From assembly GCF_036186745.1 (NCBI RefSeq), contig NZ_CP108086.1:2232001-2296000 (forward strand): a stretch of DNA of 64,000 bases. Direction: 5' to 3'. How positions within the stretch are numbered: position 1 is the stretch's first letter; every line of letters starts with the position of its first letter. Below the pieces are notes generated by a model. That model was not told where the DNA came from, made no database searches, and saw only the letters and a list, made by a program, of their open reading frames with translations. This DNA is from Microbispora hainanensis. Lineage in GTDB: Bacteria; Actinomycetota; Actinomycetes; Streptosporangiales; Streptosporangiaceae. Positions 1 through 64,000 of the stretch are shown here, piece by piece. The translations under genes and the position numbers were made by a program.

Positions 1-1589
1 GTGCCCTCCTCGCCGGCGAGGCCGTCGACGCCGTCCTCGGTGCGGTAGCGGTAGACCAGGCCCTGGTCGTCGGTGAGCCGCTGCGCGATCGCGTCGATCG
101 TGGAGAGCACCCGCGGGTCGTCGGGCGGCAGGAAGCCGGTGATCGGCACCATGAGGGCACTGGCGTCCAGCTCGTCGGAGCCGAAGGACTGCGTGAACGC
201 CCCCACCCGCTCGTTCCAGCCCTCGCGCAGCAGGGCGTCGCGGATCTCGGCGCGGGTCAGCCGCCAGGACTCCGTACGATCCTGCGCCCGGAGCAGGCCG
301 GCGAGGGTGATGCCGCGGTCCAGCGCCACCCAGCACATGAGCTTGGAGTAGAGGAAGTCGCGTGGCTCTCCGCGTATCTCCCAGATGCCCTGGTCCTTTT
401 CCGTCCAGCGCTCGGCCGCGGTGTCGGCGCAGGCGACGAGGAAGCGCCTGACGTCGTCGTCGATGCCGCCGATCTGGCGTTCGAGGCGCGCGGCCGCGTC
501 GAGCAGCTCGCCATAGACGTCGATCTGCCGCTGGTTCCACGCGCCGTTTCCGACGCGTACGGGCCGGCTGTCGCGCCAGCCGCGCAGGTGCGGCAGGGTG
601 CGCTCGCTCAGGTCGTGCTCGCCGCGGACGCCGAACATGATCTGCAGCGCGCGGTCCTCGTCCAGAGTCGGGGCCGCGGTGGTGAGGAAGGAGAAGAAGT
701 CGCTCGCCTCGTCGGGGCAGGCCGCGACCCACAGGGCGCTCATGGTCAGTGACGCATCCCGGACCCACGTGAACCGGTAGTCCCAGTTGCGCGCACCGCC
801 GGGCCATTCGGGCAGCGACGTCGTGGCGGCCGCGACGATCGCGCCGCTCGGCTGGAAGGACAGCGCCTGCAGCACCCGCCCGCTGTGGTGCACGAGGTCG
901 CACCATGGGCCGTCATAGGCCTGGTGGAGGCTGGACCACGACCGCCAGGCGGCGATCGTGCCGTCCAGCCGGGCCGCCAGCTCCGTCTGGTCCCACACCC
1001 GCGCGGGAGTCTCCTGCGGCGTCGAGCGGTGCATCCCGAAGTGCAGTGTCTCGCCCTCGTGCACCGTGAACGCGCCGTACGCGCTGCCGTCCTCGATGCG
1101 GAGGGGGACCGGCGTGGTCAGCACGAGCGACTCGGCTCCGCCGTGGGCGGTGACGCCGCCGTCGGCGACGGACAGGATCGGGTGGATCAGGCCGTACTCC
1201 GGCCTGGGCCGGTAATCGACCTCCATCGGCACCTCGCCGCCGAGGCCGGACACCCGTCGGGCGAGCAGGTGCGGCACCCCGACGCCGAGCCGGTGGCCGC
1301 CGTCGTCAGGCCCGGTGAGCAGGGCGTCGGTGAGGACGGCCGTGCCGCTCCCGGTGCGGAACGTGGTCTCCAGCACCATCGTCCGCGGCAGATAACGGCG
1401 CGTCGTCTCGAAGGGGATGGCCGGGCGGATCGACCAGTGCCCGGCCTCGTCGTCCAGCAGGCGGGCGAAGACGGACGGCCCGTCGAACCGGGGGAAGCAC
1501 AGCCACTCGGCCGATCCGTCCCTGCTGATGAGGCCGGCGGAATGGCGATCGGACACCAACGCGAGGTCGGCGATGGGGGTGGTGCTCAT
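1..1589 (-). CDS. Glycoside hydrolase family 15 protein (trehalase/glucoamylase-like), 3' end outside window
   Basis: About 529 codons are present; the C-terminus lies beyond base 1. The start MSTTPIADLALVSD followed by GLISRDGSAEWLCFPRFDG is the classic GH15 N-terminal pattern (supersandwich domain, roughly residues 1-250). The (alpha/alpha)6 catalytic domain begins around residue 260 with NWDYRFTWVRDASLTM, and GIWEIRG near residue 400 is the conserved stretch that in this family carries a catalytic carboxylate. The enzyme should be cytoplasmic, as no signal peptide is seen, and act on alpha,alpha-trehalose or maltooligosaccharides. Which substrate cannot be told from sequence. The ATG at 1589 fits the family start; no strong ribosome site precedes it. 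A degraded second GH15 start lies at 21.7 kb. Confidence 0.93.
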   Translation of the reverse strand, partial: MSTTPIADLALVSDRHSAGLISRDGSAEWLCFPRFDGPSVFARLLDDEAGHWSIRPAIPFETTRRYLPRTMVLETTFRTGSGTAVLTDALLTGPDDGGHRLGVGVPHLLARRVSGLGGEVPMEVDYRPRPEYGLIHPILSVADGGVTAHGGAESLVLTTPVPLRIEDGSAYGAFTVHEGETLHFGMHRSTPQETPARVWDQTELAARLDGTIAAWRSWSSLHQAYDGPWCDLVHHSGRVLQALSFQPSGAIVAAATTSLPEWPGGARNWDYRFTWVRDASLTMSALWVAACPDEASDFFSFLTTAAPTLDEDRALQIMFGVRGEHDLSERTLPHLRGWRDSRPVRVGNGAWNQRQIDVYGELLDAAARLERQIGGIDDDVRRFLVACADTAAERWTEKDQGIWEIRGEPRDFLYSKLMCWVALDRGITLAGLLRAQDRTESWRLTRAEIRDALLREGWNERVGAFTQSFGSDELDASALMVPITGFLPPDDPRVLSTIDAIAQRLTDDQGLVYRYRTEDGVDGLAGEEG

Positions 1590-1694
1590 CAACGCCCGAT
1601 ACCCGGAGAAGACCACGACCGTGCGTACGGGCTGGGCAAATCGCGGCAAAAGCAGCGGAGCGCTCCGTTAGCCCGGCGCGACACCCGGCCTGGG

Positions 1695-2159
1695 CTACCG
1701 GCGCTCGGCGGCCCGCAGGGCGTCCGCGGCCGTGAGCAGGCAGGCTCCGAGGAGCACGGCGTCCTTCAGCAGGAACTGCCCCGTGAGCGACAGCTTCGGT
1801 TCGCCGTGTGTCTCCTGCCACGCCCCGGGCGTCGTGGCCAGGAAGCTGAGGGTGGTGGCGAACATGCCGACGGCGGCGAGGCTGCCGAGGGCCGACACTC
1901 TCGGCGCGATCGGCTTCGCTCCGATCAGCGCTCCCAGAGCGATCTCGGCGACGCCGAGCAGGCCGGCGAGCCTCTTCTCCCCCAGCCTGGCGACGAGCCA
2001 TGCGAGCGGGGGGCTTGCGGTCACGAGGGGGCGGATGTTGTCCACCTCGTAGTCCTCGAATTTCAGCCGGCCGATCTCCAGAAGGTTGAGCGCAAGACCA
2101 TACCGAATGGTCGAAATCCCGAGACTGTGCACGATTTTGCCGATGCAATGCAGTTCCAT
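1695..2159 (-). CDS. DUF417 family membrane protein (RclC/YkgB-like)
   Basis: A 154-residue integral membrane protein with about four hydrophobic segments. The N-terminal half (GLALNLLEIGRLKFEDYEVDNI, conserved core shown only in part: YEVDNIRPLVTASPPLAW) matches the DUF417 family, whose E. coli member RclC belongs to the reactive-chlorine response. The biochemical role is unknown. I prefer ATG 2159 over the in-frame GTG at 2174 because GAGG sits five bases upstream of the ATG. It ends about 105 bp from the GH15 start on the same strand, so co-transcription is possible. There is no RclR-type regulator next to it. Confidence 0.8.
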   Translation of the reverse strand: MELHCIGKIVHSLGISTIRYGLALNLLEIGRLKFEDYEVDNIRPLVTASPPLAWLVARLGEKRLAGLLGVAEIALGALIGAKPIAPRVSALGSLAAVGMFATTLSFLATTPGAWQETHGEPKLSLTGQFLLKDAVLLGACLLTAADALRAAERR

Positions 2160-2403
2160 CGAAGCCTCGCTCACCGCGTCGATTGCGCTCGATGTAGGAC
2201 TCGCGGGCGACGACCATGCGGCCGGGCCGTGTCCGCGGCGCCGCTCACCACGCTACTCCGGTCGGTTTCGCCGCCGGACGGCGCTCGGCGCCCCGGAAGC
2301 GGGCCGGCGTGCGCTCACGCTCCCGGGAAGGGCCGTGGCCGTGCGTTCTAGGCCGCGTAGACGGGGGCGAGATCGGCGCAAAGTAGGGATTTCCTCCCCC
2401 GGC

Positions 2404-2619
2404 TCACGCCTCGGCCGCGTTATTGCTCCCCGACACGAGCGCGCTGGCGATGCGTTCCTGCCGCATGATCTCGGCCTTCAGCTGCCCGAGGTCGTCGGCA
2501 TCCACGGTGCGGCAGGCGCCTGCCATCTCGGCCGCGCGGTCGAAGGGGCGCTCGCGGGTCGCCCACAGCCGCCCGGCATCGCTCCGCAGGATCCGCCAGC
2601 CATCATGCGACCCAGGCAT
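2404..2619 (-). CDS. Small conserved hypothetical protein (about 71 aa)
   Basis: The peptide MPGSHDGWRILRSDAGRLWA continues into TRERPFDRAAEMAGACRTVD and ends in an Arg/Glu-rich helix (LGQLKAEIMRQERIASAL). I recall small actinomycete proteins of the form GWRILRSDxGRxWATR, so I treat it as real, but no function is known. An upstream in-frame GTG at 2634 would add five residues; neither start has a clear ribosome site. It is divergent from the sigma factor gene at 2874, with a long inverted repeat between them. Confidence 0.6.
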   Translation of the reverse strand: MPGSHDGWRILRSDAGRLWATRERPFDRAAEMAGACRTVDADDLGQLKAEIMRQERIASALVSGSNNAAEA

Positions 2620-2678
2620 GGGGAGCGTGTTCACGTGGGCAGACACTATCCGATCATGATCACGACTGGACCACGAGG

Positions 2679-2736
2679 GGTGTGGTTTTATCCCCCGAGC
2701 GGCCGTAGAGGGGGCGATAGGAGATAAATCCACACC
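2679..2736. promoter_or_regulatory. 58-bp inverted repeat in a divergent promoter region
   Basis: The left arm GGTGTGGTTTTATC (2679-2692) pairs with the right arm GATAAATCCACACC (2723-2736), 13 of 14 positions. An inner CCCCC (2692-2696) can pair with GGGGG (2710-2714). The flanking genes diverge, so this is not a terminator between convergent genes. It may be an operator or a 5'-UTR structure for the sigma factor gene that begins 138 bp downstream. Confidence 0.6.
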
Positions 2737-2873
2737 AGGGACAAGATCTTTACACCGGGAGCCCGCGCCCGCCCGGTGTCCTCCCGCCCCTCCGGCGGAT
2801 CCCTGGTGATGAGTTGTCGCGCCCGCGGCCGTCACACCTACGACGGGACACGACGACGCGGAAGGATGACGCG

Positions 2874-3872
2874 ATGGGTGCGGACACGCTGCTGAAGGAG
2901 CTGGGCGTGAGCGGTCTGGGCGAGCTCGACGAGCCGGGCTTCTCGGCCTTGACAGGACGGCACCGGCGGGAGCTGCACGTGCACTGCTACCGGATGCTCG
3001 GGTCGTTCGAGGACGCCGAAGACGCCGTACAGGAGACGTTCCTGCGGGCCTGGCGGCGGCGGGAGACCTTCGAGGGGCGGTCGACGTTCCGGGCCTGGCT
3101 CTACCGGATCGCCACCAACGCCTGCCTGGACCTGCTCGCCAAGTGCCGTCCGGAGCCCGCGACCGGCGGCGAGGCGCGGTGGCTGCAGCCGTACCCGGAC
3201 CGGCTGCTGGACGAGCTGCCCGCGGGCGACGCGGACGAGCCGGAGAGCGTCGCCGTCGCGCGGGAGACGATCGAGCTGGCCTACCTGGTCGCCGTACAGC
3301 ACCTCGCGCCGCGCCCGAGGGCCGTGCTGATCCTGCGGGACGTGCTCGGCTGGCCGGCGAAGGACGTCGCGGAGCTCCTCGGAGACTCCGTCAACTCCGT
3401 GAACAGCGCGCTGCAGCGGGCCCGCGCCGGCATGCGGGAGCACCTGCCCGCCGAGCGGCAGGACTGGACCGGCGGCGAGGAGGACGCCGGGACGCGCGAG
3501 CTGGTGCGCCGCTTCACCGAGGCCAGTGTGGCCACGGACATCAAGACGATCACCACGATGTTGCGGGACGACGTCCGCTGCTCGATGCCGCCCACCCCCG
3601 GCCTGTACGTCGGCCGTGAGGCGGTGGTGAACGACTGGATCCAGGACGGCTTCGAGCGCCTGGAGAACCTGCGCGCCGTCCCGGCCTCCGTGAACCGGCA
3701 GCCCGCCGTGGCCTTCTATCTCTGGCGGGAGCAGGAGGGCGCCTACCTGCCGCTGACGATCGACGTCCTGCGCATCACCGGCGGGGTGATCACGGAGATC
3801 TTCATCTTCCACGCCGACCGGTTCCCGCGGCTCGGCCTGCCGGAGCGCCTGCCCGCGGACGGCACGAAATAG
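2874..3872 (+). CDS. sigG: ECF sigma factor, SigG/TIGR02960 type with C-terminal SnoaL-like domain
   Basis: This 332-residue protein has sigma region 2 near residues 20-95 (CYRMLGSFEDAEDAVQETFL, then FRAWLYRIATNACLD) and region 4 around residues 140-195 (RAVLILRDVLGWPAKDVAEL). A SnoaL/NTF2-like extension follows from about residue 210 and is typical of the SigG group (M. tuberculosis Rv0182c type). The WLQPYPDRLLDE linker is also characteristic. Such sigma factors usually lack a classic anti-sigma partner, and the C-terminal domain is thought to control activity. The start at 2874 is preceded by GGAAGGA with a good spacer; the reading frame continues upstream but without support. It converges with the GlxA-like gene, leaving six bases between the stop codons. 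Confidence 0.88.
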   Translation: MGADTLLKELGVSGLGELDEPGFSALTGRHRRELHVHCYRMLGSFEDAEDAVQETFLRAWRRRETFEGRSTFRAWLYRIATNACLDLLAKCRPEPATGGEARWLQPYPDRLLDELPAGDADEPESVAVARETIELAYLVAVQHLAPRPRAVLILRDVLGWPAKDVAELLGDSVNSVNSALQRARAGMREHLPAERQDWTGGEEDAGTRELVRRFTEASVATDIKTITTMLRDDVRCSMPPTPGLYVGREAVVNDWIQDGFERLENLRAVPASVNRQPAVAFYLWREQEGAYLPLTIDVLRITGGVITEIFIFHADRFPRLGLPERLPADGTK

Positions 3873-3878
3873 CCGCCG

Positions 3879-4841
3879 TCACCGCATGGCCGTGGTCAGG
3901 CGGTAGCGCGAGGGCGGGATGCCGTACCGGTCGAGGAAGTTCTGCCGGAGGCTCTCCGTCGTGCCGAAGCCGCAACGGGCCGCGATGGCGGCCATGGGCA
4001 GGGACGTGGAGACGAGGAGATGGGCGGCGGCCTCGGTGCGGGCGCGGCGGACGAACCGGCCCGGGGTCTGGCCCAGGTGCCGGAGGAACAGGCGGGTGAG
4101 ATGCCGCTCGCTCACGCCCGCGCCTGCCGCGAGGGTGGCCGTGGTCAGATCGCCGTCGAGGTGGCTCGTGATGTGGTCGACGACGCGCTTGACCAGGCCG
4201 TCGCTCGGCGGCGGGCTCTCGGTGAACATGCTCATCTGGGCCTGGTTGCCGGGCCGCTGCAGGTAGGCCACCAGATAGCGGGCCACCTCCCGGGCGAGCG
4301 GCGCCCCGTTGTCCTCTTCGATGAAGGCGAGGGTGAGGTCGAGGGCGCTCGTGACCCCGGCCGCCGTGGCGACGTTGCCGTCGCGGATGAAGATCGGCTC
4401 GGCGTCGACGGTGATCTCCGGGTGGCGGGTGGCGAGCACGTATCCGTACTTCCAGTGCGTGGTGGCCCGGCGTCCGTCGAGCAGTCCGGCGGCGGCCAGC
4501 ACCGCCGCGCCCGTGCACACCGAGGCGACGCGGCGGCTCTCCCGGGCCAGACGGCGTACGTGACCGACGATCACCTGGCTGGCGGCGGCGTCCTCGTGCC
4601 CGATTCCTCCCGACACCACGAGCGTGTCGAGCGGTCCGGTGATGTGCTCAAGGGCCTGCTGCCCCTGCAGCGTCAACCCGCTCGCGCACGTGATGGGCAG
4701 GCCCGACGGGGTGGCCAGGCACACGTCATAAGGCGGCGCGGCGCCGTGCAGGTTCGCCATTATCAGGCTGGACGTCACGCAGGAAATGTCCAGCAACTCC
4801 GCCGCATGGTATCCGAGCACGACCACACGTCGTCGAGTCAT
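3879..4841 (-). CDS. GlxA-family transcriptional regulator (DJ-1/PfpI domain plus AraC-type HTH)
   Basis: The N-terminal residues 1-185 form a class I glutamine-amidotransferase-like DJ-1/PfpI domain. It carries the nucleophile-elbow segment SVCTGAAVLAAAGLLDGRRA followed by TTHW. The C-terminal residues 220-320 contain two AraC helix-turn-helix motifs, the second being AAIAARCGFGTTESLRQNF. Members sense small metabolites and activate or repress neighbouring catabolic genes; the ligand here is unknown. No enzyme gene sits next to it on the same strand except the secreted hydrolase upstream. The start MTRRRVVVLGYH at 4841 is the natural family start. Confidence 0.9.
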   Translation of the reverse strand: MTRRRVVVLGYHAAELLDISCVTSSLIMANLHGAAPPYDVCLATPSGLPITCASGLTLQGQQALEHITGPLDTLVVSGGIGHEDAAASQVIVGHVRRLARESRRVASVCTGAAVLAAAGLLDGRRATTHWKYGYVLATRHPEITVDAEPIFIRDGNVATAAGVTSALDLTLAFIEEDNGAPLAREVARYLVAYLQRPGNQAQMSMFTESPPPSDGLVKRVVDHITSHLDGDLTTATLAAGAGVSERHLTRLFLRHLGQTPGRFVRRARTEAAAHLLVSTSLPMAAIAARCGFGTTESLRQNFLDRYGIPPSRYRLTTAMR

Positions 4842-4942
4842 GGCCCGACTCTATGTCGGAAAGGCATAAAGCCAAGATATCCGGGCCTTTCGGCGGCGCT
4901 TTCTTCCATGAAAGGGCGAAATGTCATATCGCGCGGCCCCGG

Positions 4943-5854
4943 CTACTCGTCCTCAGCCTGACGTGCGGCCTGGGCGGTGACGCGCTCGACGGCCTTGACG
5001 GCCACGTCGGGCTGGTCGACGTAGATGTAGTGGCCGCTCTTGGCGGCCGTGCTCAGCGTGCTGTCGCTCGACAGCGCGAGCCACCTGCGCTGGCCCGCGG
5101 CCCACGCCCGCTCCAGGCGCGGGCCGTACGTGGGGACGGCCGCGAGGTACGGCATGCCGTGCTGGATGACCTCCACCGGGATGTCCCCGGCGGAACGGAC
5201 CTTGCCGTCGGGGACGACGAGCTTCTCCGGGTTCTCGCCCTTGAACACCGCGAGGTTCTGCGCGCGCAGCTCGGCCGCCGGGCCGGTGGCCGACTCGGGG
5301 ATCGCCGTGCTGATGTCGTGCAGCATGGTGGACGGGGTGGCGTCCATCAGGACCAGGCCCTTGACCCTGTCCTGGTGGTCGGGGGCATATCTGGCGGCGA
5401 TCAGCCCGCCCAGCGAGTGGCCTGCCAGGACGACCCGGCCGTCGCCGGCGACGCGGTCGATCACCCCGGTCAGGATCTTCCCGGTGCTGGAGAAGCTCTG
5501 CGGGCCGTCCGGCTTGTCGCTCGCGCCCTCGCCGAGCCGGTCGTAGGAGCAGACCCGGTTGTGCTCGCTCAGCGTCTTCTGGAAGGCGGCCAGCTTGTCG
5601 AGCCCGTCACCCGCCCCGGCCAGCAGGACGACGACGGGCCCGCCCTTCTCCGGGTCGCCCGAACAGGACACGTTCACCGACCGGCCCGCGACCTCGATCT
5701 TCGTGGTCCCGGAGATCGGGGCGGCGGCCGTCCGCGTGGCGGGGGCGAGGGGGTCCCAGTCGTCCAGCGACTCGCCGTCGCAGCCCGCGACTCCCGCGCC
5801 GAGCACGGTGCAGCACAGCGCGGCCACGACGGATGTCCTGATCCTGGGAAGCAT
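4943..5854 (-). CDS. Secreted lipoprotein alpha/beta hydrolase
   Basis: A 303-residue protein beginning MLPRIRTSVVAALCCTVLGA with the lipobox GVAGC, so it should be exported and lipid-anchored at Cys near residue 25. The alpha/beta-hydrolase fold follows. VVLLAGAGDGLDKL forms the oxyanion region, CSYDRLGEGASDKP matches the D-R-x-G-x-G-x-S pattern, and AGHSLGGLIAARYA holds the nucleophile Ser. A late His is in SGHYIYVDQPD. The substrate is unknown. ATG 5854 is chosen because CCGGAGG precedes it by five bases and a proper signal peptide results; upstream starts would put 22 charged/proline-rich residues before the signal. Confidence 0.88.
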   Translation of the reverse strand: MLPRIRTSVVAALCCTVLGAGVAGCDGESLDDWDPLAPATRTAAAPISGTTKIEVAGRSVNVSCSGDPEKGGPVVVLLAGAGDGLDKLAAFQKTLSEHNRVCSYDRLGEGASDKPDGPQSFSSTGKILTGVIDRVAGDGRVVLAGHSLGGLIAARYAPDHQDRVKGLVLMDATPSTMLHDISTAIPESATGPAAELRAQNLAVFKGENPEKLVVPDGKVRSAGDIPVEVIQHGMPYLAAVPTYGPRLERAWAAGQRRWLALSSDSTLSTAAKSGHYIYVDQPDVAVKAVERVTAQAARQAEDE

Positions 5855-6265
5855 GAGGTCCTCCGGTGGGGGATTCGACGCAGGGGGACGCGCACGGCGG
5901 TGCGGCGGGAAAGCGGGCACGGCGCCGTGGCTGCGTCGTAACGCTACGGATCGGGTGGTCCGAGATCGTCACCGCTCAGTGGACATTCGCCGGTAGCTCG
6001 CACGAGGGACGAACGCGAGGACGAGCGCGGCGTACGAGCGCGGCGTACGAGCGGGGACGAGCGCGGCGGACGAGCACGGACGAGCGCGGCGGACAATCAG
6101 GAACGAACGCGGCGCGCGAGCGGGGACGAGCACGGACGAACGCGGACGAACGCGGCGGACGATCAGGGACGAGCGGGGACACGCGGCGGGCACGCGGCGG
6201 AAGCTCCCCCGCGTCGTGCCGCTCAGCGGCTCCACCGCGGCCCGGGCGTTGGCGCGGGCCGCGCC
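5855..6265. repeat. Gene-free stretch with degenerate GACGAGCGCGGCG repeats
   Basis: No convincing gene lies in this 411-bp stretch. From about 5998 to 6200 the sequence is built of degenerate copies of GACGAGCGCGGCG and GACGAACGCGGCG, some fused to TACGAGCGCGGCG, with irregular spacing of 11-16 bp. The array lies downstream of the HD-domain gene and upstream of the lipoprotein start, both minus strand. Confidence 0.75.
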
Positions 6266-6895
6266 CTACTCCGGCCAGGGGGAGCCGAGGATCGTGTCGA
6301 CGAAGTTGCCCCGCCGATAGCCGGGCACATAGCGTTCGAGCACGTCGGCCTTGACGTTGCCGAACGTCGTCTCGGGCTTGGGTGCGATGCCCTCGGTGAA
6401 CGCCCGCAGGATCGCCTCCTTGAACCCCGGGCGCGGGTGGAGGGCGGTGATCTCGGCCCGCTGGGCGTCGTCGAGATCGTGATAGCCGATGCCGAGCACG
6501 TCATACTCCACGCCCGCGGTGACCAGCGCCACCTCCGGCTCCATGAACTCGGGGATACCGGGAGTGGTGTGCAGGGCGATCGCGGTCCACACCCGGCGGA
6601 TGCTGTCCTCCGGCACCCCGCGTCGCCGCAGGAAGCCGCGGGCGGCATCGGCGCTGTCCACCTCGAAGCGCCGCCCGCTGCCGCGATGCTCCTCGTTGAG
6701 CCCCAGGTCGTGGAACATCGCGCCGATGTAGAGCAGCTCCGGGTCGAAGCTCAGGTCCCGTCGCCGCCCCAGCAGGCTGCCGAAGAAGTAGACACGGCGC
6801 GAATGGTGATAGATCAGGTCGCTGGTGACGTCACGGACGAACTCGGTGGCCTCCGTCGCGAGCTTGGTGTCAGGCACGGTCTGCTCGATCGTCAT
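6266..6895 (-). CDS. HD-domain metal-dependent hydrolase
   Basis: A 209-residue single-domain protein. The HD-superfamily metal ligands can be traced: SRRVYFFG after HH near residue 30, MFHDLGLNEEHRG near residue 63, and ALHTTPGIPEF near residue 108. This arrangement resembles the cyanamide-hydratase-like/HD phosphohydrolase group. The substrate is not predictable. A strong ribosome site (GGAGGGGGAGCG) precedes the ATG. Its neighbours are unrelated. Confidence 0.85.
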   Translation of the reverse strand: MTIEQTVPDTKLATEATEFVRDVTSDLIYHHSRRVYFFGSLLGRRRDLSFDPELLYIGAMFHDLGLNEEHRGSGRRFEVDSADAARGFLRRRGVPEDSIRRVWTAIALHTTPGIPEFMEPEVALVTAGVEYDVLGIGYHDLDDAQRAEITALHPRPGFKEAILRAFTEGIAPKPETTFGNVKADVLERYVPGYRRGNFVDTILGSPWPE

Positions 6896-7013
6896 CGTTT
6901 CGCTCCCCCTCCGGCTCGGGCTCCACTGTCACCCGCGGCGGCCGAGGAACGTCGCAGCAACACGTCTTGCCCCGTCCATGGACCGGTCACGGAGGGTCAG
7001 CGTGATCGGCCGG

Positions 7014-7991
7014 TCAGTCGGAGGGCCGGGGTCCTGCCGCGCGGCGGAGCCGGTTGGCGATCGCGAGTCCCAGCCCCTCCTCCACCGGCAGGGACGCGAT
7101 GATCAGGTCGCATCCTCGCTGGTCGAGCTCGCGGAGGAAGCCGTACAGCTCGCGCGCGTACGCGTCCGGCGAGGCGGGGACCTCCACCACGGCGTGCGCC
7201 TTCACCTCGGCGTCGGCGAAAGCGGGGGGAAGGAAGACGCCCACCCGGTGTCCCAGCTCCTGGGCGAGCTCCGCTTCGGCGACGACCTTCTCTGGCTCGA
7301 CGAGCACGACCCGCGCACGTGGCGCGTAGTGCGACGGATGCTGGCCGGGCACCCGTACGCGGCTCGTGGAGGGGACCGCGAGCGGGCGGCCCAGCGCCGC
7401 TTCGAGGTCCTCGCGCGTCACCCCGCCGGGCCGCAGGATGGTCGGGACGTCGCTCGTGGCGTCGACGATGGTGGACTCGACGCCGACCCCGCAGGCGCCG
7501 CCGTCCAGCACGAAGTCGACGGCGTCGCCGAGCTCCGTACGGACGTGGTCCGCGGTCGTGGGGCTGACCGAGCCGAAGCGGTTGGCGGAGGGGGCCGCGA
7601 CACCGCCGCCGAAGGCCTCCAGCAACGCGAGCGCGACAGGATGGTCGGGCACGCGTATGGCCACCGTCTCCAGGCCGCCCGTCGTTTCGAGGGGCACCCG
7701 GGGGCCGCGCCGCAGGACCAGCGTGAGCGGCCCCGGCCAGAAGCGTTCGGCCAGCAGGCGTGCCGTCTCGGGCACGTCCTCGACCCAGTCGCCCAGGTGC
7801 TCCGCGCCGCCGATGTGGACGATCAGCGGGTGGGTGGGCGGACGCCCCTTGACCTGGAAGACGCGCGCGACGGCGGCGGGGTTCTCGGCGTCGGCGCCCA
7901 GACCATAGACGGTCTCGGTCGGGAGGGCCACGAGGCCTCCGGCGCGCAGCACGGCCGCCGCCTTCTCTATGTCACCGGTTCCTGCCGTCAC
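7014..7991 (-). CDS. sua5: L-threonylcarbamoyladenylate synthase, Sua5 type
   Basis: The enzyme makes threonylcarbamoyl-AMP from threonine, bicarbonate and ATP, the first step of t6A37 modification of ANN-decoding tRNAs. The YrdC core (about residues 1-200) shows GLVALPTETVYGLGADA, KGRPPTHPLIVHI, FWPGPLTLVL and APSANRFGSVSPT. The following 120 residues (SHYAPRARVVLVEP onwards) are the Sua5 extension absent from short TsaC. GTG 7991 is chosen because AAGGA lies at the right distance; the 45 codons upstream include an NSER-NSER repeat encoded by a 12-bp duplication and look like leader DNA. Confidence 0.92.
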   Translation of the reverse strand: MTAGTGDIEKAAAVLRAGGLVALPTETVYGLGADAENPAAVARVFQVKGRPPTHPLIVHIGGAEHLGDWVEDVPETARLLAERFWPGPLTLVLRRGPRVPLETTGGLETVAIRVPDHPVALALLEAFGGGVAAPSANRFGSVSPTTADHVRTELGDAVDFVLDGGACGVGVESTIVDATSDVPTILRPGGVTREDLEAALGRPLAVPSTSRVRVPGQHPSHYAPRARVVLVEPEKVVAEAELAQELGHRVGVFLPPAFADAEVKAHAVVEVPASPDAYARELYGFLRELDQRGCDLIIASLPVEEGLGLAIANRLRRAAGPRPSD

Positions 7992-8320
7992 CCTCGGGAT
8001 CCTTTCACTGTTCCGCTCACTGTTCCGCTCTCCGCGCGCCGGGTTCTCGTCGCGGCGGTGCCGTGTGCGCGGCGGCGCGGGGGAAACGCCGCCAGGACGT
8101 GTCCAGCTCAGCGTAGAACCCCACAAGTCCTACCTCGGTCGTGCCGTCAGGCCGCCGATGAGCATTCCGTACGGATCCATCCGGGTTCGGGGGGCCGGAT
8201 ATCCTGCTCCGAACGTGTCACCCGACTTTTGCGGGACCCGCCGCGTGGCAGTAGCACGGCAACGGCATGGCGGGGTCCGGCGCGGGTGGGCCGGGCTCGG
8301 CGTGAACGAGAGGGTGTCAA
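7992..8320. other. Divergent intergenic region
   Basis: This 329-bp gap separates the Sua5 gene (minus) from the large signalling gene (plus). It contains a perfect 12-bp tandem duplication CACTGTTCCGCT near 8006-8030 and a short GGCGGC/GCCGCC stem at 8071-8093. I see no convincing promoter hexamers or gene. Confidence 0.4.
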
Positions 8321-11300
8321 GTGACGCGCTGTGATGACGCTGAGCAGGGGCCGCCGGAGGCGGCCGGGGCCGGGGTGTTCGCCGCCGAGGACGAGGTCGG
8401 CCGTGATCTGGCGTCGGTGGACTGGCGGGCCACCCCGCTCGGGCCGCCGGAGGAGTGGCCGCAGAGCCTGCAGACGGCGGTGAGCATCCTGCTGTCGTCC
8501 CGGTTCTCCATGTGGATGGCGTGGGGGCCGGAGCTGACCTTCTTCTGCAACGCCGCCTACCGGCGCGACACGCTGGGCCGGAAATATCCATGGGCGCTCG
8601 GTCGGCCCGCCGCCGAGGTCTGGGCGGAGATCTGGGACGACATCGGCCCGCGGATCGACACCGTGCTGGCCACCGGGCAGGCCACCTGGGACGAGGCGCT
8701 GCTGCTGGTCCTGGAGCGGGCCGGCTATCCGGAGGAGAGCTACCACACGTTCTCCTACAGCCCCCTTCGCGACGACTCGGGCGCCGTGGTCGGCATGCTG
8801 TGCGTCGTCAGCGAGGAGACCGAGCGGGTCATCGGCGAGCGGCGCATGGCGACGCTGCGGGATCTCGGCTCCGACCCCAGCGTGGTCCGCACCGAGCAGG
8901 AGATGCTCGGGTTCGCCTGCCGGCAGCTCGGCCGCAACCTCTACGACCTGCCGTTCACACTGACCTATCTGTTCCAGGACGGCGGCGGCGCGCGGCTGGC
9001 CGGGGTGACCGGCATCGCCGCCGGGCACCCGGCCGCCCCGCTCACCCTGGCGGCCGGCGACCCCGGCACGGTGTGGCCCGTGGCGGCGCCGGCCCGGGGG
9101 GAGCCGGTGATCGTGCCGCTCGACGGCGCGCCGTTCGCCGGTCTTCCGGCCGGAGCCTGGCCGGAGCCGCCCGCGCAGGCGCTGGTGGTGCCGCTGCTCC
9201 AGCAGGGCAGCGCGCCGTACGGGTTCCTGGTGGCCGCGCTCAACCGCTATCGGCCGCTGGACGAGGCGTATCGCGGGTTCATCGAGCTGGCGGCGGGGCA
9301 CGTCGCGGCGGGCGTCGCGAGCGCCCGCAGCTATCAGGCCCAGCAGCGGCGGGCGGAGGAGCTGGCCGAGCTCGACCGTGCGAAGACCGTCTTCTTCTCC
9401 AACATCAGCCACGAGTTCCGCACGCCGCTGACCCTGATCATGGGGCCGGTGGAGGAGCTGCGCGCCCGGCTGCACGGAGCGGACCCGCAGGTGCGCGAGG
9501 AGCTGGAGGTCATCCGCCGCAACGGGTTGCGGCTCGGCAAGCTGGTCAACACCCTGCTCGACTTCTCCCGCATCGAGGCCGGCCGCATGCAGGCCGGCTA
9601 TGAGCCGGTCGATCTGGCCGCCGTCACGGCCGAGCTGGCCAGCCTCTTCCGCTCCGCGATCGACAAGGCGGGCCTGGAGTTCCGGGTCGACTGCCCTCCC
9701 CTGGACGAGCCGGTCTACATCGACCTCGGCATGTGGGAGAAGGTGGTGCTCAACCTGCTCAGCAACGCGTTGAAGTTCACCTTCGAGGGCGCGATCGGCG
9801 TCACCGTGCGCGGCGAGGACGACCACGCCGTGGTGACCGTCACCGACACGGGCGTCGGCGTCCCGGCCGACGAGCTGCCGCGGCTGTTCGAGCGGTTCCA
9901 CCGCATCGAGAACGCGCGCTCGCGCTCCAACGAGGGAAGCGGCATCGGGCTGGCCCTCGTGCAGGAGCTGGTCGGCCTGCACGGCGGCACGATCAGCGCC
10001 GACAGCGCCGAGGGTGCGGGCACCCGTTTCACCATCCGCCTGCCGTACGGCTCCGCGCACCTGCCCGCCGAGTCGATCATCACGGCCGGCACCGGGGCGG
10101 GCGCCACCGCCGCGGATCCGTACGTCGAAGAGGCGCTGCGCTGGCTGCCCGCGGACGAGGACGGCGAGCCCGCCGGGAACGGCATGGAGCTGCCGTCGCA
10201 CGACGGCTCCGCCATCCGGCCGGGGAGCTCGGCCGCCCCGGCGCGTGTGCTGGTCGCCGACGACAACGCCGACATGCGCGGCTATCTCGTCCGACTCCTC
10301 AAGGGCGCCGGATATCTCGTCGGCACCGCGAGCGACGGCATGGAGGCCCTGGACGCCGTACGCGCGGACGCGCCCGACGTCGTGATCAGCGACGTGATGA
10401 TGCCGCGCCTCGACGGGCTGTCCCTGGTCGCGGCGCTGCGGTCCGATCCGCGCACCGCCGCCGTGCCCGTGGTGCTGCTGTCGGCCCGGGCGGGCCAGGA
10501 GGCGTCGATCGAGGGCCTGCAGGCCGGGGCCGACGACTACCTGGTCAAGCCCTTCGCCGCCGCGGAGCTGCTCGCGCGGGTGCGGGCGAACATGGACATG
10601 GCACGGCTGCGCCAGCACCAGGCGCGCTGGCGCAGCGCGCTGGTCGACTCGCTGCAGGAGGCGTTCTTCGTCTGCGACGAGCAGGGTGCCGTCATCGAGA
10701 TCAACAGCGCCTTCACCGACATCCTCGGCTACGGCCCGGAGAACCTGCCCTACACGCCGATCCATCCGTGGTGGCCGGACGCCGCCGATCCCGAGGCCTA
10801 CCAGCAGGTCGCCGACGCCTTCAGCGGCCTGCTCGGCCCGGGCCGGGGCAGCCACACCATCCCGGTCGTCCACCGCGACGGGCACCGGCTGTGGATCAGC
10901 GTGACCTTCAACGAGGCGCAGGATCCCGACACCGGGCGGCGTGTCGTCGTCGGCACCTTCCGCGACGTCACCGCCGAGCACTACGCCATCCAGCGCGAGA
11001 GCGCCCTCGCCTCGCTGAGCACCGGCCTGTCCCAGGCGGCGAGCCTCTCCGACGCGCTGACCGGCGCCCTGCGGGAGCTGCGCGGCCTGTGGCGTGCGAC
11101 GTCGGTCGTCGCCGCGGTCTTCGGCCAGGGCGAGGAGCCGTCCCTGACCGTCGAGGGCGGGCCGGTGGACTGGCACGGGCTGCCGGGCGAACGCCGCCGG
11201 GCGCTCGCCGATCTGCTGCGACGGCCGCTGCTCACACCGGTCACCGAGCGCGACGGGGCCGGCATCCTGCTGGAGCACCCCGAGGGACAGCTCGCCCTGT

Positions 11301-12490
11301 GGATCGACCTGGGCGGCCACCGGCCCTTCACGGGTGAGGACCAGGTGCTGCTGTCGCTGCTGGCCGGACGTCTGGCCCAGGGCCTTGTGCGCGCCCACCA
11401 GATCGACCAGCAACGCGAGACCGCCATCGCGCTGCAGCGCGCCATCCTCGGCCCCGCCCGGCTTCCCGACGGGTTCGCCGTACGCTACGAGCCCGCCACC
11501 CGGCCCCTGGAGGTCGGCGGCGACTGGTACGACACCGTCGCCTTGCCCGGCGGGCGCATCGGCATCGTCGTCGGCGACTGCGTCGGGCGCGGGGTGCAGG
11601 CCGCCGCCGTGATGGGACAGCTGCGCAGCGCGTGCCGCGCGCTGCTGCTGCAGGACGACAGCCCGGCCCGCGTGCTCATGGCCCTGGACCAGTTCGCCGC
11701 CGGTGTCCCCGGGGCCCGGTGCACCACCGTCTTCTGCGCCGTCCTCGATCCGGAGACCGGGCGCCTGTCCTACTCCAGCGCCGGGCACCCGCCGGGGATC
11801 CTCGCCCACCCCGACGGCAGCACGGGCCTGCTCGACGGCGGGCGTTCGGTGCCGCTCGCCGTACGGTCGGGGGCGGCCCGCCCGGAGAGCGAGACGGTCA
11901 TCCCCCCGCGCGCCACGCTCATGCTCTACACGGACGGCCTGGTCGAGCGCCGCCGCCGTCCGCTCTATTCGGGCATCGACCAGGCCAGTCAGGCCGTACA
12001 GGACGGCAGGAACGTCGCCGTCGACGACCTCGCCACGCACGTGATGATCCGCCTTGCGCCCGCGGACGGCTACGACGACGACGTCGCGCTGCTGCTCTAT
12101 CGGCACCCGGCCCCGCTGGAGGTGACCTTCCCGGCGGAGTCGTCCCAGCTCGCGCCGGTACGCAAGGCGCTGCGGAGCTGGCTCGGCCAGTGCGACCTGC
12201 CGACCCAGATCGTCCAGAACGTCCTGGTCGCGGCGGGTGAGGCGTGCGCGAACGCCATCGAGCACGGCCACCGGCACGCCCCCGGTGAGATCGTCCGCCT
12301 GCGGGTCGAGGCGTCGGTCGACAACCTGCGCCTCACCGTCGCCGACAGCGGCCGCTGGAAGTCCCCCGAGCCCGAGGCCAACTCCCACCGCGGGCGCGGC
12401 GTCGCGCTCATGCGCGCCATGATGCAGCAGGTCACCATCACCCCCGGCCCGTACGGGACCACCGTCGACATGCAGATGAGGATCGCCTGA
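8321..12490 (+). CDS. Fused hybrid histidine kinase / receiver / SpoIIE-type PP2C phosphatase / RsbW-like ATPase
   Basis: A 1389-residue soluble multidomain signalling protein. In order: PAS-like sensor (30-175), GAF-like (180-345), HisKA with SNISHEFRTPL (His364), HATPase (460-585; NLLSNALKF, GSGIGLAL), receiver (641-760; Asp691 in VVISDVMMPR, Lys in LVKPF), PAS (765-890), GAF (895-1030), SpoIIE/PP2C phosphatase (1045-1250; GGDWYD, VGDCVGRG) and a second HATPase (1265-1389; AAGEACANAIEHGH). The last two modules resemble an RsbU-type phosphatase and RsbW-type anti-sigma kinase. The protein could therefore carry sensing, phosphorelay and partner switching together, acting on the coupled STAS protein. 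The GTG start at 8321 follows GAGAGG. Confidence 0.92.
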   Translation: MTRCDDAEQGPPEAAGAGVFAAEDEVGRDLASVDWRATPLGPPEEWPQSLQTAVSILLSSRFSMWMAWGPELTFFCNAAYRRDTLGRKYPWALGRPAAEVWAEIWDDIGPRIDTVLATGQATWDEALLLVLERAGYPEESYHTFSYSPLRDDSGAVVGMLCVVSEETERVIGERRMATLRDLGSDPSVVRTEQEMLGFACRQLGRNLYDLPFTLTYLFQDGGGARLAGVTGIAAGHPAAPLTLAAGDPGTVWPVAAPARGEPVIVPLDGAPFAGLPAGAWPEPPAQALVVPLLQQGSAPYGFLVAALNRYRPLDEAYRGFIELAAGHVAAGVASARSYQAQQRRAEELAELDRAKTVFFSNISHEFRTPLTLIMGPVEELRARLHGADPQVREELEVIRRNGLRLGKLVNTLLDFSRIEAGRMQAGYEPVDLAAVTAELASLFRSAIDKAGLEFRVDCPPLDEPVYIDLGMWEKVVLNLLSNALKFTFEGAIGVTVRGEDDHAVVTVTDTGVGVPADELPRLFERFHRIENARSRSNEGSGIGLALVQELVGLHGGTISADSAEGAGTRFTIRLPYGSAHLPAESIITAGTGAGATAADPYVEEALRWLPADEDGEPAGNGMELPSHDGSAIRPGSSAAPARVLVADDNADMRGYLVRLLKGAGYLVGTASDGMEALDAVRADAPDVVISDVMMPRLDGLSLVAALRSDPRTAAVPVVLLSARAGQEASIEGLQAGADDYLVKPFAAAELLARVRANMDMARLRQHQARWRSALVDSLQEAFFVCDEQGAVIEINSAFTDILGYGPENLPYTPIHPWWPDAADPEAYQQVADAFSGLLGPGRGSHTIPVVHRDGHRLWISVTFNEAQDPDTGRRVVVGTFRDVTAEHYAIQRESALASLSTGLSQAASLSDALTGALRELRGLWRATSVVAAVFGQGEEPSLTVEGGPVDWHGLPGERRRALADLLRRPLLTPVTERDGAGILLEHPEGQLALWIDLGGHRPFTGEDQVLLSLLAGRLAQGLVRAHQIDQQRETAIALQRAILGPARLPDGFAVRYEPATRPLEVGGDWYDTVALPGGRIGIVVGDCVGRGVQAAAVMGQLRSACRALLLQDDSPARVLMALDQFAAGVPGARCTTVFCAVLDPETGRLSYSSAGHPPGILAHPDGSTGLLDGGRSVPLAVRSGAARPESETVIPPRATLMLYTDGLVERRRRPLYSGIDQASQAVQDGRNVAVDDLATHVMIRLAPADGYDDDVALLLYRHPAPLEVTFPAESSQLAPVRKALRSWLGQCDLPTQIVQNVLVAAGEACANAIEHGHRHAPGEIVRLRVEASVDNLRLTVADSGRWKSPEPEANSHRGRGVALMRAMMQQVTITPGPYGTTVDMQMRIA

Positions 12491-12792
12491 TGACCACACC
12501 CCTGACCATCACCCCTGGGGTTCGCCCGGACGGCGTCGCTCTCCTGACCGCGGCCGGCGAGATCGACATGAGCAACACCGACGCCCTCGCGGCGGCTCTT
12601 GAGAGCACCCCGGGGCCCGTCGTCATCGACCTCACCTCGGTCGAATATCTCGACAGCGCGGGCCTGAGCGTGCTGTTCGCGCACGCCGACCACATCGCGC
12701 TCATCGCCAACCCCCTGCTGACCCCCGTACTGACCATCTCCGGGCTGGCGGACCTCGTCACCGTCGCCGAGGGGGACTCCGGCGCCCGATAG
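12490..12792 (+). CDS. STAS-domain anti-sigma factor antagonist
   Basis: A 100-residue RsbV/SpoIIAA-like protein. The phosphorylatable serine is Ser56 in EYLDSAGLSVL, the family signature. The gene overlaps the large phosphatase/kinase gene by ATGA, so the two are translationally coupled. The phosphatase module of that protein is the obvious candidate to dephosphorylate Ser56, and its terminal HATPase may be the kinase. No sigma factor of the SigB/SigF type is adjacent, so the final target must be elsewhere. Confidence 0.9.
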   Translation: MTTPLTITPGVRPDGVALLTAAGEIDMSNTDALAAALESTPGPVVIDLTSVEYLDSAGLSVLFAHADHIALIANPLLTPVLTISGLADLVTVAEGDSGAR

Positions 12793-12810
12793 GACCCGTC
12801 CTGCCTCCTT

Positions 12811-12834
12811 CAAGTGAGATTTTGCTCTCGCTTG
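12811..12834 (+). terminator. Probable terminator after the STAS gene
   Basis: CAAGTGAGA (12811-12819) and TCTCGCTTG (12826-12834) form a nine-pair stem with one G-U wobble and a six-base loop rich in U. There is no long U-tract, as is usual in actinomycetes. Confidence 0.5.
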
Positions 12835-12867
12835 CGTTGATCTCTTTACACGAGTCATGTGAGAGTT

Positions 12868-12874
12868 GACTATC
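12868..12874 (+). promoter_or_regulatory. Possible TetR half-site upstream of the P450 gene
   Basis: GACTATC, 49 bp before the P450 start, matches the half-sites GCCTATC and GGCTATC found just before the TetR gene at 14151-14171. The shared heptamer suggests that one repressor controls both promoters. Confidence 0.3.
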
Positions 12875-12923
12875 AAGTGGCGACTCGACGAATCGTGGTG
12901 AACGGCGATCCGCTCTGGGAGGC

Positions 12924-14132
12924 ATGATGACCACTGTCGAACCCCGGATCTTCCCCTTCGGACAGACGGACCGGCTGGATGTGGATCCCCTCTTCTCCCG
13001 CTTGCGGCAGGAGGAACCGCTGTGCCGGGTCCGGCTGCCGTACGGGGAGCCCGCGTGGCTCGCGACCCGCTACGAGGACGTCAAGGTCGTGCTCGGTGAC
13101 GCGCGGTTCAGCCGGGCCGCGGCGATCGGCCGTGACGAGCCGCGGATGCGGCCCCACCGGTCCCGCCCCGGCAGCATCCTCAGCTTCGACCCGCCCGAGC
13201 ACAGCAGGCTGCGGAGGCTGGTGTCGAAGGCGTTCACCGTACGGCGGGTCGAGCTGCTGCGGCCCCGCACCCAGGAGATCGCCGACGGTCTCGTGGGCGC
13301 GATGCTCGGCAAGGGCGCCCCGGCCGACCTCGTCGAGGACTTCGGGCTGCCGCTGCCGATCACGGTCATCTGCGAGTTGCTGGGCGTGCCCGTCGAAGAC
13401 CGGGTCGACTTCCGCACCTGGTCGGACGCGCTGCTGTCCACGACGCGGTTCACCCCGGACGAGGTGGTGCGCTGCATGGGGCTGCTCCGGGACTACATGG
13501 CGGGGCTCATCGCCCAGCGCCGCGAGGCTCCGAAGGACGACCTGCTCAGCGCGCTCGTCGCGGCCCGCGACGACGAGGAGCGGCTGTCGGAGGAGGAGAT
13601 GCTGTCGCTGGCCGAGGCGCTGCTGGTCGCCGGCCACGAGACCACGGCCACGCAGATCCCCAACTTCGTCTACGTGCTGCTCACCCATCCCGGGCAGCTC
13701 GCGGCGCTGCGCGCCGACCTCGACCTGATCCCCAGGGCAGTCGAGGAGCTGATGCGCTTCGTCCCGCTCGGCGGCGGCGCGTCCATCGCGCGCTACGCAC
13801 TGGAGGACGTCGAGCTGGGCGGCGTCATGGTGCGCGCCGGTGAGCCGGTGGTCGTGAGCCTGATATCGGCCAACCGCGACGAGTCGGTCTACACGAACCC
13901 CGACGACCTCGAACTCGACCGTCAGCAGGCCTCGCACGTGGGGTTCGGGCACGGGGCGCACCACTGCCTCGGCGCCCCGCTCGCCCGGATGGAGCTGCAG
14001 GTCGCGCTGCGTACGCTGCTCACCCGGCTGCCCGGGCTCCGCCTCGCCGGCTCCGAGGACGACGTCGTGTGGAAGACGGGGTTGTCCACCCGGGGCCCCG
14101 AGCACATGCTTGTCACGTGGGACCGGCCCTGA
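12924..14132 (+). CDS. Cytochrome P450
   Basis: A 402-residue soluble class I (bacterial) P450. I-helix oxygen-activation motif AGHETTATQ lies near residue 240, the K-helix ExxR is within AVEELMRFVPL, and the haem loop is VGFGHGAHHCLGAPLARMEL, with Cys the thiolate ligand. It needs a ferredoxin and reductase, neither of which is adjacent. The sequence resembles the CYP105/CYP107-like monooxygenases of actinomycetes, but the substrate cannot be assigned. GGGAGG precedes the tandem ATG-ATG start. A TetR regulator follows on the same strand with related sequence motifs in both promoter regions. Confidence 0.93.
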   Translation: MMTTVEPRIFPFGQTDRLDVDPLFSRLRQEEPLCRVRLPYGEPAWLATRYEDVKVVLGDARFSRAAAIGRDEPRMRPHRSRPGSILSFDPPEHSRLRRLVSKAFTVRRVELLRPRTQEIADGLVGAMLGKGAPADLVEDFGLPLPITVICELLGVPVEDRVDFRTWSDALLSTTRFTPDEVVRCMGLLRDYMAGLIAQRREAPKDDLLSALVAARDDEERLSEEEMLSLAEALLVAGHETTATQIPNFVYVLLTHPGQLAALRADLDLIPRAVEELMRFVPLGGGASIARYALEDVELGGVMVRAGEPVVVSLISANRDESVYTNPDDLELDRQQASHVGFGHGAHHCLGAPLARMELQVALRTLLTRLPGLRLAGSEDDVVWKTGLSTRGPEHMLVTWDRP

Positions 14133-14143
14133 CGGGGCTTATC

Positions 14144-14171
14144 GATAGTCGCCTATCATTTTTTGGCTATC
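14144..14171 (+). promoter_or_regulatory. Putative TetR operator and promoter region
   Basis: GATAG-TCGC-CTATC (14144-14157) is a small inverted repeat, and GGCTATC at 14165-14171 repeats its right half 14 bp further on. TATCCT overlapping the second half-site would be a -10 element seven bases before GTG 14180, which would give a leaderless message. Inferred from sequence only. Confidence 0.35.
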
Positions 14172-14179
14172 CTGTGGGC

Positions 14180-14809
14180 GTGACCACCGAGACCTCGCGA
14201 CGGCTGCGCGCCGACGCCGCACGCAACTCGGGGAGGATCCTGCGCGCGGCCCGGGAGGTCTGGGCCGAGCAGGGGCCCGACGCGCTGCTCGAAGATATCG
14301 CCCGCCGCGCCGGTGTCGGCATCGCTACCCTCTATCGCCATTTTCCCGACAAGGCGGGCCTGGTCAGGGCGGCCCTCGACCAGAGCTTCGCCGAGGAGAT
14401 CGCCCCCGCCATCGAACGGGCGCTCGGCGACGACGATCCCCGCCGCGCTCTGGCCACCGTGCTGGAGGCGGCGATGTCCTCGGCGGACCGGGAGCGCAAC
14501 ACCCTGGCCGCCGCCCGGAACTCCGGCGCCGTCACCGCCGAGGCGAGCAGCCCGTTCATCGAGTCGCTGACCCTGCTGGCCCGGCGCGGGCAGGAGGCCG
14601 GTCTCATCCGCGCCGACCTCGTCGCCGACGACCTGCCGAGGATCATGGTCATGCTGATGGGCGTGCTGTGGACGATGGAGCCCGGCAGCGACGGCTGGCG
14701 GCGCTACCTCGCGCTCGTCCTCGACGCCCTGTCGCCCGGCGCGGCCACCCCGCTGCCGGACGCCGTGCCGCTCAGGTCACCGCGCAAACGAGGCGGCTGG
14801 CCCGTGTGA
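14180..14809 (+). CDS. TetR-family transcriptional regulator
   Basis: A 209-residue protein. The N-terminal helix-turn-helix is LLEDIARRAGVGIATLYRHF, textbook TetR, followed by an all-helical ligand domain with no recognisable ligand signature. GTG 14180 is chosen because the 37 codons upstream overlap the P450 coding end and operator-like DNA. It lies 47 bp after the P450 stop and probably regulates it. Its last 33 bp overlap, tail to tail, the 3' end of the HTH regulator gene on the other strand. Confidence 0.87.
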   Translation: MTTETSRRLRADAARNSGRILRAAREVWAEQGPDALLEDIARRAGVGIATLYRHFPDKAGLVRAALDQSFAEEIAPAIERALGDDDPRRALATVLEAAMSSADRERNTLAAARNSGAVTAEASSPFIESLTLLARRGQEAGLIRADLVADDLPRIMVMLMGVLWTMEPGSDGWRRYLALVLDALSPGAATPLPDAVPLRSPRKRGGWPV

Positions 14810-15670
14810 CGCGGGCGGCCGGGGCTCTGCCACGTGGATGGCCGCAGCGTGATCCGGAGCGGTGAGCCCGGCCAGCGCGGCGGCCGAGGGCGTTCCCGGA
14901 TCGGCCTGGTAGGCGATCACGACCTGGCCGTCCGTCCCGCCGACCGCAAGGCTGTGCCGCCGCAGCACGAGCCGCCCGGCGACGGGATGGGCGAACTCCT
15001 TCGTCTCGTTCCGCGTCGGGCGGACGTCATGGCGTTCCCACAGGCGGCGGAAGTCGTCGGAGGCCGCCGACAGCTCCTCGACCAGCTCGCGCAGGGCCGG
15101 GTCGTCGAGGTCGGCGCCGGCCACGGCCCGGAGCGCGGCGACCGAGCCGGCCGCGACCGCGTCCCACCGGGGGAACAGCGCCCGCGCGCCGGGATCGAGG
15201 AAGACGTCTCGCACGAGGTTGCGGCCGGGCCGATACATGGGCGCGAGGGCGATCGCCGCCGCGTTGGCGGCCAGCACGTCGAACCGCCGTCCTCGCAGGT
15301 AGGCGGGTATGCCTGCCCACGCGTCGAGGAGATCCCCGGCTCCGGGGGCAGGCTGCTCCCGCGGCCGGCGGGGCGGGCCGCCGTTCGGTCTCGACGCGTC
15401 TCGGGCCAGGGCGTGCAGGTGGGCCGTGAGGTCGGCGTCGAGGCGCAGGGCGGCGCCGAGCGCGTCGAGCACCTGCTCGGAGGGATTGCGGTCCCTGCCC
15501 TGCTCAAGCCGGGTCAGATAGGCGAGGCTGACGCCCGCGAGCGTGGCCAGCTCGTCGCGGCGCAGCCCGGCCACGCGGCGCCGGCCGATCGCGGGCAGCC
15601 CGGCGTCCTCCGGGCGTACGAGCGCGCGGCGGGCCTTGAGAAAGCTGCCGAGAGCGTTGGTGCCGGGCAT
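14777..15670 (-). CDS. XRE-family regulator with MmyB-like ligand-binding domain
   Basis: A 297-residue protein. Residues 5-75 form a lambda-repressor-like HTH (RRDELATLAGVSLAYLTRLE), and residues 100-270 a PAS-like MmyB domain (AWAGIPAYLRGRRFDVLAAN, RPGRNLVRDVFLDP). These actinomycete regulators commonly sit divergently from a short-chain dehydrogenase and repress it; MmyB itself is a methylenomycin-cluster regulator. That arrangement is seen here: the SDR gene begins 85 bp away on the opposite strand. The ligand is unknown. Confidence 0.9.
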   Translation of the reverse strand: MPGTNALGSFLKARRALVRPEDAGLPAIGRRRVAGLRRDELATLAGVSLAYLTRLEQGRDRNPSEQVLDALGAALRLDADLTAHLHALARDASRPNGGPPRRPREQPAPGAGDLLDAWAGIPAYLRGRRFDVLAANAAAIALAPMYRPGRNLVRDVFLDPGARALFPRWDAVAAGSVAALRAVAGADLDDPALRELVEELSAASDDFRRLWERHDVRPTRNETKEFAHPVAGRLVLRRHSLAVGGTDGQVVIAYQADPGTPSAAALAGLTAPDHAAAIHVAEPRPPASHGPAASFAR

Positions 15671-15755
15671 GTCACCCGCCACTGTACGCAGCACCGGCGG
15701 GTGATGGTGACCCTGCCGGGGTGATGGCTGTGCCGTCCCGTGCGGGGCAGAGTCG

Positions 15756-16589
15756 ATGGACATGAGCACAGAAAACGCAATCACCTGGTTCATCACGGGG
15801 GCGTCCCGCGGCTTCGGCGACGTGTGGACGCGGGCGGCGCTGCGGCGCGGCGACCGGGTCGTCGCGACGGCCCGCGACGTTTCCACGCTGAAGCCGCTCG
15901 CCGACGAGTTCGGCGACGCGATCCTCCCGTTGCCGCTCGACGTCACCGACCGGGACGCCGCCTTCGCCGCGGTCGCCCGTGGGGCCGAGCGCTTCGGCGG
16001 GATCGACGTCGTCGTCAACAACGCCGGATACGGCCTTTTCGGCGCGGTGGAGGAGGTCACCGAGGCCCAGGCGAGGGCCCAGCTGGAGACGAACCTGCTC
16101 GGCGCGCTCTGGGTCACCCAGGCCGCGCTGCCCGGGATGCGGGAGCGTGGGCGGGGCCACTTCCTGCAGGTGTCGAGCATCGGCGGCGTCGCCGCGTTCC
16201 CCATGCTCGGGCTCTACAACGCGTCGAAATGGGGCCTGGAGGCGTTCAGCGAGTCGCTCGCCCAGGAGGTCGCCCCACATGGGATCAAGGTGACGATCAT
16301 CGAGCCCGGCCCGTACGGCACCGACTGGAGCGGCTCTTCGGCCGTCCACGCCGAGCCGCACGCCGCGTACGAGCAGGTCAGGCAGGCCCGCCGGGCCGCC
16401 GCGGCGGGCAGGGCGCCGATCGACCCCGAGGTCACGGCCGAGGCGGTCCTCGCGGTCGTGGACGCGGAACGGCCCCCGCTGCGCCTGTTCCTGGGGAGCT
16501 ACTGCCTGCCGATCGCCGAGCGGGTCTATTCCGAACGCCTGGACACCTGGCGGGAGTGGCGCTCCCTCTCCGAGTCCGCCGACGGGTGA
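15756..16589 (+). CDS. Short-chain dehydrogenase/reductase (SDR)
   Basis: A 277-residue classical SDR: cofactor motif FITGASRGFG near residue 13, NNAGYG near residue 90, and the catalytic pair in LYNASKWGLEAFSESL, with a Ser upstream in QVSSIGG. The substitution of Arg near the glycine motif (ASRGFG) suggests NADP(H), but this is not certain. The substrate is unknown. Either ATG 15756 or ATG 15762 could be the start. It is divergent from the MmyB-like regulator, which probably controls it. Confidence 0.9.
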   Translation: MDMSTENAITWFITGASRGFGDVWTRAALRRGDRVVATARDVSTLKPLADEFGDAILPLPLDVTDRDAAFAAVARGAERFGGIDVVVNNAGYGLFGAVEEVTEAQARAQLETNLLGALWVTQAALPGMRERGRGHFLQVSSIGGVAAFPMLGLYNASKWGLEAFSESLAQEVAPHGIKVTIIEPGPYGTDWSGSSAVHAEPHAAYEQVRQARRAAAAGRAPIDPEVTAEAVLAVVDAERPPLRLFLGSYCLPIAERVYSERLDTWREWRSLSESADG

Positions 16590-16686
16590 GCGCGCGGCGG
16601 TTCCCCGGCTCTCGGGTCCGGCCGGGGAAAACATCGGCCGGGTCGCCGAACGCGGCCTGACGAAACGCCGGAGTTACGCCGAGGTG

Positions 16687-16705
16687 GCAATGAAAGTTTC
16701 ATTGC
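16687..16705. promoter_or_regulatory. 19-bp perfect palindrome upstream of the ROK gene
   Basis: GCAATGAAA-G-TTTCATTGC has two perfect nine-base arms around one central base. It lies about 150 bp before the ROK regulator start. AT-rich in a GC-rich background, it looks like an operator, possibly for the ROK protein itself. Confidence 0.55.
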
Positions 16706-16798
16706 GGAGCGGGTCCGCGGGTCTGATCGGGAGTTCCTCACAAATGCGTCTCCGACTAGTGATCAAGGCGAGATTTCGGCCGACGCCGGACTGCGCGC

Positions 16799-16824
16799 GG
16801 ATGACGTCAGAGGATGACGTCAGA
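16799..16824. promoter_or_regulatory. Tandem 13-bp repeat with TGACGTCA cores
   Basis: GGATGACGTCAGA occurs twice head-to-tail with no spacer. Each copy holds the eight-base palindrome TGACGTCA. The pair ends 40 bp before the preferred start of the ROK gene, a position suited to an autoregulatory operator. Confidence 0.5.
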
Positions 16825-16863
16825 GGCGTCCTCGGATGAGAAACTTGGCAGGTGGAGACTTCG

Positions 16864-19585
<2,722 letters not shown>

Positions 19586-20117
19586 CCATGCCACCGACTG
19601 ATCACGCCACTGACTGATCACAGGACCGACCGACCACGGCTCAGGCCGGTACGGCCGGACTTGACGTCCTCCTCGATGCGTATGCGGGACACCGAGCCCG
19701 CACCCGCATCAGGAGGACGTCGTGGCGTTCGGGATCTTCGAGGACTCACCACGACTGGGGCGCCCGGTGCCGCCGGACGCCCCTTCGCCGTACGGGGACC
19801 GGGTGCGAGACATCCGGCAGCCGGGCCCGGGGGCGTGCGGGATCCCGGGGCCCGGATCAGCCGGATCGGGAACGTCCGGCAGTCCGGTCGGGGACGAGCC
19901 CCGGAAGCACCGGGGAAGCCAGGTGGGGACGTGCCGGGCCGGGAACGTCTGGCAGTCTGGCCGGGGACGAGCCCCGGAAGCACCGGGGAAGCCAGGTGGG
20001 GACGTGCCGGGCCGGGAACGGCCGGGCGCCTCTTCGCCGTACGGAGACCGGGAGCTGGGAGCGGCCGGGTGCCCCTTCGACTTACGGAAACCGGGCCGGG
20101 GACACCGGGGAGCCGGG
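19586..20117. repeat. Gene-poor spacer after argG with several tandem repeats
   Basis: The 532-bp spacer starts with two copies of a 16-bp unit ending ACTGATCAC (about 19590-19621). A 57-base hairpin follows (19664-19720). A 73-bp unit then occurs twice in tandem (19868-19940 and 19941-20013, three differences). Three dispersed copies of CTTCGCCGTACGGGGACC-like sequence lie near 19782, 20031 and 20075. A frame starting GTG 19722 behind AGGAGG is open but its product is repeat-derived, so no gene is called. Confidence 0.65.
19664..19720 (+). terminator. Long hairpin after argG that buries an AGGAGG sequence
   Basis: ACGTCCTCCTCGATGCG (19664-19680) pairs with CGCATCAGGAGGACGT (19705-19720) with one bulged base. 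Inside, TGCGGG (19683-19688) pairs with CCCGCA (19697-19702). It may terminate argG. Its right arm contains AGGAGG five bases before GTG 19722, so a translation-masking structure is an alternative. Confidence 0.5.
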
Positions 20118-21014
20118 TCAGGTGTGGGCGCGGGGAGTGAGGAGCTCGGTGATCCGGGTGAACCCGTCGGCGCCGTGGCCCTGTGCGATGACGCGGCGGG
20201 CCCAGCCTTGGGCCGCGCGCATCACGCTCGCGTCGATGCCGTGGGCCTCGGAGGTCTCGATGATGTGGGCGATGGACGAGGCCGCCGAGGTGATCGGGTT
20301 GCCCTCGCCGGAGAAGCCGCCGCTGTCCACTTCCGCCGCCGCCTCCTCGAAGATCGGCGGCAGGATCGCGCCGATGCCCTTGGCGAACGGCGCCAGCTCC
20401 CGCGCTTTGACCCCTTCGGCCCGTGCCACCGCCAGCGCGTGCGCGTAGCCCGCCATCGCGGTCCAGAAGACGTCGAGCAGCGCGATGTCGTAGGCCGCCG
20501 CCCGGCCGATGTCCTCGCCGAGATGGGTGTGCGTGCCGCCGAGGGCCTCCAGGAGCGGCCGGTGCCGCCGGTAGAGCTCCTCCGGGCCGCTGTGCAGGAA
20601 CGCCGCGGCCGGGGTGCCGATGGTCGTGGTCGGCGTCATGATCGCGCCGTCGAGATATCCGATGCCGTGCTCGGTGGCCCAGGCCGCGGTGCTCCGGGCG
20701 CGGCCTGGCGTGTCGGCGGTCAGGTTCACGAGGGTGCGTCCCCGGAGCGCGCCGGCGACAGCGTCACGCCGTACGACGGCGTCCGCGGCGTCGTAGTTCA
20801 CCACGCAGATCACGGTCACCTCGCTCGCGGCGACCGCCGACTCCGGCGTGGGGGCGCTGTACGCGCCACGCTCGGTCAACTGCTGGTCTTTGCCCGGCGT
20901 CCGGTTCCAGACCGTGGTGCGGATGCCGGCGTCCAGGAAGGCCCCGGCCAAGGCGCGGCCCATCGGTCCCAGACCGAGCACGGTGACGGCAGACTGGTGG
21001 ACGTGCTGGCTCAT
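20118..21014 (-). CDS. NADPH-dependent imine-reductase-like / beta-hydroxyacid dehydrogenase family protein
   Basis: A 298-residue protein. The Rossmann motif VTVLGLGPMGRALAGAFLDA opens it and TTVWNRTP suggests NADPH preference. YLDGAIMTPTTTIG and DIGRAAAYDIALLDVFW match the imine reductase (IRED) subgroup rather than classical 3-hydroxyisobutyrate dehydrogenase, whose catalytic Lys is not obvious here. The conserved Asp in AYDIALLD is the likely proton-donor position. The natural substrate is unknown. The gene is divergent, by 50 bp, from an HxlR regulator, which probably controls it. Confidence 0.85.
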   Translation of the reverse strand: MSQHVHQSAVTVLGLGPMGRALAGAFLDAGIRTTVWNRTPGKDQQLTERGAYSAPTPESAVAASEVTVICVVNYDAADAVVRRDAVAGALRGRTLVNLTADTPGRARSTAAWATEHGIGYLDGAIMTPTTTIGTPAAAFLHSGPEELYRRHRPLLEALGGTHTHLGEDIGRAAAYDIALLDVFWTAMAGYAHALAVARAEGVKARELAPFAKGIGAILPPIFEEAAAEVDSGGFSGEGNPITSAASSIAHIIETSEAHGIDASVMRAAQGWARRVIAQGHGADGFTRITELLTPRAHT

Positions 21015-21064
21015 GTCTCGACTCCTGCATGCATGACAGCGATAGCGCTGAACGGGATGGAAAG

Positions 21065-21481
21065 ATGACGCGTAGCCGCGCCGAAGACCCGAACGTCTGC
21101 GGGGTCACCGCCGCGATCGCGGTGATCGACGGCAAGTGGAAGACGATCCTGCTCTGGCTGCTGGAATCCGCTCCGCGTCGTCCCGGCGAGCTGCTCCGGC
21201 GGCTGCCGGGCCTCACCGAGAAGGTGCTGACTCAGACGCTCAGGGAAATGGAATCCGACGGGCTGGTGCACCGTGAGGTGTACGACGGCCGCCCGCTGAA
21301 GACGGTGTACTCACTGACCGATTTCGGTCGTGACCTCTCCGAGGCGCTGGCGCCGCTGTCCGACTGGGGACATCGCCGCCTGGAGAAGCTGGCCCGGGAG
21401 ACGCCGTCCGGGGAAGTGCCGTCTGGGGATTGGCCGTCTGGAAAGACGGAGGCGCAGGCAGGGCCTCTCCCGGTCTCCTGA
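21065..21481 (+). CDS. HxlR-family transcriptional regulator
   Basis: A 138-residue winged-helix protein: NVCGVTAAIAVIDGKWKTIL, the HxlR opening with Cys near residue 11, then LLRRLPGLTEKVLTQTLREM (recognition helix region) and VHREVYDGRPLKTVYSLTDF (wing). The Cys may sense electrophiles or oxidants, as in related HxlR proteins. ATG 21065 fits the family start and has GGAAAG before it. The C-terminal 20 residues contain a small PSGEVPSGDWPSG repeat. It probably regulates itself and the divergent imine-reductase-like gene. Confidence 0.87.
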   Translation: MTRSRAEDPNVCGVTAAIAVIDGKWKTILLWLLESAPRRPGELLRRLPGLTEKVLTQTLREMESDGLVHREVYDGRPLKTVYSLTDFGRDLSEALAPLSDWGHRRLEKLARETPSGEVPSGDWPSGKTEAQAGPLPVS

Positions 21482-21708
21482 GACATCGCCGTCACCCCCG
21501 TTCTCGCCTGGACTCAGGCGGCCTTCCGGCTGCCCGCAACCAAGCTTCACGCCGCCCGTCCCGGCCCGACAAGTACCCACAAAAAGGTGGGTAGGCCGCG
21601 AAGCCCTGCACAGGACGCCGTTCTCCGTCCAGTGCATACGTTTCCGTTGTCCGGGTAGCCCGGCCCTTGTCCGCGACGGCGAGATCGACCGCCGGAGGGG
21701 GAAGATCG

Positions 21709-22047
21709 GTGGCACAGCGGATCGAGGACTACGGCCTGCTCGACGACCTTTGGCGGGCGACCTGCACACGGCGGCCCCGGCATGGCGGCCTCCACACGGC
21801 GGCCCGGACACGACGGCCCTTGCGCGGCGACCCGGACACGGCGGCCTCCACACGGCGGCCTCCACACGGCGGCCCTTGCGCGGCGGCCCGGACACGGCGG
21901 CCCTTGTGCGGCGGCCTGCACACGGCCGCCGGACACGGCGAGCCGCGCAGGGCGGCCCTGATGGGACGCGATGAGTCGATCAACCTACGCTGGTTCCGAG
22001 GCGGCTGCCGGGCACGTCGCGCACGGCCGCGAACACGTTGGAGGTGA
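21709..22047 (+). pseudogene. Remnant of a GH15 glycosidase gene, N-terminus only, broken by a repeat expansion
   Basis: GTG 21709, behind GGAGGGGG, encodes VAQRIEDYGLLDDL, nearly the standard GH15 start (MAQRIEDYALIGDL). At 21960-21990 the same frame gives AALMGRDESIN, matching the next family block AALVGRDGSID. Between them about 180 bp of 14-bp repeats have been inserted. A second frame across the repeat start reads GDLHTAA, exactly the missing link of the family sequence, so the unit GCACACGGCGGCCC appears copied from these codons. After RDESIN the rest of the roughly 600-codon gene is gone. GH15 genes often precede this type of glucose dehydrogenase, which starts seven bases downstream. 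Confidence 0.75.
21768..21946. repeat. 14-bp tandem repeat array
   Basis: About twelve copies of a 14-bp unit of the form nnnRCRCGGCGGCC, for example TCCACACGGCGGCC and CTTGCGCGGCGGCC. As 14 is not a multiple of three, the frame shifts with each unit, yet no stop codon arises. The 227 bp between the HxlR stop and the GTG at 21709 show nothing recognisable. Confidence 0.85.
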
Positions 22048-22053
22048 GCGCTG

Positions 22054-23100
22054 ATGCGCGCTCTCACCGTCATCCCGTCGCAGAAGGACTCCCTGGCCGT
22101 CACCGACGTCCCCGAGCCGGAGCCGGGCGAGGGTGACCTGCTCGTCGAGGGTCTCGCCGTCGGCGTGTGCGGCACGGACAAGGAGATCGCCGCCGGGGAG
22201 TACGGCTGGGCCCCGCCCGGCCGCGACCGCCTGGTCATCGGCCACGAGTCGCTGGGCAGGGTGCGGCAGGCGCCGTCCGGCAGCGGCTTCGCCCCGGGGG
22301 ATCTCGTGGTCGGAGTGGTCCGGCGGCCCGACCCGGTGCCGTGCGGCGCCTGCGCGCACGGGCAGTTCGACATGTGCCGCAACGGCCGTTACACCGAGCG
22401 CGGCATCAAGGAACTGGACGGATATGCCGGCCAGAGCTGGGTGGTCGAGCCCGGATACGCCGTCCGGCTGGATCCCCGGCTGGCCGACGTCGGAATGCTC
22501 CTCGAACCGACCAGCGTCGTCGCCAAGGCGTGGGACGAGGTGGAGAAGGTCGGTGCCCGGGCCTGGTTCGCGCCGAAGACCGCGCTGGTCACCGGCGCGG
22601 GGCCGATCGGCCTGCTCGCGGCGCTGCTCGGCGTGCAGCGCGGGCTGGAGGTGCACGTCCTCGACCGGGTCACGGACGGCCCCAAACCGGCCCTCGTACG
22701 GGACCTCGGCGCGGTCTACCACGCCGGGGACGCCGGAGAGGTCGCCGCGAAGGTGAGCCCCGACGTGGTGATCGAGGCGACCGGCGCAGGACCGGTCATC
22801 TTCGCCGTGGCCGCCAACACCGCGCCGTACGGCATCGTCTGTCTGACCGGCGTCTCCTCGGCCGGGCGCCGGATCACGCTCGACGCGGGCGGCCTCAACC
22901 GCGACATCGTGCTACAGAACGACGTGCTCATCGGCTCGGTCAACGCCAACCTCGGCCACTATGCCGGCGCGGCCGACGCCCTGGCCAGGGCCGACCTCGC
23001 CTGGCTGAACCGGCTGATCAGCCGCAGGGTGCCGCTGGAGGCGTTCCACGACGCCTTCACCGCCGGGCCGCAGGACGTCAAGGTCGTCATCGAGCTGTGA
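22054..23100 (+). CDS. gdh: Glucose 1-dehydrogenase, zinc-dependent MDR type
   Basis: A 348-residue medium-chain dehydrogenase resembling archaeal-type glucose dehydrogenases, oxidising glucose to gluconolactone with NAD(P). The catalytic zinc ligand is in VGVCGTDKEIAAGEYG, followed by RLVIGHESLGRV. A structural-zinc-like loop is partly kept (PVPCGACAHGQFDMCRNGRY), and the Rossmann motif is LVTGAGPIGLLAALLG. FDMCRNGRYTERGIKELDGY is typical of the group. TTGGAGGTGAG precedes the ATG. It follows the GH15 remnant, whose intact product would have released glucose for it. Confidence 0.9.
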   Translation: MRALTVIPSQKDSLAVTDVPEPEPGEGDLLVEGLAVGVCGTDKEIAAGEYGWAPPGRDRLVIGHESLGRVRQAPSGSGFAPGDLVVGVVRRPDPVPCGACAHGQFDMCRNGRYTERGIKELDGYAGQSWVVEPGYAVRLDPRLADVGMLLEPTSVVAKAWDEVEKVGARAWFAPKTALVTGAGPIGLLAALLGVQRGLEVHVLDRVTDGPKPALVRDLGAVYHAGDAGEVAAKVSPDVVIEATGAGPVIFAVAANTAPYGIVCLTGVSSAGRRITLDAGGLNRDIVLQNDVLIGSVNANLGHYAGAADALARADLAWLNRLISRRVPLEAFHDAFTAGPQDVKVVIEL

Positions 23101-23112
23101 CGGCTCCGCCGT

Positions 23113-23631
23113 TCACACCAGGAAGATCAGCATGGCGGTGAGGCCGAGGGTCACCGCTATGAAGCCCCCCGTCCTGGGCTGCCGGGCGGCCTCCCGGCGG
23201 GAGGAGACCACCAGCAGGGCGCCCACGCCGAGCGCCGCCACGAGGTGCAGGCCGTACCAGACGGGAATGGGCACCCTGGCCAGGAAGGTGCCGGAGAGCA
23301 GGTCGTCGGTGGACCCGTAGCCGCCGAGTGCGGCGACCGCGGCCAGGCCCAGCACCGGGAGCGCATACCGGAACCGGCCGAGCAGGGCCCAGACGACGGC
23401 CCCCAGGCCGAGCAGGATCGCGCAGCGATGGTGCAGTTGCCGCGCGAGCAGGCCGCGTTCGTCGAAGCCGATGTCGAGGATCGAGTGGTAGGCGGCGCTC
23501 ATCTGCACCCCGCGCAGCGGCTCGTAGTCGCCGGTGTAGGAGACCATTTCGCCGCTGGGCACGTAGGAGAACGCCAGCACGCCACCGGTGATCAGGAAGG
23601 CCGCGAAAAGGTAGACGAGGATCTCACCCAT
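23113..23631 (-). CDS. Small cytochrome-b-like membrane protein in the cyd operon
   Basis: A 172-residue protein with about four membrane segments. The N-terminal half resembles the first part of cytochrome b of bc-type complexes: SAAYHSILDIGFDERGLLAR followed by QLHHRCAILLGLGAVVWALL. A further His lies in VWYGLHLVAALGVGALL. The paired histidines could bind haem. It is far too short for a full cytochrome b. It lies 149 bp after cydB on the same strand, so it may be an accessory electron-transfer or assembly subunit. ATG 23631 has GAGG upstream; an earlier ATG at 23658 adds nine residues. Confidence 0.6.
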   Translation of the reverse strand: MGEILVYLFAAFLITGGVLAFSYVPSGEMVSYTGDYEPLRGVQMSAAYHSILDIGFDERGLLARQLHHRCAILLGLGAVVWALLGRFRYALPVLGLAAVAALGGYGSTDDLLSGTFLARVPIPVWYGLHLVAALGVGALLVVSSRREAARQPRTGGFIAVTLGLTAMLIFLV

Positions 23632-23780
23632 CGCCTGCCTCGTCCGATTCACTGGCATATTTCAGCACATGCGTACGCCCCAGGCGGGCGGAACCAGACA
23701 GACCGCCGTACGTCTTCCGGGTCGTGAACGGAACCGGGCCGAGCACGTCGAGCCACTCGGCGAACTCGTGGACGAAGGAG

Positions 23781-24803
23781 CTACAGGTACGTCCGCGTAC
23801 GACCGGCCCGGTCGCGGAACATCCACCAGTTCCAGACCTGGGAAAGCACCATCAGCGGCACCATGACCGCGGCGAAGACCGTCAGAATCCGCAGGGTGCC
23901 CGCATCCGCCATCGCCTCCGCCAGCCGCAGGCCGGTGCCGGAGGTGCCGGGGGCGCCGGAGGTGACCAGCGCGAAGGGGTGCAGGCCCGCACCGAGTGCC
24001 ACGACGGGCAGGGCGGCCGCACACGAGGTCGCGGCGAAGGCACGGCCCGTACGGCCCGCGCGCAGCAGAGCCGCCCCGGTGAGGAGCACGACCACAAGGG
24101 CCCCGCCCGTCGCGAGGGCGGGCCACGGGTTGACGAGGGCGTGCCGCGCCGAGGAGAGGAAGCCGGTGACGAGGACGGCCGCCGCCGCCACGGCCGCCAC
24201 GAGCAGGGCGCGGCAGCCGGCCCGCGCGGCCCGCGCGCCCGGCGCGCCGCCGGTTCGCCAGGCCAGGAAGGCCGCCCCGTGCGCGAGGAACACCGCCGTG
24301 GTCGTGGCGCCGCACAGCAGCACGAAGGGGTGGAGCAGGTCGGCCGGTCCGATCGAGAAGACGTTCCGGGCGTCCAGCGGCACCCCGGCGAGGAGGCGGC
24401 CGGTCACGAGCCCCCACCCCACGGCGGGCACCAGCCCGCCCAGGAAGATCAACCCATCCCAGAGCCGGCGTGCCGTGGCGCTCCGGTGGCGGCTGCGCAA
24501 CTGTACGGCGGTGTTGCCGACGACGATGCCGACCAGGATCGCCGCGAACGGGAAGTACATCCCGGACAGCAGCCGCCCTTCCAGCAAGGGGAAGGCGCCG
24601 AACAGCACGCCCGCCGCGGCCACCAGCCAGACCTCGTTGCCGAGGAAGAACGGGCCGAAGGCGTTGAGCAGCGCGCGCCGCTCGCGGTCGTCGCGGCCGA
24701 GCCGGGGAGCGAGCATCTGCACGCCGTAGTCGAAGCCGGCCAGGACGAAATAACCGGCGAGCAGCAGCCCGAGCAGGGCCGGCCACACGAGTCCGAAAGT
24801 CAC
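23781..24803 (-). CDS. cydB: Cytochrome bd quinol oxidase subunit II
   Basis: A 340-residue polytopic membrane protein. FVLAGFDYGVQMLAPRLGRD near the N-terminus and NEVWLVAAAGVLFGAFPLLE are hallmark CydB segments, and MVLSQVWNWWMFRDR closes it. It pairs with CydA in the high-affinity terminal oxidase used at low oxygen. It starts 13 bp after cydA. No cydCD transporter follows; instead the small cytochrome-b-like gene does. Confidence 0.92.
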   Translation of the reverse strand: MTFGLVWPALLGLLLAGYFVLAGFDYGVQMLAPRLGRDDRERRALLNAFGPFFLGNEVWLVAAAGVLFGAFPLLEGRLLSGMYFPFAAILVGIVVGNTAVQLRSRHRSATARRLWDGLIFLGGLVPAVGWGLVTGRLLAGVPLDARNVFSIGPADLLHPFVLLCGATTTAVFLAHGAAFLAWRTGGAPGARAARAGCRALLVAAVAAAAVLVTGFLSSARHALVNPWPALATGGALVVVLLTGAALLRAGRTGRAFAATSCAAALPVVALGAGLHPFALVTSGAPGTSGTGLRLAEAMADAGTLRILTVFAAVMVPLMVLSQVWNWWMFRDRAGRTRTYL

Positions 24804-24816
24804 GAGGGCTCCTGTT

Positions 24817-26091
24817 TCACAAAGCGAGCGACGAGGCGGGCCGCTCCGGCTGCCCGTCGCCGGGTGCGCCCCCCAGGTCGGTGCCTGCCGGGCCGCGGCG
24901 GGCGTACCGGACGATCAGCGCCACATCGGCGACCGCAAGCGCGAGGAACACCCCGCAGAACAGGATCAGGGACGCCGTCATCGAGCCGACGGGCGACCGC
25001 GCGGCGGCCGTTGTGAGCTCGCCGTACACCGCCCACGGCTGGCGCCCCACCTCGCGCAGCAGCCATCCGCCGAGCGCGGCGACGAAGGGCAGGGGGACGG
25101 CGACCAGCATCAGGTAGGCCGCCGGGCGGAACCGGAGGTACCAGTCCCGGTAGAGCAGGACGAGGGCCACGACGATCAGCAGGAAGATCAGATAGCCGAC
25201 GTCCTGCATGACGTCGAAGGCGGTGGCGATCCAGGCGGGCGGCCGGTAGTCGCCCGCGCCGAACCGCTGCACCAGGTGCGCCTGCACGTCCTCGACGCGC
25301 AGGGAGCCGAGGTCGTCGATGTGGCCCTGCAGGGTCGCCGCCTTCATCGGCTGGGTGTCCACGAGCGTCGGGATCTGCACGAACCCGTAGTAGAGCGCCA
25401 CGAACGCCGCGGGCGTGGCCACGAACAGACCGAGCCGCAGCGAGGCGCGGAAGAACTCCCGCTCCGCCGTGCGCTTGAGGAAGTGGTAGGAGCTCACCCC
25501 CGCCACGAACACTCCACCGGTCATCAGCGCGGCGGTGGCCGCGTGCACCAGCGCGTTGATCGCGTTGGGGTTGGTGAGCAGGGCGCCGAAGTCGGTGAGG
25601 TAGGCGACGCCGCCGCGCACTTCGTGCCCCACCGGGTGCTGCAGGAAGCCGTTGGCCACCATGATCCAGTACGCCGAGGCGTACGCGGTGAGGGTGACCA
25701 GCCAGATCAGCGTGACGTGCACCGCCTTGGGCAGCTTCCCCCAGCCGAAGATCCACATGCCCAGGAAGGTGGACTCGGCGAAGAAGGCGACGATCGTCTC
25801 CAGTGCGAGCGGAGCGCCGAAGACGTTGCCGGCGTACTCGGCCAGCCCGCTCCAGGCCAGCCCGAACTGGAACTCCATGACCAGGCCGGTGACGACGCCC
25901 AGTGCGTAGTTCACGACGTAGATCTGTCCCCAGAACCGGGTCATGCGCTCCAGGAGCGGTGCGCCCCGGAGGGCGTGCCGGGTGTGCATCACCGCGATCA
26001 ACGGGGCGAGGCCGAGGGTGAGCATGACGAACAGCCAGTGGAAGCCGGCCGTCGTCGCGAACTGGAGGCGTGCCAGCGTCTCGTCCGTCAC
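24817..26091 (-). CDS. cydA: Cytochrome bd quinol oxidase subunit I
   Basis: A 424-residue polytopic membrane protein carrying all haems of the oxidase. The N-terminus LARLQFATTAGFHWLFVMLT has the conserved His of haem b595. GQIYVVNYALGVVTGLVMEF and FAESTFLGMWIFGWGKLPK are family blocks; QPMKAATLQGHID lies in the quinol loop and LREVGRQPWAVYGELTT closes the core. The loop is short, as in most actinomycetes. I found no convincing Rex or other redox operator upstream. Confidence 0.94.
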   Translation of the reverse strand: MTDETLARLQFATTAGFHWLFVMLTLGLAPLIAVMHTRHALRGAPLLERMTRFWGQIYVVNYALGVVTGLVMEFQFGLAWSGLAEYAGNVFGAPLALETIVAFFAESTFLGMWIFGWGKLPKAVHVTLIWLVTLTAYASAYWIMVANGFLQHPVGHEVRGGVAYLTDFGALLTNPNAINALVHAATAALMTGGVFVAGVSSYHFLKRTAEREFFRASLRLGLFVATPAAFVALYYGFVQIPTLVDTQPMKAATLQGHIDDLGSLRVEDVQAHLVQRFGAGDYRPPAWIATAFDVMQDVGYLIFLLIVVALVLLYRDWYLRFRPAAYLMLVAVPLPFVAALGGWLLREVGRQPWAVYGELTTAAARSPVGSMTASLILFCGVFLALAVADVALIVRYARRGPAGTDLGGAPGDGQPERPASSLAL

Positions 26092-26243
26092 CGGTGTCCG
26101 CCCGTCGTCGACGTTCGCCCGTCACCGGCGGCGAGAGGACCGGGGCATGGGGGGTGCGACAAATCAGCCCTTTTCTCGCAAAGTCCGCAAGAGTGGACGG
26201 ATCATATCCTTCTCGTGGCAGGTGCTGGGGGCAGCGGGCCGCA

Positions 26244-26411
26244 TCAGGACGACGCGGGTGCCGTCCCCGCGGAGCGGAACAGGGTGCCGTCGAGCGTCAT
26301 CGTGAGGCAGCGGGTCGGCTCGTCGGCCGACATGGCCGCGATGGGGCCGCCGGCCAGGACATACCGGCTGAACGTGACCCCGATGAGGTGCGCGCCTCGG
26401 GGTCGCGCACC
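26244..26411 (-). pseudogene. C-terminal fragment of a TetR-family regulator
   Basis: On the minus strand a frame ending at TGA 26244 reads HLIGVTFSRYVLAGGPIAAM then SADEPTRCLT. This matches the end of many actinomycete TetR proteins, which read roughly SQLVGLAFARYVLRLEPLAS then SADELVAALAPTLQRYL. There is no start codon, HTH or upstream domain in any frame nearby, so only the tail of the gene survives. Confidence 0.6.
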
Positions 26412-26418
26412 GTTTTTT
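26387..26418 (+). terminator. Hairpin with T-run, intrinsic-terminator shape
   Basis: GGTGCGCG (26387-26394), nine-base loop, CGCGCACC (26404-26411), then G and six T. It is oriented for plus-strand transcripts although no plus-strand gene precedes it. For minus-strand transcripts leaving the DUF3147 gene it would be a stem without a U-tract. Confidence 0.5.
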
Positions 26419-26451
26419 CGCACATTCGGCTCATGCCCGCGTCGTTCGGGC

Positions 26452-27048
26452 TCAGCGGCGGAGCCGGGTCACGGTGGCGTACAGGGCCAGGGAGAGGGCC
26501 GCCCAGCTCAGGGTGGCGGTCGTGAGGGACAGCCACAGCGGCCAGGCGGTCACGGTGAGCGCGACGACGACGGCGAAGCCGATCAGGCCGATGGCGCCGA
26601 AGGTCGCACCCCCCACGTCCTGTACGGCCTGGCGCACGCCCTCCTCCTTGGCGACGAGGGTGACGCTCGCCAGCAGGATCGCCGGGAACGCGAGGAAGAG
26701 CCCGCCCGCGCGCGGGCCGGCCAGCACGGACACCACCCCGGCGAGCGCCGACACTCCCACGCCGAACGCGAACCGGACCGCCCAGTCCCGCTTGGGCGGC
26801 CGCCGCAGCTCGCTGAGCCGCAGCCGCACCTCTTGCTCGTTCTCAGGAGGCCGCTCGTCTTCAGCAGGTCGCTCGTCTTCACAAGGTCGCTCGTCTTCAG
26901 CAGGTCGCCGGCCTTCGTAAGGTCGCCCGTCGCCGGCAACCGGGCCGTCATCGGCCATCCGGCCGTCCGCGCCGTCATCGGAGGGCCGCTCGTCATCCGA
27001 AGACCGCCGGTCGCCGGGTGCCGGGCCGTCGTCTCGGCGGGCGCTCAT
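26452..27048 (-). CDS. DUF3147-like membrane protein with a repetitive acidic N-terminal tail
   Basis: A 198-residue protein. The first 90 residues are hydrophilic and repetitive, including units AEDERP, CEDERP, AEDERP encoded by 18-bp repeats at about 26850-26905. The C-terminal half has four membrane segments (FGVGVSALAGVVSVLAGPRA, FLAFPAILLASVTLVAKEEG) related to DUF3147. Its ATG overlaps the stop of the preceding DUF3147 gene (ATGA). The two related membrane proteins may form a heteromer; function unknown. Confidence 0.75.
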   Translation of the reverse strand: MSARRDDGPAPGDRRSSDDERPSDDGADGRMADDGPVAGDGRPYEGRRPAEDERPCEDERPAEDERPPENEQEVRLRLSELRRPPKRDWAVRFAFGVGVSALAGVVSVLAGPRAGGLFLAFPAILLASVTLVAKEEGVRQAVQDVGGATFGAIGLIGFAVVVALTVTAWPLWLSLTTATLSWAALSLALYATVTRLRR

Positions 27049-27491
27049 GACGGGTGCGCCGGTGGCGGGGCGAGGTCCAGTGCCGTCGGTTGGGGGCGTG
27101 GACCGGGGACCGCCGTCGTCCGGACGCCGAGCAGGCCCTGCGGCGCCAGGGCGTACCCGGCGGCCACGACGACGCCCCAGACGGCGAGCGCGGCCAGCGC
27201 CCCCCGCCAGGCGCCCCACCTGCGCAGCAGAGGAGCGGCGATCAAGCAATAGAGGGTGAACCCGACCGCGCCGATCTGCATGCCCTGAGCCGAGGCGAGG
27301 ACGTCGGGCACACCGGTGATGGCGGCGGTGACGATGAGGCTGGCCAGGGCCACCGAAGGGGCGGCGCAGAACACCCCGGCGAGCCGTTTCGGCGTCAGCA
27401 TCTCGGCCAGCGCCGCGAAGGCCAGCACGAAGACGCCCCCGGCCAGCGCCTTCACGACGACCTCCACGATCTGGCCGGTCATCTCGCTCAC
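27045..27491 (-). CDS. DUF3147 family membrane protein
   Basis: A 148-residue protein with four hydrophobic segments: VVVKALAGGVFVLAFAALAE, AGVFCAAPSVALASLIVTAA, GAVGFTLYCLIAAPLLRRWG and ALAALAVWGVVVAAGYALAP. The Pro-rich C-terminal tail is disordered. The start is GTG 27491 behind GGGAGGGGG. It is translationally coupled to the second DUF3147 gene. No function is established for the family. Confidence 0.8.
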   Translation of the reverse strand: MSEMTGQIVEVVVKALAGGVFVLAFAALAEMLTPKRLAGVFCAAPSVALASLIVTAAITGVPDVLASAQGMQIGAVGFTLYCLIAAPLLRRWGAWRGALAALAVWGVVVAAGYALAPQGLLGVRTTAVPGPRPQPTALDLAPPPAHPS

Positions 27492-27890
27492 CCCGCGCCC
27501 CCTCCCCCGGAGCCGACACAGATGGATCGGGGGGCGCCGCTCGCCGGTTGAACCGCGTTGATTTCCGGCGCGAGTGTGCCCGAAACCCCCGGCGTGGACC
27601 GCGTACAGAGCGCGTCAATACTCGGTGCGAACCCGTATGAAAGCCGTCAAGAGCGTCCAACTGCCACCGATTCGGGACTTTGCTTGTGCTGAGACCGTCA
27701 ACGGTCCACCGGTCCCGTACGCCGAGCTGCAGGCTCCTAGAGTGACCAGGGAACGGGGGCGGGACGTACGCGGGGTGCGGGCGCTGATCGCGGCCGCGCA
27801 CACGACCGGCCGCGCGCCGGGCTTCCTGGGGAGCCCGGCGTGACCGTGCTCGAACTCAATCCGGCCCTCGACAGGGAGAGGTGATCGGCC
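27492..27890. other. Divergent spacer before kdpD with a 5'-UTR hairpin
   Basis: No gene is supported here. GACCGTCAACGGTC near 27692-27705 is a nearly palindromic site. CGCCGGGCT (27815-27823) and AGCCCGGCG (27832-27840) form a perfect nine-pair stem ending 50 bp before the kdpD start, suitable for an attenuator or terminator. Confidence 0.45.
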
Positions 27891-30476
27891 ATGCCACGCG
27901 GGCGGCTGCGGATCTACCTCGGCGCGGCACCCGGGGTCGGGAAGACGTACGCCATGCTGTGCGAGGGCCACCGCCGCGGCGAACGCGGCACGGACGTCGT
28001 GGTCGGCCTGGTGGAGACCCACGGCCGCGCTCGCACCGCGGAGCTGCTGGAGGGGCTGGAGATCGTCCCCCGCAGGACCGTGACGTACCGGGGTGCGGCC
28101 TTCACCGAGCTGGACGTCGACGCGGTGATCGCCCGGCGCCCGAGCGTCGCCCTGGTCGACGAGTTGGCGCACACCAACGCGCCGGGCTCGCGCAACGCCA
28201 AGCGCTGGCAGGACATCGACGACCTGCTCGACGCCGGGATCGACGTGATCTCCACGGTCAACATCCAGCACCTGGAGTCGGTCAACGACGTCGTCCAGCA
28301 CATCACCGGCATTCCGCAGCGCGAGACCGTGCCCGACGAGGTCGTACGGCGGGCCGACCAGGTCGAGCTGGTCGACATGGCTCCTGAGGCGCTGCGGCGG
28401 CGGCTCGCGCACGGCAACGTGTATCTGCCGGAGAAGGTGGACGCCGCGCTCGCCAACTATTTCCGCGTCGGCAACCTCACCGCGCTGCGCGAGCTGGCCC
28501 TGCTGTGGCTCGCCGACGAGGTGGACGAGCAGCTCGACCGCTACCGGGCCGAGCACGGCATCGCCGACACGTGGGAGGCGCGCGAGCGGGTCGTCGTCGC
28601 GCTGACCGGGGGACCGGAGGGCGACACCCTCGTCCGGCGCGCGGCCCGCATCGCCGCCCGCACCAAGGGCGCCGACCTGCTCGCCGTTCACGTCACCCGG
28701 GCGGACGGGCTCGCCTCCGGGGGCGACCCGGCGCTGCTGGCGCGCCAGCGCGCCCTCGTGGAGAGCATGGGCGGCACCTATCACCAGGTCGTCGGCGACG
28801 ACATCCCCCGCGCGCTGCTCGACTTCGCCCGCGGCGTCAACGCCACCCAGCTCGTGCTCGGCGCCTCCCGGCGCGGCCGGATCGCGCAGATCTTCGGCCG
28901 AGGGGTGGGCGTCGAGACGACCGCCAGGTCGGGCTCGATCGACGTCCACATGATCACGCACGAGCAGGTCAAGAAGGGACGGGAGGGCCCGCAGCGGTCG
29001 CGGGCGGCCCTCACCCGGCGGCGCAGGCTGACGGGGTGGGCCGTCGCGCTCACCGGCCTGCCGCTGCTCACCGCCGTCCTGCTGCCCTTCCGGGACACAC
29101 TGTCGCTGCCGAGCTTCATCCTGCTGTTCCTGACCACCGTCGTGGGCGTGGCACTGATCGGCGGCATGTGGCCGGCGATCACGGCGGCGGTCGCCGGATC
29201 ACTGCTGATCAACTTCTTCTTCACCCCGCCGACGCACACGCTGACGATCGCCGACCCGGAGAACCTCTTCGCCCTGGCCGTCTTCGTCGTCGTCGCGGCG
29301 GCGGTCAGCATGATCGTGGACGTGGCGGCCCGCCGTACGCGGGAGGCGGCCCGCGCAGGGGCGGACGCCGAGATCCTGTCCGCGCTGGCCGGGCACGTGC
29401 TGCGCGGCGAGGGAGCCGTGCCGTCCCTGCTCGCGCGTACGCGGGAGACGTTCGGCCTGGTCTCGGTCACCCTGCTGGAACGGCGGCCCGAGGCGGGACA
29501 GGGGCCGGACGACCGGTCCGACCCCGCCTCGTGGCGGATCGTCGCCACCTCGGGGGGAGAGCCGTGCACCTGCCCGGACGCCGCGGGCACCGACGTGGAC
29601 ATCGACGGCGACCTCGTGCTCGCCGCGCGCGGTCGGCTGCTCGACGCCTCCGAGCGCCGCGTCATCGAGGCGTTCGCCGCGCAGATGGCCGTCGCCCTGC
29701 GGCAGGAACGGCTGGAGGAGGAGGCCGGGCAGGCCAGGCCGCTCGCGGAGGCCGACCGGATGCGCACCGCGCTGCTCGCGGCGGTCAGCCACGACCTGCG
29801 CACCCCGCTGGCCGCGGCGAAGGCATCCGTGGAGAGTCTGCGCGCCACCGACGTCGAGTGGTCCCCGGAGGACCGCGCCGAGCTGCTGGAGGCCGCGGAC
29901 GAGTCGCTGGCCAGACTCGACCGCCTGGTGGCCAACCTGCTCGACATGAGCCGCCTGCAGGCCGGGGTGCTCGGCGTGGCCGCCCAGCCGGTCGCCGTCG
30001 AGGAGGTCGTGCCCCGGGCGGTGGACGACCTCGGGCCGCTCGCCGCCGAGGTGAAGATCGACATCCCGCACGACCTCCCCGAGGTCGTCGCCGATCCGGC
30101 GCTGCTGGAGCGGGTGCTCGCCAACCTCGTCGGCAACGCCGTCCGCTACACCCCCGCAGGAGAGAACGTGCTCGTCACCGCCAGCAGATACGGAGACCGG
30201 GCCGAGATCCGGATAATCGACCGCGGGCCCGGTGTGCCGCGCGACGCCTACGACCGGATCTTCCTGCCCTTCCAGCGGCTGGGCGACCGGGACAACCACA
30301 GCGGCGTCGGGCTGGGCCTGGCCCTGGCGCGCGGACTGACCGAGGCGATGGGAGGCCGGTTGTCACCCGACGAGACACCCGGGGGAGGGCTCACCATGAT
30401 CCTGACCCTGCCCGTCGCCGTACACCTCCACGACCTGCGTGAGAGCCCCGCGGATCTGGGGGGTGCGGCGTCATGA
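27891..30476 (+). CDS. kdpD: Sensor histidine kinase KdpD
   Basis: An 861-residue membrane sensor for potassium limitation. The KdpD domain (1-210) has a Walker A (YLGAAPGVGKTYAML) and LVDELAHTNAPGSRNAKRWQ. A universal-stress-like domain follows (230-360), then DUF4118 with four membrane helices (about 385-485), a GAF-like segment, HisKA with AAVSHDLRTPLAAAKAS (His634) and a HATPase (NLVGNAVRY, GVGLGLALARG). GGGAGAGGTG precedes the ATG. kdpE overlaps its stop. No kdpFABC genes are in the window, so the pair is separated from its usual target. Confidence 0.94.
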   Translation: MPRGRLRIYLGAAPGVGKTYAMLCEGHRRGERGTDVVVGLVETHGRARTAELLEGLEIVPRRTVTYRGAAFTELDVDAVIARRPSVALVDELAHTNAPGSRNAKRWQDIDDLLDAGIDVISTVNIQHLESVNDVVQHITGIPQRETVPDEVVRRADQVELVDMAPEALRRRLAHGNVYLPEKVDAALANYFRVGNLTALRELALLWLADEVDEQLDRYRAEHGIADTWEARERVVVALTGGPEGDTLVRRAARIAARTKGADLLAVHVTRADGLASGGDPALLARQRALVESMGGTYHQVVGDDIPRALLDFARGVNATQLVLGASRRGRIAQIFGRGVGVETTARSGSIDVHMITHEQVKKGREGPQRSRAALTRRRRLTGWAVALTGLPLLTAVLLPFRDTLSLPSFILLFLTTVVGVALIGGMWPAITAAVAGSLLINFFFTPPTHTLTIADPENLFALAVFVVVAAAVSMIVDVAARRTREAARAGADAEILSALAGHVLRGEGAVPSLLARTRETFGLVSVTLLERRPEAGQGPDDRSDPASWRIVATSGGEPCTCPDAAGTDVDIDGDLVLAARGRLLDASERRVIEAFAAQMAVALRQERLEEEAGQARPLAEADRMRTALLAAVSHDLRTPLAAAKASVESLRATDVEWSPEDRAELLEAADESLARLDRLVANLLDMSRLQAGVLGVAAQPVAVEEVVPRAVDDLGPLAAEVKIDIPHDLPEVVADPALLERVLANLVGNAVRYTPAGENVLVTASRYGDRAEIRIIDRGPGVPRDAYDRIFLPFQRLGDRDNHSGVGLGLALARGLTEAMGGRLSPDETPGGGLTMILTLPVAVHLHDLRESPADLGGAAS

Positions 30477-31141
30477 GCCGGATCCTCGTCGTCGACGACG
30501 AGCCGCAGATCCTCCGCGCGCTGCGGATCAACCTGGCGGCGCGCGGGTATGAGGTCGCCGTCGCGGCGGACGGCGGCTCCGCGTTGCGCGAGGCCGCGGA
30601 CCGGCGTCCCGACCTGATCGTGCTGGACCTCGGGCTGCCCGACATGGACGGAGTCGACGTCATCCACGGCGTACGCGGCTGGAGCAGCGTGCCGATCATC
30701 GTGCTGTCGGGACGCAGCGGCAACCAGGACAAGATCGACGCGCTGGACGCCGGGGCGGACGACTACGTCACCAAGCCCTTCGGGGTGGACGAGCTGCTGG
30801 CCCGCGTACGCGCGGTGACCCGGCGCACCGGCTCCCGGGAGAGCGAGCCCGCCCGTGTGAGCATCGGGGAGCACGTGATCGACCTCGCCGAGAAGACCGT
30901 TTCCGGCGACGTACGGCTGACCCCGACCGAATGGCACATCCTCGAACTGCTCGTGCGCAATCCCGGCAAGCTGATCAGCCAGCGGCAGCTGCTGCGCGAG
31001 GTGTGGGGCACGCAGTACGTCAAGGAGACGCATTACCTGCGGCAGTACATGGCTCAGCTCCGGCGCAAGCTGGAGAAGGATCCCGCCCACCCCGTCCACC
31101 TGATCACCGAGCCCGGCATGGGCTACCGCTTCACCTCCTGA
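30473..31141 (+). CDS. kdpE: Response regulator KdpE
   Basis: A 222-residue OmpR/PhoB-type regulator. Receiver domain: ILVVDDEPQI acidic pocket, phospho-acceptor Asp52 in LIVLDLGLPDMDG, Lys in YVTKPFG. DNA-binding winged helix from about residue 125: VRLTPTEWHILELLVRNPGK and YVKETHYLRQYMAQLRRKLE, the latter being typical KdpE. ATGA overlap with kdpD couples translation. Confidence 0.94.
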   Translation: MSRILVVDDEPQILRALRINLAARGYEVAVAADGGSALREAADRRPDLIVLDLGLPDMDGVDVIHGVRGWSSVPIIVLSGRSGNQDKIDALDAGADDYVTKPFGVDELLARVRAVTRRTGSRESEPARVSIGEHVIDLAEKTVSGDVRLTPTEWHILELLVRNPGKLISQRQLLREVWGTQYVKETHYLRQYMAQLRRKLEKDPAHPVHLITEPGMGYRFTS

Positions 31142-31323
31142 CGGCCGCACTTCCGCTGCCATCCTTCGAGCGCTCCGGCACGCGTCGTGGGACGGCGCTT
31201 AGCGGCAGGACGCCTCGGGACGGCGTCCTGCGGACGGCTCGAAACGGGCGTTGGGAAAGTGCGTCGAGGGACGGGGTCGAGGGCGCGGAACTGTCGGTCG
31301 GGTCCGGAAGAATCACTCTCATC

Positions 31324-31641
31324 ATGACCACCACCGCGCTGCCCACGTCCGCGCCGCCCGTCGCCGCGCGGACCATCACTGCGCCGCCCCCGCCCGTCCC
31401 GGCCACCGTTGCCGCGCCGCCCGTTGCCGCGCCGCCCGTTGCCGCGCCGCCCGTTGCCGCGCCGGCCGAGGCGTCGGCACGTGCCCTGCCGGTCGAGCTC
31501 ATCGACGGCCCGGGAGGGAGGCTCTACCTGCTGCCCTTCGCACCGCTCACCCCCGACGACTGCGAGGCCTTGTCCGTGCTCCTCGCCGCCCGCGCCGCCG
31601 CCGTACGCAGGAAGGAGTCCGCCACGCCCCAGCCCGAGTAG
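31324..31641 (+). CDS. Hypothetical protein with PPVAA repeats
   Basis: A 105-residue protein. Residues 10-50 are Ala/Pro/Val repeats (four 15-bp units encoding AAPPV at 31411-31467), and the C-terminal half LIDGPGGRLYLLPFAPLTPD is a short conserved-looking domain of unknown function ending in a basic helix. The ATG lacks a strong ribosome site. It lies 180 bp after kdpE on the same strand; a link to potassium control is unproven. Confidence 0.5.
   Translation: MTTTALPTSAPPVAARTITAPPPPVPATVAAPPVAAPPVAAPPVAAPAEASARALPVELIDGPGGRLYLLPFAPLTPDDCEALSVLLAARAAAVRRKESATPQPE
31411..31467 (+). repeat. 15-bp tandem repeat, four copies, in frame
   Basis: GCCGCGCCGCCCGTT occurs three times exactly plus one partial copy, encoding AAPPV units inside the hypothetical protein. 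Confidence 0.9.
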
Positions 31642-31758
31642 ACCCGGCCTGCGCGCTCCAAGGGGGTGTGTGGTGCGGATCACATCAGGTGCGTGTCACG
31701 TATGGGCGGGCCGCTTCCATCTGCTGGTCGTCAACGGTTCGGACGAGGAGACGGAACG

Positions 31759-32961
31759 ATGAGCGCACAGCACGAAGCCGGGGCGGCGACCACCCACCGA
31801 GTGGTGATCCTCGGGGCGGGATACGCGGGCCTGTCCGCGGCGATCCAGCTCGGGACGAGGGTCAAGCCGGGCGGCAACGTTCGGGTGACCCTGGTGAACG
31901 CGCAGGAGCGGTTCACCGAGCGGCTGCGGCTGCACATGACGGCGAGCGGGCAGCGGCTCGCCGAGCTGAGCATCCCCGAGCTGCTGGAGGGCACGGCCGC
32001 GCACTTCGAGCGCGGGTGGGTGACGGCGGTGGACGTGAACGCGAAGACCGTGCGGATCGACGACGAACGCGTCCTGCCCTACGACACGCTCGTGTACGCG
32101 CTGGGCGGCGTGGCCGACACGGCGGCGGTCCCGGGAGTCGAGGACCACGCCTACACCCTGAACACCGCCCAGGACGCCGAGGTGCTGGCCGACCGGCTGT
32201 CGGGGCTCGGCAGCGGCACGGTGGTGGTCGTCGGCAGCGGGCTGACCGGTGTCGAGTCGGCCGCGGAGATCGCCGAGCGGCACCCGGAGCTGCGCGTCGT
32301 GCTGCTGGGCCGCGGCGAACCCGGTGCGGCCATGAACCCGAAGGCCAGGGCTTATGTGCGGGCCGCGCTCGACCGCCTGAAGGTGCAGGTGCGCAGCGGA
32401 GTCGAGGTGGTGAAGGTGCTGCCCGGCATGGTCAAGCTGGCCGGCGGGGAGAGCGTGCCGGCCGACGCCGTCCTGTGGACGAGCGGCACGCGGGTGTCGC
32501 CGCTGGCGTCCGCCGCCGGGCTGACCGTCGACGACCACGGCCGGGTCGTCACCGACGCCGCGCTGCGGTCGGTGTCCCACCCCGAGGTGTACGCCGTGGG
32601 TGACGCGGCGGCGATCCGTCAGGGCTACGGCGTCATGCACGGCACCTGCCAGGGCGGCATGCCGACCGGTGTGCACGCCGCGCTGTCGATCCTCCGGACG
32701 CTGAAGGGCAAGCGGCCCAAGCCGTTCCGCTTCGGCTATTACCACACGCCGGTCAGCCTGGGCCGGAACGACGCGGTCGTGCAGTTCACCCACCCCGACG
32801 ACAGCCCCCGGCGGCTGTATCTGACGGGCCGCGTCGCCATGCGATACAAGGAGACGGTGACCGCAGCACCATGGCCCACGTGGGGCCGCATGAAGAAGAT
32901 GCCCGCCTCGGGCGCGTTCTGGCCCCGCGGTGGCCGCTTCACCCGCGTGCGGGAGGCGTGA
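31759..32961 (+). CDS. NAD(P)/FAD-dependent oxidoreductase, NDH-2-like
   Basis: A 400-residue flavoprotein. FAD-binding VVILGAGYAGLSAAIQLGTR lies near residue 14, the NAD-binding motif VVVVGSGLTGVESAAEIAER near residue 160, and the C-terminal FAD contact EVYAVGDAAAIRQGYG near residue 280. The overall build is that of type II NADH dehydrogenases or related disulfide-type reductases, but there is no CxxC redox pair. AGGAG precedes ATG 31759. Its stop overlaps the start of an ECF41 sigma factor; oxidoreductases are among the classic partners of that group, so it is probably the sigma factor's main target. Confidence 0.88.
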   Translation: MSAQHEAGAATTHRVVILGAGYAGLSAAIQLGTRVKPGGNVRVTLVNAQERFTERLRLHMTASGQRLAELSIPELLEGTAAHFERGWVTAVDVNAKTVRIDDERVLPYDTLVYALGGVADTAAVPGVEDHAYTLNTAQDAEVLADRLSGLGSGTVVVVGSGLTGVESAAEIAERHPELRVVLLGRGEPGAAMNPKARAYVRAALDRLKVQVRSGVEVVKVLPGMVKLAGGESVPADAVLWTSGTRVSPLASAAGLTVDDHGRVVTDAALRSVSHPEVYAVGDAAAIRQGYGVMHGTCQGGMPTGVHAALSILRTLKGKRPKPFRFGYYHTPVSLGRNDAVVQFTHPDDSPRRLYLTGRVAMRYKETVTAAPWPTWGRMKKMPASGAFWPRGGRFTRVREA

Positions 32962-34040
32962 TGACCGAGCTCCCCGGCGTGGCCGAGCCCTCCGGCATGA
33001 CCGGGCCTCCCGACATGCCCCAGCCTCCCGGCGTGAGCGAGACTCCTGGCATGACCGGGCCTCCCGGCGTGGCCGAGCTCTCCGGCATGGGCCTGCCTCC
33101 CGGTATGACCCGGCGTCCCGGCATCACGCAGCCTGGCGACCTCGACCAGCAGGTGTTCGTGCAGCATCGCAACCTGCTGTTCTCGGTGGCCTACCGCATC
33201 CTCGGCTCCGCGGCCGACGCCGAGGACGCGGTCCAGGACGCCTGGCTCAACTGGTCGGCGGCCGACCGTTCGCAGGTGGCCGACCCGAAGGCGTACCTGA
33301 CGCGGATCGTGTCGAACGTGGCGCTGGAGCGCTTGCGCTCCACGCAGCGCAAGCGTGAGGCCTACGTGGGGCCGTGGCTGCCGGAGCCCATCCTGACCAG
33401 CGCAGACACCGCCGAGACCATCGCCGACGCCGATTCGGTGTCGATGGCGATGCTCGTGGTGCTTGAGACGCTGAGCCCGCTTGAGCGCGCGGTGTTCGTG
33501 CTCAAGGAGGTCTTCGACTTCAGCCACGCCGAGATCGCGGAGGCGGTCGAGCGTTCCGAGGCCGCCGTACGGCAGGCCGCGCACCGCGCCCGCGAGCACG
33601 TGGCGGCCCGGCGGCCGCGCTTCGCGGCGGACCGGTCGCGGCAGCGTCAGGTCACCGAGCGGTTCTTCGCCGCCGCGACCGGCGGTGACATGAATGCTTT
33701 GATGGAGCTGCTGTCCCCGGACGTCACCCTGTGGACGGACGGCGGCGGCAAGGTACGCCAGGCCCTGCGCCCGGTCATCGGCGCGGCGACGGTGGCCGCC
33801 TGGTTCGCCTCCATCGGCACGGTCAGCTACCAGGGCGTCGAGCCCGCAGACATGAACGCCGAGCTCGTCGAGATCAACGGCGGTCCCGGCATCGTCTTCG
33901 GCGCCCCGGGTCGCGTGATCGCCACCGTCACCTTCGATTTCGACACCGACGGCCGGATCACCACCATCCACAACGTGGCCAACCCGGACAAGCTCCAGGC
34001 GGTCGCGGATGGCACTCCCCGCAATCTCGGGACGCGGTGA
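32961..34040 (+). CDS. ECF41-type sigma factor with repeat-expanded N-terminus
   Basis: A 359-residue sigma factor. About 55 N-terminal residues are Pro/Gly/Met repeats (GMTGPPDMP, GMTGPPGVAEL, GMGLPPGMTRRPG) not found in normal members. Region 2 follows (LLFSVAYRILGSAADAEDAV), then the linker WLPEP, region 4 (ERAVFVLKEVFDFSHAEIAE) and a SnoaL-like C-terminus with DGGGKV and NPDKL. WLPEP, DGGGK and NPDKL are the ECF41 marks; in that group the C-terminal domain acts as a built-in anti-sigma module. Coupled by ATGA to the flavoprotein gene upstream. Confidence 0.9.
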   Translation: MTELPGVAEPSGMTGPPDMPQPPGVSETPGMTGPPGVAELSGMGLPPGMTRRPGITQPGDLDQQVFVQHRNLLFSVAYRILGSAADAEDAVQDAWLNWSAADRSQVADPKAYLTRIVSNVALERLRSTQRKREAYVGPWLPEPILTSADTAETIADADSVSMAMLVVLETLSPLERAVFVLKEVFDFSHAEIAEAVERSEAAVRQAAHRAREHVAARRPRFAADRSRQRQVTERFFAAATGGDMNALMELLSPDVTLWTDGGGKVRQALRPVIGAATVAAWFASIGTVSYQGVEPADMNAELVEINGGPGIVFGAPGRVIATVTFDFDTDGRITTIHNVANPDKLQAVADGTPRNLGTR

Positions 34041-34061
34041 GCCCCGCGTGAGGGTGGCCGC

Positions 34062-34799
34062 TCAGGACACGCAGCAGGTGGAGCAGACCTCGGCGTCCGG
34101 CAGCGTGACCCACAGGCAGCACGTGCGGCGGCGATATCCGTCGCCGTCGGGCGTTAGCAGTCCGGCCACCGGCGGCCCGATCTCGTCCAGCAGGCGGGCC
34201 GCCTCGGCGTACGGACCGATCGTGAGCAGCGGGTGGGCGAACGCCTCCGCGGTCGAGCCCCACAGGGTGCGCTCGCCCACCTTGGTCAGGGTGCCGAGCG
34301 CCCTGACGAACGGATACTGGCTCTCCAGGAGCGCCTCCCTGATGGCCGCCGCGAGGTCGGGCACGACGACGGTGCCCTCGGCTCCGGCCAGCGGGTCGCC
34401 GGGGAGCACGGCCACGGTCACCCGCGACGCCGCCACCGTCACCCCCGCGGCGGACGGCCTGACCAGCGTGTCCTCCAGGCGCATCAGCGGCACCCGGCGG
34501 CCGAGACCCCAGCCCAGGGCCATCGGCATCGTGTGCCAGTAGCCGTAGGTCTTCCACAGCAGCGCCGCCGCCACGTGACGCGGCGCGCTCCAGCGTGCGG
34601 CCGTCTCGTCCACCAGCGCGAGCAGTCCCTCGTACGGCTCTCGCACCAGGGCGGCGGCAGGGGTCCAGCCGGGGGAGTCGTCGGCGACCAGCCCGGGCAG
34701 CACCCCCAGCACGCCGCCGCGCTCCGCCGCGAGGCCTTCCAGATGGCTGGAAAGGGTGTCGAGCAGCACTCCGCACTCCTTGGTCTCAGTGGTGGTCAT
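34062..34799 (-). CDS. FhuF-like (2Fe-2S) siderophore-iron reductase
   Basis: A 245-residue protein. The C-terminus CCLWVTLPDAEVCSTCCVS carries the Cys-Cys-x10-Cys-x2-Cys arrangement that binds a [2Fe-2S] cluster in FhuF-type ferric-siderophore reductases. A helical domain with LLWKTYGYWHTMPMALGWGL matches the family. It would reduce imported ferrioxamine to release iron. It is the last gene of the six-gene leftward iron operon and overlaps the acyltransferase gene by ATGA. Confidence 0.87.
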   Translation of the reverse strand: MTTTETKECGVLLDTLSSHLEGLAAERGGVLGVLPGLVADDSPGWTPAAALVREPYEGLLALVDETAARWSAPRHVAAALLWKTYGYWHTMPMALGWGLGRRVPLMRLEDTLVRPSAAGVTVAASRVTVAVLPGDPLAGAEGTVVVPDLAAAIREALLESQYPFVRALGTLTKVGERTLWGSTAEAFAHPLLTIGPYAEAARLLDEIGPPVAGLLTPDGDGYRRRTCCLWVTLPDAEVCSTCCVS

Positions 34800-35380
34800 C
34801 GGTGGTGGTCTCTGGCGAGGAAGAGCAGCCGGGCCCGCTTGTCCGGCAGGTCGATCTCGGGCCCGAGCGTGAAGCCGGTCCGCAGCATCCGGTCGATCAC
34901 CTTGTCGTTGCGGGTGTCCGGCTCGGCGACGATCCGGGTGTGGCGCGGGTCGGCGAACACGTACGCCAGGAGCACGGACAGCAGGGCGGGGGTGAAGCCG
35001 CGCTCGCCCTTCCCCGTCGCCGGCCCGACGAGCAGGTGGACGCCGAAGTCGCCCGGCTGGACGTCGTAGCACTCCCCGACCGGGTCGGCCTCCGGCTCGT
35101 ATGTCTGGAAGAGCGCCACCGGCCGGTCGTCGCGGCACACGAGATAGGCGTGATGGGTGGCGAGGCCATCCAGATAGTCGTAGATCTCCAGCACCCGCTC
35201 GCGGCTCGCGTCGAGCATGCCCCAGAACCGGGCCCGCTCCTCGGTGACCCAGGAGTGGATGAGATCGGCGTCGGCCGGCGGGTCCACCGGCACGATGCGG
35301 AAGGTGCCGAACCCCTCGACCGTCTGTTCCCACACGGCCGCACGCCGTGCGGGGGCCGTGGTGTGCGCCTCAGTCGTCAT
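34796..35380 (-). CDS. GNAT acyltransferase of the siderophore operon (DesH/AlcB-like)
   Basis: A 194-residue GNAT-fold protein. DADLIHSWVTEERARFWGML, VALFQTYEPEADPVGECYDV and RIVAEPDTRNDKVIDRMLRT match the AlcB/IucB group of hydroxylamine acyltransferases involved in hydroxamate siderophores. It is a second such enzyme besides DesC and may use a different acyl-CoA. It lies between the acylase and the FhuF-like gene, overlapping both. From memory, some Streptomyces des clusters carry an acylase/acyltransferase pair called desG/desH linked to aryl-desferrioxamines. Confidence 0.8.
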   Translation of the reverse strand: MTTEAHTTAPARRAAVWEQTVEGFGTFRIVPVDPPADADLIHSWVTEERARFWGMLDASRERVLEIYDYLDGLATHHAYLVCRDDRPVALFQTYEPEADPVGECYDVQPGDFGVHLLVGPATGKGERGFTPALLSVLLAYVFADPRHTRIVAEPDTRNDKVIDRMLRTGFTLGPEIDLPDKRARLLFLARDHHR

Positions 35381-38048
35381 GCCGCTCCTCGATGAGTAGG
35401 TCCCAGTCGGTGATCACCGGTGCGAGTTCACCGCGCAGCCACAGCGGGTGCTGGTCACGCCAATGGGGGTCGCCGGGCACGCCGCTCGCGCCGAACGGCA
35501 CGATCCACAGGCTCCCGTCGCGCCGCGCGAGGTCCCACACGTAGCGCGCCGCCGGGCCCCGGGCGAAGTGATGGGTGACGCCCGGCACGCTCGACGTGGA
35601 CAGCACGCAGTCGTGGTCCCCCGGCACGCCCGCCTCCCCCGGCACCGCGTCGTCCACAGAGCCCTGGCTTTCCACACGGCCCGTGTCCACAGAGCCCGCG
35701 CCTTCCACAGAACCCGCGCATGCGTCGTCCACAGAAGCCGGGTCGTCCACACGGCTCGTGTCCACCGGGCTCGCGCCTTCCACAGAACCCGCGCATGCGT
35801 CGTCCACAGAAGCCGGGTCGTCCACACGGCCCGTGTCCACCGGGCTCGCGCCTTCCACAGAACCCGCGCATGCGTTGTCCACAGAGCCTGGGTTGTCCAC
35901 AGAAGACTGCAGGGCGCGCCAGGGGGCGAGGCGGTGCAGGTCGCCCCACCGGACGCCGGCGAGCTCGTCGCGTGCCGCCACCTCCTCCAGCGCCGCCCGG
36001 GCCAGCTCCGCAAGGGCCGCCCGGTCCAGCCCGGGCAGCACGTCGGTCGTCAGCAGGCTCTCCAGCGCGTACGCGACACGGGGGGTCAGCGCGAGCCACG
36101 GCCGGAAGACCTCGGGCGCCTCCGCGTCCACCCCGGCCAGGCATGCCAGGGCGGGGTGGGCCGCCAGGCGGCGCACCACCTCGGCGCGGACCTCCGCGTA
36201 CGCCGCCGCGTCGATGCTGGCGACGTCCATGCGCCGGTCCCAGGCCGCCAGCCGGTCCCGCAGGCGTACGGCCTCGGGACTGAGCCCGCCCAGGCCGTCC
36301 AGCCCGGCCAGTCCGTCCAGCCCGGCCAGTCCGTCCAGCCCGGCCTGCCCGCGCAGCAGGTCGAGGAGAGGGCCGGCGCTCGGCAGCAGGGTGTCGGTGT
36401 GGACGGACGCCATGTCCGCGGCCGACCAGCGCGGCGAACCGTCGAGCAGCCGCCGGATCCGGTCGGCGCGGTGGCGCGGTGCGAACTCGACGCCGAGCGG
36501 CGCGGCGATCCCCCGCTCGTTGGCCATGACGGTGATGCCGGAGATCTCGCGGCGGGGCAGCGGCGCGTAGTCGCCGCTCCACTCGTGGCCGGGCTCCCAG
36601 GCGGGCACGGCCCGCAGCCCGTTGTCCGGATGACGGACGGGCACCACCCCGGCGACGCGGTGCAGGAGGCCGCCGGAGGTGTCGGCGGCGAGCACGACGT
36701 TGACGGGCTCGGCCCAGTGGTCGAGCGCCCGGTCCACGTCGGCCACCGTCTTCGCCCGCAGCAGCGACGGCAGCGCCGCGAACCCCAGGTCATGGCGCAC
36801 CCGGGGCGGATAGCGCAGGCTCACCGCCTCCCACACACCGCCCGGAAAGCCACGCGGAAAGCCACGCGCGTGATCCGGACCTTCCGCGGTCGCCGGTCCC
36901 CCCTCGCCCACTTCCGGCCCGGGCCCGGCGTGCATGACGACCGGGCCGCGCTCGGTCTCGACGACCTCGACCTCGACCGGGGCCTCCCCCGCCACCTCGA
37001 TGGTCTCGACGTGGGCGGCGCAGGGACGCCAGCCGTCCGGTCCCAGCGCCTCGACGCCGCCGTCCCGCCGCCGGAGCCGCTCGCGGTAGAGGTCCTGGTA
37101 GTCGGCCATGGCGTTGGTGATCGCCCAGGCGACCGAGCCGGCGTGCCCGAAATGGGCGATGCCCGGAACGCCTGGCACGGCCAGCCCGATCACGTCGAAC
37201 TCGGGACAGGCCAGACGAATCTGCTGATAGAAGCCGGGGTCCTCGATGAAGCGATGAGGATCGCCCGCGATCAGAGCCGCGCCGGTGGTGGTGCGATCGG
37301 CGGGGACCAGCCAGCCGTTGCTCCCGCCGCTGCCCGGCCCGTCGGCCGCGAACACCGCGACCGCCTCGGGACCCAGCCGCTCGGCCACCGCCGCGCGCCA
37401 CAGCTTGGCCGGAAAATGCGCGAAGAGGATGTGGTGCGACAGCCAGATCGCCATCGGCGTCCACGGCTCCCACCGGCCCGGCGTGAGCCCCGCGGCCGTC
37501 CCCTCCCGCGACGCCGCGAACTCCGGAGCCCGGCGTGCTCCCGCGGGCATCTCCTCCCGCGCGCACTCCTGAGCCTGGCGCGTTCCCGCGGCCGTCTCCT
37601 CCCGCGCGCACTCCTGAGCCTGGCGCGTTCCCGCGGCCGTCTCCTCCCGCGCGGACTCCGGATTCCGGCGCGTTCCCGCGGCCGTCCCCTCCCGTGACGC
37701 GGTGAACTCGGGAGCCCGGCGTACCCCCGCAGCAAGCCCCGCGTTGACGCCGTCCACGTAGGCGCGCACCCAGCGCGCCGTGTCGTCGTCCAGGGCGTCC
37801 AGGGCGCGCAGGCAGTGCTCGGCGGTGTCCGCCAGCCGGGCCTGCCGGGCGAAGCGGTCCCATGCGACGGCGTCCGGACCGAGGATCGCCGCCGACGTGC
37901 CGGTCGCCCGGCGCCGCTCGACCTCGATCTGCCAGGCCCGGTCGATCGCCGTGACACGTCCCTGCGCGAAGGCCAGCTCGTACGGATCGCCCGCGCGCAG
38001 GTGGGGAATGCCCCAGGCGTCCCGATAGAGCCCGTTCGGCGTGGTCAT
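35370..38048 (-). CDS. Penicillin-acylase-family Ntn hydrolase (DesG-like) with two repeat insertions
   Basis: An 892-residue Ntn hydrolase. The alpha part starts DAWGIPHLRAGDPYELAFAQ and reaches WVRAYVDGVNAGL; autoprocessing before Ser243 in SGGSNGWLVPADRTTTG would create the beta chain, and IAGDPHRFIEDPGFYQQIRL plus AHFGHAGSVAWAITN are family blocks. No signal peptide is seen. Two in-frame repeat tracts swell the protein: 45-bp units at 37508-37715 in the alpha chain and 75-bp units at 35641-35905 near the C-terminus, plus GLDGLA repeats at 36292-36346. In the siderophore operon it may cleave or exchange amide-linked acyl groups. Confidence 0.88.
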   Translation of the reverse strand: MTTPNGLYRDAWGIPHLRAGDPYELAFAQGRVTAIDRAWQIEVERRRATGTSAAILGPDAVAWDRFARQARLADTAEHCLRALDALDDDTARWVRAYVDGVNAGLAAGVRRAPEFTASREGTAAGTRRNPESAREETAAGTRQAQECAREETAAGTRQAQECAREEMPAGARRAPEFAASREGTAAGLTPGRWEPWTPMAIWLSHHILFAHFPAKLWRAAVAERLGPEAVAVFAADGPGSGGSNGWLVPADRTTTGAALIAGDPHRFIEDPGFYQQIRLACPEFDVIGLAVPGVPGIAHFGHAGSVAWAITNAMADYQDLYRERLRRRDGGVEALGPDGWRPCAAHVETIEVAGEAPVEVEVVETERGPVVMHAGPGPEVGEGGPATAEGPDHARGFPRGFPGGVWEAVSLRYPPRVRHDLGFAALPSLLRAKTVADVDRALDHWAEPVNVVLAADTSGGLLHRVAGVVPVRHPDNGLRAVPAWEPGHEWSGDYAPLPRREISGITVMANERGIAAPLGVEFAPRHRADRIRRLLDGSPRWSAADMASVHTDTLLPSAGPLLDLLRGQAGLDGLAGLDGLAGLDGLGGLSPEAVRLRDRLAAWDRRMDVASIDAAAYAEVRAEVVRRLAAHPALACLAGVDAEAPEVFRPWLALTPRVAYALESLLTTDVLPGLDRAALAELARAALEEVAARDELAGVRWGDLHRLAPWRALQSSVDNPGSVDNACAGSVEGASPVDTGRVDDPASVDDACAGSVEGASPVDTSRVDDPASVDDACAGSVEGAGSVDTGRVESQGSVDDAVPGEAGVPGDHDCVLSTSSVPGVTHHFARGPAARYVWDLARRDGSLWIVPFGASGVPGDPHWRDQHPLWLRGELAPVITDWDLLIEERHDD
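35641..35905. repeat. 75-bp in-frame repeat with phased DnaA-box-like 9-mers
   Basis: Three near-identical 75-bp units (for example beginning 35716, 35791, 35866). On the plus strand they create TCGTCCACA at 35650, 35725, 35743, 35800 and 35818, and TTGTCCACA at 35875 and 35893, all in one orientation with spacing 18 or 57 bp. The actinomycete DnaA box is TTGTCCACA. Confidence 0.85.
36292..36346. repeat. 18-bp in-frame repeat, three copies
   Basis: AGTCCGTCCAGCCCGGCC repeated; encodes GLDGLA units in the acylase. Confidence 0.85.
37508..37715. repeat. 45-bp in-frame repeat in the acylase alpha chain
   Basis: Units of 15 residues (REETAAGTRQAQECA and variants) with exact 45-bp spacing, for example GAGCCTGGCGCG at 37571 and 37616. 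Located in the loop between YVDGVNAGL and WEPWTPM, where the family normally has a short turn. Confidence 0.88.
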
Positions 38049-38893
38049 CGCGTGGCCGTACGGCGGCGGGCGGCGGGGACGACCAGCGGTGTGCCGGTCT
38101 CGGGGTCGTCGATCACCCGGCAGGGCAGCCGGAAGACCTCCTCCACCAGGTCGGCCGTCATGACCTCGCCCGGCGTCCCGGCGGCCACGACCCGGCCGTC
38201 GCGCATCGCGATCAGATGAGTGGCGTAGCGGGCGGCGTGGTTGAGGTCGTGGAGCACCGCCACGAGCGTGCGTCCGCGCTCCTCGTGCAGCCGGGCGCAC
38301 AGGTCGAGCACCTCGATCTGGTGGGCGATGTCCAGATAGGTCGTCGGCTCGTCCAGGAGCAGCAGCGGCGTCTCCTGCGCCAGCGCCATCGCGATCCACA
38401 CGCGCTGGCGCTGCCCGCCGGACAGTTCGTCGACCAGGCGTCCGGCCAGGTCGGCGACCCCGGTGGCCTCCATCGACGCGTGCACCACCCGCTCGTCGTC
38501 GGACGACCACTGGCGCAGCAGCCGCTGGTGGGGATAGCGCCCGCGGCCGACGAGTTCGGCGACCGTGATGCCGTCCGGCGCGACGGACGTCTGGGGCAGC
38601 AGGCCGAGGGTCCTGGCGACCTTCCTGGCGGGCAGGGCGGAGATGTCCCGCCCGTCCAGCAGCACGCTGCCCGCGGCGGGCCGGAGCGTGCGCGCCAGCG
38701 CCCGCAGCAGCGTGGACTTGCCACAGGCGTTGGGCCCGATGATCACGGTGAACGACCGGTCGGGGATGACGACGTCGAGACCCTCGGCCACGACCCTCTT
38801 GTCGTACGAGAGGGTGAGCGCGCTGCCGCGCAGGCGCGGCCCGTCCTCCTGCATGCCTGCCATCACGTTTCCGTCCACGATCGTGCCGGTCAT
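38045..38893 (-). CDS. Iron-siderophore ABC transporter ATPase (FepC-like)
   Basis: A 282-residue ATPase: Walker A IIGPNACGKSTLLRALA, signature VDELSGGQRQRVWIAMALAQ, Walker B LLLLDEPTTYLDIAHQIEVL, H-loop LHDLNHAARYATH. TYLDIAHQ is diagnostic of the FepC/FhuC siderophore-importer type. It would power uptake of ferrioxamines together with the two permeases upstream and the DesE lipoprotein across the divergent promoter. Its start and stop both overlap neighbouring genes by ATGA. Confidence 0.94.
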   Translation of the reverse strand: MTGTIVDGNVMAGMQEDGPRLRGSALTLSYDKRVVAEGLDVVIPDRSFTVIIGPNACGKSTLLRALARTLRPAAGSVLLDGRDISALPARKVARTLGLLPQTSVAPDGITVAELVGRGRYPHQRLLRQWSSDDERVVHASMEATGVADLAGRLVDELSGGQRQRVWIAMALAQETPLLLLDEPTTYLDIAHQIEVLDLCARLHEERGRTLVAVLHDLNHAARYATHLIAMRDGRVVAAGTPGEVMTADLVEEVFRLPCRVIDDPETGTPLVVPAARRRTATR

Positions 38894-39930
38894 ATCCGTC
38901 CCGCCTTCCGCTGGGCGGCGAGCAGCCAGACGAGGTAGCCGCCGCCGAGCACCCCCGTCACCACCCCGACCGGAAGCTGGTGGCCGGCGAACAGCCGCTG
39001 CGCGGCCAGGTCGGCGCCGGTCAGCAGCGCCGCGCCGGTGCACGTCGCGGCGAGCAGGTTGGGCCCGGGCGCCCCGGTCATCCGCCTCGCCAGGTGGGGG
39101 GCGGTGAGCGCGACGAACGACACGGGCCCGGCGGCCGCCGCCGCGAGCGAGGTGAGCAGCACGGCCGCCGCCACCAGGGTCAGCCGCAGTCCCTGGACGC
39201 GTACGCCGAGGCCACGCGCCAGGTCGTCGCCCATCTCCGTCATGGCCAGCGGGCGGGCGCAGCCGATCAGCACCACCGGCGCGAGCACGGCCATCGCGGC
39301 GAGCAGCGGGAGGACGTCCTCCCAGCCGCGCCCGTCGAGGCTGCCGGTGAGCCACAGCATGGCCCGCGCCGCCTCCATCAGCCGTCCCCGGGTCAGCAGA
39401 TAGCCGTTGACGCCGGTGAGGATCGCGGTGGCGCCGATGCCCACCAGCACGAGGCGGTGGCCGTGCAGTCCGCCGCGCCAGGCCAGCGCGTAGATGACCG
39501 CGCCGGTGACGACGCCGCCGAGCACCGCGCCGCCCGCGAGCGCCGCGCTGCTCCCGCCCGTGACGACCACGAGCAGCGCCCCCGCCGCCGAGCCCTGGGT
39601 GAACCCGAGCAGGTCGGGGCTGCCCAGCGGGTTGCGTACGAGCGACTGGAAGACCGCCCCGGCCAGCGCGAGGGCGGCGCCGACGAGCAGCGCGGTGACC
39701 ACGCGGGGCAGCCGGAGCTCCCACACGATGAACTCATCGGCCGGTGCGCCGCCGCCGAGGAGGGTGCGGACGACGTCGGAGGGGCTCATCGGATAGTCGC
39801 CGCCGCCCACCGCGAGCACGCCGAAGACGAGCGCGAGCAGCAGGCAGCCGGCTCCGACGGCGACGGCCCTCGGCCGCAGGGGGATGCCGCCGGCGACCCT
39901 GCGGACGGGCATGGGCCCGACGGCGGTCAT
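38890..39930 (-). CDS. Iron-siderophore ABC transporter permease (FepG-like)
   Basis: A 346-residue FecCD permease with about nine helices. RLPRVVTALLVGAALALAGA, FQSLVRNPLGSPDLLGFTQG and PVSFVALTAPHLARRMTG (the coupling EAA-like loop) are family blocks. Forms a heterodimer with the FepD-like product of the preceding gene. ATG 39930 overlaps that gene's stop. Confidence 0.94.
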   Translation of the reverse strand: MTAVGPMPVRRVAGGIPLRPRAVAVGAGCLLLALVFGVLAVGGGDYPMSPSDVVRTLLGGGAPADEFIVWELRLPRVVTALLVGAALALAGAVFQSLVRNPLGSPDLLGFTQGSAAGALLVVVTGGSSAALAGGAVLGGVVTGAVIYALAWRGGLHGHRLVLVGIGATAILTGVNGYLLTRGRLMEAARAMLWLTGSLDGRGWEDVLPLLAAMAVLAPVVLIGCARPLAMTEMGDDLARGLGVRVQGLRLTLVAAAVLLTSLAAAAAGPVSFVALTAPHLARRMTGAPGPNLLAATCTGAALLTGADLAAQRLFAGHQLPVGVVTGVLGGGYLVWLLAAQRKAGRI

Positions 39931-40967
39931 GCGCGGACCTTCCTTCGCACGAAATACAGGAACAGCGGGCCGCCGAGCACCGCCGTGACGATGCCCGCCT
40001 GCAGCTCGCCCGGCCTGGCCACCAGCCGCCCGAGCACGTCGGCGCCGAGCAGCAGCACGGGCGCGAGCAGCGCGCAGCAGGGGAGCATCCAGCGCTGGTC
40101 GGGGCCGGTCAGCGCCCGCACGAGGTGCGGCACCATGAGCCCGACGAAGACGATCGGCCCGCAGGCCGCCGTCGCCGCCCCGCACAGCAGCGTCACCGCC
40201 ACGATGGCGCCCGCACGCACCCGTGCGGGGTGCGCGCCGAGCGAGCGTGCCGAGTCGTCGCCGAGCGCGAGCGCGTTGAGCGGCCTGGCCAGGGCCAGCG
40301 CCGGCAGCAGGCCCGCCACGACGAACGGCGCCATCATGGCCGAGGTTTCGCCCTGTGCGCTCGCCAGCGAGCCGACCGTCCAGAAGCGCATGGTCTCCAG
40401 CGAGGCCGAGTCGAGCAGCATCGTCCCGTTCACGTACGAGTAGAGCGCGGCGTTGACGGCGGCTCCGGCGAGCGCCAGCCGCGCCGGGGTCGCCGCGCGC
40501 CCGCCGCCCACGGCGTAGACCAGCACGGACACGGCCGCCGCGCCGGCCAGCGCGAACCAGACGTAGCCCTGGAACGTCCCCACCCCGAAGATCCCGGCGG
40601 CCGTGGCGACCGCCGCGGAGGCGCCCGCGTTGATCCCCAGCAGGCCGGGGTCGGCGAGCGGGTTGCGGGTCAGCGCCTGCATGACGCCGCCCGCGACGCC
40701 CAGCGCGACTCCGGCGAGCAGCCCGAGCAGGGTGCGCGGCAGCCGCATCTGGTGGACGACCGTGTAGGCGGCCGAGCCGGGGTCGACGAGCCCGTGCCAC
40801 ACCTCGGCCGGGGAGAGCTGCCGGGCGCCGAGGCCGAGGCTGAGCACGAGCACGGCGGCCAGGGCGATCGCCGAGCCCAGCAGTGCCGCGGCGCGCCGGC
40901 CGTTTTCCGCGCGTTTTCGCGGCGGCCCCGCAGGCCCGCTGATCTGCGAGGACTCCATGACGACCAC
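39927..40967 (-). CDS. Iron-siderophore ABC transporter permease (FepD-like)
   Basis: A 346-residue FecCD permease: RLPRTLLGLLAGVALGVAGG, MQALTRNPLADPGLLGINAG and GPIVFVGLMVPHLVRALTG. First gene of the leftward iron operon. GTG 40967 has GGAG eight bases upstream; ATG 40958 is an alternative. The iron box at 41024-41042 lies 57 bp upstream, so expression should be iron-repressed. Confidence 0.94.
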   Translation of the reverse strand: MVVMESSQISGPAGPPRKRAENGRRAAALLGSAIALAAVLVLSLGLGARQLSPAEVWHGLVDPGSAAYTVVHQMRLPRTLLGLLAGVALGVAGGVMQALTRNPLADPGLLGINAGASAAVATAAGIFGVGTFQGYVWFALAGAAAVSVLVYAVGGGRAATPARLALAGAAVNAALYSYVNGTMLLDSASLETMRFWTVGSLASAQGETSAMMAPFVVAGLLPALALARPLNALALGDDSARSLGAHPARVRAGAIVAVTLLCGAATAACGPIVFVGLMVPHLVRALTGPDQRWMLPCCALLAPVLLLGADVLGRLVARPGELQAGIVTAVLGGPLFLYFVRRKVRA

Positions 40968-41023
40968 GGCCGGCTCCGGTGGGGGGCGTGGGGGCGATTT
41001 CGCTCACCCCTCTGGACAAGAAC

Positions 41024-41042
41024 TTAGGTAAGGGTAACCTAA
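41024..41042. promoter_or_regulatory. Iron box (IdeR/DmdR1 operator) between the two iron operons
   Basis: TTAGGTAAGGGTAACCTAA matches the actinomycete consensus TTAGGTTAGGCTAACCTAA at 17 of 19 positions and has nearly perfect dyad symmetry. It sits between the leftward importer operon and desE and probably represses both when iron is plentiful. Confidence 0.9.
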
Positions 41043-41093
41043 CTACCGATCAACCCCAAAGACCCCCGGGTCAACGCAAGAGAAAGACGAACC

Positions 41094-42119
41094 GTGCGAT
41101 ACCTGAACTCCCCCATGCCCCGTCGCGGCTTCTTCGCGGCGGGCGGAGCGGCCGTACTCACCCTGGCGCTCGCCGCCTGCGGGTCGAGCGATCCGGCACC
41201 CTCCTCCGCAGGTCAGAGCGCGAAATCGTGGTCTTTCGTGGACGACAGGAAGGAGACCGTCACGGCCGCGGCCGTCCCGTCGCGGATCGTGGCGTTCACC
41301 GGGACGGCCGCCGCGCTCGTCGACTACGGGCTGCAGGACAAGATCGTCGGTGTCTTCGGCGAGACCAAGCGCGCCGACGGCTCGCCCGAGCCGCAGGCCG
41401 GCGACCTCGACGTGAACAAGGTCACGATCCTCGGCAACGTCTGGGGCGAGTTCAACATCGAGAAGTACGCCGCGCTGCGTCCCGACCTTCTCGTCACGCA
41501 CATGTACGACCCCGGTGCCCTGTGGTATGTCCCCGACGAGAGCAAGGACAAGATCGTCAAGCTGGCCCCGACCGTGGCCGTCAGCGTGGCCCGGGTGCCG
41601 ATGACCGAGCCGATCGAGCGGTACGCCGCCCTCGCCGAGTCGCTGGGCGCGGACCTCGGCGCACCGAAGGTCACCGAGGCCAAGGCCAGGTTCGAGGCCG
41701 CCGCCGAGAGCGTGCGCAAGGCGGTCGCCGACAACCCCGGCATCAAGGTGCTGGCCGCCTCCGGCAGCCCCGACGTGCTGTACGTCTCCAACCCCGAGGT
41801 CAACACCGACCTCATGTACTTCGCCCAGCTCGGGGTCGAGATCGTCAAGCCTGACAAGCCCGGTGACGGCGGCTACTACGAGAACCTGAGCTGGGAGAAC
41901 GCCGACAAGTACGACGCCGATCTGATCCTGCTCGACAACCGCAGCACCGCGCTGCAGCCCAAGGACCTGACGTCGAAGCCGTCCTGGGCCAAGCTGCCCG
42001 CCGTCAAGGCAGGCCAGATCATCGGCTGGGACCCCGTGCCGCGCTTCTCGTACGCCGGAGCCGCCCCGATCCTGGAGGGCCTGGCGACGGCGATCAGGAA
42101 CGCCGAGAAGCTCGGCTGA
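41094..42119 (+). CDS. desE: Ferrioxamine-binding lipoprotein (DesE-like)
   Basis: A 341-residue substrate-binding protein. The leader PRRGFFAAGGAAVLTLALAA with RRGFF and lipobox LAAC (Cys29) suggests Tat export and lipid anchoring. The periplasmic-binding type III fold follows: PSRIVAFTGTAAALVDYGLQ, YAALRPDLLVTH, YENLSWENADKYDADLILLD. It would deliver ferrioxamine to the importer encoded divergently. The start is GTG 41094 or possibly ATG 41115; the iron box is about 50 bp upstream. Confidence 0.9.
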   Translation: MRYLNSPMPRRGFFAAGGAAVLTLALAACGSSDPAPSSAGQSAKSWSFVDDRKETVTAAAVPSRIVAFTGTAAALVDYGLQDKIVGVFGETKRADGSPEPQAGDLDVNKVTILGNVWGEFNIEKYAALRPDLLVTHMYDPGALWYVPDESKDKIVKLAPTVAVSVARVPMTEPIERYAALAESLGADLGAPKVTEAKARFEAAAESVRKAVADNPGIKVLAASGSPDVLYVSNPEVNTDLMYFAQLGVEIVKPDKPGDGGYYENLSWENADKYDADLILLDNRSTALQPKDLTSKPSWAKLPAVKAGQIIGWDPVPRFSYAGAAPILEGLATAIRNAEKLG

Positions 42120-42160
42120 CCCCACTCCGGAACCCGGGGACACGTGTCGACTCCCAAAAG

Positions 42161-42179
42161 TTAGGTTCGCCTACCCTAA
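42161..42179. promoter_or_regulatory. Second iron box, upstream of desA
   Basis: TTAGGTTCGCCTACCCTAA matches the iron-box consensus at 16 of 19 positions. It ends 22 bp before the desA start and should make the biosynthetic operon iron-repressed independently of desE. Confidence 0.85.
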
Positions 42180-42201
42180 CTTCTTCACGGTAAGGATGAC
42201 A

Positions 42202-43707
42202 ATGACCTCTCCCCATGCCGGGACCGTGCGGCCGTACCTCTTCAACGACCGCACGGTGGAGGGATACCGGCGGGCGATGACCGAGGCGACCGCGCGGGTG
42301 GCCGACCGGATCCGCCGCGCCGACCGGCCGTTCAGCGGCGTGTCCCCGGAACGGCTCGCGCCGGAGATCGCCGCGATCGACCTCGAACGGCCGCTGCACG
42401 ACCACGCCGCCGCCCTCGACGAGCTCGAACGGGTCTACCTGCGCGACGCCGTCTATTTCCACCACCCCCGCTATCTGGCCCACCTCAACTGCCCGGTGGT
42501 GATCCCCGCGCTGCTGGGAGAGGCCGTGTTGTCCGCGGTGAACTCCTCACTCGACACCTGGGACCAGAGCGCGGGCGGCACGCTCATCGAGCGCCGCCTG
42601 ATCGATTGGACGGCCGGCCGGATCGGCTTCGGACCCGCCGCCGACGGCGTCTTCACCAGCGGCGGCACCCAGTCGAACCTCCACGCCCTGCTGCTCGCCC
42701 GCGAGGAGGCCCGTACGGAGGCCCCACCGGCGCGGCTGCGCGTGATCACCTCGGAGGCCGGGCACTTCAGCGTGCGCAAGGCGGCCGACCTGCTCGGGCT
42801 CGGGCCCGACGCCGTCGTCACCGTGGAGACCGACGGCGAACGGCGGATGCGGCCGGCCGCGCTCGCCCGCGAGCTCGACCGATGCCACCGCGCCGGGCAG
42901 GTGGTCATGGCCGTGGTGGCCACCGCGGGCACCACCGACTTCGGCTCGATCGACCCCCTGCCGGAGATCGCCGCGCTGTGCGAGGCCGCCGGGGTGTGGC
43001 TGCACGTCGACGCGGCCTACGGCTGCGGGCTGCTGGTCTCCCGCAGGCGGCGGCACCTGCTCGACGGCATCGAGCGGGCCGACTCGGTCACCGTCGACTT
43101 CCACAAGTCCTTCTTCCAGCCGGTCAGCTCCAGCGCCGTGCTGGTGCGCGACGGCGCGATGCTGCGGCACGCGGCCCACCACGCCGACTACCTCAATCCC
43201 CGGCGGATGGCCGAGCGCGGCATCCCCAACCAGGTGGACAAGAGCCTGCAGACCACTCGCCGCTTCGACGCGCTCAAGCTCTGGCTGACGCTGCGGATCA
43301 TGGGCCCGGACGCGGTCGGCGAGCTGTTCGACGAGGTCGTGGACCGCGCGGCGGAGGCGTACGACCTGATCGCGGCGGACCCGCGCTTCGAGATCGTCAC
43401 GCGGTCGCCGCTGAGCACGCTGGTCTTCCGCTACCTGCCGCCGGACGGCCCGCGGCACGGAGGCCTGGGCCGCAAGCTCGCCGACGACGCCAACCTGTAC
43501 GCCCGGGAGGCGCTGGCCGCCTCCGGCGAGGCCGTCGTCGCGGGCACCACGGTCGACGGCCGCCACTACCTGAAGCTCACCCTGCTCAACCCGGAGACCA
43601 CGCTGGACGACGTCGCGCACGTCCTCGACCTCCTCGCCGGACACGCCCAGCGGTACGTGGACGACCTGGCTCCGCTCACCGAGGAGGTGACGCATGTCTG
43701 CTCATGA
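42202..43707 (+). CDS. desA: Lysine decarboxylase DesA (PLP-dependent)
   Basis: A 501-residue group II PLP decarboxylase that converts lysine to cadaverine, the first step of desferrioxamine synthesis. [46 protein letters not shown] and [17 protein letters not shown] carry cofactor contacts; the Lys of FHKSFF forms the Schiff base. ATG 42202 has AAGGA five bases upstream; ATG 42196 two codons earlier overlaps that site. Followed by desB with a 14-bp overlap. Confidence 0.94.
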
Positions 43708-45004
43708 CTTCGTCGCCATCGGGCTGGGGCCGTTCAACCTGGGCCTGGCCTGCCTGGCCGAGCCCATCGCGGAGCTCGACGGCGTGTTCCTGGAGGCGCG
43801 GCCCGGCTTCGCCTGGCACCCCGGGATGATGCTCGACGGCGTGACGCTGCAGACGCCGTTCATGGCCGACCTCGTCACGCTGGCCGACCCGACCTCGCCC
43901 TACTCCTTCCTCAACTACCTGAAGGAGACCGGCAGGCTCTATCCCTTCTATATCCGCGAGAGCTTCTACGCGCTCCGCGCCGAATACGACGCCTACTGCC
44001 GATGGGCCGCCGCACGGCTGCGCAGTGTCCGCTTCGGCCACCGGGTGACCTCGGTGACGTACGACGAGGCCGACGGGCACTACGTCGTACGCGCGGTCAC
44101 CGACGGCGGCGCGGAGACCGAGCACCGTGAGACCGAGCACAGGGCCCCCCATCTCGTGCTCGGCACCGGCACCCCGCCGTACGTGCCGGAGGCCTGCCGC
44201 GGCCTCGGCGGCGACCTCGTCCACACCGCCGGTTATCTCGACGCCAAGGCCGCGCTGCAGGCGAAGGAGAGCATCGCGATCGTCGGCAGCGGGCAGAGCG
44301 CCGCGGAGATCTACCGCGACCTGCTGGCCGACGTCGACACGCGCGGCTACCGGCTCACCTGGGTGACCAGGTCGCCGCGGTTCTTCCCGCTGGAATACAC
44401 CAAGCTGACCCTGGAGATGACCTCGCCGGAGTACGTGGACTACTTCCACGCGCTGCCCGAGGACACCCGCTATCGCCTCGAAAGCGAGCAGAAGGGCCTC
44501 TACAAGGGCATCGACGCCGCGCTGATCGACGAGATCTTCGATCTGCTCTACGCCAAGACCGCCGGCGGCCCGATCCCCACCCGGCTGCTGACCTGCACCG
44601 AGCTGCGCGAGGCGGCGTACGACGCGGGCCGGGGCGAATACACGCTCGGGCTGCGCCACGTGGAGCAGGAGCGCGACTTCACGCTCGTCACCCAGGGGCT
44701 CGTGCTGGCCACCGGCTACCGCTACGAGCCCCCCGCCTTCCTCGACCCCGTACGCGACCGGATCCGGTGGGACCGGCACGGCCGCTTCGACGTGGCCAGG
44801 AACTACAGCATCGACGTCACCGGCCGGGGGATCTTCCTGCAGAACGGCGCCACCCACGCCCACAGCGTGACCTCGCCCGACCTCGGCATGGGCCCCTACC
44901 GCAACTCGTGGATCATCGCCCAGATCCTCGGCCGGGAGCACTACCCCATCGAGAAGACCATCGCCTTCCAGGATTTCGGCGCGCCCGAGGGCGTGATCGC
45001 ATGA
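43694..45004 (+). CDS. desB: Cadaverine N-monooxygenase DesB
   Basis: A 436-residue FAD/NADPH N-hydroxylating monooxygenase of the lysine/ornithine hydroxylase family; it makes N-hydroxycadaverine. [19 protein letters not shown] (one of the two dinucleotide motifs; preceded by DFV), [18 protein letters not shown] for NADPH and [17 protein letters not shown] near the C-terminus are characteristic. CAGGAGGTG-like GAGGAGGTG precedes ATG 43694. Stop overlaps desC. Confidence 0.94.
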
Positions 45005-45573
45005 GTGACGTCCTGTTCCGCCGCACCGACGGGCAGGTCGGCGAGCTCGCCGTACGCCGCCTCGATCCGGAGGCCGACGCGGTGACCGTGCACCTGTGGG
45101 TCACCCATCCCAAGGCCGTGTTCTGGATGATGCAGGACGCCGACGTCGCCCGCGTGGAGAAGGAGTACCGCGAGATCGTCGAGCACCCGCACCGCGACGC
45201 GTACCTGGGGCTGGTGAACGGCCGCCCGGCCTTCCTGGCCGAGCGCTACGACCCCGCCCGGGTCGAGCTGGCGGGCCTCTACGACGCCGAGGAGGGCGAC
45301 GTCGGCATGCACTTCCTGTGCGCGCCCGCCGAGACCCCGATCCACGGCTTCACCCTCGCCGTGATCACCACGGTCATGGAGCTGCTGTTCGCCGATCCCG
45401 CGACCCGGCGGGTGGTGGTCGAGCCCGACGTACGCAACACGGCGGTGCACGCGCTCAACGCGGCCGTCGGCTTCGAGGTCGTCGGAACGATCGCCAAGCC
45501 GGAGAAGGACGCCCTGCTGAGCGTCTGCACCCGGGAGAGGTTCCGCGCGGCGGCCCGGGAGGTGCACGCGTGA
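45001..45573 (+). CDS. desC: N-hydroxycadaverine acyltransferase DesC
   Basis: A 190-residue GNAT enzyme that attaches succinyl, acetyl or other acyl groups to N-hydroxycadaverine. [40 protein letters not shown] and [20 protein letters not shown] follow the AlcB/DesC pattern. ATGA overlap with desB and GTGA overlap with desD couple the four genes. Confidence 0.93.
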
Positions 45574-47429
45574 ACTCGTCAGCGGCGGCCCCCATGACGG
45601 CGAATCCCGTGGCGGCACACGACCCCATGGCCGCGGTCGCGCATCTCACCCCCGCCACCTGGGAGAAGGCCAACCGGCGGCTGGTGCGCAAGGCGCTCGC
45701 CGAGTTCGCCCACGAGCGGCTGCTCACCCCGCGGCCGCTCGGCGACGGGCGGTACGCCGTGCGCGGGCCGGGCGGGGTGGAGTATCGGTTCACCGCCGCG
45801 GTCCTGTCCCTCGACCACTGGCACATCGGCGAGGTCACCCGCCACGGGCCCGATGGCGAGCCACTGCCGCTCGACGCGCTGGAGTTCGTCACCGAGATGC
45901 GCGGCCCGCTCGGGCTGAGCGACGCGATCCTCCCCGTCTACCTGGAGGAGATCACCTCCACGCTGGCGAGCCTCGCGTACAAGCTGAGCCGCCCGCCGGT
46001 CGGCGCGGCCGAGCTGGCGAAGGCGGGCTTCCAGGACATCGAGGCCGCCATGACCGAGGGCCACCCGTGCTTCGTGGCCAACAGCGGCCGGATCGGTTAT
46101 GGCATAGACGACCACCACCGCTACGCCCCCGAGGCCGCCGCGCCCGTACGGCTGATCTGGCTGGCCGCCCACCGCGACCACACCACGTTCACCTGCTCGC
46201 GCGACATCGACTACGAACGGCTCATGCGGGGCGAGCTGGGCGAGGAGGTCCTGGCCCGCTTCGCGGGCACGCTGGCCGGCCTGGGGCTCGACATGGCCGA
46301 CTATCTGCTCGTGCCGGTGCACCCCTGGCAGTGGTGGAACCGGATCGCCGTGACGTTCGCGGCGGACGTCGCCGAGCGGCGGCTGGTCTGCCTGGGCCCC
46401 GGCGACGACGAGCACCTCGCGCAGCAGTCGGTGCGCACGTTCTTCAACGCGAGCGAGCCGTCCCGGCACTACGTCAAGACCGCCCTTTCGGTGCTGAACA
46501 TGGGCTTCGTGCGCGGCCTGTCGGCGGCGTACATGGAGGGCACCCCGGCGATCAACGACTGGCTCGCCGACCTGATCGCGGACGACGAGGTCCTCCGCAC
46601 GACCCGCCTGACGATCATCCGCGAGCGGGCGGCCGTCGGCTATCGCAACCGCCGGTTCGAGGCGGCCACCGACCGCCACTCGCCCTACCGCAAGATGCTG
46701 GCGGCGCTGTGGCGGGAGAGCCCGGTCGCGGGCCTGGAGCCGGGCAGGCGCCTGGCCACCATGGCCTCCCTGCTCCACACGGACCAGGACGGCCGGTCGT
46801 TCGCGGCGGCGCTGATCGAGCAGTCGGGCCTCGCCCCCGAGGTGTGGCTGCGGCGCTACCTCGACGCCTACCTCGTGCCGCTGCTGCACGCCTTCTACGC
46901 GTACGACCTGGCGTTCATGCCGCACGGCGAGAACGTCATCCTGGTCCTGAACGGCGGCGCGGTGGAACGGGTGATCTTCAAGGACATCGCCGAGGAGATC
47001 GTGGTGATGGACCCGCACGCGGAGCTGCCGCCCGAGGCCCGGCGGATCCGCGCCGAGGTGCCCGAGGAGCACCGGCTGCTGTCGATCTTCACCGACGTCT
47101 TCGACTGCTTCCTGCGGTTCCTCAACGCGGTGCTCGCCACGGACGGCGTGCTCGACGAGGACGCCTTCTGGCGGACCGTCGCCGAGTGCGCGACGGCCTA
47201 CCAGCGGTCGGTCCCTCACCTCGCGGAGCGGTTCCGGCGCTACGACCTGTTCGCGGAGACGTTCGCCCTGTCGTGCCTCAACCGCCTGCAACTGCGCGAC
47301 AACCGGCAGATGGTGGACCTGACCGACCCGTCGGCGGCACTGCAGATGGCCGGCGAGCTGGTCAACCCCATCGCCCGATTCGCTCCGGTTCGTCGTGAGG
47401 GCGGAGCGGTTACGCGGGCGCGTACGTGA
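45570..47429 (+). CDS. desD: NIS siderophore synthetase DesD
   Basis: A 619-residue IucA/IucC-type synthetase that joins and can cyclise N-succinyl-N-hydroxycadaverine units into desferrioxamines with ATP. EGHPCFVANSGRIGYG is the N-terminal family block, VPVHPWQWWNRI, RTFFNASEPSRHYVKTALSV and FMPHGENVILVLNGG form the ATP and substrate site. GTG 45570 overlaps the desC stop; some 30 residues before TPATWEKANRR are low-complexity. Its last 20 bp overlap the DUF1540 gene on the other strand. Confidence 0.95.
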   Translation: MNSSAAAPMTANPVAAHDPMAAVAHLTPATWEKANRRLVRKALAEFAHERLLTPRPLGDGRYAVRGPGGVEYRFTAAVLSLDHWHIGEVTRHGPDGEPLPLDALEFVTEMRGPLGLSDAILPVYLEEITSTLASLAYKLSRPPVGAAELAKAGFQDIEAAMTEGHPCFVANSGRIGYGIDDHHRYAPEAAAPVRLIWLAAHRDHTTFTCSRDIDYERLMRGELGEEVLARFAGTLAGLGLDMADYLLVPVHPWQWWNRIAVTFAADVAERRLVCLGPGDDEHLAQQSVRTFFNASEPSRHYVKTALSVLNMGFVRGLSAAYMEGTPAINDWLADLIADDEVLRTTRLTIIRERAAVGYRNRRFEAATDRHSPYRKMLAALWRESPVAGLEPGRRLATMASLLHTDQDGRSFAAALIEQSGLAPEVWLRRYLDAYLVPLLHAFYAYDLAFMPHGENVILVLNGGAVERVIFKDIAEEIVVMDPHAELPPEARRIRAEVPEEHRLLSIFTDVFDCFLRFLNAVLATDGVLDEDAFWRTVAECATAYQRSVPHLAERFRRYDLFAETFALSCLNRLQLRDNRQMVDLTDPSAALQMAGELVNPIARFAPVRREGGAVTRART

Positions 47430-47739
47430 GGCAGTCGGCCTCGTCCAGGGAGTAGCCGATGTCGATGCCGGGCGCCTGGCACTCCAGCGACACGTTGTGC
47501 TGGCAGTCGGAAATCTTGCAGGCGCCCACCCGGCCCACGGTCTGCTGGTCGCCCCCCGGTGTGGGTGCGGTGAAGAACGTGTCGCAGTGCGCGTGGGACA
47601 CGTCCCCGACCGTGATGGCGGTGGCGTGGCAGGTGCCGTCGCGGTTGTACGCGCACGAGGTGGCCTGGCAACGGTTGACTACGGGCATTTCCATGGGCGG
47701 CTGCTCCCTCTGACGATCGTGGCTTTCGTCCTGGCTCAT
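47410..47739 (-). CDS. DUF1540-domain cysteine-rich protein
   Basis: A 109-residue protein with two DUF1540 modules. First: NRCQATSCAYNRDGTCHATA followed by HAHCDTF; second: ACKISDCQHNVSLECQAPGI followed by ADCLTYAPA. The four-Cys pattern of each module suggests metal binding, though no role is proven. GAAGGCGG precedes ATG 47739. It converges with desD, overlapping by 20 bp. Confidence 0.85.
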   Translation of the reverse strand: MSQDESHDRQREQPPMEMPVVNRCQATSCAYNRDGTCHATAITVGDVSHAHCDTFFTAPTPGGDQQTVGRVGACKISDCQHNVSLECQAPGIDIGYSLDEADCLTYAPA

Positions 47740-47930
47740 ACCGCCTTCGACCAGGTCGGCAATCTCCACCGAGATCCCAGACTCGGCCAAGCCACGCCAG
47801 GGGACACAGCAGTTTGGTGCAGCAGCTCCTCGGCCAGGGCGAGGAGCTGCAGGGCGGTCGGGTCGGCGGCCCCGCCGTCGCGTGGCACCCGGGGCGGAGA
47901 TGCGTTGCAGCAGCACGTGGACGTCGTCGC
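47740..47930 (-). pseudogene. Possible frameshifted gene fragments upstream of the DUF1540 gene
   Basis: Protein-like pieces occur in different minus-strand frames: DVHVLLQRISAPGA, then DPTALQLLALAEELLHQ, then RGLAESGISVEIADLVEGG running into the DUF1540 start. Read together they look like one small helical protein with two frame slips. This may be decay, sequence error or chance. Confidence 0.3.
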
Positions 47931-48143
47931 CGCCGCGGCCGGAAGGCGGTGCAGGCCGCCACCTAAACTGGGACGCACTCGTGCGGGATCCGCTCCCCTT
48001 GGCGACCGTCGTACGGACCCGTGATCAGGCCGGGCGGCGGGCCCGGCCGCAAACGGGCCGCGAAACGGGCCGCGAAACGGGCCGCGAAACGGGCGCAGAA
48101 CGAACGCGGGGCGGGTGGCAGGCCGGGTGGTGAGGAGGACGGT
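47931..48143. repeat. Spacer before crcB with a 12-bp tandem repeat
   Basis: The rest of the roughly 400-bp gap before crcB. GGGCCGCGAAAC occurs about four times in tandem at 48051-48097, giving KRAA units if translated. No fluoride-riboswitch fold (the crcB motif) could be recognised before crcB. Confidence 0.7.
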
Positions 48144-48674
48144 GTGAGCCGGCGCGTACGCGGCGATCGGGAAGAGGCGGATCTGCCGGTCGACCCCGAC
48201 GTGGACCTCCGGCATGCACCGGACCCGTTCCGCACGCCCGCGCCCCCGGCTCGCGGCCGGACCTGGGATGTCCTCGCGGTGATCGCCCTCGGCGGCGGAG
48301 CCGGCGCCGTGGCCAGATATCTGGTCGGCCAGGCCTTCCCCGGGCCGCCCACCGGGTTTCCCTGGGGGACGTTCCTCATCAACGTCACCGGCTGCTTCGC
48401 GCTCGGGCTCCTGATGGTCTTCGTCCTGGACGTCTGGCCGCCGAGCCGCTACGTCCGGCCGTTCTTCGGGGTCGGCGTCCTCGGCGGGTTCACGACGTTC
48501 TCCACCTTCAGCGTGGAGATCGTCGACAGGGTGTCGCGCGGCGCGGGGGTGGTGGCCGGTGCGTACGCCGCGGCGAGCCTGGTCGCCGGACTGGTCGCGG
48601 TCTGGTGCGGCATCGTCCTCGCCCGCACCCTGGCGGGCCTCCCCGTACGGCGAGGCGGGAGGAAGGGCGAATGA
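48144..48674 (+). CDS. crcB: Fluoride efflux protein CrcB/FluC, first copy
   Basis: A 176-residue protein: a 40-residue hydrophilic leader, then four helices. [36 protein letters not shown] and [20 protein letters not shown] carry the Asn and the Phe-box residues of Fluc channels. GTG 48144 has AGGAGG at good spacing. It works as a dimer, here probably with the second copy 350 bp downstream. Confidence 0.93.
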
Positions 48675-49024
48675 GACTGCAGGGGCCCGCGCAGCGGCTG
48701 ACGATCCTGATCGGCGAGAGCGACCAGTATCGGCACCGGCCGCTGTACACCGAGATCGTGCACCGGGCGAGGGCGATGGGCCTGGCGGGGGCGAGCGTGT
48801 TCCGGGGCATCGAGGGCTTCGGCGCGTCCTCGCGCATCCACACGAGCCGCCTGCTGTCGCTCAGCGAGGACCTGCCCGTCGCCGTCGTCATCGTGGACAT
48901 CCCGGAGAAGATCACTGCGTTCCTGGCGGAACTGGACGAGCTGGTGACCGAGGGCCTGGTGGTCGTCGATCCCGTGGAGGTCTACCGCTACGTCGGGCGT
49001 GAGGCGGGGCGGGCCGAGTCGTGA
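48671..49024 (+). CDS. DUF190 family protein between two crcB genes
   Basis: A 117-residue soluble protein of the DUF190 family (PII-like fold): [69 protein letters not shown] precedes the ATG, which overlaps the first crcB stop. Its stop overlaps the second crcB start. The constant linkage suggests a regulatory partner of the fluoride exporter. Confidence 0.9.
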
Positions 49025-49392
49025 CCCTGCTGCTCGTCTTCCTCGGCGGCATCGTCGGCGCCCCCGCCCGTTATCTCCTCGACCGCCTGGTGCAGCGCCT
49101 GCACGACAGCGTGTTCCCGTGGGGCACGCTGTCGGTCAACCTGTCCGGGGCGTTCGTGCTCGGGCTGCTGTTCGGCGCCCACGACCACCTCGGGCTGCCC
49201 ACCGCCATGCTCACCCTGCTCGGCACCGGCTTCTGCGGTGCGTTCACGACGTTCAGCACGTTCGGCTTCGAGACCGTACGGCTGCTGGAGGAGGGCTCGG
49301 TGCTGGAGGCCGGGCTCAACGCGCTCGGCAGCCTGGTCTTCGGCGTCCTCGCCGCGGCCGCCGGATTCGCGCTGGCCGCCCTCCTCGCCTGA
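49021..49392 (+). CDS. crcB: Fluoride efflux protein CrcB/FluC, second copy
   Basis: A 123-residue four-helix Fluc protein: [40 protein letters not shown] and [20 protein letters not shown]. Starts at GTG 49021 overlapping the DUF190 stop. Actinomycetes often carry such paired genes, which may form heterodimers. Confidence 0.93.
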
Positions 49393-49705
49393 CCCGACCC
49401 GGCCGCGCGCTTCCCTGAGACCGGCCGCGCTGTTTCCCCAAGACCGCCCGGTCGTGCTGCTCCCCCTGAGACCGGCCGCGCTCCCCCTAAGACTGGCCGG
49501 CCGCGTTGCTTCCTGAGACCGGCCGCGTTGCTTCCTGAGACCGGCCGCGTTGCTTCCTGAGACCGGCCGCGTTGCTTTCCCGGGACCGCCCGGCCGTGCT
49601 CCTTGCCCGGGACGGCCCCCGGCCGCCCCGCGTGTGGAGGAGCGGGGCGGCGCGTCTCGGACGGCCGACGGCGTCAGCGGTGCCGGGTCATCGCGACGAT
49701 GGGGA
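49393..49705. repeat. Spacer built of 22-bp tandem repeats
   Basis: GCGTTGCTTCCTGAGACCGGCC recurs at 49503, 49525 and 49547, with degenerate copies from about 49405 to 49640. No gene is present. It lies between convergent genes (crcB and the hydrolase) and several copies could form G-C stems, so it may also end transcription. Confidence 0.85.
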
Positions 49706-50593
<888 letters not shown>

Positions 50594-50607
50594 CTAGACC
50601 ACGATTA

Positions 50608-50624
50608 AGTTGTGCGCAAGGTAA
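50608..50624. promoter_or_regulatory. Putative OhrR box upstream of the hydrolase
   Basis: AGTTGTGCGCAAGGTAA shares GTGC-CAAGGT with the sequence before ohrR (51574-51592). It lies about 70 bp upstream of the hydrolase start and about 80 bp upstream of the divergent membrane-protein start. Confidence 0.4.
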
Positions 50625-50703
50625 TCGCGTCCGAGGAGTCCGGATGTGAGTACGATCACGGGTGTGCCGGTCGCGCCGCGGCCCGGGGGAAGGGTGGAGA
50701 AGG

Positions 50704-51048
50704 ATGCTGGCCGGTTTGCGGAGGATCGGTTGGGGAGCGTTCGCGCTCTTCCTGGCCGCGTTCGCGGTCTTCGAGAGCGTCAAGTACGGCCTGCCGACCA
50801 CCCTCGCCGCGCTCGCGTTCTTCGCGTTGATCGACATCGCGCGGCTCGCCGGGGTCCGGCCGCCCGGCGTGCTCTACCAGGCGGTCCACCGCGTGTGGAT
50901 CCCGCTCGTGGTGCTGGTCGTCTATTCGTTCGGCCCGATCGTGTGGCCGCCACTGTTCACCGCCGGCCTCGGCTGGCTGGCCCGCATCGCCCTCGAACGG
51001 ACGCTGGGGCGCCGGGTGGCATCGCGGGATGTGCCGGCCGAGCGGTGA
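50704..51048 (+). CDS. Small hypothetical membrane protein
   Basis: A 114-residue protein with three or four hydrophobic segments (IGWGAFALFLAAFAVFESVK, LAALAFFALIDIARLAG, VWIPLVVLVVYSFGPIVWPP). Not recognised. GGTGGAG precedes the ATG. It lies between the hydrolase and ohrR, divergent from the first and convergent with the second, and may belong to the same regulon. Confidence 0.65.
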   Translation: MLAGLRRIGWGAFALFLAAFAVFESVKYGLPTTLAALAFFALIDIARLAGVRPPGVLYQAVHRVWIPLVVLVVYSFGPIVWPPLFTAGLGWLARIALERTLGRRVASRDVPAER

Positions 51049-51057
51049 GGGCGGCTC

Positions 51058-51528
51058 TCAGCCTCGCCGGTCGGCGTGGGCGGTGACGTTGGCGGTCAGG
51101 CGGCGCAGGGTGGTGAGCGTGCGGGCGAACTCGTCGGGTTCGAGCGCCATCGCATCGCCGACGGAGGTGAAGACCGCGTCGCTGCGCTCCCGCAGTGCGG
51201 CGCCCTTCTCGGTCAGCGTGATCTGCACCGTGCGCTCGTCGTCCACGCGGCGCTCCCGGCGCAGCAGGCCGTTCGCCTCCAGGCGCTTGAGCAGGGGCGT
51301 CATCGTGCCGTAGTCGAGCTGCAACGCCCCGCCGAGCTCCTTGACCGCGACGCCCTCCTCGGGGCCGTCCCACAGCACCAGCAGGACCAGGAACTGCGGG
51401 TACGTCAGCCCCATCTCATCGAGAATCGGCCGATAGAGGGCGGTGACGGCGCGGGAGGCGGCGTACAGCGCGAAGCACATCTTGTCGTCGAGAACGCGGG
51501 GCAGCCCGTCGCTTGTGGTGCTGGTCAT
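51058..51528 (-). CDS. ohrR: Organic-hydroperoxide-sensing repressor OhrR (MarR family)
   Basis: A 156-residue winged-helix regulator. LDDKMCFALYAASRAVTALY with Cys18 and LTYPQFLVLLVLWDGPEEGV are the OhrR signature; Cys18 is the peroxidatic residue that on oxidation releases DNA. Recognition helix: LQLDYGTMTPLLKRLEANGL. GGAGAG precedes the ATG. No ohr gene is adjacent; the hydrolase at 49.7 kb carries a similar upstream box and is the likely local target. Confidence 0.9.
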   Translation of the reverse strand: MTSTTSDGLPRVLDDKMCFALYAASRAVTALYRPILDEMGLTYPQFLVLLVLWDGPEEGVAVKELGGALQLDYGTMTPLLKRLEANGLLRRERRVDDERTVQITLTEKGAALRERSDAVFTSVGDAMALEPDEFARTLTTLRRLTANVTAHADRRG

Positions 51529-51573
51529 CTCTCCACTGTAGGAGCCTGGCCCGCCATTGGCACGTGAACGTTC

Positions 51574-51592
51574 CAATCGTGCACAAGGTTTT
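51574..51592. promoter_or_regulatory. Putative OhrR autoregulatory box
   Basis: CAATCGTGCACAAGGTTTT, 46 bp before ohrR, includes the palindromic GTGCAC and shares GTGC-CAAGGT with the box at 50608. Confidence 0.4.
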
Positions 51593-51635
51593 ATGTCGAG
51601 GGTGACCCGGTGCCGGCCGGGTCACCGCCGACCGG

Positions 51636-51938
51636 TCAGCCGCAGTAGCGCAGCACCGCGGGCTTGCCGCAGGCCAGGGTCCCCGAGCGGGTGCCGCCCT
51701 GCGCGTCCAGGCCGAGGCCGAGGCCGAGGTCGACGTTCACGTCGAGGGCGACGTTGAGGCCGAGTCCCAGGCCGACGTTCGCGTCGGCCTTGGCGCCGAG
51801 GCCCACCGCGGCGGTGGCGGTGGCGGGCGTGGTGGCCTTCGGCGCGTCACCGCCGCAGCCCGCGTAGGCGGGCGCGGCGGCGAGGATGCCCGCACAGGTC
51901 AGGGCGGCCAGGGACATAAGACGAATAGGGCGGTGCAT
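51636..51938 (-). CDS. Small secreted protein with an alternating beta-type repeat
   Basis: A 100-residue precursor: signal peptide MHRPIRLMSLAALTCAGILA ending PAYA, mature start GCGGDAPK. Residues 45-80 alternate strictly between aliphatic and small/polar residues (ANVGLGLGLNVALDVNVDLG), which favours an exposed beta-strand or amyloid. Cys residues near both ends of the mature chain (GCGG, LACG, RYCG) could form disulfides. GAGGAAT precedes the ATG. It resembles chaplin or rodlin logic but not their sequence. Function unknown. Confidence 0.7.
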   Translation of the reverse strand: MHRPIRLMSLAALTCAGILAAAPAYAGCGGDAPKATTPATATAAVGLGAKADANVGLGLGLNVALDVNVDLGLGLGLDAQGGTRSGTLACGKPAVLRYCG

Positions 51939-52057
51939 GAAGATTCCTCATCTCAGGTGTAACCGATCGTGCTTGATCGTCACCCTTCGTATCCGTGTGT
52001 AGGTAGCGACAAACTCAGGTCACGCCCGCCGGGGCACCAAAAGCGCGGCGAGAACCG

Positions 52058-52468
52058 GTGACGAAACGGGCCATTGCCCGCCGGAAAGTACGGACGTACC
52101 GTCAGGGCGTGGCAGTCATCCACAGGGAACGTGTGGCCTGGGAGAGCGCCAGGGTGTTCGTCGCGGCCGCGACGGCCGACGCCTACTGGTGGCTCGGTGA
52201 GACGCTCGCACGCCGTCTCGGGCAGGGGTACGAATCGGACCTGGCCCGCACCCGCCTGCGCCTCCAGCGCGAGGAGGCCGGGCCGGCCCAGGGCACCCGC
52301 GCCGCAGGTGGGGACGCGTTGTCCGCCGAGGTCGGCGCCTGGCGCGCCCGGATCGAGGACGCCCTGACGGAGCGTCCGGAGCTCGCGGACGTCCTGCGGC
52401 AGGTGATCGAGGAGACCGGCCGCCGCATGGATAGCCCGCACTCCACCGGCCCGGCGCGCCGGGAATGA
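52058..52468 (+). CDS. Hypothetical protein
   Basis: A 136-residue, mostly helical protein, not recognised. RERVAWESARVFVAAATADA and DALTERPELADVLRQVIEET look like amphipathic helices. The first 17 residues are very basic, and a second possible start is GTG 52109; neither has a clear ribosome site. Its transcript should end at the strong hairpin 4 bp downstream. Confidence 0.5.
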   Translation: MTKRAIARRKVRTYRQGVAVIHRERVAWESARVFVAAATADAYWWLGETLARRLGQGYESDLARTRLRLQREEAGPAQGTRAAGGDALSAEVGAWRARIEDALTERPELADVLRQVIEETGRRMDSPHSTGPARRE

Positions 52469-52471
52469 CCA

Positions 52472-52508
52472 AGGCCGGGTTGTCCACGGGCTGTGGACAA
52501 CCCGGCCT
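52472..52508. terminator. Strong bidirectional terminator
   Basis: A perfect 16-pair stem with a five-base loop (arm 52472-52487, loop GGGCT, arm 52493-52508) between convergent genes. TGTGGACAA in the right arm is a perfect inverse DnaA box. Confidence 0.85.
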
Positions 52509-52543
52509 CGAATGGCCCGGAGGCGACGTCAGCGGAAGCGGCC

Positions 52544-54790
52544 TCAACGGAAGCGGCGGAGCCTCAGGCTGTTGCTGACGACGAAGACACTGGAGAAGGC
52601 CATCGCCGCTCCGGCGATCATCGGGTTCAGCAGCCCCGCGGCGGCCAGCGGCAGGGCCGCGACGTTGTAGGCGAACGCCCAGAACAGGTTCCCCTTGATC
52701 GTGCGCAGCGTGCGCCGCGACAGCCGGATCGCGTCGGCCGCCACCCGCAGGTCACCCCGCACCAGCGTCAGGTCGGCCGCCTCGATCGCCACGTCGGTGC
52801 CGGTGCCCATGGCCAGACCGAGATCGGCCTGGGCCAGCGCGGCGGCGTCGTTGACCCCGTCTCCGACCATCGCGACGGTCTTGCCCTCGGCCTGCAGTCG
52901 CTTGACCACGTCGACCTTCCCGGCGGGCAGCACCTCGGCGATCACCTCGTCGATCCCCACCTGGGCGGCGACCGCCCGGGCGACCGCCTGGTTGTCGCCG
53001 GTCAGCAGCACCGGGGTCAGCCCCAGCGCCCGCAGGTCGGCGATGGCCTGGGCGCTGGTGGGCTTGACCACGTCGGCCACCACCAGCACCCCGCGGGCCT
53101 GGCCGTCCCAGCCGACCGCCACCGCCGTACGGCCGGCCGCCTGCGCCTGCTCCAGGGCCTCGGTGAGGTCGGCGGGCAGGTGCTGGGACCACTCGGCCAG
53201 CAGCCGGGGCCGTCCCACGAGTACGGCGTGGCCGTCCACGATGCCCTGCACCCCCAGGCCCTCGACGTTGGCGAAGTCCTCGGTGGTGGGCAGCTCGCCC
53301 ACGCGTTCGGCGGCGCCCCGGGCGATCGCCTGGGCGATGGGGTGCTCGGAGGCGTGCTCCAGCGCCCCGGCCAGCCGCAGCACCTCCCGCTCGGTGACCC
53401 CGCCGGTGGTGTGGACCTCGACCAGGGTCATCCGGCCTTCGGTGACGGTGCCGGTCTTGTCCAGCACGATCGTGTCGATCCGCCGGGTCGACTCCAGCAC
53501 CTCGGGGCCCTTGATCAGGATGCCGAGCTGGGCGCCGCGGCCGGTGCCGACCAGCAGCGCGGTCGGCGTGGCCAGCCCCAGCGCGCACGGGCAGGCGATG
53601 ATCAGCACCGCGACCGCGGCGGTGAACGCCGCGCCTGCTCCTTCGCCGGTGCCGAGCCAGTATCCCAAGGTCGCCACCGACAGGGCGATGACGATGGGGA
53701 CGAAGATCCCGGAGATGCGGTCGGCCAGGCGCTGCACCTGTGCCTTGCCCGTCTGGGCGTCTTCCACCAGGCGGGCCATCTGGGCGAGCTGGGTGTCGGC
53801 GCCGATCCGGGTGGCCCGCACCACCAGCCGCCCGCCGGCGTTGACCGTGGCGCCGGTCACCGGGTCGCCGGGCCGCACCTCGACCGGGACGGATTCGCCG
53901 GTGAGCATCGAGGCGTCGACCGCCGAGGTGCCCTCCTCGATCACACCGTCGGTGGCGATCTTCTCCCCGGGACGGACCACGAAAAGGTCGCCCACCCGCA
54001 GCTCCCCGACAGGGATGCGTGTTTCGCGGCCCTCGCGCAGGACGGCGACGTCCTTGGCGCCCAGCTCCAGCAGCGCCCGCAACGCCGCACCCGCCCGCCG
54101 CTTGGAGCGGGCCTCGAAGTAGCGCCCGGCGAGGATGAACGCCGTCACCCCGGCGGCGGCCTCCAGGTAGATGTTGCCCGCGCCGTCGCTGCGGGTGATG
54201 GTCAGGTCGAACCCGTGGGTCATCCCCGGCACCCCCGCATCCCCGAAGAACAGGGCCCACAGCGACCAGCCCAGCGCGGCGATCGTGCCCAGGGAGACGA
54301 GGGTGTCCATGGTGGCGGTGCCGTGCCGCAGGTTGGTCCAGGCCGCCTTGTGGAACGGCAGCCCGCCGTACACCACGACCGGGGCGGCGAGCGTGAGCGA
54401 CAGCCACTGCCAGTAGGTGAACTGCAGCGCGGGGATCATCGCCAGCGCGATCACCGGCACCGCCAGCACAACCGACACCAGCAGCCGGGTCCGCAGCGGA
54501 GCCAGCTCGTCGCCCGGCTCCTCGGGAGCCTGTTCGGGCTTCGGCGGTTCGGGGAGCGCGGCGGTGTAACCGGCCTTCTCCACCTCCGCCACCAGCAGAT
54601 GGGGGTCCAGATCGGCCGGGAAGGTCACCTTGGCCTTCTCCGTGGCGTAGTTCACCGTGGCGGTGACACCGTCCAGCTTGTTGAGCTTGCGCTCGATCCG
54701 GTTCGCGCACGACGCGCAGGTCATGCCGCCGATCGAGAGCTCGACGGTGCCGCCCGCGGCAGACGGCTTGTCGCCGGTGATGGAGGACAT
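52544..54790 (-). CDS. copA: Copper-exporting P1B-type ATPase CopA
   Basis: A 748-residue pump that uses ATP to export Cu(I). One N-terminal metal-binding domain with [16 protein letters not shown]; eight membrane helices; the transport motif [12 protein letters not shown]; phosphorylation Asp444 in [11 protein letters not shown]; hinge [20 protein letters not shown]. It is the last gene of copZ-secreted protein-copA and lies downstream of a CsoR-like operator. The final helix pair ends in the usual NSLRLRRF. Confidence 0.96.
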
Positions 54791-54819
54791 CGCTCCTCCT
54801 TTCCGCGTCTTGTGCGCTG

Positions 54820-55803
54820 TCAGTGGCCGGGATGGGCGTCTTCGAGACCATGCCCCGCCGCCGTGCCGGTGGACCGTACGGTGAACGCGGCGGTGTGCAC
54901 GGTGCCGCCGTGCTTGAAGTCGAGGAACAGGCGGTAGTCGCCGCCGCTCGGTGCCGACGCGGCGAAGGTCACCCCGGCCGCCGTCGTGTCCTCCTCGGGA
55001 TGCACGTGCAGGTAGGCCAGGTCGCCCGCACGGATCGCGACGAGGTGGCCCTTGGCGCCCAGGTAGGGCTCGAGATCGCCGACCGGCGTGCCGTCCTTGC
55101 TCACCGTGAACACGAGCTTAGTCACCTGGCCCGCCGTGAGGTCGCCGGCCAGTGTCACCGTGTATCCGTCCACCTGGGCCGTACGTTCCACCGGCGGCAG
55201 CGGCCGGGGCCGGTAGTCGCCGGGGACGAACAGGTCGGCGCCGAGCGTCAGGTCGGGCCCGCCCTCGGGGGCGAAGTCCGCGAACATCCGATAGGCGCCG
55301 GCGTCGGGCAGCGTCAGCGGCACCGACCAGACCCCGTCACCGGCCTCCTCCGGGTGCAGGTGCCAGAAGTCGCCGAGGTCCCTGGAGACCACGATGAAGT
55401 GCAGCTTCTTCTCGTGCTTCACCTGATAGCGGGTCACCGGCGCGCCGTCGGGCCCGTTGACGGTGAAGCGGAAGTCGGTGGCCTTCCCCCGCTTGAGCGT
55501 CGTGGTCAGGGGGACCAGCGTGTAACCGTCCTGGGAGATCTGCAGGCCCGGGGGCGCGCTCGCCACCTCTGAGGTCTGCTCGTGAGCGTGGCCGGGCGCG
55601 GAGCCAGTGTGGTCCGCGGAGCCAGTGTGGTCCGCGGGGCCTGTGGAGTCCGCGGGGCCTGTGGGATCCGTATGGCCGTGGGCGGGGCGCGGGGTCGCGC
55701 GCGGGGGCTCACCGGAGCCCAGCGCGGTCCCCGCGCCCAGCGCCGCCACGAAGATCACGGCGAGGCCCGCGGCGTACGCGCCGAGCCGGGCCGGGGTGTT
55801 CAC
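54820..55803 (-). CDS. Secreted protein with duplicated His-x-His-Pro domains, copper operon
   Basis: A 327-residue exported protein: N-terminal hydrophobic segment ([20 protein letters not shown]) and a His-rich linker with repeats ADHTGS (18-bp units around 55600-55640). Two tandem beta-type domains follow, each with a matching segment: [12 protein letters not shown] and [10 protein letters not shown]. The repeated His-x-His-Pro-Glu-Glu could bind copper outside the membrane. Not assigned to a named family with confidence. Starts at GTG 55803, overlapping the copZ stop, and ends 29 bp before copA. Confidence 0.75.
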
Positions 55804-56009
55804 GAGACACCCGCCACGTCATATCCGGCCTCCCGGACGGCCGCCACGACGGCCGCGTCGTCCACGCCGCCGTCGCTCTCGACCGTCAGCAGGCCGGTGG
55901 CCAGGTCCACCTGAACGCCGGTCACGCCGGGGACCACGCCGACCTCTTCGCTGACCGAGCTGACGCAGTGGCCGCAGGTCATACCGGTGACGGTGTAGGT
56001 GCTGGTCAT
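55800..56009 (-). CDS. copZ: Copper chaperone CopZ
   Basis: A 69-residue heavy-metal-associated domain: TYTVTGMTCGHCVSSVSEEV, with the CxxC copper site, then VQVDLATGLLTVES. It hands Cu(I) to CopA. AGGAG precedes ATG 56009; a frame extension upstream is ignored because it crosses the operator. Confidence 0.94.
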   Translation of the reverse strand: MTSTYTVTGMTCGHCVSSVSEEVGVVPGVTGVQVDLATGLLTVESDGGVDDAAVVAAVREAGYDVAGVS

Positions 56010-56049
56010 GCCGATCACTCCTGATAACTCGTTCCGCATCGACGGGAAC

Positions 56050-56067
56050 ACCATACCCCCCTATGGT
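56050..56067. promoter_or_regulatory. CsoR-like copper operator
   Basis: ACCATA-CCCCCC-TATGGT, with perfect six-base arms around a C6 core, fits the CsoR-type operator pattern (TACCC...GGGTA-like arms around a G/C tract). It lies 41-58 bp upstream of copZ. No csoR gene is in the window. Confidence 0.75.
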
Positions 56068-56112
56068 ATTTCCGCGTCAAGCCGGACCCCTGGAGAGAAG
56101 GGGCCCAGCGGG

Positions 56113-57399
56113 CTAGAGGAGGTAGCGGAGCCAGAGGTACGGCACGCAGAGGGCCACCGTGACGACGGTGACCACCAGGCCATATTTGGTGAACTGCCAG
56201 AAACTGATCCGCGCGCCGTTGCGCTCGGCGATGCCGAGGATGACGACGTTGGCGGAGGCCCCCACAGCGGTGGCGTTGCCGCCGAGGTCGGCGCCGAGCG
56301 CGAGCGCCCACCACAGCACGTTGTGGTCGCCGGGCACCTGCTGCGCGAGGTCGGCCACGATCGGGCTCATCGTCGCGACGTACGGGATGTTGTCCACGAT
56401 CGCGGACAGTCCGGCCGAGGCCCAGAGCAGGACCATGGTGGTCACGCCGGGCCGCCCGGCCGTCGCCTCCGCCGCCGCCTGCGACACCTGGGCGATCACC
56501 CCCGTCTCGACGAGCGCGCCGACCATCACGAACAGCCCGGCGAAGAACACCAGCGTGGGCCACTCCACCTCGCGGAGCGCGTCCTCGGTGGTGATCTTGG
56601 TGACCAGCACGAGCAGCCCCGCCCCGAGCAGCGCCACGACCGACGGCTCGTAGTGCAACACCGGGTGCAGCACGAACGCCGCGATGACCACGCCGAGCAC
56701 GGACAGGCTCTGCACGAGCATGACCTTGTCCTGGATGGCCGCCCGCTCGTCCAGCTGCATGATCTCGGCCGCCCGCTCGGGGTCGTACCGGAACGCCTTG
56801 CGGAACAGCAGCCGGCACATTCCGATGAAGACCGCCGTCAGCACGATCACCAGCGGGGTGAGGTGGACGAGGAAGTCGTTGAAGGTCAGCCCGGCGCGCG
56901 AGGCGATGATGATGTTCGGCGGGTCGCCGACGAGGGTCGCGGTGCCGCCGATGTTGGACGCCATCGCCTCGGCGATCAGGAACGGCGCGACCGGCAGCGC
57001 GAGCCGTTCGCAGACGAGGAACGTGACCGGCGCGATCAGCAGCACGGTCGTGACGTTGTCCAGCAGCGCCGACGCCCCGGCCGTGATCACCAACAGCAGC
57101 ACCATGAGCCGGAACGGCCGTCCCCTGGCCCGTTTGGCCGCCCAGATGGCGAGATATTCGAAAACGCCGGTCTGCCGCAGCACCCCGACGATGATCATCA
57201 TGCCGAGCAGCAGGAAGACGACGTTCCAGTCCACGCCGGACTCCTGCGAGAAGAACGCGGAGTCGGCCGCGGTCGCGTGGACCAGCAGCATGATCGCGGC
57301 GCCGCCCAGGGCGGCCTTGACCCGGTGGATCTTCTCGCTGGCGATGAGGACGTACGTGGCGACGAAGACGATCGCCGCCAGCCATGCGGTCACCGTCAT
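56113..57399 (-). CDS. ArsB/NhaD-type ion permease (SLC13-like)
   Basis: A 428-residue membrane protein with about eleven helices. VVFLLLGMMIIVGVLRQTGV, ASALLDNVTTVLLIAPVTFL, ASNIGGTATLVGDPPNIIIA and SAIVDNIPYVATMSPIVAD are the hallmark repeats of the IT superfamily; the DN-x-P/T motifs carry the ion. Substrates in the family include arsenite, Na+/H+ and dicarboxylates, and none is indicated here. Its start overlaps the stop of a CBS-domain gene. Confidence 0.9.
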   Translation of the reverse strand: MTVTAWLAAIVFVATYVLIASEKIHRVKAALGGAAIMLLVHATAADSAFFSQESGVDWNVVFLLLGMMIIVGVLRQTGVFEYLAIWAAKRARGRPFRLMVLLLVITAGASALLDNVTTVLLIAPVTFLVCERLALPVAPFLIAEAMASNIGGTATLVGDPPNIIIASRAGLTFNDFLVHLTPLVIVLTAVFIGMCRLLFRKAFRYDPERAAEIMQLDERAAIQDKVMLVQSLSVLGVVIAAFVLHPVLHYEPSVVALLGAGLLVLVTKITTEDALREVEWPTLVFFAGLFVMVGALVETGVIAQVSQAAAEATAGRPGVTTMVLLWASAGLSAIVDNIPYVATMSPIVADLAQQVPGDHNVLWWALALGADLGGNATAVGASANVVILGIAERNGARISFWQFTKYGLVVTVVTVALCVPYLWLRYLL

Positions 57400-57833
57400 G
57401 TGAGCCGCTTCAGCAGCGCGGAGAGCGTGACCGCGCCCAGCAGGCGGTCGCCGTCGAGCACGGCGACCAGCGGGCTGCGGGTGCGCGCCATCAGCGCGCC
57501 GATCTCCAGGAGCGTGGCGTCCGGATCGGTCACCGGAAGCTCGCGCGGCCGTTCCGGCAGCGCCTCGCGGACCGTGCGATCGCCCAGCGCGCGGACGAAC
57601 GCGTCGGCGTGCGCCTCGTCGATCACCCGGGCCAGCGCGGGGTCGTCCTGGCAATAGCGGGGCACGGCCAGGCGCAGCACCTGCGTGCCCGGCAGGATCG
57701 ACACCGGCACGCCGCGCTCGTCCAGCACGATCAGCCCGGGCAGCTCGCGCTCGGCCATGAGGCGGGCGGCGTCGGCCACGGGGGAGTCGAGATCCACGGT
57801 GGGGAACTGCACTACGAGATCCCGGGCACGCAT
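57396..57833 (-). CDS. CBS-domain pair protein
   Basis: A 145-residue protein with two CBS motifs: LVVQFPTVDLDSPVADAARL and the matching LPVTDPDATLLEIGALMART, each ending in a GxLLGAVTL-type strand. CBS pairs bind adenine nucleotides and gate transporters. Its ATGA overlap with the permease gene argues that it regulates that transporter. AGGTGAG precedes ATG 57833. Confidence 0.88.
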   Translation of the reverse strand: MRARDLVVQFPTVDLDSPVADAARLMAERELPGLIVLDERGVPVSILPGTQVLRLAVPRYCQDDPALARVIDEAHADAFVRALGDRTVREALPERPRELPVTDPDATLLEIGALMARTRSPLVAVLDGDRLLGAVTLSALLKRLT

Positions 57834-57951
57834 GCTCTCACCTGCCTGCCACGTGTGGCTGTGCTCATGTCCACCTTCCGGTCGTCGATACGGTCCCCGG
57901 GTAGGGGGGACCCATTCGCCGACCAGACTTCCCGGCACACCCCGCATCAGG

Positions 57952-59529
57952 CTATCGACTGGACAGGCCGTACAAAACCCCTGAAGAGGCGCGGACGAAT
58001 ACCCCCTCGGCGTACGGCAGGCGTCCGAGCGACCCGGCCGGGAGCGGCACCATGCCCCTGAGCGCCTCCGGCACCATCCCCTTGGGCGCCTCCGGCACCA
58101 TCCCCTTGGGCGTCTCCGGCACCATCCCCTTGGGCGCCTCCGGCGCCTCGGTCAGCAGGGCCGAGAAGGCGAGACGGCGTCCGGTGCGTCCCTGGTGCGA
58201 GACGTAGTCGTCCGATCCTGCGAACGTCACCTCTCCCACCGGGGCGAGCCGCGCCAGCGCCGCCTCCACGCTCTCGCCCGGCCGTACGACCGTGGCGGGC
58301 AGGCGGTCGGTCTCGTCGTCGGAGTGGACGAGCACCGCGCCGTCGAGCCGGGCGACCAGGCACACCGTGATCTCCTCGAACCCGGCGCGTACGGCCTCGG
58401 CCGCCAGATCGGCGGGGCGGGGGACGTCCCAGCCGTGCAGGGAGAAGAGCGGCGATCCGGAGACGACAGGGGCGGCGTCTGCAACGGCGTCGATGGCCGT
58501 GTTGTCCGCCGTGTTGTCCGCCGTGTTGTCCGCCACGGGAAGGCCCGGCGGGCGCGTGGCGTCGAGGGCCGCGTCGTGTGCCGCGTTGTTCGCTGCGGGA
58601 AGGCCCGGCGGGGGCGCGGCGTCGATGGTGGCGTCGTGTGCGGCGTTGTTCGCCGTGGGGAGGCCCGGCGGGCGCGCGGCGAGTGCCCGCCGCACGGCCT
58701 CGACGCCCGCCCGTGAGTACGGCACGGTCCGCTCGGGCAGCCGGTCGAACGGAAACCAGGCCAGCTCGGCGCACTTGTGCGGCTCGGCGTTGACCGGTGT
58801 GCCGGTGATGGAGTGCGGCATGAGGAACATCCCGATCCGTGCCGTCCCACCCGCATTGTGGTGATGCATGACGTGGACGACCTCGCAGCCGTCCACCTCG
58901 ATGCCGAGCTCCTCGCGGGCCTCGCGGACGGCGGCGTCCACCACCGACTCCCCCTCCTCCAGATGCCCGGACGGCATGATCTGCCACTCGCCGTCCGCAT
59001 AGCCGGTGCCCTGGCGGCGGCCGAGCAGCACCTTCTCTCCATCGGTGAGCAGCAGGTGCACGTCCACGACCGGCCGATAGCGGCCCGGGGCGTACGTCGC
59101 GGCGTCGAGCAGCTTGGGCAGGGTCGCGGCGTTCGCGGAGATGTACTCCCCCAGCTCGGGCGGGACCATGTTCAGCGTGCGCGCCTCCTCCGGGCGCACC
59201 CGCCGCACCTCGTGCAGGCCGATGTCCGGTTCGAGGAACTCCGGGCCGCTGCGGCGCGACAGGTCGAGCGACACCAGCCGGCAGGCGAAGACCGTGCTCA
59301 GGCGGCCGGGCTCGACAAGGGTGAACACGTGCAGCGCCGGCCCCGCCGTCGCGCCGAGCTCCTCGTCGAGCTCGCGGCGCAGCGCCGCCTCGGGATCGGC
59401 GTCGGTGTCCTCCACCCCGCCGCCCGGCGTGATCCAGTACGGCTCCCGCCCCGCCCGCACACGCCGGAACAGGACGATGTCGTCGCCGTCGAACAGGATG
59501 GCCCGGACGCTGTGCCGTACGGAGGTCAT
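57952..59529 (-). CDS. Tandem NUDIX hydrolase with repeat-filled linkers
   Basis: About 525 residues. The first NUDIX domain holds GGGVEDTDADPEAALRRELD followed by EELGA; the second holds SGHLEEGESVVDAAVREARE followed by ELGIE, so both Nudix boxes are intact. A third, degenerate NUDIX-like region follows (VLVHSDDETDRLPATVVRPG). Between domains 2 and 3 are 60-bp repeats (58487-58680; PPGLPAANNAAHDAALDA), and near the C-terminus 24-bp repeats (58048-58146; EAPKGMVP). Substrates are unknown. ATG 59529 or 59538 could be the start; neither has a strong site. Confidence 0.85.
   Translation of the reverse strand: MTSVRHSVRAILFDGDDIVLFRRVRAGREPYWITPGGGVEDTDADPEAALRRELDEELGATAGPALHVFTLVEPGRLSTVFACRLVSLDLSRRSGPEFLEPDIGLHEVRRVRPEEARTLNMVPPELGEYISANAATLPKLLDAATYAPGRYRPVVDVHLLLTDGEKVLLGRRQGTGYADGEWQIMPSGHLEEGESVVDAAVREAREELGIEVDGCEVVHVMHHHNAGGTARIGMFLMPHSITGTPVNAEPHKCAELAWFPFDRLPERTVPYSRAGVEAVRRALAARPPGLPTANNAAHDATIDAAPPPGLPAANNAAHDAALDATRPPGLPVADNTADNTADNTAIDAVADAAPVVSGSPLFSLHGWDVPRPADLAAEAVRAGFEEITVCLVARLDGAVLVHSDDETDRLPATVVRPGESVEAALARLAPVGEVTFAGSDDYVSHQGRTGRRLAFSALLTEAPEAPKGMVPETPKGMVPEAPKGMVPEALRGMVPLPAGSLGRLPYAEGVFVRASSGVLYGLSSR
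58048..58146. repeat. 24-bp in-frame repeat, four copies
   Basis: CTTGGGCGCCTCCGGCACCA-type units at 58081, 58105 and 58129, encoding EAPKGMVP in the NUDIX protein. Confidence 0.9.
58487..58680. repeat. 60-bp and 12-bp in-frame repeats
   Basis: GGGAAGGCCCGGCGGG-type starts at 58537, 58597 and 58657 (60-bp spacing). GTTGTCCGCCGT is repeated three times at 58501-58535. All in frame in the NUDIX linker. Confidence 0.9.
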
Positions 59530-59638
59530 GCTCCGCATCTTCTCGCGGATGGTCCGGTGGCGGCCCCTGGAAGGGACCGAAATACGGTGAGGAGAGATCT
59601 CCCGCAGGGAGATGCTCCATGAGAAGGGATCCACGGGC

Positions 59639-60574
59639 ATGACCGAAATGACCTACCGGCGGCTGGGGGACTCGGGACTCGTCGTCTCGGCTCTCGGCCT
59701 CGGCGCCAACAACTTCGGCCGCAGGATCGACATCGACGCCACGCGCGCCGTGGTCGACGCGGCGCTCGACGCCGGCGTCACGCTGATCGACACGGCCGAC
59801 ATCTACGGCGAGTCGGAGGCGTACCTCGGTGAGGTGCTGAAGGGGCGGCGTGACCAGGTCGTCATCGCGACCAAGTTCGGCGGCGACCTGAACGGCGCCA
59901 ACGGGCCCGACTGGGGTGCGCGGGCCTCGCGGCGCTACGTCCGCCTGGCGGTCGAGCGGTCCCTGCGCCGCCTCAAGACCGACTGGATCGACCTTTACCA
60001 GCTGCACTTCCCGGACGGTTCCACGCCGATCGAGGAGACCCTGTCGGTGTTGACCGACCTGGTGCGGGAGGGCAAGGTCCGCTATGTGGGCTCGTCCAAC
60101 TTCGCGTCCTGGCAGGTCACCGACGCCGACTGGATCGCCCGCACCCGCGGCTTCGAGCGTTTCGTGAGCGCGCAGAACGAATACAGCCTGCTCGACCGCG
60201 GAGTGGAGCGGGAGCTCGTCCCCGCGCTGCTGCACCACGGCATCGGCCTGCTGCCGTACTTCCCGTTGGCGAACGGCCTGCTCACCGGCAAGTACCGGCG
60301 CGGGGAGGAGCCCCCGGCGGGCACCCGCCTCCAGGGCCGGCCGGAGTATCTGACCGACGCGCGGTTCGAGGTGGTGGAGCGGCTGCAGAAGTTCGCCGAG
60401 CGGCAGGGCGTGACCCTGCTGGACGTCGCGATCGGCGGCCTGCTCGCGCAGCCGGCCGTCTCCTCGGTGATCGCGGGGGCGACCCGGCCCGAGCAGATCA
60501 AGGCCAACGTCGCGGCGGCGGCGTGGCGGCCGGACGACGCGGCGCTGAAGGAGCTCAACGAGATCGCGAGCTGA
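59639..60574 (+). CDS. Aldo/keto reductase
   Basis: A 311-residue (beta/alpha)8 NADPH-dependent reductase. Catalytic tetrad segments: LIDTADIYGESEAYLGEVLK (Asp, Tyr), VIATKFGG (Lys) and DLYQLHFPDG (His). The C-terminal cofactor site is SSVIAGATRPEQIKANVAA. Closest to the voltage-channel-beta-subunit-like/YajO group. GAGAAGGG lies ten bases before ATG 59639. Confidence 0.92.
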   Translation: MTEMTYRRLGDSGLVVSALGLGANNFGRRIDIDATRAVVDAALDAGVTLIDTADIYGESEAYLGEVLKGRRDQVVIATKFGGDLNGANGPDWGARASRRYVRLAVERSLRRLKTDWIDLYQLHFPDGSTPIEETLSVLTDLVREGKVRYVGSSNFASWQVTDADWIARTRGFERFVSAQNEYSLLDRGVERELVPALLHHGIGLLPYFPLANGLLTGKYRRGEEPPAGTRLQGRPEYLTDARFEVVERLQKFAERQGVTLLDVAIGGLLAQPAVSSVIAGATRPEQIKANVAAAAWRPDDAALKELNEIAS

Positions 60575-60584
60575 TAATATGCCG

Positions 60585-60613
60585 TTGTGGCTATATAGCT
60601 GAGCGGGTATGTT
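60585..60613 (+). promoter_or_regulatory. Leaderless promoter of the ArsR gene
   Basis: TTGTGG (60585-60590), 17-bp spacer, TATGTT (60608-60613), with ATG 60621 seven bases further. No ribosome site. CTATATAG in the spacer is palindromic and could be the autoregulatory operator. Confidence 0.5.
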
Positions 60614-60620
60614 CTAGGGC

Positions 60621-60947
60621 ATGTCAGCGACCTTCGACGTACTCGCCGAGCCCGCCAGGCGGCGCATCCTCGACCTGCTGCTCGAACGTCCTCGCCTGGT
60701 CGGGGAGCTCACCGAGCGGCTCGGCCTCACCCAGCCCGGCACTTCCAAGCACCTCAAGGTGCTCAGGGAGGCCGGGCTGGTCCGTGTGCGCAGGGACGCC
60801 CAGCGCCGGTGGTACGAACTGTGTCCCGAGCCGCTCGCCGAGATCGACGCCTGGCTCGCGCCCTATCGGCGGCTGTGGTCGGACAGCTTCGACGCGCTGG
60901 AACGACACCTGGACGCGATGCCCGATCAGTCAGAGGAGACACCGTGA
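60621..60947 (+). CDS. ArsR-family transcriptional regulator
   Basis: A 108-residue winged helix: FDVLAEPARRRILDLLLERP, then TQPGTSKHLKVLREAGLVRV (recognition helix) and RRDAQRRWYELCPEPLAEID. No metal-binding Cys pattern, so it belongs to the group paired with SRPBCC proteins rather than metal sensors. Its stop overlaps the next gene (GTGA). Confidence 0.92.
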   Translation: MSATFDVLAEPARRRILDLLLERPRLVGELTERLGLTQPGTSKHLKVLREAGLVRVRRDAQRRWYELCPEPLAEIDAWLAPYRRLWSDSFDALERHLDAMPDQSEETP

Positions 60948-61816
60948 ACGCGACACTCGGCATGTACGAAGGACAGGCGGCGTTGCGCATGGAGCGCAGG
61001 CTGGCCCACCCCCGGGAGAAGGTCTGGCGGGCGCTCACCGAGCCCGACCGGCTCGGCCAGTGGTTCCCGTTCAAGGTCGTCGAGATGGACCTGCGAGTCG
61101 GCGGGAAGATCGCCTTCGACGGCGGCGGCATGACGATGGACGCCGAGATCACCGAGCTCGACCCGCCCCGCCTGTTCGCCTTCCTGCAGCACGCGCCGCG
61201 GGAGATGCCGCGCGAGGGCGACAACATCCTGCGTTTCGAGCTGCTGCCCGACGAGGGCGGCTGCCTGCTCGTGTTCACCCAGGTCTTCCAGGACCGGCCC
61301 GCCGCCGCGAGCTACGCGTCCGGCTGGCAGGTCTGCCTCGACGCCATGGACGCGATCGTCGGCGGACGGCCCGCGCAGTGGCCCGCGGGGAACTTCGCCC
61401 ACCTCCATGAGGCGTACGTGGAGGCGCTCGGGCTGGCGGAGGGCACGGCCGAGCGGCTGGACGAGAGCCTTGGCGACCAGGCGGGCGGCGGCTGGCGGGT
61501 GCGCTTCGAGCGCCAGCTCACCCGGCCGGTCGAGGAGGTCTGGACGGCCGCCGGCGCGCCCGCCGCGACACCGGGCGCGCCGGTGCCCGGCGGCATCGGC
61601 GAGGGGATCGTCACCGCCGTACGGGAACCCGCTGCCGGGCTTCCCGCGTACGTGGAGTCCGGCGAGCCGGGCAGGCGCGTGCGCTGGGAGCTGTCGCAGG
61701 GCACCGGGCACGGCGCCCGGCTGGTCGTCACCGAGACCGGCCTGCCCGACCCCGACGGGCCGCTGCGGGCGTGGCGGGACCGGATAGAGGCGCTGGCGCG
61801 GGGCCTGCTCGCCTGA
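60944..61816 (+). CDS. SRPBCC (AHSA1-like) protein, two domains
   Basis: A 290-residue protein. Domain 1 (10-150) is a clear AHSA1-type SRPBCC fold: RRLAHPREKVWRALTEPDRL, GQWFPFKVVEMDLRVGGKIA, SGWQVCLDAMDAIVGGR. Domain 2 (from about 185; FERQLTRPVEEVWTA) is a shorter, degenerate repeat. Such proteins bind hydrophobic ligands and are nearly always coupled to an ArsR regulator, as here. AGAGGAG precedes GTG 60944. Confidence 0.9.
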   Translation: MNATLGMYEGQAALRMERRLAHPREKVWRALTEPDRLGQWFPFKVVEMDLRVGGKIAFDGGGMTMDAEITELDPPRLFAFLQHAPREMPREGDNILRFELLPDEGGCLLVFTQVFQDRPAAASYASGWQVCLDAMDAIVGGRPAQWPAGNFAHLHEAYVEALGLAEGTAERLDESLGDQAGGGWRVRFERQLTRPVEEVWTAAGAPAATPGAPVPGGIGEGIVTAVREPAAGLPAYVESGEPGRRVRWELSQGTGHGARLVVTETGLPDPDGPLRAWRDRIEALARGLLA

Positions 61817-61879
61817 GCCCGGCAGGCGCGGCCGTCACCGGTCGAGCATCTCGCGGCCGAGCGGCCGGCGTCCGCTGCC

Positions 61880-62029
61880 GACCCGCTGTGGTCATGGCCG
61901 AGTGGCCGGGTTCGTGGTCGGGTGGCTACGTTCGCGGCTGACCGGGCTGGTGGTTGCGGCCAGGTGGCTACGTTCGCGGCCGACCGGCTGATGGTCGCGG
62001 GCGAGTGGTCACCGCTTGCGGCCGGTCGG
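61880..62029. repeat. Degenerate repeats in a spacer
   Basis: GTGGCTACGTTCGCGGC occurs at about 61922 and 61967 (45-bp spacing), with related GTTGCGGCCAGG and CGCTTGCGGCCG copies. They end at the 3' end of the methyltransferase gene. Confidence 0.75.
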
Positions 62030-62851
62030 TCAACGCTTGCGGCCGACGCCGCCGACCGACCAGACCGTGTCTTTCGGTGGTCGCAGCTCGCCGGGCTCCG
62101 GTCGCCATTCGGGCACCTGGACGAGGCCGGGCTCCACCATTTCCAGGTCGCCGAACAGCGGCAGGATCTCGGCCTGGGTGGGCAGCCGCAGGCGGCCGTC
62201 GTCCTTGACCGCCCATTCGCTGGCGAACAGCAGGGCGAGCCTGTCCGTCACCTCCGGCCGGAGGTCACAGATCGCGTGGCTGATGACCATATAACTGCCG
62301 GGCGCGATCGCCTCGCGCAGCCGTGCGGTGATGGACATCGTGAGGTCGTCGTCGTTGATCGCCGCCAGCACCGAGACGAGCAGGACGCCCACGGGCTCGC
62401 CGAGGTCGACGAGCTCACGCAGCCGCGGATGGGTGAGGATCGAGCCGGGGTCGCGTACGTCGCCGCGGATCACCGCGACGCGTTCGTCGTCCTCCACCAG
62501 CGCCTGGCCGTGGCTGACCACGACCGGGTCGTTGTCCACGTAGACCACGCGGGCGTCGGGAGCGCACTCCTGTGCGATCTCGTGCACGTTGCCCTGGGTC
62601 GGCAGGCCGCAGCCGATGTCGACGAACTGGCGGATCCCGGCCGCGGCCAGGAACCGTACGGCCCTGCGCAGGAACTTCCGCCCCTCGCGGCACATCAGGG
62701 GGAGCTCCGGCGCGATCAGCAGCGCGGCTTCCGCCGCCTCGCGGTCCGCGGCGAAGTTGTCCTTCCCGCCGAGCCAGTAGTCGTAGACCCGGGCCTCGTT
62801 CGGGACGGACGGGTCGAAACCCACAGGCTCGACCGGGGGGAAACCCGGCAT
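62030..62851 (-). CDS. SAM-dependent methyltransferase, DUF574/Methyltransf_19 family
   Basis: A 273-residue protein: PNEARVYDYWLGGKDNFAAD, RQFVDIGCGLPTQGNVHEIA (SAM-binding loop) and ARVVYVDNDPVVVSHGQALV. This family is strongly expanded in sporulating actinomycetes; its substrates are unknown. CGGAGGATC precedes ATG 62851. Confidence 0.93.
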   Translation of the reverse strand: MPGFPPVEPVGFDPSVPNEARVYDYWLGGKDNFAADREAAEAALLIAPELPLMCREGRKFLRRAVRFLAAAGIRQFVDIGCGLPTQGNVHEIAQECAPDARVVYVDNDPVVVSHGQALVEDDERVAVIRGDVRDPGSILTHPRLRELVDLGEPVGVLLVSVLAAINDDDLTMSITARLREAIAPGSYMVISHAICDLRPEVTDRLALLFASEWAVKDDGRLRLPTQAEILPLFGDLEMVEPGLVQVPEWRPEPGELRPPKDTVWSVGGVGRKR

Positions 62852-62942
62852 GATCCTCCGTTCAGGCCTGATCACCGATCTTACCGGTGCAAGACGGGCC
62901 TTGATGAGGATCCGTACGCGCCTGCGAGCGGGCCTTCTCCGG

Positions 62943-63014
62943 AGGTGCTTTCCGGGCGGAGTTTCCCGGCTGGAGGGTGTTGCCAGGCTGGAGGGTGCTT
63001 CCCGGCTGGAGGGA
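62943..63014. repeat. 18-bp tandem repeat upstream of the methyltransferase gene
   Basis: TGCTTCCCGGCTGGAGGG-type units, three and a half copies, between the ATPase stop and the methyltransferase promoter. Confidence 0.8.
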
Positions 63015-63566
63015 TCAGCGGTAGCCGGCGGCCTCGGCCGTGAAGCCGGCCCACACGGCCTTGCCCACGGGACGCAGCCGTGCCCAGCCCCACATGCGGC
63101 TGACCCCGGCGACGACCTGCAGGCCGCGCCCGGTCTCCGCGACGTAGTCGGGCTCGCGCAGCACCGGCGCGTCGTTGCTGGGGTCGGTGACCATGCACAG
63201 CAGCGCGCGGGCCGAGCGGAACATCAACAGGCGCACCGGCAGGGGATGGATGGCCTGGTGCCGCAGGCCGTGGCGCAGCGCGTTGGTGACCAGTTCGCAG
63301 ACCGCGAGCGCGGCGTCGTCGGCGACGTCATCCATGGACCAGGTCTGCAACACCCCGGCGGTGAAACGCCGCGCGGTGCGCGCGGCGAGGCTCTCACGGT
63401 GGAACTCGTGCACCGCCACTTGGGGGACACCACACGGCTCTTCGCCGCAGGTCCAGGGCCAGCGCTTGCCATCCGGAAAGACCTGCTCAAGTGTGCCCAG
63501 CCAGGGGTCCCGGGCACCGCTATCGGCTTCTGCGAGGGAAGCGCGGTCTGTCCGATAACCAGTCAT
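63015..63566 (-). CDS. RsbW-like ATP-binding protein (HATPase_c_2)
   Basis: A 183-residue protein. The C-terminal half is a GHKL ATPase: VCELVTNALRHGLRHQAIHP (N box) and AETGRGLQVVAGVSRMWGWA (G box). Actinomycetes carry dozens of these, often beside DUF397 and XRE genes; some act as anti-sigma kinases. ATG 63566 has AAGG upstream; ATG 63596 is an alternative. Divergent from the DUF397 gene. Confidence 0.85.
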   Translation of the reverse strand: MTGYRTDRASLAEADSGARDPWLGTLEQVFPDGKRWPWTCGEEPCGVPQVAVHEFHRESLAARTARRFTAGVLQTWSMDDVADDAALAVCELVTNALRHGLRHQAIHPLPVRLLMFRSARALLCMVTDPSNDAPVLREPDYVAETGRGLQVVAGVSRMWGWARLRPVGKAVWAGFTAEAAGYR

Positions 63567-63605
63567 TGAGAGCCTTATGAGGTTGATGTCGACCATGTGG
63601 CGGGA

Positions 63606-63665
63606 TGACTCAGTAAGTCATACTGCTCCCATTGATGCTCCTGTGCAAGTACAGATGCACGTGCA
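63606..63665. promoter_or_regulatory. Two dyads between the ATPase and DUF397 genes
   Basis: TGACT-CAGTA-AGTCA (63606-63620) and the perfect TGCACGTGCA (63656-63665), with a further GTGCAA at 63643. Likely binding sites of an XRE regulator encoded elsewhere. Confidence 0.45.
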
Positions 63666-63714
63666 AACGCACGAATGTCGTTGCTTGGGCTGGGATTCCG
63701 AAACGAGGCGCCCC

Positions 63715-63963
63715 GTGTCCATGATCTACAACGGAATGCCCTCTTCACAACTGGGACGGCAAGACTGGCGCAAGAGCCGGCACAGCAATCCGAGCGGCAA
63801 CTGCGTCGAGATCGCCCTGCTGTCCGACGGGCGGGTGGCCGTACGCAACTCCCGGCACACGTGCGGACCTGCGCTGATCCTGTCTCTACAGGCCATGGCC
63901 GCATTCCTCCGCTCCGTCAAGGAGGGCGAATTCGACGACCTTCTGGACGAAGCAGAGAAATGA
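63715..63963 (+). CDS. DUF397 protein
   Basis: An 82-residue protein: DWRKSRHSNPSGNCVEIALL, VAVRNSRHTCGPALILSLQA, MAAFLRSVKEGEFDD. This is a clear DUF397 member; the family normally partners with an XRE regulator of the WhiJ/AbaA type in development. GAGG lies before GTG 63715; ATG 63721 is an alternative. The last 37 bp of the window hold nothing recognisable. Confidence 0.9.
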   Translation: MSMIYNGMPSSQLGRQDWRKSRHSNPSGNCVEIALLSDGRVAVRNSRHTCGPALILSLQAMAAFLRSVKEGEFDDLLDEAEK

Positions 63964-64000
63964 TCTCGCCACTTGCGCGGCCCGGCGCGGCGGGTATCGT

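What the first reader, a model, noticed from the sequence alone, without database searches (positions are those of the whole stretch)
5998..63014. Tandem-repeat expansion throughout the window, in spacers and in frame inside genes
More than fifteen tracts with units of 12, 13, 14, 15, 16, 18, 22, 24, 45, 60, 73 and 75 bp occur in 64 kb. Inside genes, unit length is always a multiple of three and the tract falls in linkers: the acylase (three tracts), tandem NUDIX (two), the ECF41 N-terminus, DUF3147, the copper secreted protein and the PPVAA protein. Spacer tracts (14, 16, 22, 73 bp) ignore the reading frame. The units are unrelated in sequence, so this looks like a general amplification process filtered by selection, not one spreading element. 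That would make it a lineage-wide generator of linker diversity.
Basis: partly seen in the sequence, partly recalled or inferred. Interest (0 to 1): 0.75.

Follow-up and report, generated by a model that had tools for sequence, protein, structure and literature searches.

The report
Lineage-elevated tandem-repeat growth in Microbispora
This soil bacterium's chromosome is growing many short head-to-tail DNA repeats of unrelated sequence, several times more than other actinobacteria sampled, mostly between genes and otherwise in floppy protein segments, which makes it a natural case for asking what controls small DNA duplications.

Summary
The window holds 20 tandem arrays with TRF score >=70 and period >=9 (15 with >=100); a Markov-3 null of ten times its length gave 2 and 0. 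The genome is an 8.8 Mb Microbispora chromosome. The excess is genome-wide and shared in part by its sister M. hainanensis (G012). Exact arrays per 100 kb of spacer: G000 53, G012 29, G001 22, seven other Microbispora 10, Streptomyces loci 15. Of 45 G000 arrays with a located G012 counterpart, 34 differ in length. In-gene periods are multiples of three in 67 of 67; in spacers, 52 of 95. Units are unrelated between sites.

Most likely mechanism: slippage or template-switch duplication seeded by short direct repeats, running faster in this lineage and filtered by purifying selection. 'Generator of linker diversity' is only partly supported: against congeners the excess is larger in spacers than in genes (against Streptomyces loci it is the reverse). 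The cause of the faster rate is unknown; NucS, PolA/FEN, Ku, DinB-type and SSB families are found in all 15 Microbispora genomes searched.

The parts
6006..6175 (.). Spacer array, period 23 (13/10 bp sub-periods), 7.4 copies
   Evidence: interval 22 bp in G012 against 170 here (right flank extrapolated 53 bp)
8005..8030 (.). Spacer, exact 12-bp duplication (2.2 copies)
   Evidence: G012 has exactly one unit less, 14 vs 26 bp
16799..16826 (.). Spacer, exact 13-bp duplication
   Evidence: 15 bp in G012 and G008
19576..19638 (.). 16-bp array x3.9, overlapping the last 10 bases of g16
   Evidence: relatives mapped only with long extrapolation
19860..20025 (.). Spacer array, 73-bp unit x2.3, with a 43-bp array after it (20014-20095)
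   Evidence: intervals in G012 and G007 much shorter but poorly anchored; one of four outgroups shows aligned letters of equal length there
21756..21958 (.). Spacer array, 14-bp unit with 28, 56 and 70-bp higher-order periods
   Evidence: lies where G012 and the one outgroup aligned hold a gene-sized stretch absent here
26835..26931 (-). 18/36-bp array at or just upstream of the DUF3147 gene start (gene model ambiguous)
   Evidence: 84 bp vs 48 in G012; negative intervals in G004, G007, G008, which have other 12-18 bp arrays nearby
31406..31468 (+). 15-bp array in g27 (31324-31641), PPVAA repeats
   Evidence: G012 is longer here (123 bp); G003, G006, G008, G013 have 15-bp arrays with partly similar units, G004, G007, G009 none
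32961..33124 (+). 18/36/54-bp array in the N-terminus of an ECF sigma factor (Sigma70_r2, r4_2; SnoaL_2 below its cut-off), codons 2-56, with in-frame ATG/GTG codons along the tract
   Evidence: 164 bp vs 119 (G012), 38 (G006) and -4 to 3 bp in six others
35647..35901 (-). 75-bp array (15/18-bp sub-periods) in penicillin-amidase-family acylase, aa 716-801
   Evidence: 255 bp vs 15-63 bp in 10 relatives; gap region in ortholog alignment
36283..36345 (-). 18-bp array in acylase, aa 568-589
   Evidence: 63 vs 27 (G012, G003) vs 8-9 bp in eight others
37515..37694 (-). 45-bp array in acylase, aa 119-178
   Evidence: other species carry different arrays at the same site, G012 none
48045..48094 (.). 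12-bp array x4.2 in spacer
   Evidence: 5 bp in G012, 12 in G008, 34 in G003; G012 and G003 have other 12-bp units there
49399..49618 (.). 22/27-bp array in spacer
   Evidence: alignment at 49393 shows 304 bp in G000, none in G012 and 27 bp in the one outgroup
51711..51803 (-). 42-bp array x2.2 in g48 (no Pfam match)
   Evidence: 93 bp here, 60-93 in seven relatives
55597..55670 (-). 18-bp array in g51 (YtkA-like match below cut-off), aa 45-69
   Evidence: 74 vs 56 (G012), 23 (G004), 50 (G009) bp
58045..58144 (-). 24-bp array in the C-terminal part of a NUDIX protein, aa 465-498
   Evidence: 100 bp vs 43 in G012 vs exactly 19 in seven others
58520..58681 (-). 60-bp array (with a 12-bp array at 58496-58534) just after the best NUDIX stretch (155-272), aa 286-340
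   Evidence: 162 vs 108 (G012), 96 (G003), -6 to -42 in six others
61921..62000 (.). 42-bp array x1.9 in spacer
   Evidence: relatives mapped only to implausibly long intervals (395-466 bp)
62968..63013 (.). 18-bp array x2.6 in spacer
   Evidence: G003 longer (130), four others shorter

Best explanation
The tracts are ordinary minisatellite/VNTR-type arrays made at an unusually high rate in one Microbispora lineage (this genome and, to a lesser degree, M. hainanensis). A 10-100 bp segment is duplicated by replication slippage or template switching, often seeded by a short chance direct repeat. The duplicated state then slips further in whole units, and shorter units become parts of longer higher-order units. 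The process seems to hit any sequence. Selection removes nearly all products that shift a reading frame or disrupt a folded domain, so arrays pile up in spacers, and in genes mainly as multiples of three in disordered loops, termini and linkers. SHOWN: density excess, length differences between sister genomes, modulo-three contrast, unrelated units, disorder-type composition. INFERRED: slippage as the mechanism (from a modest microhomology signal, whole-unit steps and nested periods) and a raised mutation rate rather than weaker selection. UNKNOWN: what raises the rate.
For: Excess: TRF >=100 per 100 kb is 23.4 in the window, 12.8 in a 400-kb sample, 17.2 in a 180-kb stretch; 3.7 in the complete genome G001; 2.0-6.0 in four draft congeners, 7.5 in G005 (80 kb); 2.0 in 53 Streptomyces/Kitasatospora loci. 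Exact arrays with non-multiple-of-three periods in spacers: 38 in 123 kb vs 13/102 (G012), 9/78 (G001), 0/127 (seven others), 6/110 (Streptomyces). Copy-number change: 34 of 45 G000 arrays differ in length from G012 (28 longer, 6 shorter, 11 same). Polarised insertions of >=9 bp: 12 on the G000 branch, 4 on G012. Whole-unit steps: 33 of 82 differences within 0.1 unit of an integer, 20% expected if uniform. Microhomology at near-single-copy alleles: mean longest repeat 4.21 vs null 2.87, n=29, 1 of 1000. Filter: 67/67 in-gene periods multiples of three; TOP-IDP 0.212 vs null mean 0.116, max 0.146. Weaker selection is not indicated: codon positions 1+2 to position 3 changes 140:229 on the G000 branch and 104:175 on G012.
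Against: In the matched ~163-174 kb region the sister G012 has as many exact arrays (36 vs 34), so G000 alone is not the outlier. Arrays found in G012 are longer there in 17 and shorter in 15 of 41; the contrast 28 vs 17 gives p=0.135. Some counterpart intervals are poorly anchored: several are negative and one differs by 26 units. Most length differences are not clean integer multiples (49 of 82; some loci are counted from both sides). The microhomology excess is about 1.3 bp, and the comparison allele is itself ~6% diverged. Of polarised events >=9 bp, 21 were ambiguous. Five candidate repair families show no loss. All relatives except G001 are drafts, and complete G001 has about twice the exact spacer rate of the seven drafts (21.8 vs 10.2). 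Against Streptomyces loci the gene excess (8.0) exceeds the spacer excess (3.7), which a pure spacer-neutral picture does not predict.
Confidence: 0.72

Rival explanations
1. The mutation rate is ordinary; arrays accumulate because purifying selection on spacers and linkers is weaker in this lineage (for example a small effective population).
For: Against congeners the excess is largest in spacers; no loss is seen in five repair families.
Against: Coding constraint looks the same on the two sister branches (positions 1+2 vs 3: 140:229 and 104:175). Exact, hence young, arrays are raised. Spacer arrays >=70 per 100 kb are 23-37 in G003, G004, G007 and G009 against 87-120 here.
Confidence: 0.15
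2. The arrays are selected as a device for diversifying protein linkers.
For: In-gene arrays recur at the same acylase site in several species with different units, the acylase has grown to 892 aa from 737-738 in two congeners, and genes show an eight-fold exact-array excess over Streptomyces loci.
Against: The gene-level excess over G012 and G001 is not significant (1.08 and 1.51) while that in spacers is. Recurrence at tolerant sites is expected without positive selection; the sites are also gap-rich in relatives.
Confidence: 0.07
3. Artefact: sister genomes are short-read drafts that collapse or omit arrays, so the excess in one complete genome is technical.
For: All relatives except G001 are drafts, and complete G001 has about twice the exact spacer rate of the seven drafts.
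Against: G000 still exceeds complete G001 in spacers (ratio 2.45, p=0.0006). Exact arrays of 30-60 bp should be shorter than reads (inference). Relatives keep contiguous single-unit alleles, e.g. 19 bp in seven genomes at 58045. G012 is a draft of 250 contigs yet dense.
Confidence: 0.05
4. A specific oxidative-damage repair defect raises duplication: one Fpg/Nei paralog is interrupted by a ~376-bp gap in G000 and a different ~271-bp gap in G012.
For: Only three Fpg/Nei-type hits in G000, G001, G002, G005 and G007, and a truncated fourth in G012 (gaps). Exact-array density of five sampled genomes lacking it is 16.5, 10.7, 8.8, 7.9 and 3.5 per 100 kb against 2.9-6.0 in seven that have it. C>A changes 55 vs 21 on the G000 vs G012 branch.
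Against: Post hoc; Mann-Whitney p=0.074. G007 lacks the gene and is not dense; G002, G006 and G014 were not used. G012 has also lost it, yet has the lower C>A count. Three other Fpg/Nei-type hits remain in G000.
Confidence: 0.05
5. One repeat family or element has spread over the genome, as MIRU-like elements do.
For: Twelve pairs of arrays share related units, above a null mean of 2.2 and maximum of 4.
Against: That is 12 of 16,836 pairs and 21 of 184 arrays in any cluster; by eye the listed clusters are mostly low-complexity units.
Confidence: 0.01

Closest known systems
Tandem repeats of Borg elements (PMC9879509; abstract, first parts of section 2.1 and of the Discussion read)
   Same: Fast evolving; formed independently at each site with unique units; both intergenic and in ORFs; ORF units divisible by three; in-ORF repeats mostly disordered; close relatives often lack them.
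   Different: Here a bacterial chromosome at ~72% GC; copies are mostly imperfect and nested. By the Borg criterion (perfect, >=50 nt, >=3 units) G000 has 10 in 644 kb, about 1.6 per 100 kb, against an average of 46 per 828,655 bp in the paper's Table 1.
Mycobacterial VNTR/MIRU loci (PMC2734929; passages read)
   Same: Actinobacterial tandem arrays, variable in copy number between strains; the paper links one intergenic array's length to expression of the fpg gene.
   Different: MIRUs are described there as 40-100 bp repetitive sequences at 41 locations; here units at different sites are unrelated and the comparison is between species.
Eukaryotic GC-rich minisatellites (recalled, no call)
   Same: Unit sizes of 10-100 bp, slight strand asymmetry of units (mean |GC skew| 0.220 vs 0.185 null), higher-order periods.
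   Different: No meiotic or recombinational driver is known or tested here.

Membership tests
VNTR / minisatellite arrays | Head-to-tail copies of a unit longer than about 9 bp, beyond chance | tested here: met
   20 arrays >=70 in the window vs 2 in 640 kb of Markov-3 sequence
VNTR / minisatellite arrays | Copy number differs between related genomes | tested here: met
   34 of 45 arrays differ in length between G000 and G012
VNTR / minisatellite arrays | Copy number varies within a species or population | not testable with these tools
   Only one genome per species is held
Borg-type tandem repeats | Units in ORFs divisible by three, spacer units not so restricted | tested here: met
   67/67 vs 52/95 at TRF >=70; 126/136 in genes at >=50
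Borg-type tandem repeats | Perfect copies | tested here: not met
   The 20 window arrays >=70 have 72-97% matches; 10 perfect regions of >=50 nt and >=3 units in 644 kb
Borg-type tandem repeats | In-ORF repeats in disordered regions | tested here: met
   By composition only: TOP-IDP 0.212 vs null max 0.146; structure prediction could not be run
Borg-type tandem repeats | Carried on the extrachromosomal Borg element | tested here: not met
   The window lies in an 8.8 Mb single-contig bacterial genome
MIRU-like dispersed element | Arrays at many loci share one unit family | tested here: not met
   12 related pairs of 16,836; 21 of 184 arrays in any cluster
Mismatch-repair (NucS) mutator | Loss of NucS and excess of transitions | tested here: not met
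   NucS_C found in 15 of 15 genomes; transitions 171 vs 165 on the two branches

The most novel reading that the evidence does not exclude
This Microbispora lineage carries a heritable tandem-duplication mutator: a defect or variant that specifically raises 10-100 bp duplications genome-wide without raising transitions, giving a bacterial chromosome a Borg-like repeat landscape. Its cause may lie in a replication or base-excision component, for instance the Nei paralog that is broken differently in G000 and G012.
Probability: 0.35. Interest if true: 0.75.

Novelty: new member of a known kind. Interest (0 to 1): 0.5.

Why it matters
Why some genomes fill with minisatellite-type arrays while close relatives do not is an open question in bacteria (my view, no survey made). 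Here are sister species with orthologous single-unit and expanded alleles, spacers that act as a nearly neutral record, and genes that show the filter. That makes both the mutation step and the selection step measurable. It also warns annotators that protein length in this genus can differ by more than 150 aa between congeners, largely through recent arrays (acylase 892 vs 737-738 aa).

Tried and rejected
Rejected: one spreading element; chance; short-read artefact as the main cause, though a partial effect stays possible; NucS-type mutator. Simple loss of PolA/FEN, Ku, DinB-type or SSB families is not seen; all are found in 15 of 15 genomes. HhH-GPD counts vary (2 in G000, G005, G010, G014; 3-4 in the rest) and were not followed.

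Led nowhere or weak: array-level GC skew was first compared with windows of array length, which is the wrong null; redone at unit level the excess is small though 0 of 500 nulls reach it. A transversion excess on the G000 branch (216 vs 126; p) may be partly residual misalignment and is unexplained. The Fpg/Nei correlation is post hoc.

Limits: genes were called with my own codon-usage caller, trained on G000 and G001, so some 'spacer' arrays with periods divisible by three are probably missed coding sequence; all 13 spacer exact arrays of the seven other Microbispora have such periods. In some searches and 60 loci under 5 kb were left out, 7 of 20 G012 sample loci and 1 of 8 G003 loci fell away. 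In one search arrays with score below 60 were dropped; the microhomology test also dropped alleles of 1.3 units or more and intervals below -20. One search used arrays with periods 12-150 only. The units of the five relatives at acylase site 37515 were compared with the G000 unit, not tested against each other with a null (they are 58-73% alike). Structure prediction of the acylase was never run.

Full report
WHAT WAS CHECKED. After merging overlapping rows there are 29 arrays with score >=50, 20 with >=70, 15 with >=100 and 9 with >=150 (period >=9). Ten Markov-3 simulations of the window, 640 kb in all, give 32, 2, 0 and 0. Chance is excluded.

WHERE IT IS. The window is G000:C1:2232001-2296000 of a single-contig genome of 8,801,664 bases. 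So the genus is Microbispora, inferred from same-genus handles. Aligned parts of the window are about 94% identical to G012 and 85-92% to ten other congeners.

IS THE DENSITY UNUSUAL? TRF >=100 per 100 kb: window 23.4; 20 x 20 kb sample of the same genome 12.8; 180-kb stretch 17.2; complete congener G001 3.7; G003, G004, G007 and G009 2.0, 6.0, 2.0 and 3.0; G005 7.5 over 80 kb; G012 6.7 in scattered loci and 11.8 over contig C1. 53 Streptomyces/Kitasatospora loci around the orthologous decarboxylase gene give 2.0, 16 Micromonospora loci 3.7. Some other loci are high too: single ~21-kb loci of Dactylosporangium fulvum and Nonomuraea cavernae reach 18.6, so high density is not unique to Microbispora. 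GC contents are all about 0.68-0.73.

GENES VERSUS SPACERS. With my gene caller, spacer arrays (>=70) per 100 kb of spacer are 120 (window), 96 and 87 in G000, against 31, 58 and 15 in three G012 sets, 27 and 43 in G001, and 11-68 in the other congeners; Streptomyces loci have 30 and Micromonospora 29. Gene arrays are 18, 10 and 20 per 100 kb in G000 against 1.6-15 elsewhere. For exact arrays (>=2 units, >=30 nt) the spacer rates are 53.4 (G000), 29.4 (G012), 21.8 (G001), 10.2 (seven other Microbispora) and 14.6 (Streptomyces); the gene rates are 7.7, 7.1, 5.1, 3.1 and 1.0. In G000, 66 of 106 exact arrays are in spacers, which are 123 of 644 kb. Against its congeners the excess is larger in spacers; against Streptomyces loci it is larger in genes (8.0 vs 3.7). 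Exact spacer arrays whose period is not a multiple of three, which are unlikely to be missed coding repeats, number 38 in 123 kb of G000 spacer, 13 in 102 kb of G012, 9 in 78 kb of G001, 0 in 127 kb of the seven others and 6 in 110 kb of Streptomyces (p = 0.0046, 0.0064, 2e-12, 5e-6).

FRAME FILTER. At TRF >=70, in-gene periods are multiples of three in 67 of 67 arrays over 644 kb of G000; spacers 52 of 95; 26 straddling arrays set aside. At >=50 it is 126 of 136 in genes. G001 has 26 of 28 at >=70. In-gene array residues (2,620) are enriched in S, P, T, N, G and Q and poor in aromatic residues, L, I and C; mean TOP-IDP (scale values recalled) 0.212 against 0.116 for random placement in the same proteins, maximum 0.146 of 500. 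In the window the strong in-gene arrays of the sigma factor, NUDIX and YtkA-like proteins lie outside the best Pfam stretches reported. The acylase Pfam match spans the whole protein, but its three long arrays fall in gap-rich stretches of the alignment with five orthologs.

HISTORY OF THE TRACTS. At 58045 the interval is 100 bp here, 43 in G012 and exactly 19 in seven others, that is, four-unit, two-unit and single-unit alleles of a 24-bp unit. At 36283 it is 63, 27 (G012, G003) and 8-9 bp in eight others. At 35647 it is 255 bp against 15-63 in ten relatives. At 31406 G012 is longer (123 vs 63), and at 62968 G003 is (130 vs 46). The acylase is 892 aa here, 737-738 in two congeners and 684-731 in one Nonomuraea and two Streptomyces records; the M. 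hainanensis ORF is frame-shifted and runs to 923. At the acylase site 37515 the relatives G003, G004, G008, G009 and G013 carry arrays of their own (12, 15 or 30-bp units), whose units do not exceed the 95th percentile of random genomic words in likeness to the G000 unit (G008's lies on it). G011 also has an array there, not tested; G012 and G010 have none. The same slot is filled repeatedly with different material.

SISTER COMPARISON. In a syntenic stretch, 45 of 63 G000 arrays (>=70) had an ortholog in G012: 28 longer in G000, 11 the same, 6 shorter. Started from G012, 41 of 52 had an ortholog: 17 longer in G012, 9 the same, 15 shorter. In the window 12 of 20 had one: 9, 2, 1; from G012, 7 of 10: 2, 1, 4. 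Because each list favours its own genome, the fair contrast is 28 vs 17 (p=0.135), or 37 vs 19 with the window (p=0.022). Exact arrays are 34 vs 36 in that stretch and 10 vs 5 in the window part. So G012 shares the trait. In 36 aligned chunks (45 kb) polarised events of >=9 bp were: insertions 12 on G000 and 4 on G012; deletions 14 (12 of them pieces of one gene-sized gap near 21.7-22.0 kb) and 5; 21 ambiguous.

MECHANISM. Length differences lie within 0.1 unit of an integer in 33 of 82 cases, against 20% if uniform. At 29 near-single-copy alleles the longest direct repeat at the unit distance averages 4.21 bp against 2.87 at random sites, reached in 1 of 1000 draws. Many tracts show nested periods: 14/28/56/70, 18/36/54, 15/30, 12/60 and 15-18 within 75. 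These fit slippage or template switching seeded at short repeats, with later slippage of longer units. They do not prove it. Units at different sites are unrelated: 12 of 16,836 pairs against a null mean of 2.2. A 276-bp x 6 in-gene array has the same length in both sisters, so at least that long domain-type repeat is stable.

WHY THIS LINEAGE? Polarised substitutions in gap-masked columns: transitions 171 (G000) vs 165 (G012), transversions 216 vs 126; positions 1+2 to position 3, 140:229 and 104:175. So there is no transition-type mutator and no sign of weaker coding constraint, but an unexplained transversion excess. NucS, PolA/FEN, Ku, IMS and SSB families are found in 15 of 15 genomes. 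One Fpg/Nei paralog, 274 aa in G008, is interrupted by a ~376-bp gap in G000 and a different ~271-bp gap in G012, and nearly all of it is missing from G007. Exact-array densities of five genomes lacking it are 16.5, 10.7, 8.8, 7.9 and 3.5, of seven having it 2.9-6.0; p=0.074, post hoc, with G007 as a counter-example. I treat this as a lead only.

KNOWN WORK. The nearest description is that of tandem repeats in Borg elements (PMC9879509: abstract and first parts of sections 2.1 and 3 read): independent, fast-evolving, intergenic and in-frame, disordered. By its perfect-repeat criterion this genome has 10 in 644 kb, below Borgs. Mycobacterial VNTRs (PMC2734929, passages) are another actinobacterial case. 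Searches for 'Microbispora' with 'tandem repeat' (4 papers, listing only) and for arrays or slippage in Actinobacteria or bacteria (listings only) showed no title describing this; that covers only the open-licence library and the rows listed.

VERDICT. The process reading is supported, the adaptive 'linker generator' reading is not shown, and the cause of the lineage effect is open.

Noticed in passing
G000:C1:1338973-1338974 (ortholog of L255 1602-2426, minus): A Fpg/Nei-type DNA glycosylase paralog is interrupted by a ~376-bp gap here, by a different ~271-bp gap in G012 (L256), and nearly all missing in G007: repeated loss in the genus.
   Followed up: partly
L146 3047-5818 (M. hainanensis), window position 35397: An 11-bp insertion near the end of the M. 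hainanensis acylase appears to shift the frame; its ORF runs on to 923 aa with a different C-terminus.
   Followed up: no
window 21749-22006 and 23768: G012 and the one outgroup aligned there hold gene-sized stretches absent from this genome; at the first site a 14-bp array fills the spacer instead.
   Followed up: no
window 32958-33124: The array at the start of the ECF sigma factor repeats in-frame ATG/GTG codons, so the translation start could shift along the tract.
   Followed up: no
window 35370-47429: The acylase sits beside an ABC/FecCD uptake cluster and a run from a decarboxylase to an IucA/IucC-type synthetase, resembling a hydroxamate siderophore (desferrioxamine-type, recalled) locus.
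   Followed up: no
L246 15577-17239: A 276-bp x 6 in-gene array of identical length in G000 and G012 (1663 bp), unlike the short arrays.
   Followed up: no
G000 branch, aligned window chunks: C>A changes 55 vs 21 and C>G 139 vs 93 relative to the G012 branch, transitions equal; residual misalignment not excluded.
   Followed up: partly
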